Assembly (NCBI RefSeq): GCF_003349955.1
Contig: NZ_QLKQ01000005.1
Coordinates: 62,001 to 126,000 of the forward strand
Direction: 5' to 3'
From: Azospirillum brasilense
GTDB taxonomy: Bacteria > Pseudomonadota > Alphaproteobacteria > Azospirillales > Azospirillaceae
DNA: 64,000 bases
A program made the translations under genes and the position numbers. The notes below the pieces were generated by a model, which saw only the letters and a list, made by a program, of their open reading frames with translations, had not been told where the DNA came from and searched no databases. Position 1 is the stretch's first letter. Every line of letters begins with the position of its first letter. Below are positions 1 to 64,000 of the stretch, piece after piece.

Positions 1-2
1 AC

Positions 3-1793
3 GCCTTCCGGATGGTGCGCGGCGCCTACGCGGAGTGGGACGAGCCCGCCGACTACGCCTTCCAGACCTGGGAGGACGCCTTCCACCCGCTGTATCAGGT
101 GACGCTGATGCAGGACATCCCGCGCTTCGGCAAGACCCGCTGGCATTCCTGGAACCTCGATTTCCCCGAGCGCCCCGGCACGCCCGGCGACCCGCGGTCG
201 CTCGGCCCGAACGGCTTCGCGGCCTTCCTGATCGGCGCGCTGCAGAATCTGGTCGCCAAGCACGACCATCTGCCCGACCATCTCACCGCGAAGCTCGGGC
301 TGGACGCCCTTGAGAAGGCGCGGGCCCACATCGAGGAGACCGGTGACGGCGCGCTCGACCATGGGCTGATCGTCGATCTGCTCAAGATCGTCCAGAAGGG
401 TTTCCAGGCGGTCCTGGAACCGCTGCTGAAGCTGTCGGACGAAGGCTGGGAGTTCGCCTGCTTCGCCGATTTCGGCCTCGCCTTCGCCATCGGCTGCTTC
501 GCCGACGTGCTGCCCTACGGCAAGGACGGCTTCGACCGCATCAACGGCGAGGACTTCCGCGAGTGGCTGCAGAAGAACGGGATTTCCGACAGCTTCGCGT
601 GGTCGGCGCCGGTGCGCCTGCTCTACGACATGTGCTTCTCCTACAAGAACGGCGAAGCGACCGACGGGCCGGAGAACGCGCGCTTCGCCGCCGGTGCGGC
701 GGCGGAGATCCTTCTGCTGATGGGCTTCGCCTACAAGGGCGCGCCGCTGTGGAAGATGAACGCCGGCATGGGCGACACCGTCTTCACGCCCGCTTGGTTC
801 GTGCTGAAGCAGCGCGGGGTGGACATCAAGCTGTTCCACCGCCTGACCAAGCTGGAAACCTCCGAGAACGGGGCCTGGGTGGAGCGGGTGCGCCTGAACC
901 GGCAGGTCGATCTCGTCAACGGCGCCTATGACCCGTTCGTCAAGGTCGGCTACGGCGACGACGGGAAATGGCTCTACTGCTGGCCGTCCGAGCCGGACTG
1001 GAGCCAGATCGTCGATGGCGACAAGATCCGCGACGCCGGCATCAACCTGGAATCGGTGTTCTGCCACTGCACCGCCGGAGAATCGGTGCTGGAGGTCGGC
1101 AAGGACTTCGACCTCGTCGTGCTGGCCATGCCGCCCGCCGCGCTGGCCGACCCGGCGGCCGAGTTGATGGACGCCAATCTGCGCTTCAAGCAGATGGTCG
1201 AGGTCACCCCGGCGGTGCCGACCCAGGCGGTCCAGCTCTGGATGACGCCGAGCATCGAGGAGATGGGCTGGAAGGCCGGCCCGACCGCCATGACCAGCTA
1301 TGTCGAGGAGTTGGACAGCTGGGGCGAGATGAGCCACCTCATCCCCGCCGAATCCTGGCCGCCCGGCACCGTCAAGGCCGTGGAGTATTTCTGCGGCACC
1401 GCCCGCTGGCCGGCCGGCGCCCCGCCCTACGCCTGCGGCCTGCCGCAGCGGATGGCCGCGGACGTCCGCCGCGACGCCACGCAGTGGCTGAACGCCAACA
1501 TCGGGGTTCTGTGGCCCAACACGGTCAAGGACGGCGTGTTCGACCAAAGCCAGGTCTATTCCTCCTACTACCGCTACAACCTCGACCCGTCGGAACTCTA
1601 CGTGCAGTGCTTCCCGGCGACGGTGGAGACCCGGCTGACGCCGGGCGACAGCGGCTTCGTCAACGCCTTCCTGGCGGGGGACTGGACGCGGACCTGGTTC
1701 AGCGCGGGCAGCGCCGAGATCGCCGTCCTCTCCGGAAAGCAGGCCGCCGAGGCCATCGCCCGTCAGACCATCGACCTCACCCCGTCCGATTGA
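3..1793 (+). CDS. FAD-dependent amine-oxidase-like flavoprotein (5' end outside window)
   Basis: The reading frame is open from the first bases of the window, so the N-terminal Rossmann part lies upstream; about 596 residues are visible. It is a paralogue of the minus-strand flavoprotein at 4188-6473: the first visible residues (AFRMVRGAYAEW) line up with NAFKMIQDVFDVW near residue 72 of that protein. The C-terminus has the usual amine-oxidase/phytoene-desaturase FAD-binding end, with FLAGDWTRTWFSAGSAEIAV followed by SGKQAAEAI. The family oxidises amines or desaturates/isomerises isoprenoid-like substrates; the substrate here is unknown. The FadL gene follows after 13 bp, suggesting co-transcription and a hydrophobic substrate (inference). 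Family confidence is high, function low. Confidence 0.8.
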   Translation, partial: AFRMVRGAYAEWDEPADYAFQTWEDAFHPLYQVTLMQDIPRFGKTRWHSWNLDFPERPGTPGDPRSLGPNGFAAFLIGALQNLVAKHDHLPDHLTAKLGLDALEKARAHIEETGDGALDHGLIVDLLKIVQKGFQAVLEPLLKLSDEGWEFACFADFGLAFAIGCFADVLPYGKDGFDRINGEDFREWLQKNGISDSFAWSAPVRLLYDMCFSYKNGEATDGPENARFAAGAAAEILLLMGFAYKGAPLWKMNAGMGDTVFTPAWFVLKQRGVDIKLFHRLTKLETSENGAWVERVRLNRQVDLVNGAYDPFVKVGYGDDGKWLYCWPSEPDWSQIVDGDKIRDAGINLESVFCHCTAGESVLEVGKDFDLVVLAMPPAALADPAAELMDANLRFKQMVEVTPAVPTQAVQLWMTPSIEEMGWKAGPTAMTSYVEELDSWGEMSHLIPAESWPPGTVKAVEYFCGTARWPAGAPPYACGLPQRMAADVRRDATQWLNANIGVLWPNTVKDGVFDQSQVYSSYYRYNLDPSELYVQCFPATVETRLTPGDSGFVNAFLAGDWTRTWFSAGSAEIAVLSGKQAAEAIARQTIDLTPSD

Positions 1794-1806
1794 GAACCCT
1801 GATTCA

Positions 1807-3186
1807 ATGCGCGTAATCGCAGCGTTTGCCGCGGCGGCCACTCTGGCCGCCGCGTTTCCGTCCCATGCCACCGATGTCTACACCTTCGAAGGGTTCGGGG
1901 CCGTGTCCATGGGCATGGGCGGCACCGGGGCGGCGTCCGACATCGGCGGCGCCGCCATGATCCTCAACCCGGCGACCCTGACGCAGCGCTCCTCCTCCTA
2001 TCTGGAGGGCGGGCTGGTGGTCGCCGCCCCGACCGGGCTGCGCGCCACGCAGACGCGGACCGGCGAGGTGGCGCACGGCAAGGACACCTTCCCCTTCCAG
2101 GGCTACTACATCCCCCAGGGCGGGTTCGTCTGGCGGCATGAGACGCTGGCCCTCGGGCTGGGCGCCTACGCCCAGGGCGGTTTCGGCACCGAGTACGGCG
2201 AGGGCAGCTTCATGGCCCGGCTGCCGTCCGGCGTCGACACCGGGTTGCGCACCGGCAGCGAGGCGATGTTCATGCGCGTTCCCCTGGCCGCCGCCTGGGA
2301 CGTGACGCCGAAGGTCACGGTGGCGGGCGCTATCGACTATGTGCGGGCGGGGCTGGGCTTCCGCGTTCTCCAGGGGGCCGACCAGCTCGGCGCGCTGGCC
2401 AACAGCGGGCGGCTGACCGGACAGGGGCCGATGCTGGGCGCGGCCACCGCCATGGTCGGGATGGGCGGCGGCGTCTATTTCGACATCTTCGACCCGTCCA
2501 TCGCCCGCGCCGGGGTGGAGGGAGACGGGGTGAGCGGCCGGCTCGGCCTGACCTGGAAGCCGCAGGCCGACACCACCATCGGCAGCTTCTATCAATTCCG
2601 CACGGCCCTCAACAACCTGACCGGCGACGGCTCGGTGATCGTGCTGGGGGCCGACGGCTCGCGGCTGGCCCAGCCCGCCAAGTACACGCTGGGAAATTTC
2701 CAGCTCCCCGCCGAGTTCGGCATCGGGATCAGCCACCGGCTGCGGCCGGACCTGACCGTCGCCTTCGACTACCGGCGGGCCTTCTGGGCGCAGGCGCTGC
2801 GCCAGTACAACATCCGGGTCGATGTGCCGGGCCTCGGCACGGTGTGGGAGACGCTGCCGCAGCGCTACCGCGACATCGACATCTTCGCGGTCGGCGCCGC
2901 CTACCGGGTGACCGACGCTCTGACCCTGCGCGCCGGCTTCCGCTGGGCCGACAGGGTGGCCCCGGCGGAGGACATCGTCTCGGTCATCCCGGTGGTCATC
3001 ACCAAGCACGCCGGTCTCGGCGTCGGCTACGCCGTCTCCGAGGCGGTTCGCCTGGACGCCGCCTTTTCCCACGGCTTCCAGGAATGCGTGAGCAACGGCA
3101 CGCCGCCCAACGGCTCCGCCGTCAATCCGGGAAAGTTCTGCAACGGCACCGACATCGTGGCGCTGAACGTCAGCGTCGCGTTCTAA
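1807..3186 (+). CDS. FadL/TodX-type outer-membrane transport protein
   Basis: 459 residues beginning with a signal peptide (about residues 1-22, ending FPSHA, followed by TDVYTFEGFG). The mature N-terminus carries the FadL-family pattern: a Gly-rich GMGGTGAASDIGGAA stretch leading into ILNPATL, equivalent to the NPA hatch motif of FadL channels. The remainder alternates aromatic and polar residues in beta-strand fashion and ends VALNVSVAF, with a terminal Phe as in barrel-assembly signals. FadL proteins are 14-stranded barrels that take long-chain fatty acids or other hydrophobic compounds across the outer membrane. It starts 13 bp after the flavoprotein gene, so it may supply or export that enzyme's lipid substrate. 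No strong Shine-Dalgarno is seen, which fits translational coupling. Confidence 0.85.
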   Translation: MRVIAAFAAAATLAAAFPSHATDVYTFEGFGAVSMGMGGTGAASDIGGAAMILNPATLTQRSSSYLEGGLVVAAPTGLRATQTRTGEVAHGKDTFPFQGYYIPQGGFVWRHETLALGLGAYAQGGFGTEYGEGSFMARLPSGVDTGLRTGSEAMFMRVPLAAAWDVTPKVTVAGAIDYVRAGLGFRVLQGADQLGALANSGRLTGQGPMLGAATAMVGMGGGVYFDIFDPSIARAGVEGDGVSGRLGLTWKPQADTTIGSFYQFRTALNNLTGDGSVIVLGADGSRLAQPAKYTLGNFQLPAEFGIGISHRLRPDLTVAFDYRRAFWAQALRQYNIRVDVPGLGTVWETLPQRYRDIDIFAVGAAYRVTDALTLRAGFRWADRVAPAEDIVSVIPVVITKHAGLGVGYAVSEAVRLDAAFSHGFQECVSNGTPPNGSAVNPGKFCNGTDIVALNVSVAF

Positions 3187-3191
3187 AAACA

Positions 3192-3217
3192 GCGCCGGCC
3201 CTTTCCGGGGCCGGCGC
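3192..3217. terminator. Bidirectional hairpin terminator between convergent genes
   Basis: A perfect 10-bp GC stem (gcgccggccc / gggccggcgc) with a 6-nt loop lies in the 39-bp gap between the FadL gene and the convergent decarboxylase-like gene. An A run precedes it on the plus strand, which gives a T run after the stem on the minus strand. Confidence 0.7.
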
Positions 3218-3225
3218 CCGCTCCC

Positions 3226-4191
3226 TCATTCCGCCTGCCAGACCACCCGGCCGGGGTTGGCGCGGAAGTCCATGTGGATCTGCATGGCGAAATCCACATG
3301 GACGGTGGCGCTGCCGTCCGGCCCGGCCGCGAAGCCGAAGTCCGAGATGACCTGATGGCTGGCGTAGTCGGCCACCCGCAGCGTCCAGTCGCCCCGCATC
3401 GGCCAGGCGCCGCGGAAGCGGTCGACGTGCATCGGGCAGTCGATCAGCGCCTGATAGCAGGCCCGTTCGCTGTCCGGGGCGTCGCGGAACTGCTTCAGGT
3501 TGATGACCGGCACGATGCCGGCCAGCAGCGATTCCACCGCCTTGACGGCGACCTCCACACCCTCGACCAGACCGCCGGGGCGCAGCAGTTCCTTCAAAGC
3601 GTCGCCGAGGTCGGCGGCGAGATCCTCAAGGCTCCGCCACGCCGAACCGGGGGTCCACGGCCCGCCCTCCACCGTCAGCAGGGGGGCGAAGACCCCTTCG
3701 CAGTCGGAGGACAAGGTGCGGAACAGCGTCGTCTCGCAGACGAAGCGCGGGGCCTCGGCCCCCTCCTCCGGCAGCGTGATTCGGCCCAGCGACTTGGCGA
3801 AGCCCCAGCCCTCCCGCCCGCAGACCAGTGGAATGGTCGCGTCCGGGAAGACATAGGGCATCCACAGCACCAGCCGCGGCCAGTGGCCGGGCCGATGCTC
3901 GATCAGCGGCAGCCACAGCGAGGCCTCCCGGTAGGGAATCCAGCCGAACGGCTCGGTGGGGCTGGTGCAGCGCCCCACCGACAGGAAGGTGCACAGCGCC
4001 ACCGGACCGGCCACCGTGTAGCGCACCGCCCCGGCGGGCGCCGCGTTCAGCAGCTTATCCACCAGCGCCTGGGTGTTCACCGGGTTGCTGCGCACGACGA
4101 AGGCGGTGGCGAGGCTGTCGGTGAAGACGCCGGGCGCGGCGATCGACACCTCGCCGTGCCCGGCGAAGGAGACGTAGCGGGGGGCGATCAC
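3226..4191 (-). CDS. Acetoacetate decarboxylase-fold protein
   Basis: 321 residues. The diagnostic stretch is CGREGWGFAKSLGRI, residues 124-138, which matches the E-x-x-G-Y/W-x-x-K motif of the acetoacetate decarboxylase (ADC) superfamily; Lys133 corresponds to the Schiff-base lysine. ADC family members decarboxylate beta-keto acids, or act as aldolase/dehydratase-like enzymes in the wider family. The ATG overlaps the stop of the upstream flavoprotein by 4 bp (ATGA), so the two proteins are made from one transcript and probably act on the same molecule. Protein length is somewhat above the roughly 245 residues of classical ADC, so it belongs to a longer subgroup. The substrate cannot be told from sequence. 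Confidence 0.75.
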   Translation of the reverse strand: MIAPRYVSFAGHGEVSIAAPGVFTDSLATAFVVRSNPVNTQALVDKLLNAAPAGAVRYTVAGPVALCTFLSVGRCTSPTEPFGWIPYREASLWLPLIEHRPGHWPRLVLWMPYVFPDATIPLVCGREGWGFAKSLGRITLPEEGAEAPRFVCETTLFRTLSSDCEGVFAPLLTVEGGPWTPGSAWRSLEDLAADLGDALKELLRPGGLVEGVEVAVKAVESLLAGIVPVINLKQFRDAPDSERACYQALIDCPMHVDRFRGAWPMRGDWTLRVADYASHQVISDFGFAAGPDGSATVHVDFAMQIHMDFRANPGRVVWQAE

Positions 4192-6473
4192 GACGGCGCC
4201 CCGTTCAGGAAGTTCTCACCGGAGATGAACAGCGGCGTCCCGGAGATGGCCCGCGCCGCCTGCATCCCGGACATCACCGTCGCCTCGATGCAGGAGGTGT
4301 TGAAGCCGGTGCGGACCCAGCAGCCGGCCAGGAACAGGTTGTAGAACCCGCTCGCGTCGGTGCGCAGCCGGTACTGGGTGGAGCCGGCGGCGCTGCCCGG
4401 CAGCGTTTCGGTGGGGTCGACGTTGGCGCGGATGATCTGGTGCGACAGCCGCTCCCGCCCGGTGCCGTTCCACGGGTCGTAGAGGACGTTCCAATTGAAG
4501 CCGACGCCGCCCTGGCCGGAAACCGTCGCCTTCGGCCAGAAATTGCCCATGTAGGCGTCCAGCCACTCCGCCGCGCTGTTCGTCACATTGTCCAGCGCCT
4601 CCTTCGGCACCGCGAGGTCGGTGGTCGGCCGGGCGACCAGACCGGTCTGCCAGACGCCGCAGATGTAATGCACCGACTTCGGCGCGCCGGTCTCGCCGGG
4701 GCGGAATTCGTAGGGCAGCGTCTGCCCCATCTCCGCCCAGATCGACCAGGGCTCCGGCCCGGCGACGGCGGCCGGCTGGCCCGGCTCCCAGCCCAGCCCC
4801 TGGAGGTCGGGACCGCACCACAGCTGCATGGACAGCGTCGGGATGATGCCGATGTTGCTGGTCATCGCGTTGAAGGCCGGCGAGGCCGCCTGCAGCTCCG
4901 CCGCCAGGGTCGGCTGGTCGTTCATCGCCTTGAAGCCGCCCATGGAGATGCCGAGGACGGCGACGTCGAAGTCGCGACCGCGCTGCAGCGTCTCGGTCCC
5001 GACCGGCTCCCACGCGCACCAGTGCGATTCCAGGGAGGAGTTGTTGGTGGCGAGCGCCGCCTGGACCTTGTCGGCGTCCTTGATCTGGTCCCACAGCGGT
5101 TCCAGCGGCCAGGCCAAAAGGAACTTCCTGTCCTCCAGCGGCACGGTGATCAGCGGCTGGTAGTCATCCCCGCCGTCGACCAGATCGACCTGCCGGGCGA
5201 GACGCACGGTCTCGACCAGCGCGCGGTCCTCGGACAGGCCGATGTCCTCGACGCGGCGGAAGAACTTCACCTTCACGCCGTTCTGGAGCAGGGTCTGGTA
5301 GATGGGCGCGATGATGACCTCGCCCATGCCCGCTTCCATGTTCCACATCACCGATTCGCGGCAGGTGGCGAACATGCGCACGCAGGACTGCGCCGCGACG
5401 CCGGCGCCCCAGTTGGGCTGACGGTAGTCGCCGTCCTTGTACTGCATGAAGGTGTCGTAGCAGGTGCGCAGCGAGCAGCTCTGCTTCAGCGCCGCGGCGT
5501 CGCCGCCATGACGGATCAGCCAGTCGGTGAACTCCAGTTCGTCCAGCGAATCGGCGGTGCGCTTCTCGATCCCGAAATCGGCGATGATGCCGACGGTGAA
5601 GGGAAGCACGAAGGCCAGCAGGTCGCGCGCCACATGGTTGCTGGGCAGGGTGGCCGCCGCGGCCTCGATCAGCCGCAACAGTTTCATCAGGTCGTGGAAA
5701 TGCTCGACCGGCACAGCCGCCGAATCCGGCCCATTTTGCGCCCCGTCGGCCAGCGCCCGGATCAGCCGGTGGGCGGCGATGGCGGCGTCCTTCGCGGTGG
5801 TCACGGCGGCGCCCTTCACCAGCGCCTCGGCCTGCGCCAGATGGCGGACCTCGCGGTCCTTCCAGCCGCGGATCGCGTCGGCGAAGCGGGTGGCGAGCGG
5901 CGCCGGAAGGACCTGCCGGTCGGCCGGCAGGACGGGCATCGGCGCGACGGTGCGGCCGTCGATGTGGACCAGCTTGCCGTCGACGATCAGGCCGCTCAGC
6001 TCATCCCAGTTCTCGAACACGTCGCGCACCACGCCGACCAGCGACGCGATGGCCTGCGGCAGGGTCGGCATGACGTTGGCCGAACCCGGCTCGCCGCCCA
6101 GCACCGGCCAGGTCAGCGGCCAATAGGCCGGCTTGCCGCCGTCCAGCACCATGCCGATGGGGGTGAAGCGCTGCGGCTTCAGAATGTCCCGCCAGGACTG
6201 GAAGGTGTTGTCCGGCGAGCGCTTCCAGACGTCGAAGACGTCCTGGATCATCTTGAAGGCGTTGTTGTAGAAGCCGAACCAGACATGCAGGCCATGCTCC
6301 TGGATGCGGTTCCACTGGTCGCGTCCGGTGGCGCCCTTGCCGCCCAGCCGCCAGCCCATCTGATAGATGGTGACGTCGTAGCGCGCCCGCTTCTCGTCCG
6401 TGTCGGACAGGAAATGCGCCGTGGTGAGGGCGCCGACGCCACCACCCAGAATTGCAACCCTCGTCTTCGCCAT
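4188..6473 (-). CDS. FAD-dependent amine-oxidase/desaturase-like flavoprotein
   Basis: 761 residues. The N-terminus has the dinucleotide-binding beta-alpha-beta fold (VAILGGGVGALTTAHFL, residues 6-22) and the second FAD signature GWRLGGKGAT around residue 41. The C-terminus has the FAD-closing motif, AGCWVRTGFNTSCIEATVMS followed by GMQAARAI. It is longer than typical amine oxidases (about 450-500) because of a helical insertion around residues 150-330. It is paralogous to the truncated flavoprotein at the window's left edge. Transcription is divergent from the giant kinase and co-operonic with the downstream ADC-like gene. A start at 6473 is chosen because the Rossmann strand begins at residue 5. 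Confidence 0.8.
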   Translation of the reverse strand: MAKTRVAILGGGVGALTTAHFLSDTDEKRARYDVTIYQMGWRLGGKGATGRDQWNRIQEHGLHVWFGFYNNAFKMIQDVFDVWKRSPDNTFQSWRDILKPQRFTPIGMVLDGGKPAYWPLTWPVLGGEPGSANVMPTLPQAIASLVGVVRDVFENWDELSGLIVDGKLVHIDGRTVAPMPVLPADRQVLPAPLATRFADAIRGWKDREVRHLAQAEALVKGAAVTTAKDAAIAAHRLIRALADGAQNGPDSAAVPVEHFHDLMKLLRLIEAAAATLPSNHVARDLLAFVLPFTVGIIADFGIEKRTADSLDELEFTDWLIRHGGDAAALKQSCSLRTCYDTFMQYKDGDYRQPNWGAGVAAQSCVRMFATCRESVMWNMEAGMGEVIIAPIYQTLLQNGVKVKFFRRVEDIGLSEDRALVETVRLARQVDLVDGGDDYQPLITVPLEDRKFLLAWPLEPLWDQIKDADKVQAALATNNSSLESHWCAWEPVGTETLQRGRDFDVAVLGISMGGFKAMNDQPTLAAELQAASPAFNAMTSNIGIIPTLSMQLWCGPDLQGLGWEPGQPAAVAGPEPWSIWAEMGQTLPYEFRPGETGAPKSVHYICGVWQTGLVARPTTDLAVPKEALDNVTNSAAEWLDAYMGNFWPKATVSGQGGVGFNWNVLYDPWNGTGRERLSHQIIRANVDPTETLPGSAAGSTQYRLRTDASGFYNLFLAGCWVRTGFNTSCIEATVMSGMQAARAISGTPLFISGENFLNGAPS

Positions 6474-6538
6474 GCTCTCCCCCCGACCGATCCGGCATCC
6501 TCACGACAGCGCCGCGGAATTTCGTGGCACTCGTCGGA

Positions 6539-6578
6539 AATTGCGGGGGAGATTAGCATAAATTGTCTTACCGCAATT
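6539..6578. repeat. Inverted repeat in divergent intergenic region
   Basis: The 265-bp gap between the flavoprotein operon and the kinase gene contains aattgcgg (6539-6546) and its complement ccgcaatt (6571-6578), separated by 24 bp of AT-rich sequence. It could be a regulator site for the minus-strand operon. No regulator gene is adjacent, so this is only suggestive. Confidence 0.3.
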
Positions 6579-6672
6579 GAACTATTACGCCGTTTCGCCG
6601 ATGCTACAGGTCTATGACCCGTGCGATCGCCAAGCAAAAATCGTGCAAAACCCCGGCCGCTACGCCCTGCGC

Positions 6673-6702
6673 TTGCTCCACCGTGGCGCGACCTTCTATA
6701 AC
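6673..6702 (+). promoter_or_regulatory. Putative sigma70-type promoter of the kinase gene
   Basis: TTGCTC (6673-6678), an 18-bp spacer and TATAAC (6697-6702) lie 36 bp before the GTG start of the giant kinase. A ribosome-binding site, aagga (6725-6729), follows. The match is moderate and unconfirmed. Confidence 0.35.
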
Positions 6703-6738
6703 GGATACCGCAACCACGCGACATAAGGATGCTGCGTC

Positions 6739-9700
6739 GTGATCGGGGCCATCCCCACCGCAACCGTGCCGGCGTTACCGGGTTTCCGCGTTGTCGAGAC
6801 GCTGCATGTGGGGTCGCGCTCCACCGTGCTGCGCGCCATCCGCCGCGACGACGGCCTGCCCGTCATCTGCAAGCTGCTGTCCGGCGCGGACATCGGCGGC
6901 GAGGAGAAGGCGGCGTTCCTGCGCGAGTTCGCCATCACCCGCCGGTTGCGCCACGCCGGTGTGGTGGAGGCTCTGGACTGCGTGCCCCACGGCAACGGGC
7001 TGATGATGGTGTTCCGCGACATCGGCGGCACCGCCCTGGACGGCCTCCCGGACGTGCGGACGGAGGACGTCGCGGTCTTTCTGCGGATGGCGCTCCAGGC
7101 GGTCGACGCGCTGGCCGCCGTGCACGACGCCGGAGTCGTCCACAAGGACATCAGCCCCGGCAACCTGATCTGGAACCCGGCGACCGGCCAGTTCAACCTG
7201 ATCGACTTCGGCATTGCGTCGGAATTATCGCGGGAAGAGGCGGGCGACCCGGACGTCGGCACCATGGAGGGCACGCTCGCCTACATGGCGCCGGAGCAAA
7301 CCGGCCGGATGAACCGGTCGGTGGATTACCGCGCCGACTTCTACGCGCTGGGCGCCACCTTCCACGAGTTCCTGACCGGACAGCCGCCCTTCCCGTCCGG
7401 CGACCCGCTGGAGCTGGTGCATTGCCACATCGCGCGGACCCCCGTTCCGGCGCACAAGCTCAACCCGCTGGTGCCCGAACCGCTGGCCGCCATCGTGGCC
7501 CGGCTGATGGCGAAGAACCCGGAGGAACGCTACCAAAGCGCCTTCGGCCTGCGCGCCGACCTCGAACGCTGCCTGACCGAATGGCGCGCCCAAGGCCGCG
7601 TCGAGCCCTTCGCGCTGGCCAGCCGGGACGTCCGCCCGGTGCTGCGCATCCCGCAGAAGCTCTACGGCCGCACCGCGCAGTTCCGCGTGCTTCTCGACGC
7701 CTTCGGCAGCACCGCCGCCGGTGGGTTCGAAGCCCTGCTGATCTCCGGCTATTCGGGGGTCGGCAAGTCGGCGCTGGTCCGCGAGCTGCACAAGCCGGTG
7801 ATCGCCCGCCGCGGCTTCTTCATCACCGGCAAGTTCGAGCCGCTGAAGCGCGACATCCCCTACGCCCCGGTGATCGAGGCCTTCAAGACCCTGGTGCGGC
7901 AGACCTTCGCCACCGGCCCGGAGTCGCTGGCGCGCTGGCGCGCCCGCCTGCTCGCCGCGCTCGGTCCCAACGGGCGGGTCATCACCGACGTCATCCCGCA
8001 CGTCGAACGGCTGATCGGCCCCCAGCCGCCGGTCCCGGAACTGGGTCCGGTGGAGGCGCACGAGCGCTTCATCTACGTCTTCCGCAATTTCGTCCGCGTC
8101 TTCGCCGGGGCGGGGCACCCGCTGGTGCTGTTCCTGGACGATCTGCAATGGGCCGACCTCGCCACGTTGAAGCTGCTGGAGGGGCTGGCCGGCGATCCGG
8201 ACCTGGGCCATTTCCTGCTGGTCGGCACCTGCCGCGACACCGAGGTCGACGCGCTCCACCCGCTGCGCCACACGATCCAGACCTTCGGCGAGCGCGGCGT
8301 GCCGGTGCGCGAGGTCTCCCTCGGCGGGCTCGACGCCGACGCGGTGGTCGCCCTGCTGTCCGACACGCTGCACGCGACCCCCGACGACGTGCGTCCCCTG
8401 GCCGAACGGCTGATCGCCAACACGCTGGGCAACCCCTTCTTCCTGGGCCAGTTCCTGGAGTCGCTGGAGCAGAGCGGGCTGATCGCCTACGACAGCCTCG
8501 CCGGGGTGTGGAACTGGAATCTGGAGGCCATCGAGTCCCAGCGGATGGAACGGATGGTCGACGACGTCGTCACCTTCGTGGTCCGCCGCATCCGCGAGCT
8601 TCCCGCCGAGACCCTTGCCGTCCTCCAGACCGCCGCCTGCATCGGCAGCGCCTTCGATCTCGCCACGCTGGCCGACGCCGGCCGGCGAACCTCCGCCGCG
8701 ACGGCGGCGGCGCTGTGGCCGGCCCTGCGCAGCGGGCTGGTGGTCCCGGTGGGCGACGCCTACCGCTACGCCGACATGGACAGCGTGTCGCCGCGCGCCA
8801 CCTACCGCTTCGTCCACGACCGGGTGCAGCAGGCGGCCTACAGCATGCTGCCGGACGCCGACGCCCTGACCTGCCATCTCGCCGTCGGCCTCGTCCTGGA
8901 ACGGGGCGGCGATCGGGCCGCCGACCGGCTGTTCGCGATCACCAACCAGCTCAACCGTGCCGTGACCCTGCTGTCGCCGGAGCAGAGGGAGCGGCTGGCC
9001 CGCTACAACCTGCTGGCCGGACAGGCGGCGCGCGCCTCGGCGGCGCTGGGGCCGGCCTTCGACTATCTCATCACCGGGGTCGGGCTGCTCCCGGCGGACG
9101 GCTGGTCGCGCCTGTACGAGCTGGCCCTCAGCCTGCACGCCGAAGCGGCGGAGATCGCGGCGGTGAACGGCGACGTCGCGGCGGCGACCCCGCTGGCCGA
9201 TGCCATCGAGGCCAACGCCCGCACCGTCCTGGACCGCGCCCTGGCCTACGAGACGCAGATCCAGATGCACGTGTCGCGGCAGAACCTGCCGGCGGCGCTG
9301 GACGCCTGCCGCACCGCCCTGGGCCAGCTCGGCAGCCCGATCCCGGAGCGGGCGGACACCCGGCATGTGCTCAAGGAACTCGCCGCCACCAAGCTGGCGC
9401 TGCGCGGCAAGGGCGAGGAGGATCTGGTCAACCGCCCGCCCCTCACCGACCCGCGCCTGCTGACGATCGGGCGCATCGTGTCGCGCGTGCTGGCCAGCGC
9501 CTATCTGCACGACACCAACCTCTACACGGTGCTGCTGCTGCGCATGGTCCGGCTGTCGGCGACCGAGGGGATCCTGCCGGCCTCCGGAATCACCTACGCC
9601 ACCTACGGGCTGCTGCACTGCGCGATGCTCGGCGACGTTCCGGCGGGCGCCATGTACGGGCGGGTGGCGCTGCGCGTGCTCGACCGGCTGAACGCCAACC

Positions 9701-12486
9701 AGGGCCGCGCCCAGACGCTGTTCGTGGTGCATCTGTTCATCGAGGTCTGGCACCAGCCGGTGGCCAAGTCATTGGCCGGCCTTCTCGACGCCCACCGGAT
9801 CGGCCTGGAAACCGGCGACATCGAGTACGCCGCCTACTGCCTCAACAACGCGGTCGCCCAAGGGCTGTTTCTCGGCCATCCGCTGCGGCAGCTCCAGCAG
9901 ACCGCGGCGGGCCACGCCGCCGCCATCGCGCGCCTGAACCAGCAGACCGCGGCGGGCGTGTTGCGGCCCCACCAGCAGCTCATCGCCAATCTGCTGGGCG
10001 AGTCCGAGGACCCGACCGTCTTCGCCGGACCGCACGTCACGGAAGCAAGCGACGTCCCGGCCCTGGCGGCCAGCGGCAACCGCCTTGCCCTGGACACGAT
10101 GCACAGCCATCTGGCCTATCTGAACCTGCTGTTCGGCCGGATCGACGAGGCGCGGCGCTGCATGGCGAAGCGCCGTCCCTTCGCCGACGCCTCCATGGGC
10201 ATGGCGATGAACCTGCGCATGCGGGTGGTCGCCGCCCTGATCGACTTCGCCGCTTGGGACCGCCTCCGCCCCGCCGAGCGGCTGCGGGCGCGGGCGGCGG
10301 CGCTCGGCCTGGAGCGCCGGCTGCGCGGCGCGGTCCGCCACGCGCCGACCAACTTCCGCCACCTGCTGGCGCTGGTGGTGGCCGAGCGGCTGCGCGCCAC
10401 CGGGCGGCTGGACAAGGCGCATCGGCACTATCAGACCGCCGCCGAGAGCGCCCGCGAACAGGGCTTCACCCACGACGAGGCGTTCGCCTGCGAGCGGGCC
10501 GGCGAGGCCGCGTTGGCGCGGGGCGACCGCTTCACGGCGAAGGCGATGCTGTTCCAGGCCCGCCACGCCTACCGGCGCTGGGACGCGCTGGCGAAGGTCC
10601 GGGCGCTCGACGCCCGGCTGGCCGAGCTGTTCGGCGAGACGGCGGTGGACCAGAGTCCGGCCGACGACGGCTTCCCGCGGCAACGCCCGGTTACCGCCTC
10701 GTCGCGGCGCCGCTCCTCCTCCGGGTCGAGCTCGCACATGGTCGATGTGGAGACGGTGATCCGCACCTCGCGGGCGCTGGCGCAGGACATCCGGCTCGGC
10801 GACCTGCTGTGGACGCTGATGAAGCTGGTCATCACCAACGCCGGGGCGACGCGGGGCTGCCTGCTGCTGCCGACCGACGGCGTCTGGCGGATCGAGGCCG
10901 ACGCCACGAGCGAGGGCGACGCCGCGGAGGTTCTGCAGTCTCGCCCCCTCGACGACGCGGCCCCGGTCCTGGTGCGCGGCGTCGTCGATGCGGTCATCCA
11001 GACCGGGGAGCCGGTCGTCCTGGCCGACGCCGCGAACGAGGGCGATTTCCAGTACGACCTCTACACGCGGCAGGCGCAGCCGCGCTCCGTGCTGTGCCTG
11101 CCCCTGCGCAACCGCAACCAGATGGTCGGCATCCTCTATCTGGAGAACAGCCTCGCCGCCGACATCTTCAGCCCGGAGCGGCTGGAACTGCTCGACCTGC
11201 TGTCGGTGCAGATCGCCATCTCCATCGAGAACGCCCGCCTCTACGACGGTCTGGAGCGGCTGAACCGCACCCTGGAGGCCCAGGTCGCCGAGCGGACCCG
11301 CGAGGTGGCGGAGCAATCGCAGCTTCTGCGCGCCACGCTGGCCAGCATGTACGACGGTCTGGCCGCCTTCGACGCCGAGGAGCGGCTGCGCGTCTGGAAC
11401 GAGCGCGCCATGGCCCTCTTCAGCCTGCCGGACACGCTGCGCCGGGTCGGGCTTCCGTACCGCGAGCTGAGCGCGGCGGTGAACGCCTCCGGCCAGCTCC
11501 TGACGGCGCTGGTGCCCTCCCCCCTGAAGAGCAGCCCCAGCGAGATCGAGTTCGCCGACGGCCGGGTCATCCAGGTCCGCAGCAACCCCATGCCGGACGG
11601 CGGCATGGTCCAGGTCTATGTGGACGTGACGGTGGACCGCAGCCGCGAAAGCGAGCTGCGCGACGCCCACGAGCAGCTTCACGCCGCCCACGACCAGCTC
11701 AAGGCCGCCCAGCAACAGCTCGTCCAGGCGGAGAAGATGGCCTCGCTGGGGCAGCTCGTCGCCGGGGTGGCGCACGAGATCAACACGCCCATCGGCATCG
11801 TGATGACCAGCGCCTCCTATCTCGGTGAGAAGATCAGCGCCCTCGAAACGCTGTCCGACACCGGCAAGATGCGCCGGGCCGACTTCCAGGACTTCATGCA
11901 GGCCGCGCGCGACGCCGCCACGCTGATGATCAGCAACGCCACCCGCGCCGCCGATCTGGTGCAGAGCTTCAAGCAGGTCGCCTCGGACCAGACGCGCAGC
12001 GACCGCCGCCGGTTCGACCTGCGCGGCTATCTGGAGGAGGTCCTGGTCAGCCTGCGCCCGACCTGGCACCGCCCGGGCCATGAGGTGAGTCTGGAGTGCC
12101 CCAAGGGTATCGAGCTGGACAGCTACCCCGGCGTGATCGCCCAGATCGTGACGAATCTCATCACCAATTCGGTCAACCACGCCTACCGGGAGGGCGAGAA
12201 GGGCCGGATCGCCATCACGGCGCAGGCGCTGGAGAACGACGGGGTGCGGCTGGTCTACCGGGACGACGGCTGCGGCATCCCGGCGGAGAACCACGGCAAG
12301 GTGTTCGAGCCCTTCTTCACGACGCGGCGGAGCACCGGCTCGACCGGGCTCGGCCTGCACATCGTCTTCAACCTGATCACCGGCCAGCTCGGCGGCACCA
12401 TCCAGCTCGACAGCCGGCCCGGCGAGGGAACGCGATTCACCGTCGAGTTCCCCTGCCGTGCCCCCGGAAAAACTCCGCAGGGCTGA
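6739..12486 (+). CDS. Giant Ser/Thr kinase - ATPase - GAF/PAS - sensor histidine kinase
   Basis: 1915 residues with a GTG start, chosen because aagga lies 9 bp upstream and the kinase fold begins shortly after. Domains in order: eukaryotic-type protein kinase (about 15-285) with Lys45, catalytic loop HKDISPGN (135-142) and DFG (156-158); AAA/STAND-like ATPase with Walker A GYSGVGKS (337-344) and Walker B LVLFLDDLQWAD (about 458-469); a long TPR-like helical region (about 650-1310); GAF (about 1335-1500); coiled coil and PAS-like domain (about 1510-1640); HisKA with phospho-acceptor His1679 in VAHEINTP; HATPase with N box near 1807 and G box GCGIP near 1845. No receiver domain is attached and no response regulator is adjacent. 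Such fusions are membrane-free signal integrators; the input is unknown. Confidence 0.9.
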   Translation: MIGAIPTATVPALPGFRVVETLHVGSRSTVLRAIRRDDGLPVICKLLSGADIGGEEKAAFLREFAITRRLRHAGVVEALDCVPHGNGLMMVFRDIGGTALDGLPDVRTEDVAVFLRMALQAVDALAAVHDAGVVHKDISPGNLIWNPATGQFNLIDFGIASELSREEAGDPDVGTMEGTLAYMAPEQTGRMNRSVDYRADFYALGATFHEFLTGQPPFPSGDPLELVHCHIARTPVPAHKLNPLVPEPLAAIVARLMAKNPEERYQSAFGLRADLERCLTEWRAQGRVEPFALASRDVRPVLRIPQKLYGRTAQFRVLLDAFGSTAAGGFEALLISGYSGVGKSALVRELHKPVIARRGFFITGKFEPLKRDIPYAPVIEAFKTLVRQTFATGPESLARWRARLLAALGPNGRVITDVIPHVERLIGPQPPVPELGPVEAHERFIYVFRNFVRVFAGAGHPLVLFLDDLQWADLATLKLLEGLAGDPDLGHFLLVGTCRDTEVDALHPLRHTIQTFGERGVPVREVSLGGLDADAVVALLSDTLHATPDDVRPLAERLIANTLGNPFFLGQFLESLEQSGLIAYDSLAGVWNWNLEAIESQRMERMVDDVVTFVVRRIRELPAETLAVLQTAACIGSAFDLATLADAGRRTSAATAAALWPALRSGLVVPVGDAYRYADMDSVSPRATYRFVHDRVQQAAYSMLPDADALTCHLAVGLVLERGGDRAADRLFAITNQLNRAVTLLSPEQRERLARYNLLAGQAARASAALGPAFDYLITGVGLLPADGWSRLYELALSLHAEAAEIAAVNGDVAAATPLADAIEANARTVLDRALAYETQIQMHVSRQNLPAALDACRTALGQLGSPIPERADTRHVLKELAATKLALRGKGEEDLVNRPPLTDPRLLTIGRIVSRVLASAYLHDTNLYTVLLLRMVRLSATEGILPASGITYATYGLLHCAMLGDVPAGAMYGRVALRVLDRLNANQGRAQTLFVVHLFIEVWHQPVAKSLAGLLDAHRIGLETGDIEYAAYCLNNAVAQGLFLGHPLRQLQQTAAGHAAAIARLNQQTAAGVLRPHQQLIANLLGESEDPTVFAGPHVTEASDVPALAASGNRLALDTMHSHLAYLNLLFGRIDEARRCMAKRRPFADASMGMAMNLRMRVVAALIDFAAWDRLRPAERLRARAAALGLERRLRGAVRHAPTNFRHLLALVVAERLRATGRLDKAHRHYQTAAESAREQGFTHDEAFACERAGEAALARGDRFTAKAMLFQARHAYRRWDALAKVRALDARLAELFGETAVDQSPADDGFPRQRPVTASSRRRSSSGSSSHMVDVETVIRTSRALAQDIRLGDLLWTLMKLVITNAGATRGCLLLPTDGVWRIEADATSEGDAAEVLQSRPLDDAAPVLVRGVVDAVIQTGEPVVLADAANEGDFQYDLYTRQAQPRSVLCLPLRNRNQMVGILYLENSLAADIFSPERLELLDLLSVQIAISIENARLYDGLERLNRTLEAQVAERTREVAEQSQLLRATLASMYDGLAAFDAEERLRVWNERAMALFSLPDTLRRVGLPYRELSAAVNASGQLLTALVPSPLKSSPSEIEFADGRVIQVRSNPMPDGGMVQVYVDVTVDRSRESELRDAHEQLHAAHDQLKAAQQQLVQAEKMASLGQLVAGVAHEINTPIGIVMTSASYLGEKISALETLSDTGKMRRADFQDFMQAARDAATLMISNATRAADLVQSFKQVASDQTRSDRRRFDLRGYLEEVLVSLRPTWHRPGHEVSLECPKGIELDSYPGVIAQIVTNLITNSVNHAYREGEKGRIAITAQALENDGVRLVYRDDGCGIPAENHGKVFEPFFTTRRSTGSTGLGLHIVFNLITGQLGGTIQLDSRPGEGTRFTVEFPCRAPGKTPQG

Positions 12487-12498
12487 GACGGCGGATGG

Positions 12499-13362
12499 TC
12501 AGTCCGTCTCGGGATGGCGCTTCTCGAATTCCCAGACGCGCTCGAAGCCCATCAGGCGGGTGAAGTCGGGGAAGGGATAAAGGTCGCCCGCATACTCGGC
12601 GCTCGACCCCTTGGCGAGGATCTCGCCGTAGGCGCTGCGCAGCGCCGCGGCCATCGCCAGGAAGCCGGTGGCCGGGAAGATGGCGATGCGGTAACCCAGC
12701 GATTCCAGTTGCTTCCCGGTCATCACCGGCGTCCGCCCGCCCTCCACCATGTTGGCGATCAGCGGCTTGCCGATGGTCCGGCAGATCCGCTCCATCTCCG
12801 CCTCGCTCTCCGGGCTCTCCACGAAGATGATGTCGGCGCCGGCCTCGGCGTAGGCGTCGGCGCGGCGCAGCGCCTCGTCGAGGCCGAGCGTCGTGCGGGC
12901 GTCGGTGCGGGCGATGATCAGGAAGTCGCTCGACGACCGCGCCTCGCAGGCGACGCGGATCTTGCGCACCATGTCGGCCATGGGAATGACCCGGCGCCCC
13001 GGCGTGTGGCCGCACTTCTTCGGGAACTCCTGGTCTTCGAGCTGGATGGCGGCGGCCCCGGCCTCCTCGTAGCCGCGGATGGTGAAATCGACGTTCAGCA
13101 GGCCGCCGTAGCCGGTGTCACCATCGGCGATCAGCGGCGTCGCGGTGCCCCGCGCGATGGCCCGCACCCGGCCGACCATGTCGCTGAAGGTGGCGAGCCC
13201 GGCGTCCGGCAGGCCGAGATGGCTGGCGACGGTGCCGTAGCCGGTCATGTACAGCGCGTCGAACCCCATGCCGTCCGCCAGCTTGGCCGAGATCATGTCG
13301 AACACGCCGGGGGCCGAGATCAGGCCCGGCTGCGACAGGCGCTGTTTGAGGGAAATGGTCAT
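12499..13362 (-). CDS. Isocitrate lyase/PEP mutase-family carboxylate lyase (copy 1)
   Basis: 287 residues. Family hallmarks are DGDTGYGG (metal/substrate loop), the KKCGH loop containing the general-base Cys of isocitrate-lyase-type enzymes, and IARTDAR. The family cleaves 2-methylisocitrate, 2,3-dimethylmalate, oxaloacetate or similar 2-hydroxy di- and tricarboxylates. Because the catalytic Cys loop is present, a C-C lyase is more likely than a PEP mutase. The start at 13362 gives the usual family length; the open frame upstream belongs to shadow sequence. It is the last gene of an operon with an ABC importer, LeuCD-like subunits and a second family member. Confidence 0.8.
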   Translation of the reverse strand: MTISLKQRLSQPGLISAPGVFDMISAKLADGMGFDALYMTGYGTVASHLGLPDAGLATFSDMVGRVRAIARGTATPLIADGDTGYGGLLNVDFTIRGYEEAGAAAIQLEDQEFPKKCGHTPGRRVIPMADMVRKIRVACEARSSSDFLIIARTDARTTLGLDEALRRADAYAEAGADIIFVESPESEAEMERICRTIGKPLIANMVEGGRTPVMTGKQLESLGYRIAIFPATGFLAMAAALRSAYGEILAKGSSAEYAGDLYPFPDFTRLMGFERVWEFEKRHPETD

Positions 13363-13385
13363 GTCTGTGGACTCTCCGGAAGTCT

Positions 13386-14123
13386 TTACGAGGCCCGCCG
13401 GTGCATGCGCCGGTCGATGTGCAGCAGGCCGGCGCTGATGAGCACGGCGGTGGTGGCGAGGATCAGCACCACGGCCATCATGGTGCGCACGTCGTGCCCG
13501 CCGATGGCGTTCATGACGAGGTAGCCGAGGCCGCGCTGCGAGGCGAACATCTCGCCGATCAGCACGCCCAGCAGGGTCAGCGAGAAGCCCACCCGCAGGC
13601 CGGACACCAGCTCCGGCAGGGCGGCGGGAAGGATGATGGTGGAGACGAGCTGGGGCGGCGACAGGCGCATCACCCGCGCGCTGCGCAGCATCACCGGCGG
13701 GATGGTGCGAACCGCGTTCATCGTGAAGATGATCACCGGGATGATGCCGTGGATCGTCCCGAAGGCCACCTTGGCCGACAGGCCCAGCCCGAAGGCCAGC
13801 AGGATCACCGGGTAGAGCGTGATCTTGGGCAGCGAGTAGAGCGACACCAGGATCGGCTCCGCCACCTCCCCGGCCAGCCGGTTGATGCCGAGAGCGATGC
13901 CGATGGTCAGCCCGCCGAGCACCGCCAGCAGCAGCGAATAGAGCAGCGCCACGCCGGTTTCCGCGACGTGCGGCCAGAAGGTGGCGGAGCCCAGCAGTTC
14001 GACGGCGCGGGCCAGCGTGTCGGCGGGCGAGGTCAGGGCGACGCTGCCGACGATCCAGTGCAGGACCTGCCACAGGGCCACCAGCGCGACGATGACGAGG
14101 AGCGTATCGGTCTTTCCGTGCAT
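13386..14123 (-). CDS. ABC transporter permease (TauC/SsuC type)
   Basis: 245 residues with about six hydrophobic segments. The EAA-type cytoplasmic loop is visible as the stretch around SARVMRLSPPQLVSTIILPA and VSGLRVGFSLTLLGVLIGEM. It belongs to the binding-protein-dependent permease family used by nitrate, sulfonate and thiamine-precursor importers. It lies 5 bp downstream of a second, different permease gene, so the importer probably has a heterodimeric membrane core. Confidence 0.85.
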   Translation of the reverse strand: MHGKTDTLLVIVALVALWQVLHWIVGSVALTSPADTLARAVELLGSATFWPHVAETGVALLYSLLLAVLGGLTIGIALGINRLAGEVAEPILVSLYSLPKITLYPVILLAFGLGLSAKVAFGTIHGIIPVIIFTMNAVRTIPPVMLRSARVMRLSPPQLVSTIILPAALPELVSGLRVGFSLTLLGVLIGEMFASQRGLGYLVMNAIGGHDVRTMMAVVLILATTAVLISAGLLHIDRRMHRRAS

Positions 14124-14128
14124 GGCCG

Positions 14129-14878
14129 TCAGCGCCTCCGCCGCTGCATGATCCGGCGCTCCCAGGTGAAGAGCACCGCGTTGAGCACCGTCACCAGGAC
14201 GATGATGAACAGCATCAGCGCGTACATCCGCGCGTTGTCGAAGTTGTTGAAGGCATAGGCGATGCTGTAGCCGATGCCCGAGGAGGACATGATGAACTCG
14301 GCCGCGATGACGCCGATGAAGCAGTAGGCGATGGCCAGCTTCGCCCCGGTGAACAGGAAGGGCGCGGCGCTGGGCAGCTTGACCATCAGCGCCGTGCGCA
14401 CCGGGTCCATGCCATGGACGCGCGCGGTCTTCAGCAGGACGCGCGGAATCCGGTCGAGCCCGTTCAGCGTGTTGATGAGCATCGCCACCACGCCGAACAG
14501 CGTGCCGATCACCACGATGGGCGCCGCCCCCAGCCCGAAGATGACGATCAGCACCGGGTAGAAGACGAAGAAGGGCACCGCGTAGTAGGTCGCCAGGAAG
14601 GGGTCGAGCGCCCGGCGCACCCGCGGCATGGCGTGGATCGCCACCCCGGCGACGAAGCCGAGCAGGATCGAGGCGATCACCGCCATCGCGACGTTGCCCA
14701 GCGTCTCGCCGATGTCGGCGCTGGCCGCCCCCGAGGCGAGAAGGCGGTAGAGGTCGCCGGCCATGACGCTGGGCGCCGGCAGGACCGTCTTGGCGATGAC
14801 GCCGGCCCGGCACAGCACCTCCAGCAGCAGGACGGCGCCGGTCACCACGATCAGCCGGAGCCAGCCCGCCCAGCTCAC
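14129..14878 (-). CDS. ABC transporter permease (TauC/SsuC type)
   Basis: 249 residues. The GTG start at 14878 overlaps the TGA of the ATPase gene by 4 bp (GTGA), so translation is probably coupled. Hydrophobic segments alternate with the conserved loop around KTARVHGMDPVRTALMVKLP, and the protein ends in a basic RRIMQRRRR tail on the cytoplasmic side. It pairs with the neighbouring permease in the same importer. Confidence 0.85.
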   Translation of the reverse strand: MSWAGWLRLIVVTGAVLLLEVLCRAGVIAKTVLPAPSVMAGDLYRLLASGAASADIGETLGNVAMAVIASILLGFVAGVAIHAMPRVRRALDPFLATYYAVPFFVFYPVLIVIFGLGAAPIVVIGTLFGVVAMLINTLNGLDRIPRVLLKTARVHGMDPVRTALMVKLPSAAPFLFTGAKLAIAYCFIGVIAAEFIMSSSGIGYSIAYAFNNFDNARMYALMLFIIVLVTVLNAVLFTWERRIMQRRRR

Positions 14879-15735
14879 GACCCACCCCCGGCGAGGCCCG
14901 CCGCCTTCAGGCTCTCCTCGCGCAGCAGGCGCCACAGCCGGGCGGTGATCTGGCCGAAGCTGTCCTCGCTGGCGATGCGGGAATCGCGCTCGCGCGACCA
15001 GCCGGTCTCGATCTCCTCGATGATCCGTCCGGGCCGCGACGACATGACGCCGATGCGGTCCGACAGCATGGCCGCCTCGTCCAGCGCGTGGGTGATCAGC
15101 ATCACCGTGGCGCCGGTTTCGCGCCACAGCTTCAGCAGTTCGTCGCCCATGATCAGGCGGGTCTGGGCGTCGAGCGCGCCGAACGGCTCGTCCAGCAGGA
15201 TCAGGCGCGGACGCATCACCAGCGTGCGGGCGATGCAGACGCGCTGGCGCATGCCGCCGGACAGCTGCACCGGATAGGCCTTGGCGAAGTCCTTCAGCCC
15301 GACGAAGCCGACGGCGTAATCGACCCGCCGCTCGATCTCCGCCGGATCGACGCCGGCGCGGCGCAGGCCGAAGGCGATGTTGTCCCACACGGTCAGCCAG
15401 GGGAAGGTGGCGTCCTCCTGGAACACCACCCCGACGCCGTCCGGGACCTTGCCGGCCACCGGCTTGCCTTCGAAACTGACCGACCCCTCGGTCGGCACGG
15501 ACAGGCCGGACAGCACGTCGAGCAGCGTTGACTTGCCGCAGCCCGACGGCCCGACGACGGAGAAGAACTCCCCCTGCCGCAAGGTCAGGTCGACGGGGCC
15601 CAGCGCGTGCACCCCGCCCTGGCCGGGAACGCCGTAGATGCGGCTGACCCCCTTCAGTTCGGCGTGGACGGCCGGGGCGGGGTTGGCCCCCGCCTCCTCG
15701 TGCAGGTCGCGCTTGGCGGCGACGTTGGCTTTCAT
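14875..15735 (-). CDS. ABC transporter ATP-binding protein (TauB/SsuB type)
   Basis: 286 residues from ATG at 15735, preferred over an in-frame ATG at 15756 because GGGAGG sits about 9 bp before it. Walker A is GPSGCGKSTLLD, the signature is LSGGMRQRVCIARTL, Walker B is LILLDEPFGALD, and the switch His is in MLITHALDEA. It supplies ATP hydrolysis for the importer formed by the two neighbouring permeases and the periplasmic protein encoded upstream. Confidence 0.9.
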   Translation of the reverse strand: MKANVAAKRDLHEEAGANPAPAVHAELKGVSRIYGVPGQGGVHALGPVDLTLRQGEFFSVVGPSGCGKSTLLDVLSGLSVPTEGSVSFEGKPVAGKVPDGVGVVFQEDATFPWLTVWDNIAFGLRRAGVDPAEIERRVDYAVGFVGLKDFAKAYPVQLSGGMRQRVCIARTLVMRPRLILLDEPFGALDAQTRLIMGDELLKLWRETGATVMLITHALDEAAMLSDRIGVMSSRPGRIIEEIETGWSRERDSRIASEDSFGQITARLWRLLREESLKAAGLAGGGS

Positions 15736-15803
15736 CGGGGGCTTCCTCCCGGTCATCGTGATGCGTCAGGCGGATGGTCTTCGGAGCGGTTATTTCAGGC
15801 CGA

Positions 15804-16763
15804 TCACTTCAGAAAATCGGCGTCGGCGTGCTTCGACCAGTCGACCTCGCCCTTGACCTCGCCGATGATCTGCAACCCCTTGATCAGGTTGTTCATCCCG
15901 TCATACTCGAAGTCGCCGGCGCTCCAGTACTTGATCGTCGCCAGATTCTTCAGCGCCTGCAGCGCCACCGCCTCGTCGATGTCGTAGTATTTGGTCATGA
16001 TCTTGGCGGTCTCCTCGGGGTTGGCGTAGACGAAATCCACCCCCTTGCGCCGCGCTTCGATCAGCTTCCGCAGCTTGTCGCCGTTCTTGGCGGCGAACTC
16101 CGACGTGGTGACGCCCACGGTCTGCACCATGGTCGGCAGTTCGGTCTCGACCGCGAAGACCATGCGGTACTTGTTCTGCACGCGCGCCCAGATCGGGTCC
16201 ATCACCGGGGCGGCGGCCACCGCACCCTGCTCCAGCATGGTCAGGCCGCCGCCGATGCCGCCCGCCGACACGCCGTCCACCGTGATGCCGTGCTTGTCCT
16301 TCACCATGGTCAGCAGCATGTCGGTGACCGACTTCGGGCTGGTGAAGGCGACCTTCTTGCCGTCCAGGTCCTTGGCGGTCTTCACCGGGGAGTCCGGCTT
16401 GGTCACCCACAGGATCTCGCCCGCTGTGCGGACGCCGGTGTGGATGATCTTCACGTCCAGGCCCTGGTTGATCGCCGCCACCGCCGCCGACAGGGCGACC
16501 TCGCCGTAGGGCATCGGCGCCGCCATGACGTTGCGCATGGTCGTGCCGCCGCCCTTGGAGGTCAGGACGCCGGTGATGTCCAGCCCCTGCTCCTTGTAAT
16601 AGCCCTTCTCCATGGCGACGGCGTAGGGCGCGCCGTACATCAGGACGCCCCAGTGGGTGACCGTGATCTCCTCGGCCTGCGCCGGGACCAGGGTGGCGAG
16701 CGCCACGCCCATGGCCGCCGCCCCCAGGACCGCCTTGCGCTTCATCGTGGTCATGAACGACAT
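15804..16763 (-). CDS. ABC transporter substrate-binding protein (NMT1/THI5-like)
   Basis: 319 residues. ATG at 16763 is preceded by GGGAGGAA; the longer open frame would need a TTG with no ribosome site. Signal peptide about residues 1-31, ending VPAQA, then EEITVTHWGV. The text GAPYAVAMEKGYYKEQGLDI is typical of the NMT1/SsuA/TauA class, which binds sulfonates, pyrimidine precursors, nitrate or small carboxylates. Given its operon partners (LeuCD-like hydratase, two lyases), a di- or tricarboxylic acid ligand is plausible, but that is inference. Confidence 0.85.
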   Translation of the reverse strand: MSFMTTMKRKAVLGAAAMGVALATLVPAQAEEITVTHWGVLMYGAPYAVAMEKGYYKEQGLDITGVLTSKGGGTTMRNVMAAPMPYGEVALSAAVAAINQGLDVKIIHTGVRTAGEILWVTKPDSPVKTAKDLDGKKVAFTSPKSVTDMLLTMVKDKHGITVDGVSAGGIGGGLTMLEQGAVAAAPVMDPIWARVQNKYRMVFAVETELPTMVQTVGVTTSEFAAKNGDKLRKLIEARRKGVDFVYANPEETAKIMTKYYDIDEAVALQALKNLATIKYWSAGDFEYDGMNNLIKGLQIIGEVKGEVDWSKHADADFLK

Positions 16764-16820
16764 CGCTGTTCCTCCCAATTGCCGCTGGCCTTTCCGGCCA
16801 TGCGCGTTGACCCGGACCCG

Positions 16821-17447
16821 TCAGGCGGTGGGCAGGGCGTGAATCCACGGGCGTTGCGCCCGGTCGCGCGCCTCGAACGCCGCCATGGCGGCGTCGTGGC
16901 GCAGGCTGGCCCCGATCTCGTCCAGCCCCTCCAGAAGCGCCTGCCGCCGCGCCGCCTCCATCGTGAAGGGAAACTCCCGCCCGTCCGGGGCGGTGACGCG
17001 GCAAGTCTCGATGTCCACCGTCATGGTGGCGGCCGGCATTGCCTGGACGACGGCGACGAGATGGGCGAGCGCGGTCTCATCCAGGGTCACCGCGGCCAGA
17101 CCGTTCTTCTGGCAGTTCTCGTGGAAGATGCTGGCGAAGCTCGGCGCGATCACGCAGCGGATGCCGAAGTCCATCAGGCTCCACACCGCGTGTTCGCGCG
17201 ACGAGCCGCAGCCGAAATTCTCGCCGGCCAGCAGGATCTTGGCTTCCCGCCAGGGCGCCTGGTTCAGGACGAAGTCCGGCCGTTCCCGGCCGTCGTCGTC
17301 GAACCGCCATTCGGAGAAGAGACCGGCGCCCAGCCCGCTGCGATGGATGGTCAGCAGATGCGCCTTGGGGATGATCGCGTCGGTGTCGACGTTGGCGCGC
17401 GGCAGCGGCGCGGCGATCCCGGTGATGCGGTGGATCGGTTCCGGCAT
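16821..17447 (-). CDS. leuD: LeuD-like hydratase small subunit
   Basis: 208 residues. The swivel-domain signature is clear: NVDTDAIIPKAHL near the N-terminus and ENFGCGSSREHAVWSLMDFG in the middle, as in isopropylmalate isomerase small subunits. It starts one base after the LeuC-like gene stops, so the two subunits are made together. The symbol marks the family only. In this operon a catabolic role (for example dimethylmaleate, citraconate or related hydratase) is more likely than leucine synthesis, because no leuA or leuB is near and the neighbours are lyases and an importer. Confidence 0.85.
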   Translation of the reverse strand: MPEPIHRITGIAAPLPRANVDTDAIIPKAHLLTIHRSGLGAGLFSEWRFDDDGRERPDFVLNQAPWREAKILLAGENFGCGSSREHAVWSLMDFGIRCVIAPSFASIFHENCQKNGLAAVTLDETALAHLVAVVQAMPAATMTVDIETCRVTAPDGREFPFTMEAARRQALLEGLDEIGASLRHDAAMAAFEARDRAQRPWIHALPTA

Positions 17448-17448
17448 G

Positions 17449-18879
<1,431 letters not shown>

Positions 18880-18905
18880 GGCGTTGCCTCTCCTCACTGG
18901 GCCGG

Positions 18906-19778
18906 TCATTCTGCGGCCCGGTAGGCCTGTTCCCGCTCGTAGTAGTCGGGGAAGCCGACGAGGGACTTCAGCGCCTCGAAATCGGCCTGGGCCACTTGGC
19001 TCTCCCGCCCGTCCGCCACCGCGGCCAGGGCGGCGCGCATGGCGTCGATGGCCGCCGACATCAGGGTCAGCGGATAGGCGGCGAGCTTGAAGCCCAGCGC
19101 CTCCAGCTCGCGCGGCGGCAGAATCGGCGTCTGGCCGCCGCGCACCATGTTCGCCATCGCCGGCCGGTCGATCCCGGCGCAGAAGGCGGCCATCTCCGTC
19201 TCGTCGTGCGGAGCCTCCATGAAAATGATGTCGGCGCCCTCCTCCACGAAATCCTGGCAGCGCTCCAGCGCCGCGTCGAAACCGTGCATGGCGCGCGCGT
19301 CGGTCCGCGCCAGGATCAGGATGTCGTCGGAGCCCGACCGCGCGGCGTCGACGGCGGCGCGGATCTTCATGCGCGCCTCGGCCCGCCCGACGACCTGCTT
19401 GCCCTTGGTGTGGCCGCAGCGCTTTGGGCTCACCTGATCCTCGATCAGGACGGCGGCGGCTCCGGCGCGGGCGTAGTCGCGCACCGTGCGCTGCACGTTC
19501 ATGGCGTTGCCGTAGCCGGTGTCGCCGTCGCCGATCACCAGCAGGCCGGGGGCCGCCTGACAGACGTTGCGGAGTTGGTCCAGCATCTCGGCGAAGGAGA
19601 TCAGCCCGGTGTCCGGCATGCCCAGCCGGGTGGCCGAGACGGCGAAGCCGCTCATCAGGCTGACGCGGAAACCGGCCTGCTCGATCAGCCGGGCCGACAG
19701 CGCGTCGAAGCAGCAGGGCATCAGGTGAAGGCCGGGAGCCTCCAGCGCCGTTTTCAGGCGTTGTGCGGGTGTCGTCAC
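18906..19778 (-). CDS. Isocitrate lyase/PEP mutase-family carboxylate lyase (copy 2)
   Basis: 290 residues from a GTG at 19778, preceded by ggaggg 9 bp away. It carries [12 protein letters not shown], the catalytic loop [10 protein letters not shown] with the general-base Cys, and [11 protein letters not shown]. It is clearly related to, but well diverged from, copy 1 at the other end of the operon, so the two probably act on different substrates or stereoisomers. It is the first gene of the operon, directly behind the GntR operator. Candidate reactions are 2-methylisocitrate or 2,3-dimethylmalate cleavage to pyruvate/succinate-type products; sequence alone does not decide. Confidence 0.8.
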
Positions 19779-19865
19779 CGGTTGTATCCCTCCCTCGCCG
19801 CCGCGTCCGCCGGCGGCGTCCAACAGGGCGCACCGGAAGCGGGCGATTGATTTGTTGTGCCCACG

Positions 19866-19894
19866 AACATAATGCGTCATTGTATACAACGCAA
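19866..19894 (-). promoter_or_regulatory. Promoter of the lyase/LeuCD/ABC operon
   Basis: On the minus strand, TTGCGT (complement of 19889-19894), a 17-bp spacer and TATGTT (complement of 19866-19871). The GntR operator TTGTATACAA lies inside the spacer, the expected place for repression by steric block. Confidence 0.5.
19880..19889. promoter_or_regulatory. GntR/FCD operator, site 1
   Basis: Perfect palindrome TTGTATACAA inside the 160-bp divergent region. It shares the 16-mer gtcattgtatacaacg with site 2 downstream of the regulator gene. FCD-type GntR regulators often bind short palindromes with a TGTA..TACA core. Confidence 0.75.
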
Positions 19895-19938
19895 CCCGTA
19901 AAGTTCGGGCGCCGAACAGAAGGGCAAGGGAGGTCAGC

Positions 19939-20631
19939 ATGGCGGACAGCGCCGGGGCTCTGGCGCCCCAATGGGACAGCGGTGGCTCGAACCGCGCCGC
20001 AGACCGCGCCTACCGCTTCATCCGGGAGGGCATCCTGGCCAGCCGCTGGCCGCCCGGCGCCCATCTGCGCGAGCAGGAGCTGGCCGAGCTGACCGGAGTC
20101 AGCCGCACCCCCGTGCGCGAGGCGCTGCGCCGGCTGTCCGCCGACGGGCTGCTGCAGCTCGTCCCCAACCTCGGCGCCAAGGTGAACGCCTGGACGATCC
20201 AGGATCTCGACGAGATTTTCGGACTGCGCGCGACTTTGGAAAGCCAGGTGGCCGGTCTCGCGGCCAGCCGCGCCGAGCCCCAGCACCTGGCGGAGCTGGG
20301 GGCGCTGTGCGACGCGATGGAGGCGGTGGTGGGGGACGGCGGCGCGGTGGATTTCTCGCGCATCACGCCTCTGAACGACCGCTTTCACGGCCTGCTGATC
20401 GACATCGCCGGGGATCGGCGGCTGGGCCAGATGATCCGGCAGGTGGTGGAGATGCCGCTGGTTCTGCGGACCTTCGCCCGCTACAGCCGGCGCGACCTCG
20501 CCCGCAGCATGAACCACCACCGCGAGATCGTCGAAGCCCTGACCGCCCGCGACGGCGAATGGGCGTCGTCTGTGATGCGCGCGCATGTGCGCGCCGGGCG
20601 GGCGGTCTTCACGGTTCCGAAAACAGAGTGA
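19939..20631 (+). CDS. GntR-family regulator with FCD ligand domain
   Basis: 230 residues. The N-terminal winged helix has [20 protein letters not shown] followed by [10 protein letters not shown] (about residues 48-78). The C-terminal all-helical FCD domain shows the metal/ligand residues [24 protein letters not shown] and [11 protein letters not shown]. It is transcribed divergently from the lyase/LeuCD/ABC operon and is bracketed by two identical operators. It most likely represses that operon and itself until the imported acid or a pathway intermediate binds. Confidence 0.88.
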
Positions 20632-20637
20632 GGGTCA

Positions 20638-20647
20638 TTGTATACAA
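20638..20647. promoter_or_regulatory. GntR/FCD operator, site 2 (downstream of regulator)
   Basis: A second TTGTATACAA begins six bases after the regulator's stop codon and lies in the same 16-mer as site 1. Centre-to-centre distance is 758 bp. No gene starts nearby: the next gene on the right is convergent. It may act by looping with site 1. Confidence 0.7.
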
Positions 20648-20700
20648 CGATGGCGCGCCGATATGGGCAGGTGGATCGCCCTGATCGGCGCAGCACAAAG

Positions 20701-20729
20701 GTCCCGGCGCCCTCAAGGGACGCCGGGAC
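20701..20729. terminator. Hairpin terminator between convergent genes
   Basis: gtcccggcg (20701-20709) and cgccgggac (20721-20729) form a perfect 9-bp stem; part of the 11-nt loop can pair as well. A-rich bases flank both sides, so it can serve both the regulator gene and the convergent racemase-family gene. Confidence 0.6.
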
Positions 20730-20759
20730 AAAGGTCGGGACGCTACCGATGGGACCCGG

Positions 20760-21773
20760 TCAGGCGACCAGGAAGCCGGCGCCGACCGGATCGTTGCGGT
20801 CGATGACCCAGCGGGCGGTGCCGAGGATGCTGGCCGTGCCCTTGACGGTCGGGCGCACGGCGCGCACGCCGTTCAGGCGGGTCTCGCCGAGCAGGCTGCC
20901 CTCGAAGGTGCCGGTGCCGAGCAGGCCTTCGGAGCGGATGGTGTCGCCGATCGCCATCTTCCCGCGCGCCTCGAACATCGCCATCATCGCGCTGGTGCCG
21001 GTGCCGCCCGGCGAGCGGTCGAGCTGGCCGGCGCTGAAGACGTGGACGTTCTTGTAGAAGGCGCCCTCGATGGTCGGCTCGTGCCAGAAGGTCACGAAGT
21101 TGAAGTTGTTGATGTGCGCCGACGCCGGGTGCTGGATCGCCACCTTCTGGCGGAGCTGCTCGCGCGCCAGGATGCCGTAATGCGACAGGGCGGTGCCGTT
21201 CTCCGCCCCGATGCGCAGCGACGTGCCGGTCAGGTCGATGATGCCGAAGTAGTTGCCGCCCCACACGATGTCGGCCTTCAGCGGGCCGATCTCCGGCAGC
21301 TCGAATTCCACGTCCTGCGCGGCGACGTAGGCCGGAACGTTCTCGAACTTCGTCCACAGCACCCGGTCGCCCTCATGGGCCACCTCGGCGACGACGAGGC
21401 CGGCGGTGGTCTCGAAGCGGATGGTGGTGCGCCCGTTCTCGCCGCGGCGGACAAGGCCGTTGGCGACCATCGCCATGGCGACGGCGATCGTGCCGTGACC
21501 GCACATGTGCGAATACTGGGTGCCGTCGATATAGATCAGGCCGGCGTCGTAGTCCGGGCCGGACGGCGGGGTCAGGAAGACGCCGAACATGTCCTTGTGG
21601 CCGCGCGGCTCGCGCATCAGGGCTTCGCGCAGCCAGTCGTAATGGGTCTCCAGGAACTGGCGCTTCTCCAGGATGCTGGAACCGGCCGGATAGGGGATGC
21701 CGCTGTGGATGATGCAGAGCGGCTCGCCCTCGGTGTGGGTGTACAGGACATCGAATGCGTCTTGCATGCGCAT
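20760..21773 (-). CDS. Proline racemase-family enzyme with Cys/Gly active site
   Basis: 337 residues. The first catalytic Cys is present (Cys91 in SHMCGHGTI). The second position, normally DRSPCGTG in racemases/epimerases or DRSPTGTG in trans-3-hydroxyproline dehydratases, reads DRSPGGTG (Gly256, codon GGC). The family racemises proline, epimerises 4-hydroxyproline or dehydrates 3-hydroxyproline. With only one catalytic thiol a two-base racemase mechanism is unlikely, while a one-base dehydratase-like reaction remains possible. It is the last gene of an operon with a polyamine/opine-type importer and lies opposite a GlxA-type regulator, so an imported amino acid or betaine is the likely substrate. 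An alternative start is at 21767. Confidence 0.8.
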   Translation of the reverse strand: MRMQDAFDVLYTHTEGEPLCIIHSGIPYPAGSSILEKRQFLETHYDWLREALMREPRGHKDMFGVFLTPPSGPDYDAGLIYIDGTQYSHMCGHGTIAVAMAMVANGLVRRGENGRTTIRFETTAGLVVAEVAHEGDRVLWTKFENVPAYVAAQDVEFELPEIGPLKADIVWGGNYFGIIDLTGTSLRIGAENGTALSHYGILAREQLRQKVAIQHPASAHINNFNFVTFWHEPTIEGAFYKNVHVFSAGQLDRSPGGTGTSAMMAMFEARGKMAIGDTIRSEGLLGTGTFEGSLLGETRLNGVRAVRPTVKGTASILGTARWVIDRNDPVGAGFLVA

Positions 21774-21843
21774 GGAAGGACCCTTTCGTGGATCGATTCA
21801 GTGTTGGATCGGGGGATGAAGCGGGGGGTGCCGGGACCGGCGG

Positions 21844-22632
21844 TCAGCGCCGGTCCGACAGAAGGTGAAGCCCGACGGTGAGGTCGAGGATGATGATCGC
21901 CAGGGCCGCCACGCCGATGGTGATGGAGGACACCGCGGCGATGACCGGGTCGATCGTGTACTGGACGTAGTTGAAGAGCTTGACCGGGATGGTCGTCATC
22001 TCCGCCGTGGTGTTGAAGATGCTCAGCTCGACGTTGATCCAGGAGGAGATGAAGGCGAAGATCGCGCCGCTCGCCAGTCCGCTGCGGATCTGCGGCAGCG
22101 TGACGAGGAAGAAGGTCTCCATCGGGCGGGCGCCCAGGTCGGCGGAGGCCTCCTCCAGCGCCCGCTGCTCCGGCGTCAGCTGCGGCAGGACGGAGCGCAG
22201 GACGAAGGGCATGATGATGACGATGTGCCCGACCAGCAGCGCCGTGAAGCTGCGCATCAGCCCCAGCGCCGCGCAGTATTGCAGCAGGGCGGCGCCCAGC
22301 ACGACGTGCGGCAGGACCAGCGGCGACATCAGCAGCGACAGCAGGAACTTCTTGCCCGGAAACTCGCAGCGGGCGATGGCCAGCGCCGCCGGAACGCCGA
22401 GCAGCAGGGCCGCCGCCGTGGCGACCAGGGCCAGCAGCGTGCTGGTGCCGAAGGCCGCCAGATAGGAGCTGTCACCGAGCATCCGCCCGTACCAGGCGAG
22501 CGTCAGCCCCTGCGGCGGGAAGGCGAGGTAGCTGGTGGCGGTGAAGGAGGAACCAACGATGACCAGGAGCGGCAGGATCAGGTAGGCCATGACCGACCAG
22601 GACACCACCCGCAGAAGAAGCCGGGTGATCAT
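21844..22632 (-). CDS. ABC transporter permease (PotC type)
   Basis: 262 residues with six predicted membrane segments and the EAA loop ALEEASADLGARPMETFFLV. The start ATG (22632) overlaps the preceding permease's stop by 4 bp. With the PotB-type partner it forms the membrane channel of a spermidine/putrescine- or Fbp-class importer. Confidence 0.88.
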   Translation of the reverse strand: MITRLLLRVVSWSVMAYLILPLLVIVGSSFTATSYLAFPPQGLTLAWYGRMLGDSSYLAAFGTSTLLALVATAAALLLGVPAALAIARCEFPGKKFLLSLLMSPLVLPHVVLGAALLQYCAALGLMRSFTALLVGHIVIIMPFVLRSVLPQLTPEQRALEEASADLGARPMETFFLVTLPQIRSGLASGAIFAFISSWINVELSIFNTTAEMTTIPVKLFNYVQYTIDPVIAAVSSITIGVAALAIIILDLTVGLHLLSDRR

Positions 22633-23486
22633 TGGGCTTTCCTCCCCGTTGCGCCGGCGTTGCCGATCCAACCGGCCAGACCGACCAGGACCAGCGTCAT
22701 GACCAGCAGCGTCATGCTGAGCGCGCCACCGTAGTTCACGTCGAAGACCGTGCTGTATTGCTGGAAGATCAGCATGGGGAAGACCGTGATCTTGCCGCCG
22801 CTGAGCAGGGCCGGCGTGACGTAGGCGCTGACCGCCAGGGTGAAGACCATGACGATCCCCGACATCAGCCCCGGCAGGCAGAGCGGAAAGGTGACCGTCC
22901 GGAAGGTGTCGAAGGGCGTGGCGCCGAGGTCGGAGGAGGCGTCTTCCAGCGCCGGGTCCACCGCGGCCAGCGCGTTGCCGACGGCCAGCACGATGAAGGG
23001 CAGCAGGATGTAGACCAGCCCGATCACGATGCCCAGCTCGGTGCCGAGGAAGCGCATCGGGCGGTCCAGGATGCCGACCCCGACCAGCGCGTCGTTGACG
23101 AGGCCGTTGCGCCCCAGCAGCACCATCCAGCCGAAGGAGCGGACGATGTTGCTGGTGAACAGCGGCAGCACGAGCAGGATGACGCAGGTCCGCCGCAACG
23201 CCGCCGACTTGACCACCCGCACCAGATAATAGGCCAGCGGGTAGCCGAGCAGCGCGCAGGCCACCGTGGTCAGCCCGGCGATGCGGAAGGTCGCCGCCAG
23301 CACGTCCCAGTGATACTGGTCGAGCAGCACCCGCGCGTAGTTGCCCAGCGACGGCACGCCGCCGGCCATCAGGCTGGACGACACGACCACGATCATCGGA
23401 ACGGCGAAGAAGGCGATGAAGAAGGCGACCGGGGCCGCCAGCAGGGGCAAGGCTCGGTTCATGGCGGCGCTCATGGTCGTGCTCAT
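22629..23486 (-). CDS. ABC transporter permease (PotB type)
   Basis: 285 residues. Hydrophobic segments begin at about residue 13, and the EAA loop is ALEDASSDLGATPFDTFRTV. ATG at 23486 overlaps the ATPase stop codon (ATGA). It is part of the same importer as the PotC-type permease downstream. Confidence 0.88.
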   Translation of the reverse strand: MSTTMSAAMNRALPLLAAPVAFFIAFFAVPMIVVVSSSLMAGGVPSLGNYARVLLDQYHWDVLAATFRIAGLTTVACALLGYPLAYYLVRVVKSAALRRTCVILLVLPLFTSNIVRSFGWMVLLGRNGLVNDALVGVGILDRPMRFLGTELGIVIGLVYILLPFIVLAVGNALAAVDPALEDASSDLGATPFDTFRTVTFPLCLPGLMSGIVMVFTLAVSAYVTPALLSGGKITVFPMLIFQQYSTVFDVNYGGALSMTLLVMTLVLVGLAGWIGNAGATGRKAQ

Positions 23487-24595
23487 GGTCCGGACCGGTG
23501 GGTGGCCGGCTCGGCGATGATGTGGACGTGTCCCGGATGGAAGCCGACGAAGACCGGCGCCCCCGGATTCAGCCCCTCCCCCGCCATGCCCAGCCGGCGG
23601 CTGGCCAGAAGATGCTCGCCGACGCGCACCGTCACGACGGTCTGCCCGCCGGTGTCGATGACGTCCTCGACGAAGCCCTGGTCGGTGATCAGGCCCGGCG
23701 CCTCCGGCTCCTTCAGCAACTCAACATGCTCGGGCCGCAGCACCGCGGTGTAGCGCTGCCGCGTGTCGGCGCCGAGATGGGGCAGCAGCGCCGACCCCAC
23801 CGCCAGCCGCACTCCGGCGTCGCCCTCCGCCGTTCCCGGCAGCAGGTTGGCCTCGCCGATGAAGTCGGCGACGAAGCGGCTGGCCGGGCGGGTGTAGATG
23901 GCCCGGCCGTCACCGACCTGCTCGATCACGCCGCGGTTCATGACGACGATGCGGTTCGCCATGCTCATCGCCTCCTCCTGGTCGTGGGTCACGAACACGA
24001 AGGCGATGCCGAGCTTCTCCTGGAGGTGCTTCAGCTCGATCTGCATCCGCTTGCGCAGCTTCAGGTCGAGCGCGCTCAGCGGCTCGTCGAGCAGGAGGAG
24101 CTTCGGGCGGTTGACGAAGGCCCGCGCCAGGGCGACGCGCTGCTGCTGGCCGCCCGACAGCTCCCGCGGGTGGCGCCCCGCCGCGGAGTCCAGCCCGACC
24201 AGTTCCAGCGCCTCGCGGGCGCGCTCCAGCGCCTCGCCCCGCGGCACCCCGTGACGGCGCGGCCCGTAGGCCACGTTGTCGAGGATGCTCAGATGCGGGA
24301 ACAGGGCGTAGTGCTGGAACACCGTGTTCAGCGGGCGCCGGTGCGGCGGCAGCCGCGTGACGTCCTCACCACCGATCCGGATGGTGCCGGAATCGGGGGA
24401 GAGGAAGCCGGCGATGCAGCGCAGCAGGGTCGTCTTGCCGCAGCCGCTCGGCCCCAGCAGGGCGACGAACTCACCATGGGCCACATCCAGCGACACGTCC
24501 CTCAGCGCATGGTATGTGCCGAAATGCTTGTCGACGGAGCGGATGGAGAGCAGAGCGTCAGGCTTGGCCGTCGCTGGCATGGGCATCGCGGGCAT
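23483..24595 (-). CDS. ABC transporter ATP-binding protein (PotA type)
   Basis: 370 residues. Walker A GPSGCGKTTLLR, signature LSGGQQQRVALARAF, Walker B LLLLDEPLSALD and switch FVTHDQEEAMSM are all intact. A C-terminal TOBE regulatory domain (about residues 285-365) is typical of PotA/FbpC proteins. The start is chosen at 24595 because ggggagg lies 7 bp upstream; ATGs at 24586 and 24580 are alternatives. Confidence 0.9.
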   Translation of the reverse strand: MPAMPMPATAKPDALLSIRSVDKHFGTYHALRDVSLDVAHGEFVALLGPSGCGKTTLLRCIAGFLSPDSGTIRIGGEDVTRLPPHRRPLNTVFQHYALFPHLSILDNVAYGPRRHGVPRGEALERAREALELVGLDSAAGRHPRELSGGQQQRVALARAFVNRPKLLLLDEPLSALDLKLRKRMQIELKHLQEKLGIAFVFVTHDQEEAMSMANRIVVMNRGVIEQVGDGRAIYTRPASRFVADFIGEANLLPGTAEGDAGVRLAVGSALLPHLGADTRQRYTAVLRPEHVELLKEPEAPGLITDQGFVEDVIDTGGQTVVTVRVGEHLLASRRLGMAGEGLNPGAPVFVGFHPGHVHIIAEPATHRSGP

Positions 24596-24621
24596 GGAAG
24601 ACCTCCCCGGCTGGCTGCGGT

Positions 24622-25692
24622 TCACTGGCGGGCGAGTTCGCGGTTCCAGGCGTCGGTGATCGCCGCGCGGTCGCGGTTGATGTCCGCCCAGTTGAAGAGC
24701 TTGAGGTTCTTGACCGACCCGCCGACGCCCCAGGGCAGCTTGCGCTCGACATCCGACGACACCGACACGCCCTGCACCGCCGGGCCGAGATAGAGCTTCT
24801 CCGCCAGACAGGCCGAGGCTTCCGGGGTCAGGGCGGTGTCGATGAAGCGCTGGGCGTCGGCCTTGTGCGGGGCGTTCTTCACCAGATGCAGGCGGGCGTC
24901 GGTGGCCCAGACGCCTTCCTTCGGAACGACGAAGCCGATGGGCAGGCCCTTGTCGGCCAGATCCCAGGCGCCGACGTTGAAATGCGCGCCGATGATCGCC
25001 TCGCCGCTCTGATAGGCGTTGCTCGCCGCCCCCGAGCTGTCGAAGTAGAGCGCGGTCTTCAGCGTCTTCAGCTTTTCGAAGGTCTTGGACAGGTCGCCCG
25101 GCGGGTTGCCCCACATGCGGTTCAGGAACATGACGAAGGGCACGCCGGAGGAGTTGGCCGGCGACGGGATCGTCACCGTGTCCGCGAACTCCGGCTTCCA
25201 CAGATCGTTCCACGAGGTCGGCGGAGTCTTGATCTCCTTGGTGTTGTAGGTCAGGCCAAGCGAGTAGTAGCCCGAGCCGGCGGCGAAGATCGACCCGTCC
25301 GCCTTGTAGATAGCCTCCGGCAGCGCCTTCGCCAGGTTCGGCACGCCCGTCGGGTCGATGGCGTCCAGCACGCCCGCCGCCTGCGCCATCTCGCTGATGC
25401 CGCCGTCCATGTAGGCGACGTCGAGCGTCGGCGCGTCCTTCTGCTGCTGCAGCTTGGCGAAGGTCACGGTCGAGGTGCCGATCTCCGGCACGACGCGGAC
25501 GCCGGTCGCCTTGGTGAAGGGCTCCGCGACGCAGGTGCGGAAGGCCTCGCCCCAGTTGCCGCCGTACCAGGCGACGCGGATTTCGCCCTGGGCCGCGGCC
25601 GGCAGGGCGTACAGGGAGACCCCGGCCGCCAGGACGGCGGACAGGGCGGCAAAGCGTGAAACGGTGCGGGTGGCGGCGCGCGTACGGGTCAT
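24622..25692 (-). CDS. ABC transporter substrate-binding protein (PotD/Fbp type)
   Basis: 356 residues. A basic N-terminus and hydrophobic core form a signal peptide ending near PAAAQ, followed by GEIRVAWYGGNWGEAFRTC. The mature protein has the extracellular solute-binding family 1/PotD layout, with VAYMDGGISEMAQ and RFIDTALTPEASACLAEKL. It is the first gene of the operon that ends in the racemase-family enzyme, so it probably binds an amino acid, betaine or polyamine-like ligand. Confidence 0.85.
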   Translation of the reverse strand: MTRTRAATRTVSRFAALSAVLAAGVSLYALPAAAQGEIRVAWYGGNWGEAFRTCVAEPFTKATGVRVVPEIGTSTVTFAKLQQQKDAPTLDVAYMDGGISEMAQAAGVLDAIDPTGVPNLAKALPEAIYKADGSIFAAGSGYYSLGLTYNTKEIKTPPTSWNDLWKPEFADTVTIPSPANSSGVPFVMFLNRMWGNPPGDLSKTFEKLKTLKTALYFDSSGAASNAYQSGEAIIGAHFNVGAWDLADKGLPIGFVVPKEGVWATDARLHLVKNAPHKADAQRFIDTALTPEASACLAEKLYLGPAVQGVSVSSDVERKLPWGVGGSVKNLKLFNWADINRDRAAITDAWNRELARQ

Positions 25693-25811
25693 GACCGGTT
25701 CCTTCGTGGTGTCGGTCCAGCGGGCGTCAGAGCCGTGGTTCGTTCGAAAGCTAATTGTTCCGACGTATTTTCCGATAGAAGAATGCTGCCGAATCCTTGA
25801 ATATTTCCGAC

Positions 25812-26876
25812 ATGCCGACGCCCAGACCCGACACGCCGGACGCCCCCGAGCGCGACGCCCCGTCCCCCGCCGACCCCCGGTTGCGCATCGGCTTCGTGCT
25901 GCTCGACCAGTTCACGCTGACCGCCTTCTCCGGGTTGATCGACGCGCTCCGGCTCGCCGCCGACCCCGGAGGGCGCAGCCGGCAGATCGACGCGAGCTGG
26001 ACGGTGATGAGCGTCGGCGGGCAGCCGCGCCGGTCGAGCTGCGGCGTGCTGGTGACGCCCAACAGCGACCTGCTCGCCCCGGCGCCCTTCGACTATGTGG
26101 CGGTGTGCGGCGGCAACGACTACCGGAACGAGGTGCCGGGGCCGGTGACCGCCTATCTGCGCGCGGTGGCGGCGCAGCGGGTGCGGCTCCTCGGCATCTG
26201 CACCGGCACCTTCGCCATCGCGCGCGCCGGCCTCGTCGGGACGCGCCGCGTCTGCGTCCACTGGAACGTGCTGGACACCTTCCGCGAGCGCTTCCCGACC
26301 GCCAACGCCTCGGTGGACCATCTCTTCATCGACGAGGGCGACCTGATCACCTGCGCCGGATCGACGGCAGCCATCGACCTCGGCCTCTATCTCGTCGGGC
26401 GGCACTGCGGCGGGCAGAAGGCGCGGCAGGCCGTCCGTCACATGATGCTCCAGGACATCCGCCCCGGCGCGCTGCCGCAGGCGCATTTCTACGCGAACCT
26501 CGACGGCGTGACCGACGCCCGCGTCCGTCAGGCGACGCATTTCATCGAGCAGCGTCTGGACTCCCCGCCCTCGGTCGAGGCCATCGCCCGCTATGTCGGG
26601 GTCAGCGCCCGGCAGCTCGAACGGTCCTTCCAGGCGGCGCTGGGCATCTCGCCGTCGGCCTTCCAGCGCCGGTTGCGGCTGGATTACGGGCGCTGGCTGC
26701 TGGAGCACACGCGCCGGGCGATCACCGAGATCGCCTTCGACTGCGGCTTCGCCGACGCCGCCCATTTCTCGCGCGACTTCAAGACCCAGTTCGGCGAGAT
26801 GCCCAGCCGGGCGCGCAAGGGCAAGGGCGCGGCGGAAAGCCCCCCTCCCCCCGTGGAAGAGCCGTCGCCCCTCTGA
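25812..26876 (+). CDS. GlxA-type AraC-family regulator (DJ-1/PfpI domain)
   Basis: 354 residues from ATG 25812; a TTG at 25797 is an in-frame alternative. N-terminal DJ-1/PfpI-like domain (about residues 20-190) with the nucleophile-elbow-like LGICTGTFAIARAG. C-terminal AraC double helix-turn-helix (about 235-335) with VEAIARYVGVSARQLERSF and ITEIAFDCGFADAAHFSRDF. This architecture matches GbdR/CdhR/ArgR-type activators that sense betaines, carnitine or arginine. It is divergent from the importer/racemase operon, which it probably activates. The C-terminal tail is Pro-rich and non-conserved. Confidence 0.88.
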   Translation: MPTPRPDTPDAPERDAPSPADPRLRIGFVLLDQFTLTAFSGLIDALRLAADPGGRSRQIDASWTVMSVGGQPRRSSCGVLVTPNSDLLAPAPFDYVAVCGGNDYRNEVPGPVTAYLRAVAAQRVRLLGICTGTFAIARAGLVGTRRVCVHWNVLDTFRERFPTANASVDHLFIDEGDLITCAGSTAAIDLGLYLVGRHCGGQKARQAVRHMMLQDIRPGALPQAHFYANLDGVTDARVRQATHFIEQRLDSPPSVEAIARYVGVSARQLERSFQAALGISPSAFQRRLRLDYGRWLLEHTRRAITEIAFDCGFADAAHFSRDFKTQFGEMPSRARKGKGAAESPPPPVEEPSPL

Positions 26877-26951
26877 CGCGGGGGAGCCAACCACGGACAG
26901 ACCCGATCAGGACGCCGCCCGCCCGGCCTGCGCCGACACCGAATTAGCCAC

Positions 26952-26980
26952 TTGCAAAATCATGCAGTAAGCGCTAACTT
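26952..26980 (+). promoter_or_regulatory. Putative promoter and palindromic operator before the tail genes
   Basis: TTGCAA (26952-26957), a 17-bp spacer and TAACTT (26975-26980) form a sigma70-like promoter. Overlapping it is gtaagcgctaac (26967-26978), one mismatch from the perfect palindrome GTAAGCGCTTAC found upstream of the fibre gene. It lies 61 bp before the first tail gene, in the 165-bp gap after the host regulator gene. Confidence 0.5.
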
Positions 26981-27041
26981 AGTTTTGGTAAGACGCTGCG
27001 CTCAGCCACGACGCGGCGCGACCTGATGAAGGAGAATGCGT

Positions 27042-27563
27042 ATGGCCATTGCTGCTGAAAACATCGCGCTCGGCGTTTGCGACGTGACCTTTGCGACGCT
27101 CGACCTGGGCGCCACCAAGGGCGGCGTCGAGGTGGCGATCGAAACCTCGACCTACGAGGTGACCGCCGACCAGACCGGCGAGACGCCGATCAAGGAGGTC
27201 ATCACCGGCACCACGGTCACCGTCACGGTGCCGATGCTGGAAACCAACCTGACCAAGCTGCTCGACGTCATGCCGCAGGCCATCGGCATCGGCGCGCCGG
27301 GCTCGGAAGTCGGCATCGAGATCCGCTCGGGCGTCAACACCGACCTGCTCGAAGTCGCCGGCGAGCTGAAGCTGCACCCGACCGGCCTGCCGGCGTCCGA
27401 CACCGCCCAGGACTTCATCGCCTTCAAGGCGGCGCCGGTGCCCAACTTCACCTTCCGCTACGCGACCGGCGAGGAGCGTGTCTACGAGGTGACCTTCAAA
27501 TGTTACCCGGACACCACCGCCAACAACAAGATCGCGGCCTTCGGCAAGCCGACCGCGGCCTGA
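27042..27563 (+). CDS. Phage tail tube-like protein
   Basis: 173 residues. ATG 27042 is preferred over 27036 because aaggag lies 7 bp upstream. The protein is rich in Thr/Val beta-strand patterns (TTVTVTVPMLETNLTKLL, FTFRYATGEERVYEVTFKCY), as in siphophage tail tube subunits. It occupies the tail tube position of a lambda-like tail cluster, directly before the G/GT chaperone genes and tape measure. A hairpin follows it, as expected for a gene needing more transcript than those downstream. I assign it mainly on position and size. Confidence 0.65.
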   Translation: MAIAAENIALGVCDVTFATLDLGATKGGVEVAIETSTYEVTADQTGETPIKEVITGTTVTVTVPMLETNLTKLLDVMPQAIGIGAPGSEVGIEIRSGVNTDLLEVAGELKLHPTGLPASDTAQDFIAFKAAPVPNFTFRYATGEERVYEVTFKCYPDTTANNKIAAFGKPTAA

Positions 27564-27571
27564 CGATCCGG

Positions 27572-27592
27572 CGCCCGGCTTCATGCCGGGCG
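27572..27592 (+). terminator. Hairpin after the tail tube gene
   Basis: cgcccggc and gccgggcg form an 8-bp stem with a 5-nt loop. No T run follows, so partial termination or protection of the upstream transcript end is more likely than full termination. Confidence 0.45.
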
Positions 27593-27643
27593 TCCGACCC
27601 ACGCCAATTCCGATCCATTCATTCCAAAGGAAGACCGCCCCCG

Positions 27644-27988
27644 ATGACCGACATCCTCAACCTCGACGCCCTCAAGGTCACCCGTCTGGTCGTCCTCGAC
27701 GGCCGGGAGCGCACGCTGCGCTCGATGACCGTGGAGCAGTTCATCGAGGCCGACGATTTCGACGCCAGGCTCGCCGACGCCACGGGCAAGGAGAAGCTGA
27801 CGCTGCTGATCGGCAAGCTGCTGGAGTTCCTCGACGGCACCACCCACGCCGATCTGCTCAAGCTCGACATGACGCAGCTGATGGCGCTGCTGGCCTTCGC
27901 CCGCGGCTCCGACCTCTCCAAGCTGACCGACGCCGGCGAGACCCCGGACGGAACCGCGGTGGGAAACGCGGTGGCCGGGTCGAAGTAG
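27644..27988 (+). CDS. Tail assembly chaperone (lambda G-like)
   Basis: 114 residues, ATG preceded by aaaggaag. A small acidic helical protein, MTVEQFIEADDFDARLADAT then LTLLIGKLLEFLDG, in the slot between tail tube and tape measure. Near its 3' end is the heptamer GGGAAAC in the right phase for -1 slippage (see 27961-27967), so the gene also yields a longer G-T fusion. In lambda both products load onto the tape measure during tail assembly. Confidence 0.75.
   Translation: MTDILNLDALKVTRLVVLDGRERTLRSMTVEQFIEADDFDARLADATGKEKLTLLIGKLLEFLDGTTHADLLKLDMTQLMALLAFARGSDLSKLTDAGETPDGTAVGNAVAGSK
27961..27967 (+). other. Slippery heptamer for programmed -1 frameshift (G to GT)
   Basis: The sequence G_GGA_AAC is in the X_XXY_YYZ phase relative to the G reading frame (codon GGA starts at 27962). 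Lambda uses GGGAAAG at the same place in gene G. Slippage moves ribosomes from G into the -1 frame, which is open to the stop at 28296. Confidence 0.8.
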
Positions 27989-28296
27989 TCCAGCTCGATT
28001 TTGGATTCTACTTCGCTCGGATGATGCGCTTCTACGGCATGAGCTTCGCCGCCGTGCGCCGGATGCCCATCCGGGCCTTCTGGCTCCTGAACGACATGAT
28101 CGACCGGGTCCGCGCCGAGGAAGTTCTGGAGATCCTGCCGGCGCACAGCGTCGCGATGGGCGGCGAGCATGTGAAGCGGATCGTCAAAGGTCTGCACACC
28201 CGCCTCGGCCGCCCGCAGATTGTGGAGACCGTGACGATGTCCGACGAGGACATCAGGAAGGCCCGGCGCCTGTTCGGCGCGGGTGGATCTGTGTAA
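27967..28296 (+). CDS. T part of the G-T fusion chaperone (reached by -1 frameshift)
   Basis: After the slip, reading continues in the -1 frame for 109 codons to TAA at 28294-28296, giving a fusion of about 217 residues. The T part contains DFGFYFARMMRFYGMSFA and WLLNDMIDRVRAEEVLEILP, then a basic helical C-terminus. No good independent ribosome site precedes the in-frame ATGs at 28021 and 28024, which supports expression only as a fusion. The stop codon lies inside the palindrome that precedes the tape measure gene. Confidence 0.7.
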   Translation, partial: RGGRVEVVQLDFGFYFARMMRFYGMSFAAVRRMPIRAFWLLNDMIDRVRAEEVLEILPAHSVAMGGEHVKRIVKGLHTRLGRPQIVETVTMSDEDIRKARRLFGAGGSV

Positions 28297-28308
28297 GCAC
28301 GTACTTAC
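28293..28308. promoter_or_regulatory. Palindrome before the tape measure gene
   Basis: GTAAG-cacgta-CTTAC has the same half-sites as the GTAAGCGCTTAC palindromes before the tail tube and fibre genes, but with a 6-bp instead of a 2-bp spacer. It ends 14 bp before the tape measure ATG. Confidence 0.45.
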
Positions 28309-28322
28309 TGGAAGGATTCGTC

Positions 28323-30452
28323 ATGGCTTCGAACGCCACCACTCTGACCGTCGGGCTCGATTTCGACACCGCGTCTTTCACCAGGGACCTCAAGGCAGCG
28401 ACCGCGGCCATGACAACCTTCCAGAAGGCCGCCAAGCAAACGGACGGGCTGCTGTCCAGCCTCGCGCAGGGCTTCTCCAACGCCGGGGATATGGCCAACC
28501 GGATGGTCAAGGCCAGTGGGAGGATGACCAACCTGAAGCGCAAGCTGGCGGCCGTCACCGGTTCGGCCAATGAAATGAACAGGGCACTCCACGCCGGCGC
28601 GGCACGCGCTGGAAACTACGGCAGGGCCGTCGACGACCTGCACAGAGCGGCGCTGGGAACAGGGTTGGGCCTCGATGCGCTGGCGAAGTCGTACTCCACG
28701 GTCACTTCGGCCGCCAGCTCGGCCAGCATCGCCGCGGAGGACGTGCGCCGGGCGATCGAAGGCACGATCGGGACTGGCCAGCGCATGGGCGCCAGCAACG
28801 GGGACAAGCAGCGCGTCCTCAGCGCCATCCGTCAGGTGGTCATCAAAGACACGCCGCAAATGAAGACCGCGGCCAGTCCGATCGGCAAGGCCAACACCAG
28901 CACGTTCGGTGCGGCCCCGGCTCTCGCTTCGTCCGGCAAGGACAAGCCGGGCGCGGTCGGTGGCCAAGGGAATGCGGGCTCCGCCACCGCTGGGCAGCCC
29001 GCCGCGAACGGGTCGCCTCCGTTGGGTCAGGACGATCCCGCGTATCTTAACAGCCAGACCCTTCAGAACAAGCAGATGGTTGGGGTGCTGAACACCAATC
29101 AATGGCGCAATGACAAATACCAATTCCAAAAATCAAGCGTCGACCTTGAGATGGCTCGGCTCTACTACGAATACAGCCTGGACGCCGAGCAGCGCCTGCA
29201 ACTCATCCGCGCCGACGGGATCAAAAATTTCACGGAGAAATTTTCCGGCTTGATCACCGGTGTGCTGAGCGGACAAACGGGCATCGTCACCGGCGTGCGC
29301 TCGATGTTCGCAAGCATGGGCAAGTACATGCTTGATTTCTTCGCCAAGTGGGCTTCCCAGAAGCTCATGATGAAGGCGATCGACACCATCGGCGATCTTT
29401 TCGGCTTCGACTTCGGCGTCGGCTCCGGCGCAGGGAATGCCAAAGGCTCCGCGTCAGGTCCCGCCCCCGAGAGCGCCGGCTCCGGTGCATCGGGCGGCGT
29501 GCTCGGCCAAGCCAAGCCGGGTGGGGTGAGCGGACCGGCCAGCGCGGGCTCCGCCCCCGCTGGGCAGTCCGCCGCGAACGGCTCGTCTCCGTTGGGCAAG
29601 GACGATCCCGCGTATCTTCACGACCAGACGCTTCAAAACAAGCAGATGTTCGGTGTGTTGAACACCGATCAATGGCGCAATGACAAATACGAATTCCAGA
29701 AATCGGCCGTCGATCTTGAATTGAGCAAGCTCTACTACGATTACAGCCTGGACGCCGAGCAACGCCTGCAACTCCTTCGCGCCGAGGGAGCAAAGAGTTT
29801 CACCGAGCAATTCTCCGGCGTCATCACCGGCGTTCTGAGTGGGCAGATGACCCTCATCGAGGGCGCGCGCTCGATGTTCGCAAGCATGACCAAGTTTATG
29901 ATCGACTTCTTCGCCAAGTGGATTTCCCAGCAACTGCTGATGAAGGCGATCACCGGCATTGGAAAGATATTCGGCTTAGGTGGATCGCCCGATCCGTTGG
30001 CAAACTGGGAATCCCAGGCACAGTCCGCTGGCGATGCGGTGATGGCGGCGTACGCTCCAACGGCGCACAGCGGCGGCGTTCTCGGATCGTCGCGTCTCGC
30101 CACCACGCTGGTCAGCCCGTCCGTCTTCGACGGTGCGCCGAAGCTCCACTCCGGCGGCTTGCTGCGCGGCGAGGTGCCGATCATCGCCAAGCGTGGCGAG
30201 GGCGTCTTCACCCCGGAGCAGATGGACAACGCTGACAATCTTCTGACGTCAGCGCTTACTTCTGGAAACACATCACCATCCATTCATCAGGAGGTCACCG
30301 TGAACGTGAGCGGTGGGGCCGGCACGAGCGAACAGAACACCGATCTGGCCGACAAGATCGGCCGGCAGGTGAAGGCGGAACTGCGCGGTCTGATGACCGA
30401 GGAGATGCGCCAGCAAATGCGTCCCGGCGGTCTGCTGCGGGGAGGCTACTGA
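28323..30452 (+). CDS. Tail tape measure protein
   Basis: 709 residues, with ggaagg upstream. The N-terminus (LTVGLDFDTASFTRDLKAAT then AAMTTFQKAAKQ) and the C-terminal HSGGLLRGEVPIIAKRGEGV, followed by FTPEQMD, are typical of lambda H-like tape measures. The middle contains a 136-residue segment present twice (residues 218-353 and 408-543). At about 0.15 nm per helical residue it would specify a tail near 105 nm (inference). Parts are clearly less GC-rich than the surroundings: 29101-29160 has 28 G/C of 60. This points to a separate origin. Confidence 0.88.
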   Translation: MASNATTLTVGLDFDTASFTRDLKAATAAMTTFQKAAKQTDGLLSSLAQGFSNAGDMANRMVKASGRMTNLKRKLAAVTGSANEMNRALHAGAARAGNYGRAVDDLHRAALGTGLGLDALAKSYSTVTSAASSASIAAEDVRRAIEGTIGTGQRMGASNGDKQRVLSAIRQVVIKDTPQMKTAASPIGKANTSTFGAAPALASSGKDKPGAVGGQGNAGSATAGQPAANGSPPLGQDDPAYLNSQTLQNKQMVGVLNTNQWRNDKYQFQKSSVDLEMARLYYEYSLDAEQRLQLIRADGIKNFTEKFSGLITGVLSGQTGIVTGVRSMFASMGKYMLDFFAKWASQKLMMKAIDTIGDLFGFDFGVGSGAGNAKGSASGPAPESAGSGASGGVLGQAKPGGVSGPASAGSAPAGQSAANGSSPLGKDDPAYLHDQTLQNKQMFGVLNTDQWRNDKYEFQKSAVDLELSKLYYDYSLDAEQRLQLLRAEGAKSFTEQFSGVITGVLSGQMTLIEGARSMFASMTKFMIDFFAKWISQQLLMKAITGIGKIFGLGGSPDPLANWESQAQSAGDAVMAAYAPTAHSGGVLGSSRLATTLVSPSVFDGAPKLHSGGLLRGEVPIIAKRGEGVFTPEQMDNADNLLTSALTSGNTSPSIHQEVTVNVSGGAGTSEQNTDLADKIGRQVKAELRGLMTEEMRQQMRPGGLLRGGY
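28974..29383 (+). repeat. Tape measure internal duplication, copy 1
   Basis: A 410-bp segment encoding residues 218-353, repeated 570 bp downstream without indels. By eye about 104 of 136 residues match copy 2. The block NDKYxFQKSxVDLE and SLDAEQRLQL is the best conserved part. Confidence 0.85.
29544..29953 (+). repeat. Tape measure internal duplication, copy 2
   Basis: Second copy of the 410-bp segment, residues 408-543, at a constant 570-bp (190-codon) offset. A Gly/Ala/Ser/Pro-rich linker of about 54 residues separates the copies. Confidence 0.85.
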
Positions 30453-30453
30453 C

Positions 30454-30804
30454 ATGGCGTTCCCCATCTTCGCTCCGGCCATCCCGCCGAGCCCCGGCAC
30501 GGAAATCGCTCCGGAGGTCAGGGTGCTCGCCGCCGATTTCGGCGACGGTTACCGCCAGCGCGCCGCCGATGGCCTGAACAGCGTCCGCGACACCTTCGCC
30601 TTCGCCTGGGAGGCCCTGCCGGCCGCCGACGCCGACGCCATCGTCGCCTTCCTCAAGGCGCGCCTCGGCGCCGAGGCGTTCCTCTACACGCCGCCCGGCG
30701 AGAGCGCGCCGCGCAAGTTCACCTGCACGAAGTGGGCGCGCAAGCGCGTGCGCTTCTCCTACCACCAGATCACCGCCACCTTCGTCGAGGTTTTCGACCT
30801 ATGA
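30454..30804 (+). CDS. Minor tail protein (lambda M-like)
   Basis: 116 residues with ggagg 9 bp before the ATG. It resembles lambda gpM: VRVLAADFGDGYRQRAADGL matches the FGDGYxQRxxxGLN core, then FLYTPPGESAPRKFTCTKW. gpM acts at the tail tip during initiator assembly. It starts one base after the tape measure stop and overlaps the next gene by 4 bp. Confidence 0.85.
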   Translation: MAFPIFAPAIPPSPGTEIAPEVRVLAADFGDGYRQRAADGLNSVRDTFAFAWEALPAADADAIVAFLKARLGAEAFLYTPPGESAPRKFTCTKWARKRVRFSYHQITATFVEVFDL

Positions 30805-31541
30805 CCACGGCGACCACCCCCCGCAGCGCCGCCCAGGCGAAGATCGCCAGCGAGGCGCAGAAGGCGGCGACCAGCCCCTACGTCGTGCTCTACCAGCTCG
30901 ACGCCCGCGTCCTCGGCGGCGACGTCTACTGCTTCACGCAGTCGACCCGGGAATCGGCGCCGATCACCTACGGCGGCGTCGAGTACACCCCGATCGATCT
31001 GGAGGCCGACGGCTTCGAATGGACCGGCGCCGGCACGCTGCCGACGCCGCGCGTCCGCATCGCCAACGCCAACCGCGCGATGAGCGCGCTCGTCGGCACC
31101 TACGACGACCTGCTCGGCGCCACGCTGACGCGCATCCGCACCTTCCGGCGCTTTCTCGACGGCGAACCCGACGCCGATCCCGGCGCCCATTTCCCGCTCG
31201 ACATCTACCGCGTCGAGCGCAAGGTCGCGCTGACCAAGACGCACATCGAGTGGGAGCTGTCGGCGGCGATGGACCAGGAGGGCAAGATGCTCCCCGGCCG
31301 GCAGGTGCTGCGCGACGCCTGCACGCACACCTACCGGCGCTGGACCGGCGCCGGCTTCGACTATTCCCAGGCCACCTGCCCCTACACCGGCTCCGCCTGT
31401 TTCAAGGCCAGCGGCGATCCCACCGGCAACAGCGCCGAGGACGACTGCGGGCGCAAGGATTCCGACTGCAAGAAGCGCTTCGGCGAGTCCGCGGTGCTGC
31501 CCACGCGCGCCTTCCCCGGCGTCGCCCGAGTGAGGATCTGA
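30801..31541 (+). CDS. Tail tip protein (lambda L-like, Fe-S cysteines)
   Basis: 246 residues. The C-terminal quarter carries Cys174, Cys193, Cys216 and Cys223 in the arrangement of lambda gpL, whose C-terminal domain binds a [4Fe-4S] cluster; an extra Cys200 is present. The N-terminal part, PITYGGVEYTPIDLEADGFE, is the tip-ring-forming region. ATG overlaps the M-like gene (ATGA). It should form the baseplate-like hub together with the I-J fusion. Confidence 0.85.
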   Translation: MTTATTPRSAAQAKIASEAQKAATSPYVVLYQLDARVLGGDVYCFTQSTRESAPITYGGVEYTPIDLEADGFEWTGAGTLPTPRVRIANANRAMSALVGTYDDLLGATLTRIRTFRRFLDGEPDADPGAHFPLDIYRVERKVALTKTHIEWELSAAMDQEGKMLPGRQVLRDACTHTYRRWTGAGFDYSQATCPYTGSACFKASGDPTGNSAEDDCGRKDSDCKKRFGESAVLPTRAFPGVARVRI

Positions 31542-31545
31542 TCCC

Positions 31546-32250
31546 ATGTTCACGCCCGATGCCGTCGCGGCCATGCAGGCCCACGCCATCGCCGCCTTCC
31601 CCGAGGAAAGCTGCGGCATGGTGGTCGACAACGCTTACAAGCCGCTCGCCAACACGCACCCCGACCCGACCCGCCACTTCCACATCGCCGACGCCGATTA
31701 CCTGACCCACGCGGACGGGCTTCAGGCGGTGGTCCACTCCCACCCGATGGGGCCGCTGCACCCGTCGGGCGACGACATGCGCGGCCAACTGGCGACCGGC
31801 GTGCCGTGGGCGATCATCCCCACCGACGGCGAGGCCGCCGGCGCCCCGATCGTCTGGGGCGCCGGTGCGCCGGTGCCGCCGCTGATCGGCCGGCCCTTCG
31901 TGCACGGCGTCACCGACTGCTACGCGCTGTGCCGCGATTATTACCGCGACACCCTGGGCATCGCCGTGGCCGATCAGGCGCGCGACGACGAATGGTGGGA
32001 CCACGGCGAGAATCTCTACCTCGACGGCTTCCAGGAACGCGGCTTCGTCACCGTCGACCGCGCCATGATGCGCCCCGACGACGTGGTGCTGATGGCCATC
32101 CGCTCCAAGGTGCCCAACCACGCCGGCATCGTCATGCCGAACGGTCTGATTCTGCACCATCTGCAAAAGCGCCTGTCGCGCCGCGAGCCGCTCGGCCCAT
32201 GGATGCGCTTTGTGACGCATGTCCTTCGTCACGGGAGTGTCACGCCATGA
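31546..32250 (+). CDS. Tail assembly protein (lambda K-like: JAMM + NlpC/P60)
   Basis: 234 residues. The N-terminal JAMM/Mov34 metalloprotease has Glu20/21 and H64-x-H66-x7-S74-x2-D77 (HSHPMGPLHPSGDD). The C-terminal NlpC/P60 peptidase has catalytic Cys125 (GVTDCYALC) and His192 (VPNHAGIV). Lambda gpK has the same two domains and is thought to process or assist tip assembly and possibly cut peptidoglycan. All catalytic residues are intact, so the gene looks functional. Its stop overlaps the next ATG. Confidence 0.9.
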   Translation: MFTPDAVAAMQAHAIAAFPEESCGMVVDNAYKPLANTHPDPTRHFHIADADYLTHADGLQAVVHSHPMGPLHPSGDDMRGQLATGVPWAIIPTDGEAAGAPIVWGAGAPVPPLIGRPFVHGVTDCYALCRDYYRDTLGIAVADQARDDEWWDHGENLYLDGFQERGFVTVDRAMMRPDDVVLMAIRSKVPNHAGIVMPNGLILHHLQKRLSRREPLGPWMRFVTHVLRHGSVTP

Positions 32251-35200
32251 TGCGCCGCGTCCATCTCTACGGCGCGCTGCGCAAGGAGTTCGGCAAGGGC
32301 TTCACGCTCGACGTGGACTCGGTGGCCGAGGCCGCCCGCGCGCTCGAAGCCAACTTCCCCGGCCGCTTCTTCAAGGCCCTGCGCGACGGCGCGTTCAAGC
32401 TGGTGCGCGGCGACAAGCGCAGCGGCCTGGTGCTGAACGAGCAGGAGTTGACCTTCCGGCTCGGCAGCGGTGACCTGCACATCATCCCGGTGCCGAAGGG
32501 GGCGGCGGCCAGCCAGAAATCCAAGGGCGGCGCCAAGGCGGTGATCGGCGTCGCCATCATGGCGGTGGCGATCATCGCCGCCCCGGTGAGCGGCGGCGGG
32601 TCGATGGCCGCTTGGAGCACCGCACTGAGTCAGACGGCCTTCGCTGGTATCACCTACGGCAGCATCGCCATGTTCGGCCTGTCGCTGGCGCTGTCCGGCG
32701 TCTCGATGATGCTCAGCCCGCAGGCCAAAATGGGCGACCTGGAGAGCGTCGAGAACCGCAAGTCGTTCCTCTTCAACGGGCCGGTCAATTCCATCGAGCA
32801 GGGCGGCCCGGTGCCGCTCATTTACGGCCGCCTGCGCGTGGGCTCGACCGTCGTCTCCGCCGGCATGGCCCCGGAACAGATCATGTCCGGCGGTCCCACC
32901 GGTGGCAACGGGTCGGAGATGACCACGGTGGTGCTGGCCGGGTCGCTGTGGATCGTCACAACGACGTACCCTGACATCAGTCACTTCCATGTCGGCACGG
33001 TCCGGGGCGGCACGCTGCATCTGGCCGACCACACGCCGGTCGAGGCCGACAGCCTGCTCACCGTCGCCCAGGTGGCCGGCGGCCTGCGCTTCATCCCCGA
33101 CAGCGACGAATTCACCCGCGGCGTCTTCACGATCCAGGCGGCGCGCCGGGTCGGCAACGACTACAACTTCGTCGGCGCCCTCGTCGAGACCGAGGCCGGC
33201 GGCGAGGCCGACCCCTGGGGAGGCTCCGGCTTCAATCGCACCGTCGCCGATGGCGGCATCTCGGGTTCGGGCGGCGGCAAGGGCGGCGGCGGTTCCGGCG
33301 GCGCGCGTGAGGACGCCGACAGCCTGCAGTCGCGCTCGACCGCGCGCGTCGTCGACCTGATCGGCGAGGGCGAATTGGAGGAACTGCCCGTTGGCAACTC
33401 CAAGGGCGTCTACTTCGATGGAACGCCGCTCGAAAACGCCGACGGCACGCTGAATTTCAAGGGCGTGAACTGGGAAAGCCGGGTCGGTCTGCCGAGCCAG
33501 GACCACATCGCCGGCTTCGCCGCCGCCGAGAACGAGGTCGCCGTCTCCACCCGCGTGCGCGCCGACACGCCGGTGATCCGCACCATCACCGACACCGACG
33601 CGCTGCGCGTCACGCTGCGCTTCCCGATGATGACCCAGCAGGACGCCGACGACGGCGATCTGCACGGTTCGAAGGTGCAGATCGCCATCGACGTGCGGCC
33701 CTACGGCGGCGGCTGGCGCGAGACCGTCCTCGACACCATCGAGGGCAAGGCCACCGCCGCCTACGAGCGCGCCTACCGCATCGAGCTGCCGGAGGGCGGC
33801 GCGCCGTGGGACGTGCGGGTGCGCCGCCTCACCCCGGACAGCACCAGCGCCACCGTCCAGAACGAGAGCTGGTGGTCGAGCTACACGCAGATCGTCGACG
33901 GCAAATACAGCTACCCGGACAGCGCGCTGATCGCGCTGACGGTCGACAGCGAGCAGTTCGGCTCGTCGATCCCGGCGCGCTCCTACGACGTCAAGGGCCT
34001 GCGCGTCAGCGTGCCCGACATCTACGACCCGGAAAACCACAGCTACGCCAACGGCGGCATCTGGCAGGGCGGCTTCAAGACGGCGTGGACCGACAACCCG
34101 GCCTGGGTGCTCTACGACCTGATCACCAACACGCGCTACGGCCTGGGCCGGGTGATCGACGCCAGCCAGATCGACAAATGGAGCCTCTACCAGATCGCGC
34201 AATACTGCGATCAGCCGGTGCCCAACGGCGCCGGCGGCTGGGAGCCGCGCTTCACCTTCAACGGCATCATCCAGACCCGCGAGGATGCCTACAAGGTCAT
34301 CCAGTCGATCTGTTCGGCGTTCCGCGGCATGGCCTTCTGGGCGGCCGGCCAGGTCTTCGCCAGCGCCGACATGCCGGGCGACGACAGCGTGATCGTCGCG
34401 CCGGCCAACGTCCTCGACGGCGTCTTCTCCTACGCGGGAACGGCGCTGAAGGCGCGGCACACCGTCGCCAAGGTGGCGTGGAACGATCCCGCCGACGCCT
34501 ACCGCGGGGCGATCGAGGTCATCGAGAACACCCGGCTGATCGAGCGCCACGGCCACCGCGAGATCGAGGTGTCGGCGTTCGGCTGCACGAGCCGCAGCCA
34601 GGCCCGCCGTCTCGGCCTGTGGATTCTCGACAGCGAACAGCACGAGACCGAGACCGTCACCTACCGCTGCTCCTTCGACCACCTGGAGGTGACGCCGGGA
34701 CAGATCATCCAGGTCGCCGACCCGGCCTACGCGCTGGTGCGCCTGGGCGGCCGGGTGGCCTCGGCGACGGTGGGCCGGGTGACGCTCGACGCCCCGGTGA
34801 CGCTGGAGGCCGGACACGCCTACACGCTGTCCGTGACGCTCCCCGACGGCCGCGTCCTCGACCGCGCCGTGACCGGTGGGATCGGCGAGCATGGCGCGTT
34901 GACGCTGGTCGACCCGTTGCCGGTGGCTCCCGACGCCGGGGCGATGTGGTCGCTGTCGAGCGCCAGCCTGACCCCGCGCCGCTTCCGTGTCCGCAGCATC
35001 CGCGAGCTGGAACCCAACGTCTTCGAGGTGACGGCGCTCCTGCACGACCCGACCAAGTACGCGCGGGTCGAACAGGGTCTCAACCTGCCGGCACCGGCCT
35101 ACCAGGGCGGCGTCACCCCGCTGCCGGCGCCGGCCAACCTGCGGGCGGTGGAAAGCGTCTACTGGGTCAACGGGCTGCCGCAGGCCCGCGTCTCGGTGAG

Positions 35201-37637
35201 CTGGACGACGAGCAACCTGCCCGAGATCGCCGGCTACCGCGCCGACGTGATGACGCCGGGCGGCCAGTGGCAGGAATGGGCGACGACGCGCGTCGGCGGC
35301 TTCGACATCGAGCCGGCGGCCGAGGGCCGCTACACCATCCGCGTCACCACGCTCGGCCACGACAACCGCCGCGCAGGCGCCGAAATCGGCCTGATCGTGC
35401 GCGGCAAGGGAACGCCGCCCGGCCAGCCGACCGGGTTGGCGGCATCCGGCGGCATCCGCCAGATCGCCCTGCGCTGGTCCAACCCGACCGACACCGACCT
35501 CGCGCACATCGAGGTGTGGGAAAGCGCGACGAACGACCTGACGACCGCGGAGAAGATCGCCGAGGTCAAGGGCAGCAACTTCATCCGCGCCGGACTCCCC
35601 GGTCTCGCGGTGCGCTACTACTGGGTGCGCGCGGCCGATCTCGGCGGCAACATCGGCGACTTCAACTCCAACCTCGGCACCGCCGGCGAGGCCCGGCCAG
35701 CCAACGTGGAGGACATGGCGCAGGCGGTGTGGGACCGCGTCAAGGACGACATCGTCCACAACGTCCCGGACATCGACTTCTCCTTCCTCGACACCCATGT
35801 CGAACGCCTGATCCAGCGTCAGGACTTCGCCTTCCTCGACGCCCGCGTCGAGGCGGTGATGGCGCGATCGGGGTTCGACAACGCGCTGGCCGAGACGCTG
35901 GCCGAGTCGGTGCGCCTCGGCTACGAACGCTTCGAGGCGTTGCAGCAGACGCGCGGCGACAGCCGCCGCCGCTTCGCCGCCGTCGACCAGCGCATCACCC
36001 AGGAGGTTTCCGACCGGCAGGCGCTCGCCGAGACGGTCACCGAGATGGGCGCCGCCTGGGAGCACAACCGGGCCATCATCACCGACCGCCTCACCGCCCA
36101 GGCCGACGACCTCGGCGCGCTCGCCGAGGAGGTGACCCTGCTCGCCGCCAAGACCGGCGAGGACATCGCGGCGGCGGCCCTGACCGAATCCCGCGCCCGC
36201 ACCGACGGCGACACCGCACTGGCCGAAAAAATCAGCAGCCTGACCACAACGGTCGGCGACAACCGGGCGCTCGCCGAGGAGCGTTGGCGCACCCTTGCCG
36301 ACGCCGATTCCGCCGAGGCGGCCAGCCGCACCCTCCTGGAGGGCAAGGTGGACGGCAACTGGACGAGCTTCGTCGCCGAGCAGACGGCCCGCGCCGACGC
36401 CGAACGGACGCTCGCCGAGGACATCCGGACGCTGCGAAGCGATTTCGACGGCAACGTCGTGGCGATCGGGCGCGATCTGCAAACGCTTGCGCAGGCCGAC
36501 GAGGTGCAGGCCAAGGACATCACGACGCTGTTCGGCCATGTCGGCGACAACGCCGCCGCACTGGCCGAGGAGACGACGCTGCGAGTCAAGGAGGACAGCG
36601 CGCTGTCCCGGCGCGTCACCGAACAAAAGGCGCAGATCGACACCGATCTCGCGTCGCTGAACACCGAGATGCGCACCTGGGTCGACGAGAGCTCCGCCGT
36701 CGCCAACGAGTTGCGCGCGCTGACCTCGGAATTCGACGGCAACAAGGCGGCGGTGGCCGGGGAGATCAAGGCGGTTAGCGACAGCCTCTCGGCGACGGCC
36801 AGCGACGTCCGGGCGCTCGCCGCGCGGGTCGGCGACGCCGAGGCGGGCATCGCCAGCGAGAGCCGGGCGCGGGCCGATCTCGACCAGGCGTTGACCGAGA
36901 CGATCACCCAGCAGCGCTCGCAGATCGACAGCAACATCGCCGGCCTGGAAACCTCGCTCAAGACCTGGGTCACCGCCGAGTCCACGGTGGCCCGCAACGT
37001 CGCGACGCTGCAAACCACGGTCAACGACAACACCACCAAGATCAGCACACAGCAGAGCAGCATCAACGGCCTGCAGGGACGCTACTCGATCACCGTGGAT
37101 TCCAACGGCTACGTCTCGGGCATGGACCTGCTGTCGAACACCAACAACGGCGTGACGCGGTCCAGTTTGATCTTCCGTGTCGACGACTTCATGGTCACCA
37201 AAGCCGGCTACCCCGGCGTCACACCGTTTGTCATCACCCCCGTCGGCGGTGTCCAGAAGGTTGGCATCAACAGCGCGATCATCGGTGACGCGGTGATCGG
37301 GCGGGCGCACATCGGCGACCTGGTGGTCAACGGTCAGAAGATCGAGGACTTCGCTACCGGCAACATGAACGCCGCACGCGGAGCCAACGGCACCATCAAC
37401 GTGACGATGACCACCACGGGCAAGCGGGTCATGGTGTTCAAATGCACCTATCGGCGCATCGTCACTGGCTATGGAGGCGGCGAGCAAGGGCTTGAGCAGT
37501 ACAGCTACATCCCGAACGTTGGCATCGAGTTGGAACAGCCGGGACCGGGTACGCACACGTGGTCGGTAACCCAGCCGCCGAGTGAGATCGCCTGGGGCTT
37601 GTATGCCGTCGTCGCTGTAATCGAGTTGCGCAAGTAG
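32247..37637 (+). CDS. Fused tail proteins I and J (tip attachment protein)
   Basis: 1796 residues. Residues 1 to about 215 match lambda gpI, with two hydrophobic segments (about 92-115 and 130-155) and FNGPVNSIEQGGPVPLIYGR followed by LRVGSTVVSAGM. Then come about 130 unassigned residues and a Gly-rich linker (about 336-352, GGISGSGGGKGGGGSGG). From about 355 the protein matches gpJ (STARVVDLIGEGELEELPVG; LTPDSTSATVQNESWWSSYT). Fibronectin-III-like domains lie near 950-1150, a long coiled coil near 1190-1600, and a DUF1983-like end YSITVDSNGYVSGMDLLSN. In lambda, I and J are separate genes. J forms the central tip and binds the receptor. ATG overlaps the K-like stop. Confidence 0.88.
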   Translation: MMRRVHLYGALRKEFGKGFTLDVDSVAEAARALEANFPGRFFKALRDGAFKLVRGDKRSGLVLNEQELTFRLGSGDLHIIPVPKGAAASQKSKGGAKAVIGVAIMAVAIIAAPVSGGGSMAAWSTALSQTAFAGITYGSIAMFGLSLALSGVSMMLSPQAKMGDLESVENRKSFLFNGPVNSIEQGGPVPLIYGRLRVGSTVVSAGMAPEQIMSGGPTGGNGSEMTTVVLAGSLWIVTTTYPDISHFHVGTVRGGTLHLADHTPVEADSLLTVAQVAGGLRFIPDSDEFTRGVFTIQAARRVGNDYNFVGALVETEAGGEADPWGGSGFNRTVADGGISGSGGGKGGGGSGGAREDADSLQSRSTARVVDLIGEGELEELPVGNSKGVYFDGTPLENADGTLNFKGVNWESRVGLPSQDHIAGFAAAENEVAVSTRVRADTPVIRTITDTDALRVTLRFPMMTQQDADDGDLHGSKVQIAIDVRPYGGGWRETVLDTIEGKATAAYERAYRIELPEGGAPWDVRVRRLTPDSTSATVQNESWWSSYTQIVDGKYSYPDSALIALTVDSEQFGSSIPARSYDVKGLRVSVPDIYDPENHSYANGGIWQGGFKTAWTDNPAWVLYDLITNTRYGLGRVIDASQIDKWSLYQIAQYCDQPVPNGAGGWEPRFTFNGIIQTREDAYKVIQSICSAFRGMAFWAAGQVFASADMPGDDSVIVAPANVLDGVFSYAGTALKARHTVAKVAWNDPADAYRGAIEVIENTRLIERHGHREIEVSAFGCTSRSQARRLGLWILDSEQHETETVTYRCSFDHLEVTPGQIIQVADPAYALVRLGGRVASATVGRVTLDAPVTLEAGHAYTLSVTLPDGRVLDRAVTGGIGEHGALTLVDPLPVAPDAGAMWSLSSASLTPRRFRVRSIRELEPNVFEVTALLHDPTKYARVEQGLNLPAPAYQGGVTPLPAPANLRAVESVYWVNGLPQARVSVSWTTSNLPEIAGYRADVMTPGGQWQEWATTRVGGFDIEPAAEGRYTIRVTTLGHDNRRAGAEIGLIVRGKGTPPGQPTGLAASGGIRQIALRWSNPTDTDLAHIEVWESATNDLTTAEKIAEVKGSNFIRAGLPGLAVRYYWVRAADLGGNIGDFNSNLGTAGEARPANVEDMAQAVWDRVKDDIVHNVPDIDFSFLDTHVERLIQRQDFAFLDARVEAVMARSGFDNALAETLAESVRLGYERFEALQQTRGDSRRRFAAVDQRITQEVSDRQALAETVTEMGAAWEHNRAIITDRLTAQADDLGALAEEVTLLAAKTGEDIAAAALTESRARTDGDTALAEKISSLTTTVGDNRALAEERWRTLADADSAEAASRTLLEGKVDGNWTSFVAEQTARADAERTLAEDIRTLRSDFDGNVVAIGRDLQTLAQADEVQAKDITTLFGHVGDNAAALAEETTLRVKEDSALSRRVTEQKAQIDTDLASLNTEMRTWVDESSAVANELRALTSEFDGNKAAVAGEIKAVSDSLSATASDVRALAARVGDAEAGIASESRARADLDQALTETITQQRSQIDSNIAGLETSLKTWVTAESTVARNVATLQTTVNDNTTKISTQQSSINGLQGRYSITVDSNGYVSGMDLLSNTNNGVTRSSLIFRVDDFMVTKAGYPGVTPFVITPVGGVQKVGINSAIIGDAVIGRAHIGDLVVNGQKIEDFATGNMNAARGANGTINVTMTTTGKRVMVFKCTYRRIVTGYGGGEQGLEQYSYIPNVGIELEQPGPGTHTWSVTQPPSEIAWGLYAVVAVIELRK

Positions 37638-37652
37638 GAGGCGAAATCGGAC

Positions 37653-38117
37653 ATGAACAGCGCCGGCAATCCTGAAAATATGCTCTCCATGTTTGCCAAT
37701 CCGGAAAATGGAGACTTCCTGTTTTACGATGCGGACGGTCGGATCACCCAGATCGGCTGTGCGGCCCCTTTCGATCTCGCGAAACAAACGCCGCCGGTGG
37801 GTTGCAAACGGCTTCACACCACCGCCGCCCTGTGGCGCGACTATGTGGACCTGAGCGGCGATGCCCCGGTGGTGCGCGAACGCCCAGCCCTGCTTGGGTT
37901 CGACAAGACACGCATCCTCGCCGACGACACCGACACGGCAACGCTGCGCGGCCTGCCATCGCCCTGCACGGTGCTGGTCAACGGCGTCGCCCACACCATC
38001 GACGGCGGCGAGTTGGCGTTGTCCTGCCACCTGCCGATCCGCCTCACCGTCGTCATCGACGCGTTCCCCTATCTGCCCTTCCAGGAGGTCGTCACATGCG
38101 TCTCTCCATCCGCCTGA
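37653..38117 (+). CDS. Hypothetical tail-associated protein
   Basis: 154 residues, ATG preceded by taggagg. No recognised domain. The sequence has a short N-terminal segment (NPENMLSMFANPENGDFLFY) and a beta-rich C-terminal half including CTVLVNGVAHTIDGGELALS. It sits between the I-J fusion and the fibre gene, where siphophages commonly carry small tip or fibre-attachment proteins. Its end overlaps the next small gene by 22 bp. Confidence 0.6.
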   Translation: MNSAGNPENMLSMFANPENGDFLFYDADGRITQIGCAAPFDLAKQTPPVGCKRLHTTAALWRDYVDLSGDAPVVRERPALLGFDKTRILADDTDTATLRGLPSPCTVLVNGVAHTIDGGELALSCHLPIRLTVVIDAFPYLPFQEVVTCVSPSA

Positions 38118-38284
38118 GCGCCGAGCAGATCGCCGAGGAGCGCCGACGGCGCTACCTCGCCGCCTGGCCGATGCACGCCCAGCTCGAAGCCCAGCACGAT
38201 GCGGCCAACGGACGTCCCGAAAAGCTGGAGCGCATGACCACCGACTTCGCACGCATCAAGGCCGACCTGCCCTTCCCGGATTGA
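38096..38284 (+). CDS. Small phage tail-region protein
   Basis: 62 residues, ATG at 38096 with a strong aggaggt 6 bp upstream. An arginine-rich helix (LSAEQIAEERRRRYLAAWP) is followed by an acidic helix. Comparable short proteins precede tail fibre genes in many alphaproteobacterial prophages; function is unknown. It overlaps the preceding gene in another frame, which together with the ribosome site supports it being real. Confidence 0.6.
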   Translation: MRLSIRLSAEQIAEERRRRYLAAWPMHAQLEAQHDAANGRPEKLERMTTDFARIKADLPFPD

Positions 38285-38307
38285 AATCCGCTGGCTTCGA
38301 TGCTACA

Positions 38308-38319
38308 GTAAGCGCTTAC
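38308..38319. promoter_or_regulatory. Perfect palindrome upstream of the fibre gene
   Basis: GTAAGCGCTTAC lies in the 86-bp gap before the fibre gene. A possible promoter surrounds it: TTGAAA (38281-38286), 18 bp, TACAGT (38305-38310). TATACT at 38321-38326 is another -10 candidate. Near-copies occur at 26967, 28293 and 46595. Confidence 0.55.
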
Positions 38320-38370
38320 ATATACTGAGGCCGCACCCTATGCCGGCCCAACGGCGACGGAAAGACAGCA

Positions 38371-41300
38371 ATGCCACAGACTTGGTATCGTGACGGCTCC
38401 GTCACTCTGATCAACGGCTCCACGGCGGTGACCGGATTCGGTACGCTGTGGGCCTCGCAGGTGTTTCCGGGCGACGTCTTCTCGCCCGACGGCGACCGCT
38501 TCTACGAGGTGGCGGACGTCGCCTCGAACACCGCGCTGACCCTGCGCACGCCCTACACCGGCACGAGCCGGCCGCCAGTGGCCCAGGTCAACACGATCAC
38601 GCCGCACGTCGTCAGCACGACCACGGCGCAGACCGACGAGATCTCCATCAACGACTTCGTCTACCAGTTCACCAGCGACGCCTCGCCGACCGTGGCGGAG
38701 ATCTGCGCCGGCCTGGCCGCGCGCATCAACGCCTCGCCGACCTGCCCGATGACCGCCGTGGCGACGGACGGCACCGTCGTCCTGACCGCCAAGACGCCCG
38801 GCCAACCGCTCACCGTCATCGTCTCGGCCAATCTGACCAGCGGCCTGACCACCCCGGCCAGCGCCGGCTCCGGCTACATGGTGATCCGCAACTTCGCGGG
38901 CACCATGGCCGCCGATGTCGCCAACCGCATGGCCGATCTGGTCCGCAAATGGCAGCTGCGCGAGGACGAGTTCGTCGCCTGGATGGCCGGCGACCCGCGC
39001 GGCGGACCGAACGGCGACGGCAAGTATCCGCTGACCGACACGCAGGGCAACGTGCGCCTCGTCGAGACGCCGTCGGCGCTGCTGGAGATGATCGACGGCG
39101 GCCTGATGGACAATGTCCAGCTGGTGATCGACGCGATCGAGGACGACGTCGTGGCGGCCCAGTTGGCGGCGACCGAAGCGTCCGAAGCGGCGGTGGCCAC
39201 GGCGGCGGCGCGCAACGCCGCGCAGGCCAGCCAGGCGGCGGCCCTGGTCAGCGAAACCAACGCGAAAGCCAGCGAGACCGCGGCCAAGGCAAGCGAAGCG
39301 GCGGGAGCGGCGAGCGCCGGAATCGCATCGCAGTCGGCTCTCGCGACGGCCCGGGCCGAGACGTCGGCCCTGGCCGCGAAGACCGCGGCCGAAACGGCGA
39401 ACGCCGGTGCCCAAGCGGCGAAGACGGCGGCGGAGGGCGCGTCCGCCGCCGCCAAGGCCAGCGAAACCATGGCGAAGGCCAGCGAAGCGGCCGCCAAGAC
39501 CAGCGAGACCGGAGCCGCGGCGAGCGCCCAGACGGCGACGACCCGCGCCACGGCCAGCGCCACCTCGGCCTCCCAGGCCGCGAGCAGCGCGACCAGTGCC
39601 GCCGGTTCGGCGTCCGCCGCCGCGACCAGCGCCCAGACGGCGACGACCAAGGCGAGCGAGGCGGCGGCCAGCGCGGCGGCGGCCAAGACCAGCGAGACCA
39701 ACGCCAAGACCAGCGAGACCAACGCCGCCGGCTCCGCTTCGGCGGCGGCTGGATCGGCCTCCAACGCCGCGACCAGCGCTCAGGCGGCGGCCGGGGCGAT
39801 GACGGCGGCCGAGACGGCGAAGACCGGCGCCCAGGCGAGCGCGGCCACGGCCACGAACGCCGCCACCGCCGCGTCCGGTTCCGCCACCGCCGCGCAGTCC
39901 AGCGCGGGCGCCGCCAAGGCGTCGGAAACCGCGGCGGCCACCGCGGCCGCCCAGGGACAGGGCAGCGCTTCGGCATCGGCGGCATCGGCAACCCAGGCGG
40001 CGGCCTCGGCGACCAGCGCCGCGACCAAGGCCGGCGAATCCACGACCAGCGCCAACGCCGCCGCGGCCAGCGCCACCGCGGCCCAGAGCAGCGCCAACAC
40101 CGCCGCCACCCACCTGTCGGGCGTGCAGGCCAACGCCACCGCCGCGGCGAACGCCCGCACGGCGGCCGAGGGGGCGCGCGACCAGGCCGCGGCGAGCGCG
40201 GCGACCGCGGTCTCCAGCGCCCAGGCCGCCGACGCCAGCGCGCAATCCGCCTCGGCCGGCGCCACCAACGCCAACACCGCCGCCGCGGTGGCCGGCACCT
40301 CGGCGACCGACGCCGTCAACGCCAAGATCGACGCGGTGTCCGCGCGCGACATCGCGCAGCAGATGCGCGACCAGGCATCGGCGCAGCGCGAACTGGCCGC
40401 GTCCTGGGCGTCGAACGGCTTCAACGTGCCGGTGCAGTCCGGCGCCTACTCGGCGCTGCACTGGGCGTCGCTGGCCAAGCAGTATGCGGACACCGCCGGG
40501 ACCATCGTCGGCGGCTTCAGCTTCTCCGCCATCGGCGACGGCAACCAGCAGAAATTCACCGCCTCGATGCCCGGCGACACGATGCATTTCGTGCAGGGCT
40601 CGAACATCAACATCAATTACGACGCGGCGCTCAAGCGCCTGACCTTCTCGGCCACCTCCAAACCGGTGGACACCGAGCATGCGGGCCTCGCCGTGCGCGA
40701 CGACAACACGGCGGGCAAGACCTTCCTGTCGCTCGTCCCGGCCAGCATCGCCCACCAGTCGCTCGGTGGGGCCGGAGCCAACACGCACGCGCAGATCGAC
40801 GCCCACATCGCCGCCACCGGCAATCCGCATGGCACCAACTCGAACGACATCGAATACATCGACCCGGCGTACGGAACGGTTGGGCCGCTGTCCGACGTCA
40901 TCGCCGACCTTTACGCCACGAAGATTGACAAGGGAAACCCGGTCGTCCAAGGGACGATGACGCTGAGCGTTGATCCCAGCAGCGACATGAATGCCGCCAC
41001 GAAGCGGTATGTCGACCACCTGCCGTCCAAACGCAACGTCCGCTACGCCACGACCGGCGACCTTGGGCCGGTGACCGCGACCACGACGACGCTCACCGGA
41101 CCTTCCGCCAGCTACACCGCCACCGGAACGACGGCCAACGGTTCCGCGTCGGTGACGAACGTCGCCAACGCCAGCTCCAAGGTCAAGGTCGGGGCGACCG
41201 TCACCGGAACCGGCATCCCCGCATCCACGACGGTCACGGCGGTGAATGGCACGACGGTGACGCTGTCGGCCAACGCCGCGGCCGGCGGCACTCCGTCGCT

Positions 41301-44300
41301 GACATTCACCCAGAGCATCGGAGCGCTGGCGATCGATGGTGGGATCACCGCCCTGAACGACCGCGTTCTCGTCAAGGATCAGTCGATCGGAAGTCAGCGC
41401 GGCATCTATTATCTGTCCACAATTGGAACGTCGTCGGTGCCGTGGGTGCTGACGCGCTCCACCGATGCCGATTCCTGGACCAAACTGCTCGGCGCGCAGG
41501 TGCTCGTCGAGGCCGGGGCCACCCTGGCGGACACAGCGTGGATGATGCTGTCCGACAGCGGAGGCACGCTCGGCACCACGACGCAGGTTTGGCAGGCGTA
41601 CGCCTCGCCGAACGCGTACTCGCTCATCAACATGACGGCCAACGGGATTGTCGCGCGAGCGGCCAATGGCGGCTTCACCGTCCGCGCCATCACGGGGACG
41701 CCGAACGAAATCAGCGTGGCCGAAGGCGGCGGCGTCGCGGGCAACCCGACGATCAGCCTGCCCTCCGCGCTCGCGCTTGGCGGCAAGGCGGTGACGGTCG
41801 GCGACGCCAACTTCACCATCCAGGACACCGGCGACACCACCAAGCTGGTCAAGTTCGAACTCGGCGGCCTGACCACCGGAACGACGCGCACGCTGACGGT
41901 TCCCAACGCCTCGGGCACCCTGACGCTGGACGGCCACGGCCACACATGGAGTGACATCACCAGCGGCAAGCCGACGACGGCGGCGGGCTGGCTGACCGAC
42001 GTGCTTCTGACCGGCAACACCGCGCACCAGACCGGCACCTTCGACGCGATCCGCCTGTGGGACACCGACAGCACCCACGCGCTGCGGATCGGCAATGGCA
42101 CGGATCTCACGGCCGACCGCACGCTGACCATCGCCACGGGCGACGCCAACCGAACCCTGACCATCCCCGGCAACGCCACGGTCAGCGGCACCAACACCGG
42201 CGACCAGACGATCACCCTGTCCGGACCGATCACCGGCAGCGGCACCGGGATCATCGTCACCTCGATCCAACCCAACGTGGTCGGCGACAGCCACCTCCGC
42301 CAGGGCGCCGCGACCTCGGTGGTCGGGCGGGCCGCCAACAGCGCGGGCAACGTCGCCGACATCGCGGCGACCACCGACAACACCTTCCTGGCGCGGCGCG
42401 GCGGCACGCTCACATTCACCAGCCCGACCTGGAGCGACATCGCCAGCGCCAGCAAGCCCACCAGCCTGTCGGGGTACGGCATCACCGACGCTCAGCCGCT
42501 CAACAGCATGCTCACCACCTTGGCGGGCCTCGACGGCAACGCCGGCGTGCTGGTGCAGACGGCGGCGAACGCGGTGTCCAAGCGCGGCATCGGCACGGCC
42601 AACGCCAGCGACATCCTCGACCGCACGGCGGGCGACAGCCGCTACGCGCAGCTGACCGGCAACGTAACCTTCGGCGGAAACCTCTACGTCGGCAACGGAC
42701 ACCCCTCGGTGAACTTCCGGGAGACCGACGCCGCCACCGACACCAAGGCATGGACCCTGGACGTCGAGAACGGGCGCTTCCTTGGCGTGCTGGCAAACGA
42801 CAGCAACACGGCCTGGACGACCTGGCTGAACGTGCAGCGGTCGGGGATGACGGTGTCCAACATCGCCCTGGCCGGCAGCGCCCTGACCTTCAACGGCAAC
42901 AACATCCTGACCACGGCGACCGGCGCCCCGCTGTCCGGGGCGGCGTTCACCGGCAACGTCTCCCTGCGCACCGCCGGGGGCGGCAACCTCAAGGTGCTCG
43001 GCACCGGCAACGCGGGGGTGGAGCTCGGGCGCGACGACGGCGTCGCCAGCACGCCGTTCCTGTACTTCCATTCCGGGGCGACCTACACGACCTACGACGT
43101 CTCGCTGATGGCGTCGGGCGGCAACGGAACCAACGGGCAGGGCACGCTCAACATCCAATCGGCCCTGCTCCAACACAACGGTAGCAACGTCCTGACCGCC
43201 GCGCACTGGTCCACCCAGGCGACGCCGAACACGGCGATGCTGCGCGACGGAGCGACGAATGTGGCGGCGGGGGCCTATACGGCGACCGGCACCTACCCCG
43301 CGGTCTTCTTTCACGACACCGACGCCGCCGCCAACAGCAAGCGGTGGCGCCTGGCGGCGAACACCGCGCAGATGGACATCGCCATCGACTCCGACGACTT
43401 CTCGTCGACGGTCGGCGTGATGTCGTTCTACCGCAACACCACCACGCCGACCGGAATCAGCGCGTGGGCTCCAGTCACGGTCAACGCGAATGTGGCGGCC
43501 AACGGGGCGCATCTGCACCTGCAAACCGGCGGCGGCTCGCTGGGCCGCAAGTCGGTGACCCGCCACTACGGCACGTTCGCCGGAGGCACCGCCGACACCG
43601 GGCAGCGGGTGGTCGGGCGCACCGAGGCCGGTTTCAGCACCGCCAACTGGGGGACCGAGTATTACGCGATCTGCCTGAACTCGACGGCCAACGACGCGGC
43701 CTCCGACGCCAACATGACCGCCTACCTGACGCTGACCAAGGACACGGCGCAGTTCAAGGCGAAGACCGAGACCTACCTCGCCCAGCTGGGCACGACGGTC
43801 GGCAACGCCGTCGTCCACAATCAGGCGGTGTCCGGTTCGGGCGCCTCCAACACCGACTATCTGCGCACGCACATCCAGCGCTTCGCCGGCACCAACACCG
43901 CCTGGACTTCGGCGGGGTGGCGCATCCAGCGTCAAGTCGACCTGACCCCGCAGGGTTACATTCAATTCGGCGGCGAGGGCAACGACCACGGTGTCTACAT
44001 CGGCTCCGGCGCAGGAGCGGCGCACCGCCTGGCCATCCCGTCGTCGGGCAATGTGACCATCGACGGCAGCTCGGTCTACACCACGGCGAACCTGAACGGA
44101 ACGTGGCTGGGGCAGGATTTGCGCACCACCGCCGCGCCGACGTTCAACGGCGTCGCGTCCACGGGCTCCCTTCTCGCCCTGACCGCCGACGGCATCCGCC
44201 ACAAGCAAGGCAGCAGCTCCGCCGGGTACGGCATCATCCACCGCAACGACGGGGGCAACTACTACATCCTGCTGACCAACAGCAACGACGCCAACGGGAG

Positions 44301-46071
44301 CTGGAACAGCCTGCGTCCGCTCCGGATCGCCCTCGACACCGGTGGGGTGTATGTCGGGAACGGGCTCGGCGTGGCCGGCGGGCAGGATGTCACCAGCGGG
44401 CATGTGCAGCTCAGCCACGCAACCACCGAGCAGCACGTCAAGTTCGTCAAGACCGGGGTGAACGCCGGGTTCTACGGTGTCGCTGCGGGCGTCGGGTTGT
44501 ACGACTGGCTCAACAACCGCAGTGTGTGGAGCTACAACATCGCGGCCGCCCGGTTCGATGTGAGATTGAACACCAATTTCGGCGGCAACATCGGCGTGAA
44601 CGCCGGCAACGCCATCTACTTCGGGCGTGAGGAGCAGTTCGGCGGCACGGACACCGGCGGCGCCGACTACGGATGGATCGCCTGGACGAACGACGACGAC
44701 ACCTATGCCATCGACGGCAGCAGCGGCGAGAACGGCCTGCTGAGGATCGGCACCAGCAACGACGGGCCGGGGCCGAACTCCGACAACATGGCCTTGACCC
44801 CGAGCGGCGACCTCTACCTGGAGCCCGGCGGCGACGTCTATGTCGGCAACGCCGCGACGCGCAAGTTGGTGTGGCACGAAGGAAACCAGCAGGACGTCCG
44901 CAGCACCGCGACGCCGAGCTTCGCCGGTATTCTCGCGACTGGGCAGGTGAACGTCAGCACCACACTGGGCAACCAGGGCGCCCATCTGTTCCTGGCGCCG
45001 ACCGCCGGCGGTAACGGCCGGGAGGGCAAACTGCGCTTCGGCGGCACCTTCGCCAGTGGCGCCGATCAGATGCCCCGCCTCGTCGCCTCGCTGCGGTCGG
45101 GCTTCTCTTCGGGGGCCTGGGGCAACGAATACCTCGACGTTTACCTCAACAATCAGACCAACGACACCCAGGAGGATACCAAGCAGGCCCGCATCGCCCG
45201 CTTCACCACCGGCGGTTTGATCGTCAACGGGACCATCACCGGCACGCTGAACGGCAACGCGGCGACCGCGACCACCGCCACCACGGCGAACCGGGTGGCG
45301 AACGCGCTGACCATCAACGGCACCGTTTACGATGGTTCGTCGGCGCAGAGCGTCACCATCGCCAGCAGCGATGGCACCAAACTGCCGCTGGCCGGCGGAA
45401 CGATCACCGGTGGTCTGACGGTCAACAACAGCATCTCCGTGGCGAATGGCCTGACGGTGACCTCGGGCGGTCTCGGCGTGTCCGGCAACGGCAGCGTCTC
45501 GGGCGAGATGTCGGCCAACACTCTGCGAGCGTCCGGCGCCCATGCCTACGTGGACAATGGAGGCTGGGGCAACACTCACCTGTGGCTGCGCACGGGCGGC
45601 GGGGCAAACGACCGCGGGCTGCTCTACTACTCCACCGACGACCATCTGCGCCTGGAACTGCGCAACGGCAACGGCGGTACCAGATCGTCCCTGACGCTGA
45701 ATCCGGATGGCGGCGCCCAATTGGCGGGGGCGACCATCGGCTCGGACGGCAATCTTTGGATGGGTTGGTGCAATGACTGGCTGTCGAACGTGCTGGCCCG
45801 CAAGATGGACAACGGCACCAAGGCGGTGGGTTACTGGCACGTCTGGAGCGGCGCGACACAGAACGAGATCGATCTGAATTCCTGGGGACCGGGCGTCTAC
45901 GCCGTGGACCTCGACAACGGGCGTTGGACGGTCATCAACGTCGACAACGGCCTGAACGCCAACCTCTCCGACGGCTCGCTGAACCGCTGGTACACCGTCA
46001 ACGCGCGCTACGTCAACGCGCGCTACGGCTCGTGGATTCGCAACGTCTTCAAGCTCTATCCCGCCAACTGA
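38371..46071 (+). CDS. Giant tail fibre protein (2566 residues)
   Basis: The N-terminal attachment domain (about 1-70) begins MPQTWYRDGSVTLINGSTAV. A Ser/Thr/Ala/Glu-rich coiled-coil stretch (about 260-685) consists of repeats such as ASETNAKASETAAKASEAA, as in lambda side tail fibres. The rest is beta-rich with Gly/Asn/Thr repeats. Two related modules lie near 1720-1796 and 2205-2283 (GFSTANWGTEYY versus GFSSGAWGNEYL), each associated with a DLRTTAAPTFNGV or DVRSTATPSFAGI segment. The C-terminus ends SWIRNVFKLYPAN; no S74 chaperone peptidase signature was seen. It should be a trimeric long fibre that recognises a cell-surface glycan or protein. Confidence 0.88.
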   Translation: MPQTWYRDGSVTLINGSTAVTGFGTLWASQVFPGDVFSPDGDRFYEVADVASNTALTLRTPYTGTSRPPVAQVNTITPHVVSTTTAQTDEISINDFVYQFTSDASPTVAEICAGLAARINASPTCPMTAVATDGTVVLTAKTPGQPLTVIVSANLTSGLTTPASAGSGYMVIRNFAGTMAADVANRMADLVRKWQLREDEFVAWMAGDPRGGPNGDGKYPLTDTQGNVRLVETPSALLEMIDGGLMDNVQLVIDAIEDDVVAAQLAATEASEAAVATAAARNAAQASQAAALVSETNAKASETAAKASEAAGAASAGIASQSALATARAETSALAAKTAAETANAGAQAAKTAAEGASAAAKASETMAKASEAAAKTSETGAAASAQTATTRATASATSASQAASSATSAAGSASAAATSAQTATTKASEAAASAAAAKTSETNAKTSETNAAGSASAAAGSASNAATSAQAAAGAMTAAETAKTGAQASAATATNAATAASGSATAAQSSAGAAKASETAAATAAAQGQGSASASAASATQAAASATSAATKAGESTTSANAAAASATAAQSSANTAATHLSGVQANATAAANARTAAEGARDQAAASAATAVSSAQAADASAQSASAGATNANTAAAVAGTSATDAVNAKIDAVSARDIAQQMRDQASAQRELAASWASNGFNVPVQSGAYSALHWASLAKQYADTAGTIVGGFSFSAIGDGNQQKFTASMPGDTMHFVQGSNININYDAALKRLTFSATSKPVDTEHAGLAVRDDNTAGKTFLSLVPASIAHQSLGGAGANTHAQIDAHIAATGNPHGTNSNDIEYIDPAYGTVGPLSDVIADLYATKIDKGNPVVQGTMTLSVDPSSDMNAATKRYVDHLPSKRNVRYATTGDLGPVTATTTTLTGPSASYTATGTTANGSASVTNVANASSKVKVGATVTGTGIPASTTVTAVNGTTVTLSANAAAGGTPSLTFTQSIGALAIDGGITALNDRVLVKDQSIGSQRGIYYLSTIGTSSVPWVLTRSTDADSWTKLLGAQVLVEAGATLADTAWMMLSDSGGTLGTTTQVWQAYASPNAYSLINMTANGIVARAANGGFTVRAITGTPNEISVAEGGGVAGNPTISLPSALALGGKAVTVGDANFTIQDTGDTTKLVKFELGGLTTGTTRTLTVPNASGTLTLDGHGHTWSDITSGKPTTAAGWLTDVLLTGNTAHQTGTFDAIRLWDTDSTHALRIGNGTDLTADRTLTIATGDANRTLTIPGNATVSGTNTGDQTITLSGPITGSGTGIIVTSIQPNVVGDSHLRQGAATSVVGRAANSAGNVADIAATTDNTFLARRGGTLTFTSPTWSDIASASKPTSLSGYGITDAQPLNSMLTTLAGLDGNAGVLVQTAANAVSKRGIGTANASDILDRTAGDSRYAQLTGNVTFGGNLYVGNGHPSVNFRETDAATDTKAWTLDVENGRFLGVLANDSNTAWTTWLNVQRSGMTVSNIALAGSALTFNGNNILTTATGAPLSGAAFTGNVSLRTAGGGNLKVLGTGNAGVELGRDDGVASTPFLYFHSGATYTTYDVSLMASGGNGTNGQGTLNIQSALLQHNGSNVLTAAHWSTQATPNTAMLRDGATNVAAGAYTATGTYPAVFFHDTDAAANSKRWRLAANTAQMDIAIDSDDFSSTVGVMSFYRNTTTPTGISAWAPVTVNANVAANGAHLHLQTGGGSLGRKSVTRHYGTFAGGTADTGQRVVGRTEAGFSTANWGTEYYAICLNSTANDAASDANMTAYLTLTKDTAQFKAKTETYLAQLGTTVGNAVVHNQAVSGSGASNTDYLRTHIQRFAGTNTAWTSAGWRIQRQVDLTPQGYIQFGGEGNDHGVYIGSGAGAAHRLAIPSSGNVTIDGSSVYTTANLNGTWLGQDLRTTAAPTFNGVASTGSLLALTADGIRHKQGSSSAGYGIIHRNDGGNYYILLTNSNDANGSWNSLRPLRIALDTGGVYVGNGLGVAGGQDVTSGHVQLSHATTEQHVKFVKTGVNAGFYGVAAGVGLYDWLNNRSVWSYNIAAARFDVRLNTNFGGNIGVNAGNAIYFGREEQFGGTDTGGADYGWIAWTNDDDTYAIDGSSGENGLLRIGTSNDGPGPNSDNMALTPSGDLYLEPGGDVYVGNAATRKLVWHEGNQQDVRSTATPSFAGILATGQVNVSTTLGNQGAHLFLAPTAGGNGREGKLRFGGTFASGADQMPRLVASLRSGFSSGAWGNEYLDVYLNNQTNDTQEDTKQARIARFTTGGLIVNGTITGTLNGNAATATTATTANRVANALTINGTVYDGSSAQSVTIASSDGTKLPLAGGTITGGLTVNNSISVANGLTVTSGGLGVSGNGSVSGEMSANTLRASGAHAYVDNGGWGNTHLWLRTGGGANDRGLLYYSTDDHLRLELRNGNGGTRSSLTLNPDGGAQLAGATIGSDGNLWMGWCNDWLSNVLARKMDNGTKAVGYWHVWSGATQNEIDLNSWGPGVYAVDLDNGRWTVINVDNGLNANLSDGSLNRWYTVNARYVNARYGSWIRNVFKLYPAN

Positions 46072-46083
46072 GGGCCATCCGTC

Positions 46084-46506
46084 ATGAAATACGTCCATTA
46101 CGACGAAAACAACGTGGTCACCGGCTATACCCAGTTCGTGGTCGGCTTCGCGCCGCCCACCGACGGCGCCTACATCGAAGTGGACGAGGCGGTCGAGGTC
46201 GGGATCGGCATGCTGATCGACCCCGTCACCGGCACGCTGTCGGCCAACCCGGAGCCCTATGTCCCGGTCGGCCCGGTCCCGGAAACGGTGTCGCCACTGC
46301 AAGCCCGCATGGCGCTGCTCGAAGCCGACCTGCTCGACGACGCCGAAGCCTTCGTGGCGACGCTGAGCAAGCCTGAACAACTCGCCTGGCAATATGCCAG
46401 CGAGGTCCGCCGCGACAACGCGATCATCGCCAAGGCGGCGGCGCATCTCGGCCTCGATGACGACCGGATCGACGCCTTGTTCCGGCGGGCGTCGAGCTTC
46501 GCCTGA
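46084..46506 (+). CDS. Fibre-associated small protein (possible fibre assembly factor)
   Basis: 140 residues, 12 bp behind the fibre stop. The N-terminal half is a small beta domain (MKYVHYDENNVVTGYTQFVV). The C-terminal half is helical: SPLQARMALLEADLLDDAEA, then QLAWQYASEVRRDN and a short LGLDDDRIDALFRRA helix. This C-terminal pattern recurs in proteins encoded directly after phage tail fibres, which in several phages are fibre chaperones. The role here is inferred from position. Confidence 0.7.
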   Translation: MKYVHYDENNVVTGYTQFVVGFAPPTDGAYIEVDEAVEVGIGMLIDPVTGTLSANPEPYVPVGPVPETVSPLQARMALLEADLLDDAEAFVATLSKPEQLAWQYASEVRRDNAIIAKAAAHLGLDDDRIDALFRRASSFA

Positions 46507-46562
46507 TGCGTTCTCTCGGTGCCGACCGGTACGAAAGACAGCGGCGGATGATCACTTTTCGC

Positions 46563-46606
46563 TTGATCGGCCCAATGCTTTCGTCAAATAATAAGTAACC
46601 GCTTAC
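46563..46606 (+). promoter_or_regulatory. Promoter-like site with tail-module palindrome
   Basis: TTGATC (46563-46568), 18 bp and AATAAT (46587-46592) are followed directly by gtaaccgcttac (46595-46606), a one-mismatch variant of the tail-module palindrome placed around the expected transcription start. Confidence 0.5.
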
Positions 46607-46620
46607 TCATGGAGAAAGAG

Positions 46621-46671
46621 GGTGCCGGTTTGAGCCACGTCAACGAAGCGCATGGCTCCGCAACCGGCACC
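46621..46671 (+). other. Large hairpin (possible structured leader RNA)
   Basis: ggtgccggtt (46621-46630) pairs with aaccggcacc (46662-46671), and gagcca (46632-46637) pairs with tggctc (46653-46658). This gives 16 bp with a small internal loop and a 15-nt apical loop. No T run follows, so it is more likely a leader structure than a terminator. Confidence 0.55.
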
Positions 46672-46745
46672 GCCGCTCCACGGGTACAAAGGCGCATAGG
46701 GCCGTCATCACGACGCGCAGCGGCCGCTGACGGCGCCTCGTCAAG

Positions 46746-46777
46746 ACGCTCGACGGGGGCGGCAACCCGTCGAGCGT
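46746..46777 (+). other. 12-bp perfect hairpin before small gene
   Basis: acgctcgacggg pairs with cccgtcgagcgt across an 8-nt loop. It ends 39 bp before the ATG of the small gene at 46817. The sequence after it is C/A-rich, not T-rich, so it may be an attenuator or leader element. Confidence 0.5.
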
Positions 46778-46816
46778 TCCCGCCACCAACCACAACCCAT
46801 CAGAAGAAAGATCATC

Positions 46817-47032
46817 ATGTCCGACACCATCACCGCTCCGGCCACCACGCCGGCCGCCGCCCCGACCATCGCTCCGGCCACATCCGCTCCGGAATCCCGC
46901 CCGGCGACGCACGTCGCGCTTCCGGTCGAACTGGCCAACGGCATCCTCAACTATCTGGCCCAGCGCCCCTATGGCGAGGTGGCCGACCTGATCCGGGGCA
47001 TGGAAGCGACCAGCGTCGGCGTCGCCCCCTGA
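46817..47032 (+). CDS. Small hypothetical protein at the end of the tail module
   Basis: 71 residues with agaaaga before the ATG. The N-terminal 35 residues are Ala/Pro/Thr-rich and disordered. The C-terminal half is a compact helix pair, LPVELANGILNYLAQRPYGE then VADLIRGMEA. Short proteins with this C-terminal pattern are found near phage structural genes; function unknown. It has no hydrophobic segment long enough for a holin. Confidence 0.5.
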   Translation: MSDTITAPATTPAAAPTIAPATSAPESRPATHVALPVELANGILNYLAQRPYGEVADLIRGMEATSVGVAP

Positions 47033-47063
47033 TCGAAGCGGCCGGCATCAAGCTGCCTGGTGA

Positions 47064-47083
47064 AAACCCGGCAGCGCCGGTTT
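47064..47083. terminator. Small hairpin between convergent genes
   Basis: aaacc-c-ggc and gccggttt form an 8-bp stem with one bulged C and a 3-nt loop, in the 117-bp gap between the small tail-module gene and the convergent CoA-ligase gene. The end of the stem is A/T-rich on both strands. Weak terminator candidate. Confidence 0.3.
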
Positions 47084-47149
47084 GCCCCTCCCCCCTCGCC
47101 GCGCCCGTCATCGCCGACGAGCGCGGCCGCCGGGCCGGTTCGGTCCGGA

Positions 47150-48745
<1,596 letters not shown>

Positions 48746-48759
48746 GCGGAGGGCCTCTC

Positions 48760-49833
48760 TCATTCCGGCAGGATGCGGCGCTTCTGGAGTTCCTGGAGGA
48801 GATCGACGAACATCTCCTCGCTGTCCACGCACTCGTGGAAGCCCAGCTTGCGCGCCTTGATCGTGCTCATGTGGTGCGGGTTGGGGCGCTGGCCGTAGCC
48901 GAACAGGAAGTCGGCGAACTGCCAGGACGGCACGACCTCGGTGTATTTGTAGGGCTTGAGGCCGTGCTTCGCGACGACGCGGTCCCAGATCGGCTCGTTC
49001 TGCGGCATGATGCGGGCCAGCGAGAAGGGCTGCGCCGGCTCCAGCTCCATGCGGAACAGCTCGGCCACCTTGGGGAACACATTCTCCCAGACATAGACGT
49101 CGCCGTTGGCGATGTTGAAGACCTGGTTGGCGCATTGCGGGCTGGTGCCGGCCCATTCGGCGGCCTTGGCGATCAGCCGGGCGTCGGTCGCCTCGCCGAT
49201 GCGCGACGCCCCGCCGGGGAAGCGCAGCGGCAGGCCGTATTCGCGTGACACCGCGGCGAAGACGCCGATGGCGGTGATGATGTTCAGCGGGCTGCCGACT
49301 GCGAGGCCGCAGACGATCTGCGGGCGCAGCACGCTCCAGCTCCACTCCTTGCCCTGCTGGCGTTCGCCGATCCAGTCCTGCTGGTCGTAGTAGAAGTTGG
49401 GGCGCATGTAGCGCGGATCGCTCTCCCGCGCCGGCTGGCGGAAGGGGCCGAGATGGCCGCCATACGCCTTGGTGCCCTGCAGCAGCGTGATGTGGCGCAG
49501 GTTGGGCGACACCGCCTCGACGTTCTCGACCACGTTCTTCAGCATGGCGAGGTTGGTCTCGACATGGTCCCATTCCGACCAGCCGCGCGTCACGTCGGGC
49601 TTCTCGTAGACGGCGGTGTAGCAGATGTTGGTGACGCCCTTGATCGCGCGCAGCTTGCGGCAGTCGTCGGGGTCGCGCAGATCGACGGCGGCCCATTCGG
49701 CGGTGGTCTCGAAATCCGGGGTGCGGCGCGACACGCCGCAGACGTCCCAGTCCGGGGAGGCTTCGAAATGCTCCAGCATCGGGCGGCCGACGGTCCCCAG
49801 CGCACCCACGATCAGCATCTTCTGACGGGCCAT
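48760..49833 (-). CDS. PRISE-type short-chain reductase (progesterone 5beta-reductase/iridoid synthase-like)
   Basis: 357 residues. The nucleotide motif is IVGALGTVGRPMLEHF (residues 8-23). The active site follows the PRISE pattern rather than classical YxxxK: Lys122 in LQGTKAYGGH and Tyr148/149 in RPNFYYDQQDWI. PRISE enzymes use NADPH to reduce activated C=C bonds of enones, such as delta4-3-ketosteroids or 8-oxogeranial. In this operon it probably saturates an enone or enal of the imported compound before or after CoA activation. It lies 26 bp after the transporter ATPase gene. Confidence 0.85.
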   Translation of the reverse strand: MARQKMLIVGALGTVGRPMLEHFEASPDWDVCGVSRRTPDFETTAEWAAVDLRDPDDCRKLRAIKGVTNICYTAVYEKPDVTRGWSEWDHVETNLAMLKNVVENVEAVSPNLRHITLLQGTKAYGGHLGPFRQPARESDPRYMRPNFYYDQQDWIGERQQGKEWSWSVLRPQIVCGLAVGSPLNIITAIGVFAAVSREYGLPLRFPGGASRIGEATDARLIAKAAEWAGTSPQCANQVFNIANGDVYVWENVFPKVAELFRMELEPAQPFSLARIMPQNEPIWDRVVAKHGLKPYKYTEVVPSWQFADFLFGYGQRPNPHHMSTIKARKLGFHECVDSEEMFVDLLQELQKRRILPE

Positions 49834-49859
49834 GATTTCGTCCTTCTGTGCGGAATTCT

Positions 49860-50594
49860 TCAGAAAAGGGTCATCAGGTATTGGCGGTCGCCCAGCGGCT
49901 CGGGCGGGCCCTCGTAAATCTTGCGGCCGGTGCGCAGCACGGTGACGCTTTGCGCGATGGGCAGGGCGTGGACGACGTTCTGCTCGACCATCAGCACGGC
50001 CATGCGCAGCGCCCGGTTCACCTCGGCGATGGCCTCCATGACCCGCTGGACGAGGTTGGGGGCGAGGCCGATCGACGGTTCGTCGAGGATCATCACGTCG
50101 GGCCGGTGCATCAGCGCCATGCCCATCGCCAGCATCTGCTGCTGGCCGCCCGACATGGTGCCGGCGATCTGGCCGGCGCGTTCGCGCAGGATCGGGAACA
50201 GGTCCATCACCGCGTCGCGGTTCGCCCGGATTTCCGCCGGGTCGTGGGCCGTGTAGGCGCCGAGTTCCAGATTCTCGCGCACGGTCAGGCTGCGGAAGAT
50301 GCCGTGCCCCTGCGGGACCAGCGCGATCCCGGCCTTCACGTTGTCGGCGCAGCGCCGCCGGGTGATGTCCTCCCCCCGGTAGCGGACGGTCCCGGCGGAG
50401 GGCCGCAGCAGCCCGAAGACGGAGCGCACCAGCGTCGTCTTGCCGGCCCCGTTGTGGCCCAGCAGCACGCGGATCTCGCCGGCCCGCACCGTCAGGTCGA
50501 CCTCGTGAACCACCGCCCGCTTGCCGTAGCCGGCGCTGAGGCCGCGCACCTCCAGGACGGGTTCGGCGATCGGCATGGTGTGAATCTCGGTCAT
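49860..50594 (-). CDS. livF: Liv-type ABC ATPase (LivF)
   Basis: 244 residues. Walker A GHNGAGKTTLVR, signature MSGGQQQMLAMGMALM, Walker B VMILDEPSIGLAPN and switch EQNVVHAL are intact. ATG overlaps the stop of the fused permease-ATPase (ATGA). It is the second ATPase of a branched-chain-amino-acid-type (HAAT) importer. Operon context suggests an aromatic or cyclic acid rather than an amino acid as cargo. Confidence 0.9.
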   Translation of the reverse strand: MTEIHTMPIAEPVLEVRGLSAGYGKRAVVHEVDLTVRAGEIRVLLGHNGAGKTTLVRSVFGLLRPSAGTVRYRGEDITRRRCADNVKAGIALVPQGHGIFRSLTVRENLELGAYTAHDPAEIRANRDAVMDLFPILRERAGQIAGTMSGGQQQMLAMGMALMHRPDVMILDEPSIGLAPNLVQRVMEAIAEVNRALRMAVLMVEQNVVHALPIAQSVTVLRTGRKIYEGPPEPLGDRQYLMTLF

Positions 50595-52294
50595 CCGAAA
50601 TACCTCTCGGCCAGTTCGCGGTCGCGCATCAGCGTGTCCGGCGGTCCCTTGGTCAGCACGCGGCCCTCGTCGATGAAGACGATCTCGTCGCAGACGCCGC
50701 GGATGACCTCCAGATTGTGCTCGATGATGCAGACCGCCTTGTTGGCGCGGGCGAGGTCGCGGATCACCCCGCAGATGCGCTCCACCGTCACGGTGTCGAG
50801 GCCGGACAGTGGCTCGTCGAGCAGCAGAACGTCGGCCCCGGTCGCCAGCAGCCGGGCGATGACCAGCAGCTTCTCCTCGGCGTAGGACAGGTTGGCGGCG
50901 GTCTCGTCGGCCTTGGCGAGCAGCCCGACGAAGGAGGCGATCTCCAGCGCGCGGGCGACGTTCTCGCGGTCGGCCCGGCGGACGAGGCCGGGGCGGACAT
51001 AGACGTCCAGCGGGCGGTCGCCCGGCTGCGCGGGCAGCGAGACCAGGATGTTCTCCACCACCGTCAGCTTGGTGAAGAGCTTCAGGTCCTGGAAGGAGCG
51101 GGCCAACCCGGCGGCCACCACCTCGTGCGGCTTCAGCGTCGTCACGTCGCGGCCCCGGTAGAGGATGGTGCCGCCGGTCGGGCGCAGGAAACCGGACAGC
51201 AGGTTGAAGGCGGTCGTCTTGCCGGCGCCGTTGGGGCCGATCAGCCCGACGATCTCGCCGCGCTTCAGGTCGATGGTCAGGTCCTTCACCGCCTGGATGC
51301 CGCCGAAATGCTTGGACAGGGAGGTCGCGGAAACCACCACCTCCCCCGGCGTTCCGCCGGCGCGCTCCACGGCACTGGAGAGCGGGCCGTTGGCGGGAAC
51401 GCTGGACCGCGCGGCCCCGGTCGGGGTGCGGAACACCGTCTCGGGGAACAGCCCCTCCGGGCGCAGCCGCAGGATGACGATCAGCACCACGCCGTAGATC
51501 ACCTGCCGCACCATGTCGGCGATGTCGCCCGGCACATGGACGAACTTCAGCCCCTCCGGCAACAGCACCAGGATCGCCGCCCCGGCCAGCGAGCCCCACA
51601 AATTGCCCATGCCGCCCAGGATCACCATGGCGAGGATGAGGATGGTCTCCTCGATGGTGAAGGATTCCGGGTTCACGAAGGCGATGTAGTGGGCGATCAG
51701 CGTGCCGGCGACCGAGGCCAGCCCCGCCGACATCGCGAAGACCACCAGCTTCATGCGGACGAGGTTCTTGCCGACCGCCTGGGCCGCCGCCTCGTTCTCC
51801 CGCATGGCGCGCAGGGAGCGTCCGAAGGGCGAGGCGCCGAGCCTCCAGGCGACGGCGCAGCACAGCGCCGCCATCACCGCGGCCAGCGGCAGGAAGGTCA
51901 CCGGGCTGGTCAGCGCCGTGCCGAACAGCGACACCGGGGGGATGCCGGCGATGCCGTCCGGCCCGCCGGTCAGCGGCTTGCTGTTCATCAGCACGTCGAT
52001 GGTTATGGCCTGCAGCGCCAGCGTGATGACGACCAGATAATGGCTGCCCACCCGCATGGCGGGAAAGGCGACCAGCAGGCCGAGGCCGGCGGTCACCACC
52101 ACCCCGGCCAGCAGGGTCAGGGGAAAGCCGATGCCGAGCTTCGTCCCCAGGATGCCGGCGGCGTAGGCGCCGCTGGCGTAAAAGGTGGCGTGCGCCAAGG
52201 CGAAGATGCCGCCGAAGCCGATCAGCAGGTTGAAGGAGGTCGCCAGGATGCCGTAGAGGCAGACCATGACGAGGATGTGGGCGAGATATTCCAT
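50591..52294 (-). CDS. Fused Liv-type permease-ATPase (LivM-LivG)
   Basis: 567 residues. The N-terminal part (about 1-285) is a LivM-type permease, with GFGGIFALAHATFYASGAYA and a large set of membrane segments. The C-terminal part (about 310-567) is a LivG ATPase with GPNGAGKTTAFNLLSG, LSYAEEKLLVIARLL and VLLLDEPLSGLD. The linker around residues 286-310 is Pro/Ser/Ala-rich. The fusion fixes a 1:1 permease-ATPase ratio. A second, equally fused protein occurs at 60773-62569. Confidence 0.9.
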   Translation of the reverse strand: MEYLAHILVMVCLYGILATSFNLLIGFGGIFALAHATFYASGAYAAGILGTKLGIGFPLTLLAGVVVTAGLGLLVAFPAMRVGSHYLVVITLALQAITIDVLMNSKPLTGGPDGIAGIPPVSLFGTALTSPVTFLPLAAVMAALCCAVAWRLGASPFGRSLRAMRENEAAAQAVGKNLVRMKLVVFAMSAGLASVAGTLIAHYIAFVNPESFTIEETILILAMVILGGMGNLWGSLAGAAILVLLPEGLKFVHVPGDIADMVRQVIYGVVLIVILRLRPEGLFPETVFRTPTGAARSSVPANGPLSSAVERAGGTPGEVVVSATSLSKHFGGIQAVKDLTIDLKRGEIVGLIGPNGAGKTTAFNLLSGFLRPTGGTILYRGRDVTTLKPHEVVAAGLARSFQDLKLFTKLTVVENILVSLPAQPGDRPLDVYVRPGLVRRADRENVARALEIASFVGLLAKADETAANLSYAEEKLLVIARLLATGADVLLLDEPLSGLDTVTVERICGVIRDLARANKAVCIIEHNLEVIRGVCDEIVFIDEGRVLTKGPPDTLMRDRELAERYFG

Positions 52295-52310
52295 GGCTGT
52301 GTCCCTCTCC

Positions 52311-53174
52311 TCACGCCCGGCGGACGATGCCGGAGGGGCGGGCGAGCAGGAACCCGAACAGCACCACGAAGACGATGGTGTTCTGCCACTCCGTGGGGAT
52401 CTGCCACATACCCAGGCTCTGCACGAAGGCCAGCAGGAAGGCGGCGATGACCGCCCCGCGCAGCGATCCCACCCCGCCGACGATCACCGCGACGAAGGCG
52501 ACGAACACCGCGCCGAAGCCCATGTTGGGGTTCAGCCCGTCGCGCAGCAGGACCAGCGCCCCGGCCACCGCCGACACCGCCGAACCCAGCGCGAAGACCA
52601 GGATGGACAGCCGCGTCGTGTCGATGCCGATGACGGTGGCCATCTCGCGGTTGTCGGCCATGGCGCGGATGGCCTTGCCGTAGCGGCTGGCCCGCAGGAA
52701 CAGCGCGATGCCGCAACCGACCAGCAGCGCCGCCGCGACCTGCCCCAGCTGCACCGTGGTGAAGAAGGCGTTGCCGACGAAATGCACGTCGTAGGCGACG
52801 CTGTCGACCGTCTTGACCCCGGTGCCGAAGACGATGCCGATCAGGTTCTTCATGACGATGAACAGGCCGAGCGAGGCGACCAGGACGACGAAGGGCGGGC
52901 TGCCGCTGATCTCGAACGGGCGGTAGATGAACAGGTAGCAGCCGACGCCGAGCGCCGCGGTGAAGGCGATCCCCAGCAGCACCGCCAACCAGAAGGGCAG
53001 CCCGACCAGCGCCGCCAGCGCCCAGATGGCGTAGGCGCCGACCGCGTAGACCGGCCCGTAGGCGAAATGCACGACGCCGGTCGTCCCGAAGATCAACGCG
53101 AAGCCCATCGCCAGCAGGGCGAAATGCGCGCCGTTGAACAGACCGTTCAGGGTCAGTTGGATGAGCAGATCCAT
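52311..53174 (-). CDS. livH: Liv-type ABC permease (LivH)
   Basis: 287 residues. The sequence contains GLFNGAHFALLAMGFALIFG near the N-terminus, the conserved loop IRAMADNREMATVIGIDTTR, and VAVIVGGVGSLRGAVIAAFL near the C-terminus, all typical of LivH. It lies 16 bp before the fused permease-ATPase gene and behind a palindromic repeat pair that separates it from the binding-protein gene. Confidence 0.9.
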   Translation of the reverse strand: MDLLIQLTLNGLFNGAHFALLAMGFALIFGTTGVVHFAYGPVYAVGAYAIWALAALVGLPFWLAVLLGIAFTAALGVGCYLFIYRPFEISGSPPFVVLVASLGLFIVMKNLIGIVFGTGVKTVDSVAYDVHFVGNAFFTTVQLGQVAAALLVGCGIALFLRASRYGKAIRAMADNREMATVIGIDTTRLSILVFALGSAVSAVAGALVLLRDGLNPNMGFGAVFVAFVAVIVGGVGSLRGAVIAAFLLAFVQSLGMWQIPTEWQNTIVFVVLFGFLLARPSGIVRRA

Positions 53175-53196
53175 GGAATGGCGCTCCTGTCTTTTT

Positions 53197-53304
53197 CCCC
53201 CTCTCCCCTCCGGGGAGAGGGTTGGGGTGAGGGGGATGCGCGTGTCGGAGCGTCCGGCAAAAGCGCAACCCCCTCACCCTCCCCTCTCCCCGGAGGGGAG
53301 AGGG
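53197..53304. repeat. Inverted pair of palindromic intergenic repeats
   Basis: A unit of about 38 bp, containing ctctcccctccggggagagg and a G-rich tail ending tgaggggg, occurs at 53197-53235 and in inverse orientation at 53269-53304. It lies between the binding-protein and LivH genes. A near-identical pair occupies the same position in the second Liv operon (63482-63590). Confidence 0.8.
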
Positions 53305-53325
53305 CTAAGTCGGGCGGACCGGCGA

Positions 53326-54471
53326 TCAGTCGCCCGAGGTGAACTTCACGAACGTCTGCTCGCCGTTCTCCAGGCGGAACACCGCCACCGGCTTCTGCGC
53401 CACGCCGTTCTTGCGGAAGGTCAGCGTCTTGCCATAGACGCTGTCGAAGGTCGGATTCTCCCACAGCGCCTGGACCAGACGCTCGCCGCTGTAATAGTCG
53501 CCGCCCTTGGCCTTCGCCCGCCGGATCAGCTCGGCGATGACGTAGACGCCCTCGTAGTAGTTGGCGGCGTAGAAGTCCGGCATCTCGCCGAATTTCGCCT
53601 TGTAGGCGTCGGCGAAGCGCTTGGACCACGGGTTCTCGTCGGTGGCGGCGAAGTAGTCGGTGACGACCTCCACCCCCTCGGCGTGCTTGCCGGCGACCTT
53701 GGTGTCCTCGGCGGTCCATTCCATGCAATAGACCGGCTGCTTCATGCCCAGCTCGCGCATGCGCTTCACCGCCAGCCCGGCCTGCGGTGTCGTCGGCCAG
53801 TTGGCGATGGCGTCGGGCTGGGAAGCGCGCAGCTTGGCGACCTGGGTGTCGATGTTGGCGGCGTCGGCCTGGAACTGCTCGGCGGCGACCATCTTCAGCC
53901 CCATGCCCTCCCACGCCTTGGTGGTGGCGGCGATGGTGGCGTCGCCGAACTCCGACTTGATGGCGATCTGGGCGAGCTTCTTCGCCCCCTGCTCGGCCGC
54001 GCGGTGGGCGATGCCGGCGGCCAGATCGGACGCCATGGAGCGGATGTTGAACATGTAGGGGGAGGTGCCGACCGTCTGGGCGCTGACCCCGCCGCCGTTG
54101 ATCATCATCACCTTCTTCTGGTCGCCGATGGGCATGGTGGCCAGCGTCACCGTGGAGAAGGAGGGCAGCACCGCCTTCACCCCCTCGACGTCGATCAGCC
54201 GGTTCATGCCGGCGACCGCGGCCTGGGCGCTGCCGCTCTTGTGGTCCTCGATGACCAGTTGCAGCTTGACGCCGTCGATGCCGCCCTGGGCGTTGATCTC
54301 GTCCACGGCGAGCTGCGCCCCGGCGCTCATCACCTTGCCGTAATGGGGCGAGGCGCCGGTCATCGCGAAGATGCCGCCGATCTTGTAGACCGCCGGATCG
54401 GCGGCCAGGGCGGCGCCGCTGGTGAGCGCGCTGCTCAGCACGAGTGCTGCGAACAGGGTGCGTTTCGACAT
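53326..54471 (-). CDS. Liv-type periplasmic binding protein
   Basis: 381 residues with a signal peptide (about 1-23, ending AALA). Peripla_BP_6 features include YKIGGIFAMTGASPHYGKVM, QLAVDEINAQGGIDG and FYAANYYEGVYVIAELIRRA. The family binds branched-chain amino acids, amides or aromatic acids. Ligand unknown; the downstream CoA ligase and PRISE reductase favour an organic acid. Confidence 0.88.
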   Translation of the reverse strand: MSKRTLFAALVLSSALTSGAALAADPAVYKIGGIFAMTGASPHYGKVMSAGAQLAVDEINAQGGIDGVKLQLVIEDHKSGSAQAAVAGMNRLIDVEGVKAVLPSFSTVTLATMPIGDQKKVMMINGGGVSAQTVGTSPYMFNIRSMASDLAAGIAHRAAEQGAKKLAQIAIKSEFGDATIAATTKAWEGMGLKMVAAEQFQADAANIDTQVAKLRASQPDAIANWPTTPQAGLAVKRMRELGMKQPVYCMEWTAEDTKVAGKHAEGVEVVTDYFAATDENPWSKRFADAYKAKFGEMPDFYAANYYEGVYVIAELIRRAKAKGGDYYSGERLVQALWENPTFDSVYGKTLTFRKNGVAQKPVAVFRLENGEQTFVKFTSGD

Positions 54472-54546
54472 CGTTCCCTCCCAGGAATCCGTTGTTCGGG
54501 GGTGACGCGGTCCCGTTGGCGGGACTCGTTGCCGTTTCGAAAGAAA

Positions 54547-55293
54547 TCAGCGGGCAAAAGACAGCCCGGACAGCAGCCGCCGGACCGACGGCGCGGCGTG
54601 GTTCTCGGCCAGCAGCGGGGCCAGCCGCGCGGTCTTGTCCGCCATCGACGGGCGGTCCTCCATGCGCAGGATGCGCCGGCCCGCCGCCAGGGCGTCCAGC
54701 CGGTCGCGGTACCAGGCGATGCGCGCCTCCGCCGCCTCGGCGAAGCCGTCGGCGGGCAATATCTCGGTCAGGAAGCCGAAACCGTAGGCCTGCGCCGCGT
54801 CCATCATCCGGCCCCCCGCCAGGATCTGGAAGGCCAGCGCCGCCGGCAGCCGTTCGGTCAGCGCGGCGTGGACGAAGGCCGGGTAGAGGCCGAAGCGCAT
54901 CTCGGGAAAGCCGAACTGCACATCGTCGGCCCCCAGCACGAGGTCGCTGAGGCACGCCACGATGCAGCCGGCGCCCAGCGTCCGGCCATGCACGACGCTG
55001 ATGACGGGCACCGCCGAACCGTGCAGCGCCTGCATCGCCGCCCGCAGCGCCTCCTCCTGGGCGGCGAAGGCCTCGGCCCCGCGGCTCATCTCGGCGACAT
55101 CGCCGCCGGCGCAGAAGCCGCGCGGTCCGGCCCCGTCGATCGCCACCAGGGCCGCTCCGGCAACGGGCGCGCCGTCCACGGCCTCGGCCAGCGCGCGCAG
55201 GGTCACGGTGTCGAGCGCGTTGATCTTCGCGGGGCGGTTCAGGGTGATGCGCCGCAGGTCGCCGTCGTCGCGGACCAGCAGGGTGCCGGTCAT
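54547..55293 (-). CDS. Enoyl-CoA hydratase/isomerase-family protein
   Basis: 248 residues. The oxyanion-hole segments are GPRGFCAGGDVAEM and HGRTLGAGCIVACLSDLVLG; the Glu-containing segment GFPEMRFGLYPAF follows. FCAGGDV and the single Glu resemble 3-hydroxyisobutyryl-CoA hydrolases as well as hydratases, so hydrolase activity is an alternative. The start at 55293 overlaps the MaoC-like stop (ATGA). Confidence 0.8.
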   Translation of the reverse strand: MTGTLLVRDDGDLRRITLNRPAKINALDTVTLRALAEAVDGAPVAGAALVAIDGAGPRGFCAGGDVAEMSRGAEAFAAQEEALRAAMQALHGSAVPVISVVHGRTLGAGCIVACLSDLVLGADDVQFGFPEMRFGLYPAFVHAALTERLPAALAFQILAGGRMMDAAQAYGFGFLTEILPADGFAEAAEARIAWYRDRLDALAAGRRILRMEDRPSMADKTARLAPLLAENHAAPSVRRLLSGLSFAR

Positions 55294-55691
55294 GACGTCG
55301 CCCTCCCCGCCCCGTGCAGCATGCGACCGGCGATCACCGTCTCCCCATGCTGGTTGTCGATCCAGACGTCGTAGCCGTCGCCGTCGGGGCGGCGCTGGCC
55401 GCCCGCGGTCACCACGTCGTCCTCGCGCACCGGGCGCAGGAAGCGGATGTCCAGCGTCGCGTCGGACACCGCCGCCTCGCCCAGGCTGCGGCGGACCGAC
55501 TGCCAAAGCAGATTCACCGACAGCAGCCCGTGGGCGATGATGCCCTTCATCGGCGTCGTCGCCGCGAAGTCGGGATCGACGTGGATCGGGTTGAAGTCGT
55601 CGGTCAGCTCGGCGTAGAGCCGGATCGCCGCGCGGTCGATCCGCTTGGTGACCGGGGTCAGGCGGTCGATGGTGGTCGTCCCGTCCGCCAT
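55290..55691 (-). CDS. MaoC-like (R)-enoyl-CoA hydratase
   Basis: 133 residues from ATG 55691. The hydratase-2 motif D-x4-H is intact: Asp32 and His37 in DDFNPIHVD, with GIIAHGLL following. It should add water to a trans-2-enoyl-CoA. The next protein upstream is another small hotdog protein without these residues, so an active/inactive heterodimer is plausible, as in ChsH1-ChsH2 of steroid side-chain degradation. Confidence 0.82.
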   Translation of the reverse strand: MADGTTTIDRLTPVTKRIDRAAIRLYAELTDDFNPIHVDPDFAATTPMKGIIAHGLLSVNLLWQSVRRSLGEAAVSDATLDIRFLRPVREDDVVTAGGQRRPDGDGYDVWIDNQHGETVIAGRMLHGAGRATS

Positions 55692-55693
55692 GG

Positions 55694-56077
55694 TCAGGCC
55701 GCCCACAGGATGGTCATGCGGCCGCGGAAGCAGGGAGTGCCGTCCTCCCCCACCGTCTCGGTGTCGAAATGGACCCAGCGGCGGTCGCGCTTCAGCTCCT
55801 TTCCGGCGCAGGCGATGCGGGTGGTCAACCGCTCCCCGACCGCCGGGCGGCGCAGCATCTCGTACCGCTGGGAGCCGTGGATGTTTCCCGGCGGGCGCGG
55901 CACGACGAGGCTGGAATAGGCCCGCATGGTCGCCACCGCGATCATTCCGGCAGGCATCCGCCCGTCCGGCGGGTCGTCGGGATAGAGGCTGGTCCAGCGC
56001 TCCATCAGCGCGTCGGACAGGTGAAGCTCCTCGGCGCCGAAGGCGGCGCCCTCCTGGAGCGTGTCGAACAAATGCAT
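55694..56077 (-). CDS. Small hotdog-fold (MaoC-like) protein, probably non-catalytic
   Basis: 127 residues, ATG 56077 with gggaggg 8 bp upstream. The length and C-terminal strand pattern (RWVHFDTETVGEDGTPCFRG) fit a single hotdog domain. At the active-site helix it reads YPDDPPDGRMPAGMIAVATM, without the Asp-x4-His dyad. It ends 2 bp before the catalytic MaoC gene starts. A structural partner role is inferred. Confidence 0.65.
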   Translation of the reverse strand: MHLFDTLQEGAAFGAEELHLSDALMERWTSLYPDDPPDGRMPAGMIAVATMRAYSSLVVPRPPGNIHGSQRYEMLRRPAVGERLTTRIACAGKELKRDRRWVHFDTETVGEDGTPCFRGRMTILWAA

Positions 56078-56103
56078 GGATGGTCCCTCCCGAAGGGTTG
56101 GGT

Positions 56104-56529
56104 TCACTCCACCAGGGGCCGGACCTGCGGCAGCGCGCCGCCGCCGGCCAGCGGCTCGAACAGGACGCGGACGCGCAGGCCGATGCGGGCGTCCGACGGT
56201 GGGCAGCCGCGCAGATTGACCATCAGGCGGAAGCCCTCGTCGACATCGACCAGCGCCAGGACGTAGGGCGTGTCCGCCTTGAAGGCGGCGGTCGGCGCCC
56301 GGTGGACGATGGTGTAGCTGTGGATGGTGCCGAGCCCGGCGGACCGCTCCGTCCCCGGCCCTGTGGCCCGGCATTCGGTGCAGAAGGGCCGCGGCGGAAA
56401 CTGGACGTGGCCGCAGGCGGCGCAGCGCTGAAAGGTCAGCGCCCCCTCCGCGCAGGCGTCCCAGAAGGCGCGGGTGTCCGCGGTGACCAGCGGCACGGGC
56501 TTCATGGGGGATGGATCGGTCGCGCTCAT
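56104..56529 (-). CDS. DUF35 zinc-ribbon/OB-fold protein
   Basis: 141 residues. The N-terminal rubredoxin-like zinc ribbon has CAACGH and CTECRA (about residues 36-53) with the family text FQRCAACGHVQFPPRPFCTE. The C-terminal OB fold binds acyl-CoA in the family. DUF35 proteins partner with SCP2-type thiolases and aldolases; the neighbouring thiolase-like gene ends one base before this ATG. Confidence 0.88.
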   Translation of the reverse strand: MSATDPSPMKPVPLVTADTRAFWDACAEGALTFQRCAACGHVQFPPRPFCTECRATGPGTERSAGLGTIHSYTIVHRAPTAAFKADTPYVLALVDVDEGFRLMVNLRGCPPSDARIGLRVRVLFEPLAGGGALPQVRPLVE

Positions 56530-56530
56530 C

Positions 56531-57679
56531 TCACGCCCTCCCCAGGATCAGCGAGCAGTGGGCGGACAGGATGCCGCCGTCGCCGTGAACGAAGGCGGTT
56601 TCCGCCCCCGCCACCTGCCGGGCCTCGGCCTCGCCGCGCAGTTGCCGCACCGCCTCGACGATGTGGAACATGCCGCCCGCCGCCCCGGAATGGCCGTAGG
56701 ACAGCAGCCCGCCGTGGGTGTTGCAGGGCAGAACCCCGTCCAGCTCCAGCGCGCCGTCGAGGATCGCCGGACCGGCCTCCCCCTTCGGGAAGAAGCCGAT
56801 GGATTCCAGCTCGGCCAGCAGGGTGATGGTGAAGCTGTCGTAGATCTCGGCCACGTCGATGTCCGCCGGGGTCAGCCCGGCCATGGCGAAGGCCTGCGCC
56901 GCCGATTGCCGGCAACCGAAATCGGTCAGAGAGGGCATGGCGAAGGCGTGCTCGTGCGTGTTCATCTGGCCGTAGCCGAGGATCGACACCGCGCGGTCCG
57001 TGTGGTCGGCCGCCACGTCGGCGGCGCTGATCACCAGGGCGGCGCCACCGTCGGAGACGAGGCAGCAATCGAACAGCCGCAACGGGTCGGCGATCATGCG
57101 GGCGGACAGCGCCTGCTCCATGGTCAGCGGGTCGCGGGCCTGGGCCTTGGGGTGGCGGCGCGCGTGGCCGCGCTGGGTGACGGAGATAGCCGCGAGATGC
57201 TCCGCCGTGACGCCCTGTTCATGCATGCAACGCCGGGCGACCAGCGCGTAGGCCGCGGGGATCGACATGCCGTAGGGGCGCTCGAACTGCGGGTGCCCGA
57301 CCTCGGCCAGCGCGGCGACGGCGCCGCTGCGCCCCAGCCCGGTCAGGCGGTTGTCGGCGCAGACCGCCAGGACGTTGCGGCAGATGCCCGCCCGCACCAG
57401 CGCCGCCGCCTGCATCACCAGCGCGCAGGCGGTCGCCCCGCCGGCCTGGACGGCGGCGCTGTAGGACGGCGCGATGCCGAAATACTCGTTGAAGACCGAC
57501 GACAGCATCAGATGCGGCTCGGCCAGCGAATAGGCGCACAGCACGCCGTCCACCTCGTCGGCCCGCAGGCCGGCGTCGGCCAGCGCCGCGGACGCCGCTT
57601 CGGCGTGAAGCGCCATGCACCCGCTGCCGTCCAGCCGCCCGACGGCGGTGTCGGCGGCTCCGGAGATCACCGGGGTCAT
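56531..57679 (-). CDS. SCP2-type thiolase-like protein lacking the nucleophilic Cys
   Basis: 382 residues. The thiolase fold is evident from LHAEAASAALADAGLRADEV, DVAEIYDSFTITLLAELESI and LPCNTHGGLLSYGHSGAAGG. At the nucleophile position (normally a Cys in N-x-x-C-x-S/A-G) it reads AAVQAGGATACALV, where the equivalent residue is Gly or Ala. Thiolase-fold proteins without this Cys and paired with DUF35, such as Ltp2 of steroid degradation, act as retro-aldolases releasing a ketone and acetyl- or propionyl-CoA. The same is likely here. Confidence 0.82.
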   Translation of the reverse strand: MTPVISGAADTAVGRLDGSGCMALHAEAASAALADAGLRADEVDGVLCAYSLAEPHLMLSSVFNEYFGIAPSYSAAVQAGGATACALVMQAAALVRAGICRNVLAVCADNRLTGLGRSGAVAALAEVGHPQFERPYGMSIPAAYALVARRCMHEQGVTAEHLAAISVTQRGHARRHPKAQARDPLTMEQALSARMIADPLRLFDCCLVSDGGAALVISAADVAADHTDRAVSILGYGQMNTHEHAFAMPSLTDFGCRQSAAQAFAMAGLTPADIDVAEIYDSFTITLLAELESIGFFPKGEAGPAILDGALELDGVLPCNTHGGLLSYGHSGAAGGMFHIVEAVRQLRGEAEARQVAGAETAFVHGDGGILSAHCSLILGRA

Positions 57680-58515
57680 CGAATGCTCTCCCGCTGGGGG
57701 ACGGTTCGGCCCGTTCCGGCGAGCAGCCGCCCGATGCGCCGCGTGGTGTCGCGCAGGTCGGCGGCCATGGCCGTGGCCCGCTCGTCGGAGAACTGCGCGG
57801 TCAGCCCGACCGCCGACAGCGCCAGGAAGGGCCGGCCCTCGGCGTCGAGGATCGGGCTGGACACCGTCGTCACGCCGCGCGTGAAGCCGTCGCGGTCCAC
57901 CGCGTAGCCGGCGGCCCGCGCCTCCTCCACCTCGGCCAGGAATTGCTCGAAGGGTGGCGGGTTGTCCTGGCGGACGGCGGCGTACTGGCGGCGCATCTCC
58001 TCCACCGGCAGGCCGGCGTGCGCCGCCATGCAACGCCCCAGCGCGCCGACCAGAAGCGGCAGCCGGTGGCCGATCCGCATGTGGATCTGGATGGCCGAGC
58101 TGGACACCGCCTGATCCACCAGCATGACGCGGTGATCGCTGACCCGCAGCCACGCCGTCATCGGCGTCTGCCACGCGGCGGCCAGCCGTTCCAGCTCCGG
58201 GTGGAGCAGCCGGGTGTAGCCGACCTGATCGAGCGCGCTGCCCGCCAGCTCCAGCAGCCCGGCGCCCAGCCGGTAGGCCTTGCCGACCTCCTCGAACTGG
58301 ACCACCCGCTCGGCGGCCAGGGTCTTCAGGATGTTGAAGCAGGTGCTCGGGTTGAGGCCGAGCGCGCGGGCGACCTGCGCGCTCGACACCGCCCCGTCCT
58401 GCGCCGCCAGATGGCGCAGGATCGCGAAGGCGCTGACCACCGCGCCGACCGGCTTGCCGGCGTTGAAGGTCGTCGAAAGGGTGAAGGACTCCCGGTCCTG
58501 GTCGTCGGTGAGCAT
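57676..58515 (-). CDS. IclR-family transcriptional regulator
   Basis: 279 residues. Winged helix at about 27-85 (VSSAQVARALGLNPSTCFNI then LKTLAAERVVQ), then the effector-binding GAF-like domain with GRCMAAHAGLP and GVTTVSSPILDAEGRPFLAL. Start ATG 58515 has cggaggg 7 bp upstream. Its stop overlaps the thiolase-like ATG, so it is the first gene of the operon it presumably controls. Confidence 0.88.
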   Translation of the reverse strand: MLTDDQDRESFTLSTTFNAGKPVGAVVSAFAILRHLAAQDGAVSSAQVARALGLNPSTCFNILKTLAAERVVQFEEVGKAYRLGAGLLELAGSALDQVGYTRLLHPELERLAAAWQTPMTAWLRVSDHRVMLVDQAVSSSAIQIHMRIGHRLPLLVGALGRCMAAHAGLPVEEMRRQYAAVRQDNPPPFEQFLAEVEEARAAGYAVDRDGFTRGVTTVSSPILDAEGRPFLALSAVGLTAQFSDERATAMAADLRDTTRRIGRLLAGTGRTVPQRESIR

Positions 58516-58528
58516 CGCGTGCCCTCCG

Positions 58529-58542
58529 TTCTCTATTGAGAA
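58529..58542. promoter_or_regulatory. Palindrome in the IclR leader
   Basis: TTCTC-tatt-GAGAA, 14 bp before the IclR start codon and downstream of its promoter. Possible second operator. Confidence 0.35.
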
Positions 58543-58559
58543 TTTTATTTTCTATGAAG

Positions 58560-58588
58560 ATTATGAGTGCACAAATATTGTTGGTCAA
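58560..58588 (-). promoter_or_regulatory. Promoter of the IclR-thiolase-Liv-ligase operon
   Basis: On the minus strand, TTGACC (complement of 58583-58588), a 17-bp spacer and CATAAT (complement of 58560-58565). This is one of the best sigma70-type matches in the window, in a clearly AT-rich stretch. Confidence 0.6.
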
Positions 58589-58593
58589 ACCAA
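58581..58593. promoter_or_regulatory. Operator overlapping the -35 box
   Basis: TTGGT-caa-ACCAA, a perfect inverted repeat with 5-bp arms, covers the -35 hexamer of the operon promoter. It is the natural candidate for IclR autoregulation. Confidence 0.5.
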
Positions 58594-58674
58594 TTATCTG
58601 CCCTTGGCATTGTTTGAAATGCATACCCCCATAGTCATTTTGCACGGCTGCTCCCCTTCGCATCCCGAACGCGA

Positions 58675-58704
58675 AACGGCCCCGCCGGGAGGGGCGGGGC
58701 CGTT
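58675..58704. terminator. Hairpin terminator after the iron-ADH gene
   Basis: aacggccccgcc and ggcggggccgtt form a perfect 12-bp stem with a 6-nt loop, 41 bp past the minus-strand gene that ends at 58746. On that strand the stem runs into a short T stretch. Confidence 0.7.
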
Positions 58705-58745
58705 CGGGCCGTACGGTGGTGGCGCGGAGTGGTGGCGCCTGCGGA

Positions 58746-59912
58746 TCACCAGGCAAGTTCGAGGATCTCCCGGACGTCGTCCTCCCCGGTGACCGGGCGC
58801 GGGTTGCTGCGGACCATCATGTTCTGCATGGCCCCGGCGGCGATGGCGGCGAAATGGTCGCGCGTCACGCCGACCGCCCGCAGGCTGTCGGGCTGCCCCA
58901 GGGCGCGCACCAGATCGGCGACCGCCGTCGCCGCGTCGCCGTCCTCCCGCCCCAACGCCCGGGCCACCAGCCGCTGGCGGTCCGCGTTCACCGGGTGGTT
59001 CCAGCGCAGCACACTGGGCAGCATGACGCAGGAGCAATGGCCGTGCGGCACGTTGGCGACGGCGCCGAGCTGGTGTCCGATGCCGTGGCTGGCCCCCCAT
59101 TCCACCCGGCCCAGCCCGGTCGAGGCCAGCCAGACGCCGAGCTGGCTGTCCAGCCGCGCGTCGAGATCGTCCGGCCTCTCCCGGTTGGCGGGGAGGGAGC
59201 GCGCCAGCATCGCCAGCCCGTGCAGGCAGGTCGCGTCGGTGAAGGGCTGCGGCTTGCGGGAACAGACCGTTTCCACCGCGTGGTCGACGGCGCGGATGCC
59301 GGTGGACAGCCACAGCCGCTCCGGCGTGTGGACGGTCACGGCGGGGTCGAGGATGACCACCTGCCCGCCGATGTGCCGCCCGGTGTAGAGGTCCTTGACC
59401 TGCCGCGTCGGGTCGGTGGCGCCGCCGAGGTTGGAGAATTCGGCGCCCGACAGGGTGGTCGGCACGATGATCTGGCGCAGCGGCGGGTCCTTCACCGGCG
59501 GGACGATGCGGGTCCCGTCCCCGGCGACGCGGATGCGCACGGCGTCGAAGCCGGCGGTGTCGGTGATGCCCTCGGCCAGCGCGACCAGGGCGACCTTCAC
59601 CGTGTCCATGGGCGTGCCGCCGCCGACCGTGACGATCAGGTCCGGCTCCAGCCGCCGCACCTCCGCGGCCAGCGCCAGGACGGAGGCGCGCGGCACATGC
59701 TCGACGCAGGAATCGAAGACCCCGGCGCAACGCGCGCCCAGCGCGTCGCGGATGGCGGCGACGACGCCCGTGGCTCGGCTCAGCGTCCGGCTCGCCACGA
59801 TCAGCGCGCGCTGTTTTCCCAGCTTGGCGACGGTTTCCGCCACCGCTTCCGCCGCCGGGCGGCCGTAGATGACGCGGTCCTGCGCCAGGAACTCGTAGAC
59901 ACCCGACTGCAT
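58746..59912 (-). CDS. Iron-ADH family / maleylacetate reductase-like dehydrogenase
   Basis: 388 residues, ATG 59912 behind gggaggg. The NAD-binding motif is GGGTPMD (97-103). His211, His276 and His290 fall at metal-ligand positions (VDHAVE, SHGIGHQLG, VPHG). The usual ligand Asp four residues before the first His (GxDALTHAIE in iron ADHs) is Arg207 here. Maleylacetate reductases also lack that Asp, so a metal-independent reductase is plausible. It is immediately upstream of the second Liv importer, separated by a palindromic repeat. Confidence 0.8.
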   Translation of the reverse strand: MQSGVYEFLAQDRVIYGRPAAEAVAETVAKLGKQRALIVASRTLSRATGVVAAIRDALGARCAGVFDSCVEHVPRASVLALAAEVRRLEPDLIVTVGGGTPMDTVKVALVALAEGITDTAGFDAVRIRVAGDGTRIVPPVKDPPLRQIIVPTTLSGAEFSNLGGATDPTRQVKDLYTGRHIGGQVVILDPAVTVHTPERLWLSTGIRAVDHAVETVCSRKPQPFTDATCLHGLAMLARSLPANRERPDDLDARLDSQLGVWLASTGLGRVEWGASHGIGHQLGAVANVPHGHCSCVMLPSVLRWNHPVNADRQRLVARALGREDGDAATAVADLVRALGQPDSLRAVGVTRDHFAAIAAGAMQNMMVRSNPRPVTGEDDVREILELAW

Positions 59913-59947
59913 GGGGGTTCCCTCCCGTTCTTGTGTGCGCACGCTTG

Positions 59948-60030
59948 CCCCCACCCTAACCCTCCCCCGCTGCGCAGGGGAGGGAACCATTCCCCCTCTC
60001 CCGCAAAGCGGGGGAGGGCCGGGGTGGGGG
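59948..60030. repeat. Large imperfect palindrome between iron-ADH and LivF genes
   Basis: C-rich blocks on the left (starting cccccaccctaaccctcccc) face G-rich complements on the right (ggggagggccggggtggggg); two inner hairpins lie in each half. It is related in style to the repeats at 53197 and 63482 but not identical. Confidence 0.65.
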
Positions 60031-60045
60031 CACCTCCGCAACCAC

Positions 60046-60780
60046 TCACCCGCCCAGATACGCCGCCGACAGCGCCGGGTCGGCGGCCAGCTCCGCCGCC
60101 GGACCGCCACGCACCACCTGCCCGCGCCGCAGCACGCAGCCGGAATGGGCGACGCGCAGGGCGATGGCCGCCACCTGCTCGCACAGCAGGATGGTCGTAC
60201 CACGCTCCCGGCAGACGGACTCGATGAAGCCGAAGATCTGCTGCACGATCACCGGGGCCAGCCCGAGCGACGGCTCGTCGAGCAGCAGATAGCGCGGCTC
60301 GTGGATCAGCGCCGCCGACAGGATGACCATCTGCTGCTGGCCGCCGGACAGCATCCCCGCCGGGGTCTGCCGCCGCGGCGCCAGCATGGGGAACTGATCG
60401 TAGACGCGGTCGGCCACCGCGCGGAAGCTGCCGCCGCGGTTGCGGAAGTCCCAGGCGACCTTCAGATTCTCCTCCACCGTCATGCGGTGGAACAGCCGGC
60501 GCCCCTCCAGCGCGTGGGACAGGCCGCGCCGCGCCCGCTCGTGCGGAGGAAGCCGCGTGATGTCGTCGCCGTCCAGCGTGATGCGCCCCGCCGTCGCCGG
60601 GACCAGGCCGGAGATCGCCTTCATCAGCGAGGATTTGCCGGCCCCGTTGGCGCCCAGGATGGCGGTGATGGTCCCCGGCTCGGCGCGCAGCGAGACGCCG
60701 CGCACCGCCTCCACCGGTCCGTAGCGGACCTCCAGCCCGTGGATTTCCAGGCCCCCCACAGGATTGATCCGGTCAGGCAT
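60046..60780 (-). CDS. livF: Liv-type ABC ATPase (LivF), second system
   Basis: 244 residues. Walker A GANGAGKSSLMK, signature LSGGQQQMVILSAALI, Walker B YLLLDEPSLGLAP and switch EQVAAIAL are intact. It overlaps the end of the fused permease-ATPase gene by 8 bp. It is only moderately similar to the first LivF, so the two systems are old paralogues, not a recent copy. Confidence 0.9.
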   Translation of the reverse strand: MPDRINPVGGLEIHGLEVRYGPVEAVRGVSLRAEPGTITAILGANGAGKSSLMKAISGLVPATAGRITLDGDDITRLPPHERARRGLSHALEGRRLFHRMTVEENLKVAWDFRNRGGSFRAVADRVYDQFPMLAPRRQTPAGMLSGGQQQMVILSAALIHEPRYLLLDEPSLGLAPVIVQQIFGFIESVCRERGTTILLCEQVAAIALRVAHSGCVLRRGQVVRGGPAAELAADPALSAAYLGG

Positions 60781-62569
60781 GGACGGCCTCCCCCGGCTGG
60801 GTTTCGGTGCCGAGATAGGCGGCGACCACCGCCGGGTCGCGGTACATGCCGGCCATGCCGCCCTGGTAGATGACCCGCCCGCTGTCCAGCACGACCACGC
60901 GGTCGACCAGCTCGTTGAGGAAATCCATGTGGTGCTCGATCAGGATCACGCCGACACCCCGTTCCTTCAGATGGCGGACCAGTCCGCCCAGCCGTTGCAG
61001 TTCGACCTCCGACAGGCCCGCCGCCGGCTCGTCGAGCATGACGAGGCGCGGGTCGGCGAGGATGACGCGCGACAGCTCGGTCATCCGCTGGTCGCCGTAG
61101 GGCAGGTCGCGCACCGGCGTGTCGGCCAGATGCGACAGGCCGGCCATGGCGATGATGGCGTCGGCGCGGCCCAGCATCGCGGCATCCTCGCGCAGGGCGC
61201 CCGGCAGGTTCAGCGCCGCCGCCAGCGGGTTCTGCCGGTAGAGCCGGTGCCCGCCGAGCAGCACGTTCTCGCGCACCGTGAAGGCGGGGACGAGCCGCGG
61301 ATCCTGGAAGGTGCGCAGCGCTCCCCGCCGCGCCACCGCGTGGTCGGGCAGGCCGGTGATGGCGCCGCCGTCGAAGGTCACGCGCCCGTCGCCCGGCCGG
61401 TAGATGCCGCTGATGATGTTGACCAGCGTGCTCTTGCCCGACCCGTTCGGCCCGACGAGGCCGAGGATCTCCCCCGCCCCCACGGTGACCGACGCGTTGT
61501 CGAGCGCCCGCAGCCCGAGGAAGCTGATGGACACCCCCTCCGCGCTCAGCAGCGGCCCGCTCCCCGATGGTTTCGGAACGGCGGGCGGCGGGGCGGGCAG
61601 CGGCGCCACGTCCTTGGCGAAGCGCGGGCGCGGCAGCAGCAAACCGGCCAGCCCGCGCGGCAGCAGGACGAAGGACAGCAGCAGGATCAGGCCGTAGACC
61701 ATGAACTGGTACTCGGCGAAGATCTGGAGCTTCTCCGGCAGATAGGTGAAGACGACGGCGCCCAGCACCGGCCCGGCCAGCGTGCCCAGCCCGCCGACCA
61801 CCGCCATCACCAGCACCTCCACCGAGCGGTGCAGCCCGAAGGTCTCCGGCCCGAGATAGCCGACGAGATGGGCGTAGAAGCCCCCCGCCAGACCGGCCAG
61901 CGCGGCGCTGAGCATGTAGGCGTTGCGCTTGGTGCGGGCGCGCGGCACGCCGATGCTGCCGGCCGCCACTTCGCTGACATGGATGGCGAAGAAGGCGCGG
62001 CCGAAGGGGCTGGTGACGAAGTTCCGCAGCAGCCACACCACGCCCGCGACCACCGCCAGCATGATCTGGAAATAGGCGGTCGGGCCGACGGACCAGCCGA
62101 ACAGGGTCAGCGTGCGCAGGCCGGGCGACGGCACGCCGCTCAACCCCATCATGCCGCCGGTGACCGAGGTCCACTCGCGCACCACCTCGTAGAAGATCAT
62201 GCCGAAGCCGAGCGTCATCATGGCGAGGTAGAACTCGCGCACCCGCCCGGCGGCGAAGGACAGCAGCCAGCCGCTGAAGGCCCCCATCGCCGCCCCGGCC
62301 AGCAGGGTCAGCGGCAGCGGAAGGCCGAAGTTCTTCATCAGCAGGGCGGAGCCGTAGGCGCCGATGCCGAGAAAGCCGGCGTGGCCCAGCGAGATCTGAC
62401 CGGCGACGCCGGTCAGCAGGTTGATGCTCTGGGCCAGCAGGACGTTGACGAGAAGGAAGGACCAGATCTGCACGGTGGCGCCGCTGACGAACTCCGCCGC
62501 GACGCCGAGCGCCACCAGCAGGGCCGCGACCACCGGGGTCCGGGTGAGGAAGGAGAGGAGATTCCGCAT
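60773..62569 (-). CDS. Fused Liv-type permease-ATPase (LivM-LivG), second system
   Basis: 598 residues. The LivM part (about 1-310) contains LTGVAGQISLGHAGFLGIGA and several membrane segments. The LivG part (about 340-598) has GPNGSGKSTLVNIISG, DLPYGDQRMTELSRVI and VMLDEPAAGLSEVE. The linker is Ala/Pro-rich (PLPAPPPAVPKPSG). It shows the same domain fusion as the first Liv system but with a different linker. Confidence 0.9.
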   Translation of the reverse strand: MRNLLSFLTRTPVVAALLVALGVAAEFVSGATVQIWSFLLVNVLLAQSINLLTGVAGQISLGHAGFLGIGAYGSALLMKNFGLPLPLTLLAGAAMGAFSGWLLSFAAGRVREFYLAMMTLGFGMIFYEVVREWTSVTGGMMGLSGVPSPGLRTLTLFGWSVGPTAYFQIMLAVVAGVVWLLRNFVTSPFGRAFFAIHVSEVAAGSIGVPRARTKRNAYMLSAALAGLAGGFYAHLVGYLGPETFGLHRSVEVLVMAVVGGLGTLAGPVLGAVVFTYLPEKLQIFAEYQFMVYGLILLLSFVLLPRGLAGLLLPRPRFAKDVAPLPAPPPAVPKPSGSGPLLSAEGVSISFLGLRALDNASVTVGAGEILGLVGPNGSGKSTLVNIISGIYRPGDGRVTFDGGAITGLPDHAVARRGALRTFQDPRLVPAFTVRENVLLGGHRLYRQNPLAAALNLPGALREDAAMLGRADAIIAMAGLSHLADTPVRDLPYGDQRMTELSRVILADPRLVMLDEPAAGLSEVELQRLGGLVRHLKERGVGVILIEHHMDFLNELVDRVVVLDSGRVIYQGGMAGMYRDPAVVAAYLGTETQPGEAVHA

Positions 62570-62578
62570 CGCTGGCCC

Positions 62579-63463
62579 TTACACCTTCGTGAATTCCTTG
62601 CGGCCGAACAGGCCCTGCGGGCGGATGGCGAGGATCACCATCAGGATGGCGAAGGCCATGCCGTGTTCGGCGGCGGTGGAGACGTAGCCGCCGACCAGCT
62701 TCTCGATGACGCCGAGAGCGATGCCGCCGACCAGGGCGCCGGCGGTGTTGCCCATGCCGCCGAAGACCGCGGCGACGAAGCCCAGCACCATCAGGTTGAA
62801 GCCGAAGCTGGGATCGACGGTGCCGGTGATCTGCGCCACCATCACCCCGGCGATGCCGGCCAGCACGCCGCTGGCGACGAAGGACAGCACGATCACCCGG
62901 CGCACCGGAATGCCGGCCAGCGCCGCCGCGTCGGCGTCGTGCGACACCGCCCGCACCGCGCGACCCCAGGCGGAGCGGCGCAGGAACAGCTCCATCGCCA
63001 CCATCAGGGTGAGCGACAGGCCGAGCACGGCGAGATACTGCGACGACACCTGGACCCCGGCGACGTCCACCGAATCCAGGCTGTCGAAGACCAGCGACGG
63101 GAAGGCGATGGCCTGCGACCCGAAGACGCTGGAGACGAAGCCCTGGAGGAAGATGCCGAGCCCCAGCGTGGACACCACCCAGCCCATGCTGTCGCCGGAC
63201 TTCAGCAGCGGGCGGATGGCGATCCGCTCCGCCACCACCATCAGCCCGCCGGCCAGCAGGATGCCCAGCGGCACGGCGAGGGCCGCGGGCATCCCGGCCC
63301 CCAGCATCGCCACCGTCGCCACCGAGGCGGTCATCAGCAGCGAGCCCTGGCCGAAATTCAGCGTCCGCGTGGTCCAGAAGGTCAGCGACAGCCCCATGGC
63401 GATGAGCGCGTAGACCGCGCCGACGCAGACGCCGGCGAAAACGAGTTGCAGCACGAATTGCAT
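62579..63463 (-). CDS. livH: Liv-type ABC permease (LivH), second system
   Basis: 294 residues from ATG 63463. The N-terminus has GVCVGAVYALIAMGLSLTFW, the conserved loop is RAVSHDADAAALAGIPVRRV, and VLGFVAAVFGGMGNTAGALV lies near the C-terminus. It lies 9 bp before the fused permease-ATPase gene. Confidence 0.9.
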   Translation of the reverse strand: MQFVLQLVFAGVCVGAVYALIAMGLSLTFWTTRTLNFGQGSLLMTASVATVAMLGAGMPAALAVPLGILLAGGLMVVAERIAIRPLLKSGDSMGWVVSTLGLGIFLQGFVSSVFGSQAIAFPSLVFDSLDSVDVAGVQVSSQYLAVLGLSLTLMVAMELFLRRSAWGRAVRAVSHDADAAALAGIPVRRVIVLSFVASGVLAGIAGVMVAQITGTVDPSFGFNLMVLGFVAAVFGGMGNTAGALVGGIALGVIEKLVGGYVSTAAEHGMAFAILMVILAIRPQGLFGRKEFTKV

Positions 63464-63481
63464 GGCGTCGTCCTTTTTCTT

Positions 63482-63590
63482 CCCTCTCCCCTCCGGGGAG
63501 AGGGTTAGGGTGAGGGGGTCCCGCATCGCCTGCGCTTTCCGTCCCCCGACATCCCCCTCACCCCGCCTCTCTCCCCAGAGGGGAGAGGGG
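63482..63590. repeat. Inverted pair of palindromic intergenic repeats, second Liv operon
   Basis: The unit at 63482-63518 repeats the one at 53197-53235 almost exactly, and an inverse copy lies at 63553-63590. As in the first system the pair sits between the binding-protein and LivH genes. Confidence 0.8.
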
Positions 63591-63630
63591 GGATCGCTCC
63601 GGAGACGAAAGGAGGAGAGAGGGAACCCCG

Positions 63631-64000
63631 TCAGTTCCTGACGATCGTCAGCCCGATCTTGTCGCCGCTCTTCACGTACTCGAAGATCGCCACATCCTCC
63701 GGCGCGATGGCGTGGTGCTTGGTGGCGGAGAAGGAATAAGTGGCGTTCACCCCGCGCAGCCCCTGGATGCCCTCGATGGCCGTCGCGATGGCCTTGGGAT
63801 CGGTGGAGTTGGCGCGCTTGATGCCCTCGAACAGCACGTCGGCGGCGTCGTAGGCGTTGCTGACCGACAGCGACATGAAGATCTGCGGGCGCTGCGGGTC
63901 GTTGCCCCACCAGCGGTCGGTGCCGTACTTGGCCTTGTAGGCGTCCGCGAAGCCCTGGGCCGCCGGGTTCAGCGTCTCCTCGCCGAAGACGTAAACCATG
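63631..64000 (-). CDS. Liv-type periplasmic binding protein, C-terminal part (runs off window)
   Basis: About 122 C-terminal residues are visible; the gene continues past the window edge. PAAQGFADAYKAKYGTDRWW and NAYDAADVLFEGIKRANSTD match Peripla_BP_6 binding proteins. It is the binding component of the second Liv importer. The ligand cannot be inferred. Confidence 0.85.
   Translation of the reverse strand, partial: MVYVFGEETLNPAAQGFADAYKAKYGTDRWWGNDPQRPQIFMSLSVSNAYDAADVLFEGIKRANSTDPKAIATAIEGIQGLRGVNATYSFSATKHHAIAPEDVAIFEYVKSGDKIGLTIVRN

Follow-up and report, generated by a model that had tools for sequence, protein, structure and literature searches.

The F-type pyocins of Pseudomonas aeruginosa, represented here by F2 pyocin, are headless, non-contractile tails of the lambda type that occupy a fixed host locus and carry variable fibre genes at the 3′ end. 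The F-pyocin cluster starts at PA0633. This gene encodes the tube, and PAO1 has shared regulation and lysis genes. Rhizoviticin from Allorhizobium vitis, whose host is plant-associated, constitutes the first reported alphaproteobacterial F-type tailocin; it is likewise devoid of head genes, its tail region matches A. vitis prophages, and it retains a phage early region in which a LexA-family repressor, replication and lysis genes and the remnant of an integrase are found, several of these being essential for activity (PMC10811719). A further point of comparison is provided by SSU5-type phage-plasmids (e.g., the 117-kb element of Methylobacterium sp. AMS5), in which the order terminator-V-G-T-H-M-L-K is preceded by terminase, portal and capsid genes and accompanied by partition genes. 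In the literature searched, a single alphaproteobacterial F-type tailocin is described, and neither an Azospirillum tailocin nor expression, particle or killing data for the cluster discussed below were found.

This cluster resides within a 64-kb stretch of Azospirillum DNA (64,000 nucleotides, hereafter the window) and, in A. argentinense, is carried on a plasmid or chromid of 650-690 kb. Like F2 pyocin, it comprises genes for a headless lambda-type tail at a fixed host locus with variable fibre sequences. It probably represents a host-maintained cluster encoding a free non-contractile phage tail, and it is best read as a candidate target-diversifying F-type tailocin of a new lineage; we place it among the F-type tailocins as a putative member and do not regard it as a new kind. 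Several features set it apart from the F-type pyocins: it lacks an adjacent regulator/lysis cassette, I and J form one fused protein, the side fibre reaches 2,566 aa, palindromic candidate operators recur throughout, and the tube belongs to the SSU5-type family. It was not filed as a rhizoviticin because no phage early region, that is, no LexA-family repressor, replication genes, lysis genes or integrase remnant, is present in the cluster. SSU5-type phage-plasmids share the tube family and the order of the tail genes, whereas their terminase, portal, capsid and partition genes are missing from the Azospirillum modules.

Gene content of the tail cluster

Tail genes occupy positions 26967-47032 on the plus strand of the window in lambda order, with host genes on both sides. 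Profile searches and translation identify a complete non-contractile (lambda-type) gene set with intact frames: tube, G/GT, tape measure, M, L, K, fused I-J, two small proteins, fibre, a 140-aa protein and a 71-aa ORF. The lambda-order module, from tube to giant fibre, that had been proposed by a sequence-only reading is thus confirmed by profile matches and gene order. Two details of gene content needed correction: within a gene set that otherwise stands, I and J constitute a single ORF (32247-37637), and the 20-kb block, itself upheld, also includes the fibre-linked protein at 46084-46506 and the conserved ORF at 46817-47032. The genes are the following.

27042-27563, + strand: tail tube (V-like), 173 aa; phrog_2175 (E 4e-44), fold matches tail tubes
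27644-27988, + strand: G-like tail assembly chaperone, 114 aa, located after the tube gene and before the tape measure gene; phrog_893 (E 9e-10)
27961-27967, + strand: −1 frameshift slippery heptamer GGGAAAC, linking G, which starts at 27644, with the T frame, which ends at 28296
28323-30452, + strand: tape measure protein (H), 709 aa; TMP_3 and TMP PHROGs
30454-30804, + strand: tail tip protein M; PF05939 (Phage_min_tail, E 4e-22), lambda M in PDB (E 1e-13)
30801-31541, + strand: tail tip protein L (hub); PF05100 (Phage_tail_L, E 6e-44), dN/dS 0.04
31546-32250, + strand: K-like peptidase, JAB plus NlpC/P60; PF14464 (Prok-JAB), PF00877, phrog_30 (E 1e-87)
32247-37637, + strand: fused I-J, tail assembly domain plus central tip/host-specificity protein, 1796 aa; phrog_32, phrog_31, FNIII-A_GpJ
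37653-38117, + strand: conserved tail-associated protein, 154 aa; related modules have homologues in the corresponding position
38096-38284, + strand: conserved 62-aa protein ahead of the fibre; relatives have similar ORFs of 62-69 aa between J and fibre
38371-46071, + strand: giant side tail fibre, 2566 aa; Gp34_trimer domain, tail-fibre PHROGs
46084-46506, + strand: fibre-linked protein, 140 aa, encoded where a tail-fibre chaperone (Tfa) would be expected; phrog_6034
46817-47032, + strand: conserved 71-aa ORF (63-71 aa in three strains)

The tube protein yields no Pfam match; structural comparison of its AlphaFold model (mean pLDDT 73) returns solved tail tubes, including that of the Listeria monocin. 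Protein searches of plasmid records give tube identities of 100% in A. argentinense MTCC4035, 93.6% in Az39 and 69.5% in Azospirillum sp. B510. The gene occurs as a single copy, and the genome holds no second, headed copy. Between tube and tape measure, the slippery heptamer lies in the correct phase and is kept in the window, MTCC4035 and Az39; translation leaves the G-T fusion open in all three. The tape measure protein carries TMP_3 at its N-terminus and several tape-measure PHROGs at its C-terminus, and its gene contains an internal duplicated block, 28974-29417 being similar to 29544-29977.

Among the tip proteins, L and I-J are both closest to F2 pyocin of all solved structures. The best PDB match of L is the F2-pyocin BHP (E 6e-32), which outranks lambda, and I-J matches the F2-pyocin tail fibre (E 3.5e-163) better than it does lambda J. 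Within I-J, phrog_32 covers residues 1-213 and phrog_31 ('central tail fiber J', E 8e-286) the rest. The catalytic residues of the K-like protein had been described as intact, and inspection by eye agrees, the JAB (E...HSHP...SGDD) and NlpC (C-H-H) residues being present.

Host locus, conservation, and selection

The module begins directly after a gene for a GlxA-type regulator and is adjoined downstream by an AMP-binding protein gene, in keeping with the placement between host genes reported earlier. Two finished A. argentinense plasmids, MTCC4035 p4 and Az39 p3, were compared with the window. Both carry the same whole module between the same neighbours, with every gene annotated as a protein, and DNA identity to the window is approximately 95% over most of the block. 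Gene-by-gene translation reveals no internal stop in any module gene of the three strains. The locus is thus a fixed host locus common to all three, without integrase or replication genes. A recurrence of the block at the same site in relatives, with open frames and no capsid genes, had been put forward as a check, and this is what MTCC4035 and Az39 display; head or integrase genes contiguous with the block, named as evidence against the tailocin reading, occur at neither locus. No clean empty site was found among the relatives' loci compared, including those of A. brasilense and TSH58, because the GlxA and AMP-binding genes are not neighbours in these two genomes and the downstream operon occurs at several places. 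The flanks are those of a rearranged junction and not of a clean insertion.

Pairwise Nei-Gojobori estimates of dN/dS among the window, MTCC4035 and Az39 lie at 0.04-0.06 (L), 0.20-0.37 (K), 0.09-0.36 (I-J) and 0.23-0.50 (tape measure); ratios are loose for small genes with few changes, reaching 0.70 for G (12 changes) and 0.51 for V (20 changes). In the sister set formed by TSH64, A. melinis and B510, terminator (U), V, M and K range from 0.00 to 0.23 and L from 0.18 to 0.41. The core genes are under purifying selection, and the pairwise estimates agree with a functional cluster. The widespread frameshifts that were expected of a decaying prophage are absent: all frames are open in three strains, and core dN/dS lies well below 1.

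Sliding identity over the last ~700 residues of the side fibre is 92-100% between the window and MTCC4035, whereas both differ from Az39 (5-20%, with one block at 62-64%). In the middle of the protein (about residues 800-1300), the window differs from MTCC4035 and Az39 alike. The adjacent 140-aa protein, a putative tail-fibre chaperone, follows the pattern of the fibre tip, with 95.7% identity to MTCC4035 and 58.8% to Az39. Fibre tip and neighbouring protein were exchanged as a unit in Az39, a behaviour that would be expected if the tail served against rival bacteria; the simplest reading of this pattern is a receptor-binding exchange.

Functions missing from the cluster

No head, integrase or replication genes were detected, either in the ORFs called across the 64-kb window or in the 20 kb that adjoin it upstream. 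Single-family searches of the whole genome, which covered the PF04860 portal, the PF05135 connector and an SSU5-type capsid, returned no match. The claim that head, integration, replication, repressor and lysis genes are missing from the module accordingly holds among the ORFs called. The earlier reading had itself flagged the want of a U-like terminator and of lysis genes as its main weakness, and neither was found in the module. With respect to the tail terminator, both PF12691 and the TSH64 terminator were without match anywhere in this genome; tube length would therefore be imperfectly controlled, unless this role falls to a diverged protein.

For lysis, none of the called ORFs of the cluster qualifies, holins lying outside the search. 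Two GH24 lysozymes are encoded elsewhere in the genome, one of them near groESL. Of 45 Azospirillum genomes, 39 possess a GH24 lysozyme, and the core genome of the genus had been noted earlier to include a phage-type lysozyme (PMC3899980). The groESL-linked enzyme could act as release enzyme, though it is near-universal in the genus. The module contains no regulator, and LexA-type boxes near its promoters do not exceed chance.

Related modules in Azospirillum and beyond

Related headless modules were identified in Azospirillum sp. TSH64, A. melinis, Azospirillum sp. B510, A. doebereinerae and A. oleiclasticum. The tube family is present in 5 of 82 genomes of the order, all from the window's own genus and including A. 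melinis, TSH64, A. doebereinerae and A. oleiclasticum; the B510 module was found through a plasmid record. All five sister modules share with the window the gene order, the lack of a head and variable fibres. Gene calls around the relatives' tubes show host genes, then a terminator-like gene (PF12691 in B510), then the tube, and in TSH64, A. melinis and B510 an endolysin directly follows the fibre; in contrast, terminator and endolysin are both absent from the module of the window.

Outside Azospirillum, head genes accompany the same tube family at most loci. Searches with head proteins from the 117-kb phage-plasmid of Methylobacterium AMS5 located terminase, portal or capsid genes within 10 kb upstream in 17 of 22 loci; the remaining five are contig ends or distant matches, and one of these, in Photorhabdus (L056), yields no match with 10 kb of upstream sequence. 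No head-gene match was obtained upstream of the Azospirillum modules, A. melinis offering only 3.7 kb of upstream contig, so that close relatives, too, are free of contiguous head genes. In a tube tree, the window, A. argentinense, A. melinis, TSH64 and B510 are joined (100/100), and A. doebereinerae and A. oleiclasticum fall elsewhere. This topology fits up to three separate headless lineages, and its well-supported branches would also allow one origin. The genus offers a comparison series: its headless modules can be set against related complete phages whose tubes belong to the same family, and the step from phage to tailocin can be traced along it.

The window module is a mosaic, because its L protein is closer to that of headed prophages in another genome (G009; 69%) than to TSH64 L (51%) and its tube is nearest to TSH64 (72%). 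The prophages of G009 and of a second genome (G041), which have a similar L-K-J, were considered as headless relatives and left out on account of apparent head-region genes.

Proposed nature of the encoded particle

The F-type tailocin reading is supported by the headless tail set, the conserved locus and purifying selection. Steps of its action can be proposed. The tube protein (V) would polymerize to a length set by the tape measure, whose 709 aa correspond to ~105 nm by a lambda-like rule. The tip formed by M, L, K and I-J, together with the side fibre, may then bind the surface of related bacteria, after which the tip is predicted to open the envelope and depolarize the target.

Decay offers a different account, in which a tail region left over from a prophage after deletion of the rest is drifting. 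The block's want of terminator, lysis and regulatory genes, the rearranged flanks, and the loss of a terminator and an endolysin that sister modules possess are all to be expected of a remnant. However, frames remain open in three strains that are several percent apart, the slippery site and the palindromes described below are conserved, core-gene dN/dS stays well below 1, and the 7.7-kb fibre gene is open even though its tip has been replaced. Decay is on these grounds improbable.

A particle derived from a tail for a purpose other than killing, e.g., adhesion to or signalling with a plant root or kin, appears similarly improbable. It would suit bacteria of plant roots with very long fibres, the laminin-G/lectin-like domains of the B510 fibre and the lack of visible SOS-type control. 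Yet the paired swap of fibre tip and neighbouring protein is the pattern by which phages and F-pyocins track receptors, and the closest resemblance of the tip and hub proteins is to a bactericidal pyocin. Least probable is a tail-supply module for heads that the same cell makes from a second prophage, a satellite or a gene transfer agent. The missing lysis and terminator functions might then come in trans, and mitomycin C-induced particles with about 10 kb of DNA have been reported in B510 and A. lipoferum (PMC3899980), but the genome-wide searches for portal, connector and SSU5-type capsid described above speak against it.

A. argentinense and its kin are plant-growth-promoting soil bacteria, and the published account of Az39 mentions four decades of use as an agricultural inoculant (PMC4110221). 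If the putative tailocin is a weapon against related strains, it would therefore bear on how inoculants compete on roots.

Candidate operators

A 12-bp palindrome recurs through the module, in perfect or one-mismatch form at 26967, 30248, 38308 and 46595 and in a two-mismatch form at 28293. The five sites are as follows, none being assigned to a strand.

26967-26978: candidate operator 1, GTAAGCGCTAAC; 63 bp upstream of the tube gene
28293-28304: candidate operator 2, GTAAGCACGTAC(TTAC); just upstream of the tape-measure gene, GTAAGCGCGTAC in MTCC4035 and Az39
30248-30259: candidate operator 3, GTCAGCGCTTAC; located in the 3′-terminal part of H and 194 bp ahead of M
38308-38319: candidate operator 4, perfect GTAAGCGCTTAC; upstream of the fibre gene
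46595-46606: candidate operator 5, GTAACCGCTTAC; ahead of the 71-aa ORF

MTCC4035 and Az39 retain the palindrome at all five positions, and one lies beside each gene group. A motif-blind search for repeated perfect 12-bp palindromes in the module retrieved only GTAAGCGCTTAC, and five shuffles retrieved none. Genome-wide, six sites lie within one mismatch of GTAAGCGCTTAC (a reversed-pattern control gives five), and four of the six fall within this 20 kb. The other two were considered as locations of the regulator or lysis genes and rejected; the first is internal to a sulfotransferase gene and the second sits where leuC ends, and both are for this reason judged chance occurrences. Scanning 124 kb around the module with a weight matrix brought up no other good site. 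The five repeated palindromes constitute a new observation and occur almost exclusively in this module.

A DNA-binding protein encoded elsewhere may act on the five palindromes as operators and switch the gene groups together. We take GTAAGCGCTTAC to resemble a LacI-type operator; a literature search for a LacI-regulated tailocin precedent found none. The repeated palindrome makes the trigger testable and, with the missing terminator, lysis and regulator genes, is among the parts that could raise the standing of the finding. One tentative and rather doubtful extension combines these elements: Azospirillum would have turned tails of the SSU5 tube family headless several times, and the particle of the A. 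argentinense group would have been rewired as a small regulon of its own, with one palindromic operator per gene group, a non-SOS host regulator, and neither a dedicated terminator nor a lysis gene.

In the sister modules, no GTAAGCGCTTAC sites and no convincing analogous repeated palindrome were found. The TSH64 and A. melinis modules share GTCGTCGACGAC, which occurs three times.

Flank and tape measure of the module

Downstream of the headless tail module (26967-47032), homology to seven other Azospirillum genomes begins exactly at base 47159 of the window. The AMP-binding/SDR operon that lies 3′ of the module itself looks mobile, because its neighbouring genes differ in several of these seven genomes. 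Within the module, the tape measure gene (H, 28323-30452) harbors an internally duplicated block of approximately 150 codons, the two copies of which (28974-29417 and 29544-29977) were found by cross-comparison to be about 80% alike. Duplication of such a block constitutes a plausible way to alter tail length.

Related modules and phage genes in the genus

A capsid gene of the SSU5 type, a phage-plasmid group with the same tube family, is present in one Azospirillum genome (G039, contig C66, 38425-39309; locus L116), where it displays 37% identity to its counterpart in AMS5, a 117-kb Methylobacterium phage-plasmid. A headed relative may therefore exist within Azospirillum. The related headless module of TSH64 is carried with identical spacing on two contigs (Contig01, locus L047, and Contig02, locus L048); the assembly may contain the region in duplicate, or the second copy may belong to another replicon. 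In B510, approximately 6 kb devoid of annotated genes (L075, 13381-19609) are bordered by IS elements on one side and by the module's terminator on the other, and the open reading frames detected in this stretch have a low third-position GC content. Upstream of the terminator-like gene of the A. doebereinerae headless module, and divergent from it, lies a small open reading frame (13502-13942 of loci L026 and L027, concatenated and reversed) that, judged by its sequence, resembles an XRE-type regulator, with no Pfam match. A solitary GH24 phage-type lysozyme gene is located near groES-groEL in the source genome of the window (contig C180; L115, 12129-12620). This lysozyme is matched in 39 of 45 Azospirillum genomes, and a phage-related lysozyme has been included in the Azospirillum core genome (PMC3899980).

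Follow-up and report, generated by a model that had tools for sequence, protein, structure and literature searches.

The window, by which we mean the whole 64,000-nucleotide stretch of DNA analyzed here, contains a tail gene cluster from the plant-associated, nitrogen-fixing genus Azospirillum. It is bordered by metabolic genes and follows a lambda-like order (probable tube, two small genes, tape measure, M, L, K, I-J, fibre); no tail terminator was identified in the cluster. All thirteen genes have full-length or near-full-length counterparts between A. argentinense Az39 and the window:

27042..27563, +, probable tail tube protein, 173 aa (phrog_2175 'protein with Ig domain', E 3.8e-44; phrog_885 major tail protein, E 8e-4)
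27644..27988, +, small tail-cluster protein in the tail assembly chaperone position (phrog_893, unknown function; syntenic with Az39)
28021..28296, +, small tail-cluster protein in the tail assembly chaperone position (phrog_1131, unknown function; syntenic with Az39)
28323..30452, +, tape measure protein, 709 aa (TMP_3, below cut-off; PHROG tape-measure families; annotated in Az39)
30454..30804, +, gpM-like minor tail protein (Phage_min_tail, E 3.8e-22)
30801..31541, +, gpL-like minor tail protein (Phage_tail_L, E 8.1e-44; start as in Az39)
31546..32250, +, K-like JAB and NlpC/P60 protein (Prok-JAB, NLPC_P60; catalytic positions conserved)
32247..37637, +, fused I-J tail-tip gene, 1796 aa (open frame, family matches, single CDS in Az39 and MTCC4035)
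37659..38117, +, small conserved protein x1, after I-J (Az39 comparison)
38096..38284, +, small conserved protein x2 (Az39 comparison)
38371..46071, +, giant tail fibre, 2566 aa (Gp34_trimer; tail-fibre PHROGs)
46117..46506, +, small protein x3 in the fibre chaperone position (counterpart of a 129-aa Az39 gene, 58% identity)
46841..47032, +, small protein x4, last cluster gene (counterpart of a 63-aa Az39 gene)

The fused reading frame and its distribution

Upon translation, positions 32247-37637 of the forward strand form a single open frame of 1796 codons with no internal stop, whose ATG start overlaps by 4 bases the stop of the K-like gene (31546-32250). Residues 1-213 match the gpI family phrog_32 (a 203-position profile, E 1.3e-45) and residues 338-1727 the gpJ family phrog_31 (E 8e-286); the lambda chains 8iyk_I and 8iyk_J align with residues 2-212 and 344-967, respectively, and approximately 125 residues separate the two parts. 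The preliminary description had proposed an uninterrupted frame with a gpI-like N-terminus, an intervening stretch and a gpJ-like protein, next to a JAMM/NlpC K-like gene, and all of these elements are confirmed, the last by the Prok-JAB and NLPC_P60 matches directly upstream. The Gly-rich sequence GGISGSGGGKGGGGSGG is also found where it had been placed.

Such a frame could in principle arise from a sequencing or assembly error that deleted a stop between I and J, as the preliminary description had cautioned. The same frame is, however, annotated as one CDS in the complete genomes of A. argentinense Az39 (NZ_CP007796.1, 1796 aa) and MTCC4035 (NZ_CP032325.1, 1795 aa), recurs at an identical length of 1796 aa and about 95% DNA identity at locus L124, and is present in more distant Azospirillum species. 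These are independent assemblies, and the probability of an error is practically nil. Azospirillum sp. B510 carries a shorter relative, also as one CDS. No ATG, GTG or TTG with a Shine-Dalgarno-like sequence lies within residues 271-356, which makes a separate gpJ start unlikely, and this candidate was rejected.

In comparison with Az39, the junction gave dN 0.000 and dS 0.145 for residues 190-226, dN 0.033 and dS 0.128 for residues 226-323, and dN 0.032 and dS 0.280 for residues 323-353, with dN 0.011 and dS 0.094 for residues 353-900; for the whole I-J gene of MTCC4035 versus Az39 the values are 0.007 and 0.074. Judged by these substitution rates, the junction evolves as coding sequence under purifying selection. 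Residues 100-190 diverge faster (dN 0.151, dS 0.267 versus Az39), which may reflect recombination, and residues 1651-1796 are strongly strain-variable (dN 0.454, dS 0.991 versus Az39).

The preliminary description had suggested looking for the fusion in other tail clusters. Among 160 loci, taken as the best 80 from each of two collections and thus not a random sample, I and J are split in 143 and fused in 10. The eight fused Azospirillum rows form one clade (support 98/83, in a tree built on 45 chosen rows out of 158), and to judge from this tree the fusion is inherited within a single Azospirillum clade; a second fusion origin, at L165, is borderline (p-AU 0.047). Four short J sequences (L114, L117, L120 and L121) were omitted from one J alignment set. 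Loci L110 and L158 carry what we take, partly by eye, to be intein-like ends. An apparent fusion in Klebsiella phage 48ST307, suggested by one listed feature, was rejected, as I is merely unannotated there and J starts later.

The fusion as such has been known since 2006, when TAPI-TAPJ fusions were reported in some prophages (PMC1779556, in its passages on TAPI). As in those prophages, gpI is here joined directly to gpJ and, as is typical of TAPI, the neighbouring gene is a JAB/NlpC TAPK. Where those passages describe the fusion in some prophages only, the present work adds a clade, an intervening beta domain and a head-less context.

Domain organization and possible processing by the K-like protein

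The fused chain can be divided into six parts:

32247..32504, +, gpI ubiquitin-like domain, residues 1-86, ending at the invariant P81 and G85 (AF2 pLDDT ~80-95)
32535..32885, +, gpI hydrophobic helices and plug segment, residues ~97-213 (phrog_32 to 213; 8iyk_I, 9e7m_Ia)
32925..33212, +, accessory beta-rich domain, residues 227-322 (leave-one-out profile matches; AF2 core blocks pLDDT 69-86)
33252..33302, +, Gly-rich gpJ N-terminal leader, residues 336-352 (like split gpJ leaders)
33303..35126, +, gpJ hub part, residues 353-960 (FNIII-A_GpJ 428-551, Phage-tail_3 678-830)
35127..37634, +, gpJ central-fibre part, strain-variable at 1651-1796 (phrog_31)

The ubiquitin-like domain is predicted from the confident alpha/beta AF2 model of residues 1-80 together with the conserved G85. 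The Pfam family Lambda_tail_I scores slightly below its cut-off (E 3.5e-4, 21.4 versus 23.8 bits), and residues 110-186 have pLDDT <50 in a chain modelled as a monomer. Among the Chi-type and Sf11 hubs of the PDB, a gpI sequence profile detected no relative. The statement in the preliminary description that gpI is not found in the mature lambda tail is outdated, and its absence from virions was rejected as a premise: mass spectrometry and cryo-EM detect gpI in the mature virion, where a gpI trimer, the plug, lies next to a gpJ trimer in a 3:3 arrangement (PMC10721106, PMC11101478). Since the two proteins already occur 3:3 in lambda, the fusion imposes no new ratio, contrary to what had been supposed.

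The beta domain also occurs on split gpI (leave-one-out profile matches) and is repeated in a bacterial protein on G131:C40; we infer that it is a dispensable surface domain. No Pfam name was found for it, and a scan of the collections with its alignment returned nothing useful. A Foldseek search against PDB and BFVD gave no match at E <=0.001, a result that says little given the mean pLDDT of only 61.8 for the model, and a tblastn search of phages with the middle region as query gave five matches, limited to query residues <=37, the end of gpI.

The Gly-rich stretch had been read as a linker. A Gly-rich run is carried by 125 of the 139 split gpJ leaders, so that it is the usual N-terminus of gpJ and a fusion-specific linker is rejected; the spacer preceding it is not conserved among fused relatives. 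The hub domains, with the FNIII-A insertion, are present (FNIII-A_GpJ, E 5.6e-44; Phage-tail_3, E 2.6e-19). A model of residues 1-960 superposes on lambda gpJ 8xcg_J (Z 31.0, rmsd 10.0 over 586 residues), on 8k35_A (Z 23.8, rmsd 3.3 over 580 residues) and on the Sf11 hub described in PMC12724387 (Z 25.4, rmsd 6.7). The NCBIfam family lambda_TipJ, which is narrow to lambda J, scores 464.8 bits, below its curated cut-off of 1950, and by these matches the J part is classified as a relative of gpJ rather than lambda's own J.

If the K-like protein cut I from J near residue 350, separate gpI and gpJ would be restored, a scenario helped by the position of K directly upstream, its intact JAB and NlpC catalytic positions and the probable flexibility of the Gly-rich leader. 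However, the same leader also heads split gpJ, where no cut is needed, the pre-leader spacer is variable, and the published site is the end of the ubiquitin-like domain (PMC1779556, TAPI/TAPK passages). Removal of residues 1-350, as envisaged in the preliminary description, found no support and would take away the conserved plug; we regard it as very improbable. Nor is cleavage by K a new idea, as those passages already proposed in 2006 that the JAB domain of TAPK cuts TAPI behind the final glycine of its ubiquitin-like domain, which corresponds here to G85 and not to residue ~350.

A trimming of the ubiquitin-like domain alone after G85, leaving plug and hub joined, would complement rather than compete with the main reading, and we give it a chance somewhat short of even. 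Apart from the 2006 proposal, it is favoured by the conservation of P81 and G85 in 151/151 aligned gpI with letters at these positions, and of JAB E21 in 140 of 141 aligned K and H64, H66 and D77 in 139/139. JAB and gpI features occur together in 137 of the 144 loci with K and I aligned (six of the other seven reflect gaps in the K alignment; ten further loci lack an aligned K). Structures also leave the N-terminal domain unresolved, ahead of residue 101 or 135 in lambda (PMC11101478, PMC10721106) and ahead of residue 92 in T1. A domain missing from structures could, however, just be flexible, gpK was not found in the lambda virion (PMC10721106), and none of the loci has lost both features, leaving no case of joint loss to weigh.

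The cluster as a candidate tailocin

No head, integrase or lysis genes are annotated in the surroundings of the Az39 cluster, and the five head families searched for (PF05065, PF04860, PF05136, PF05876 and phrog_2) had no match on contig G000:C127. Head genes do lie close to the fused I-J at three other Azospirillum loci, so that the fusion is found in tail clusters of either kind. The lack of annotated head, integrase and lysis genes here, together with the strong divergence of the fibre and last cluster genes between strains and dN/dS of 0.48-0.70 in the genes for tube, tape measure and fibre and in one small gene, could indicate a decaying prophage remnant in which the fusion is neutral, as no particle is made. 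Against this stand the full or nearly full length of all thirteen genes, dN/dS of 0.04-0.36 for M, L, K and I-J, and the loci where the fusion lies near head genes, and we consider a remnant unlikely.

On gene content, the cluster is a candidate F-type tailocin and most likely encodes a domesticated, tailocin-like particle, which may be one that kills bacteria; we keep to 'candidate' and 'tailocin-like' since its own lysis and induction genes were not found, the annotation of the Az39 cluster and of the DNA on either side listing none. In the B510 relative, a lysozyme gene follows the fibre. A literature search for 'Azospirillum' and 'tailocin' gave matches with neither term in title or abstract, subscription papers falling mostly outside its reach. 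The locus resembles that of rhizoviticin, the F-type tailocin of Allorhizobium vitis, in being an alphaproteobacterial flexible-tail locus without head genes; rhizoviticin, in contrast, has retained lysis genes, early genes of the phage and a remnant of an integrase, and the likeness is one of locus description (PMC10811719). The F2-pyocin (25vf) likewise has a lambda-like tail and, among PDB entries, comes closest to the J part in sequence (E 3.5e-163). It contains three chains of a gpI relative alongside its J-like fibre, I and J being separate chains, whereas the Azospirillum cluster is known from genes alone.

A proposed tethered plug at the tail tip

We consider it probable (about 0.8) that the gene is a genuine inherited fusion joining gpI, a lambda-type plug, to gpJ, the protein of hub and central fibre, and operating as follows. 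Three copies of the chain would assemble at the tail tip, each with its own plug, which may dock in cis, within its own chain. The 3:3 association of plug and hub, reached by binding in lambda, would thus become covalent, as it is in T5 pb3. Beneath the tape measure protein the tube would be closed by the hydrophobic helices and the plug, and these would move out once receptor binding opens the hub. The beta domain would sit between plug and hub, and K may trim the ubiquitin-like domain, the plug remaining attached. In the window, no head genes were detected with the tail cluster that encodes this tip.

The two families are the same as those of the lambda tip (8iyk, 8k35, 8xcg), where homologues of L and K also lie in front, but lambda I and J are two chains with no beta domain between them. 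T5 pb3 (7zhj, 9ioz), to which model residues 104-944 compare with Z ~23-24.1, carries plug and hub in one chain; its plug, however, is inserted inside the hub with the gpL part included (PMC10721106), whereas the Azospirillum plug is N-terminal and gpL is separate. A broader reading, offered tentatively and with the odds leaning against it, is that A. argentinense, Az39 included, has a domesticated F-type tailocin in which plug, adhesin-like surface domain and hub/receptor fibre are one covalent chain, which would open as the tethered plug moves, with no free plug being released, and would have converged on the single-chain hub of T5 from a lambda-type ancestor.

Should plug and hub remain in one chain, this would show that a lambda-type tip functions with a tethered plug, which constrains models in which gpI leaves the tip and inserts into the membrane. 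The fused chain is also a natural construct for the 2006 proposal of K processing, as any cut would visibly alter the 1796-residue chain, and its head-less setting suggests that Azospirillum harbours a candidate F-type tailocin.

A single inherited frame for gpI and gpJ

The fused gene for the gpI-like plug and the gpJ-like hub and central fibre (I-J) and the frames around it are arranged as follows:

27042-47032: tail cluster
31546-32250 (+): K-like gene, JAB plus NlpC/P60
32247-37637 (+): I-J, open frame of 1796 codons
32229-38252 (-): open frame of 2007 codons, antisense to I-J
38338-46446 (-): open frame of 2702 codons, antisense to the fibre

As the preliminary description stated, both homologies lie in one uninterrupted frame: residues 1-213 match gpI (profile phrog_32) and residues 338-1727 match gpJ (phrog_31), while the solved lambda chains of gpI and gpJ match residues 2-212 and 344-967, respectively. 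The I-J start overlaps the stop of the K-like gene by 4 bases, and the L, M and tape measure genes lie 5' of the latter. At E 0.001 no Pfam family matches either antisense frame, and both are thus probably a by-product of codon usage.

A sequencing error that removed an I stop or J start had been named as a possible refutation. This is ruled out by independent genomes: I-J is a single CDS in the complete A. argentinense genomes Az39 and MTCC4035 (1796 and 1795 aa, with gene order as in the window) and in B510 (1545 aa), and a viral contig (L124) carries a frame of identical length, 1796 aa, at ~95% DNA identity to the window. Compared between the window and Az39, the junction shows the substitution pattern of coding sequence, with dN/dS of 0.000/0.145 (residues 190-226), 0.033/0.128 (226-323), 0.032/0.280 (323-353) and 0.011/0.094 (353-900).

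The same fusion was found in other tail clusters. Among 160 related loci, the best 80 from each of two collections, 10 were fused, 143 were split and 7 had no I seen. Eight of the fused loci are Azospirillum records (L044-L050, L052); the others are L124, near-identical to the window, and a metagenomic contig (L165, with one identical copy, L212); the six remaining relatives of L165 in which I was matched are all split. In the window's genus, 8 of 45 genomes carry a fused frame, at 10 places; one contig (G009:C8) has a split arrangement with a gpI frame of 367 aa, and another genome (G043) a lone gpI of 251 aa. Eight Azospirillum-type fused rows, the window and L124 among them, form one clade (98/83) in a tree of 45 gpJ sequences, and L165 falls outside it (p-AU 0.047 for one clade). 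A single origin in this lineage is therefore probable, perhaps with a second one elsewhere. Of the best 40 matches in a phage collection, 37 are annotated, each with at least two features under the match. In another search one phage, 48ST307, showed a single feature, but its I is simply unannotated, and it was rejected as a fused phage.

The region between gpI and gpJ

The glycine-rich stretch had been described as a fusion linker. A leader of this kind, like GAGGGGKGGGGS, also stands before the hub domain of split gpJ, where a Gly-rich run occurs in 125 of 139 leaders and glycine makes up at least a quarter of the leader in 72 of 139. The stretch is thus a part of gpJ that the fused protein has inherited. 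In other fused relatives, short spacers only separate gpI from the Gly-rich leader.

The ~130 residues described as of unknown sequence hold a domain seen elsewhere. Sequences matching residues ~227-322 form a C-terminal extension on two split gpI (L026, L169) and lie in the middle of two fused genes (L049, L050), with leave-one-out profile E values of 3.4e-10 (L169), 3.7e-6 (L050), 2.6e-5 (L026), 1e-3 (window) and 4.9e-3 (L049), against a best background of 0.19. A profile search of 385 genomes of the class found one other genome with this domain; a 1093-aa frame (L227, G131:C40) holds five copies in a row, adjoining beta-propeller repeats, and a 2353-aa frame in the window's own genome gave a weaker match. 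Seven of the 10 fused loci (L044-L048, L052, L165) leave room for just 43-62 residues from the end of the I match to the start of the J match, and so lack the domain. The domain is thus dispensable and beta-rich, and a large bacterial protein carries domains of this kind as repeats; it may contribute to surface binding. In its model, the core is predicted with fair confidence (blocks of pLDDT 69-86), and no significant structural match was found in PDB or BFVD.

Plug, hub and the cleavage proposal

It had been supposed that gpI is missing from the mature lambda tail, and that fusion would force it into the particle. Mass spectrometry and cryo-EM find gpI in the mature lambda virion (PMC10721106, PMC11101478), where its contact with gpJ is already 1:1. 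T1 has an insertion protein as in lambda (PMC11945409), T5 carries the plug inside the hub chain (PMC10721106), and the F2-pyocin entry 25vf contains three chains of a gpI relative. By these parallels, the fusion would turn an existing 1:1 contact covalent. A model of residues 1-960 (mean pLDDT 78.2, pTM 0.71) matches lambda gpJ (8xcg_J, Z 31.0), and its residues 104-944 match the single-chain T5 hub (Z 24.1). The plug segment is poorly modelled, and we therefore only infer that it docks in cis.

Cleavage by the K-like protein had also been raised. A 2006 paper (PMC1779556) reports TAPI-TAPJ (I-J) fusions in some prophages, proposes that the JAB domain of TAPK (K) frees the ubiquitin-like domain of TAPI at its last glycine, and states that gpI is absent from the mature tail, which has since been overturned. 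Both sides of the proposal are intact in the window. P81 and G85 of gpI are conserved in 151 of 151 sequences with letters there; aligned K proteins retain the JAB positions E21 (140/141), H64, H66 and D77 (139/139 each) and the NlpC positions C125 (139/139) and H192 (142/142). Plug and hub would stay joined after the proposed cut, and the NlpC/P60 domain may have peptidoglycan as its target instead.

Profiles phrog_28576 and phrog_35166 match the K-like protein (31546-32250) in their first part and gpI (32247-32885) in their second, a sign that K and I may be fused in other phages. In Myxococcus eversor (L110:3854-4922) and a related viral contig (L158:3851-4922), gpI lies upstream of gpJ and ends in ~130 HINT/intein-looking residues (PT-HINT in L158, E 0.054; an intein model, E 0.0017 and 0.0022).

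A tail cluster without detected head genes

Almost the full length of the window can be aligned with plasmid p3 of Az39, the main exception being the fibre region. The thirteen tail-cluster genes of Az39 are flanked by GlxA-family regulator and ABC transporter genes and by AMP-binding protein and SDR genes. The plasmid gene table, incomplete but with gaps of <200 bases on both sides of the cluster, lists no genes for head, integrase or lysis functions there. The window's contig (G000:C127) has no match to five head families (PF05065, PF04860, PF05136, PF05876, phrog_2), and a lambda-type terminase and portal are present on another contig of its genome. These families are also absent near the fused loci on G011:C36, G020:C3, G022:C69 and G032:C2, and on G021:C112, which ends soon upstream; on G032:C1 the nearest match is 125 kb off. 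Three fused loci have head genes ~10-13 kb away, one on G041:C45 and two on G009:C10 (one lambda-type, one HK97-type head), and the fused tip thus occurs in prophage-like regions too. The two such regions of Azospirillum canadense G009:C10 (L005, L014, L237, L238) carry fused genes with identical gpJ hub sequence.

Compared with Az39, the window diverges strongly at 37194-37634 (the I-J end), 38461-46071 (the fibre) and 46117-46506 (the gene after it), with hardly any difference in L, M and K. Such divergence would be expected from an exchange of receptor specificity.

Rhizoviticin is reported to be the first alphaproteobacterial F-type tailocin (PMC10811719). The tail-only cluster at 27042-47032, with surroundings as in Az39, is a candidate for this type, and we favour a domesticated, tailocin-like tail; membership is not claimed, since a lysis gene was not found and particles are not known. 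I-J itself is a real, inherited fusion of an already published kind, to which the present analysis adds a correction to the mechanism, one further domain and a setting without head genes.
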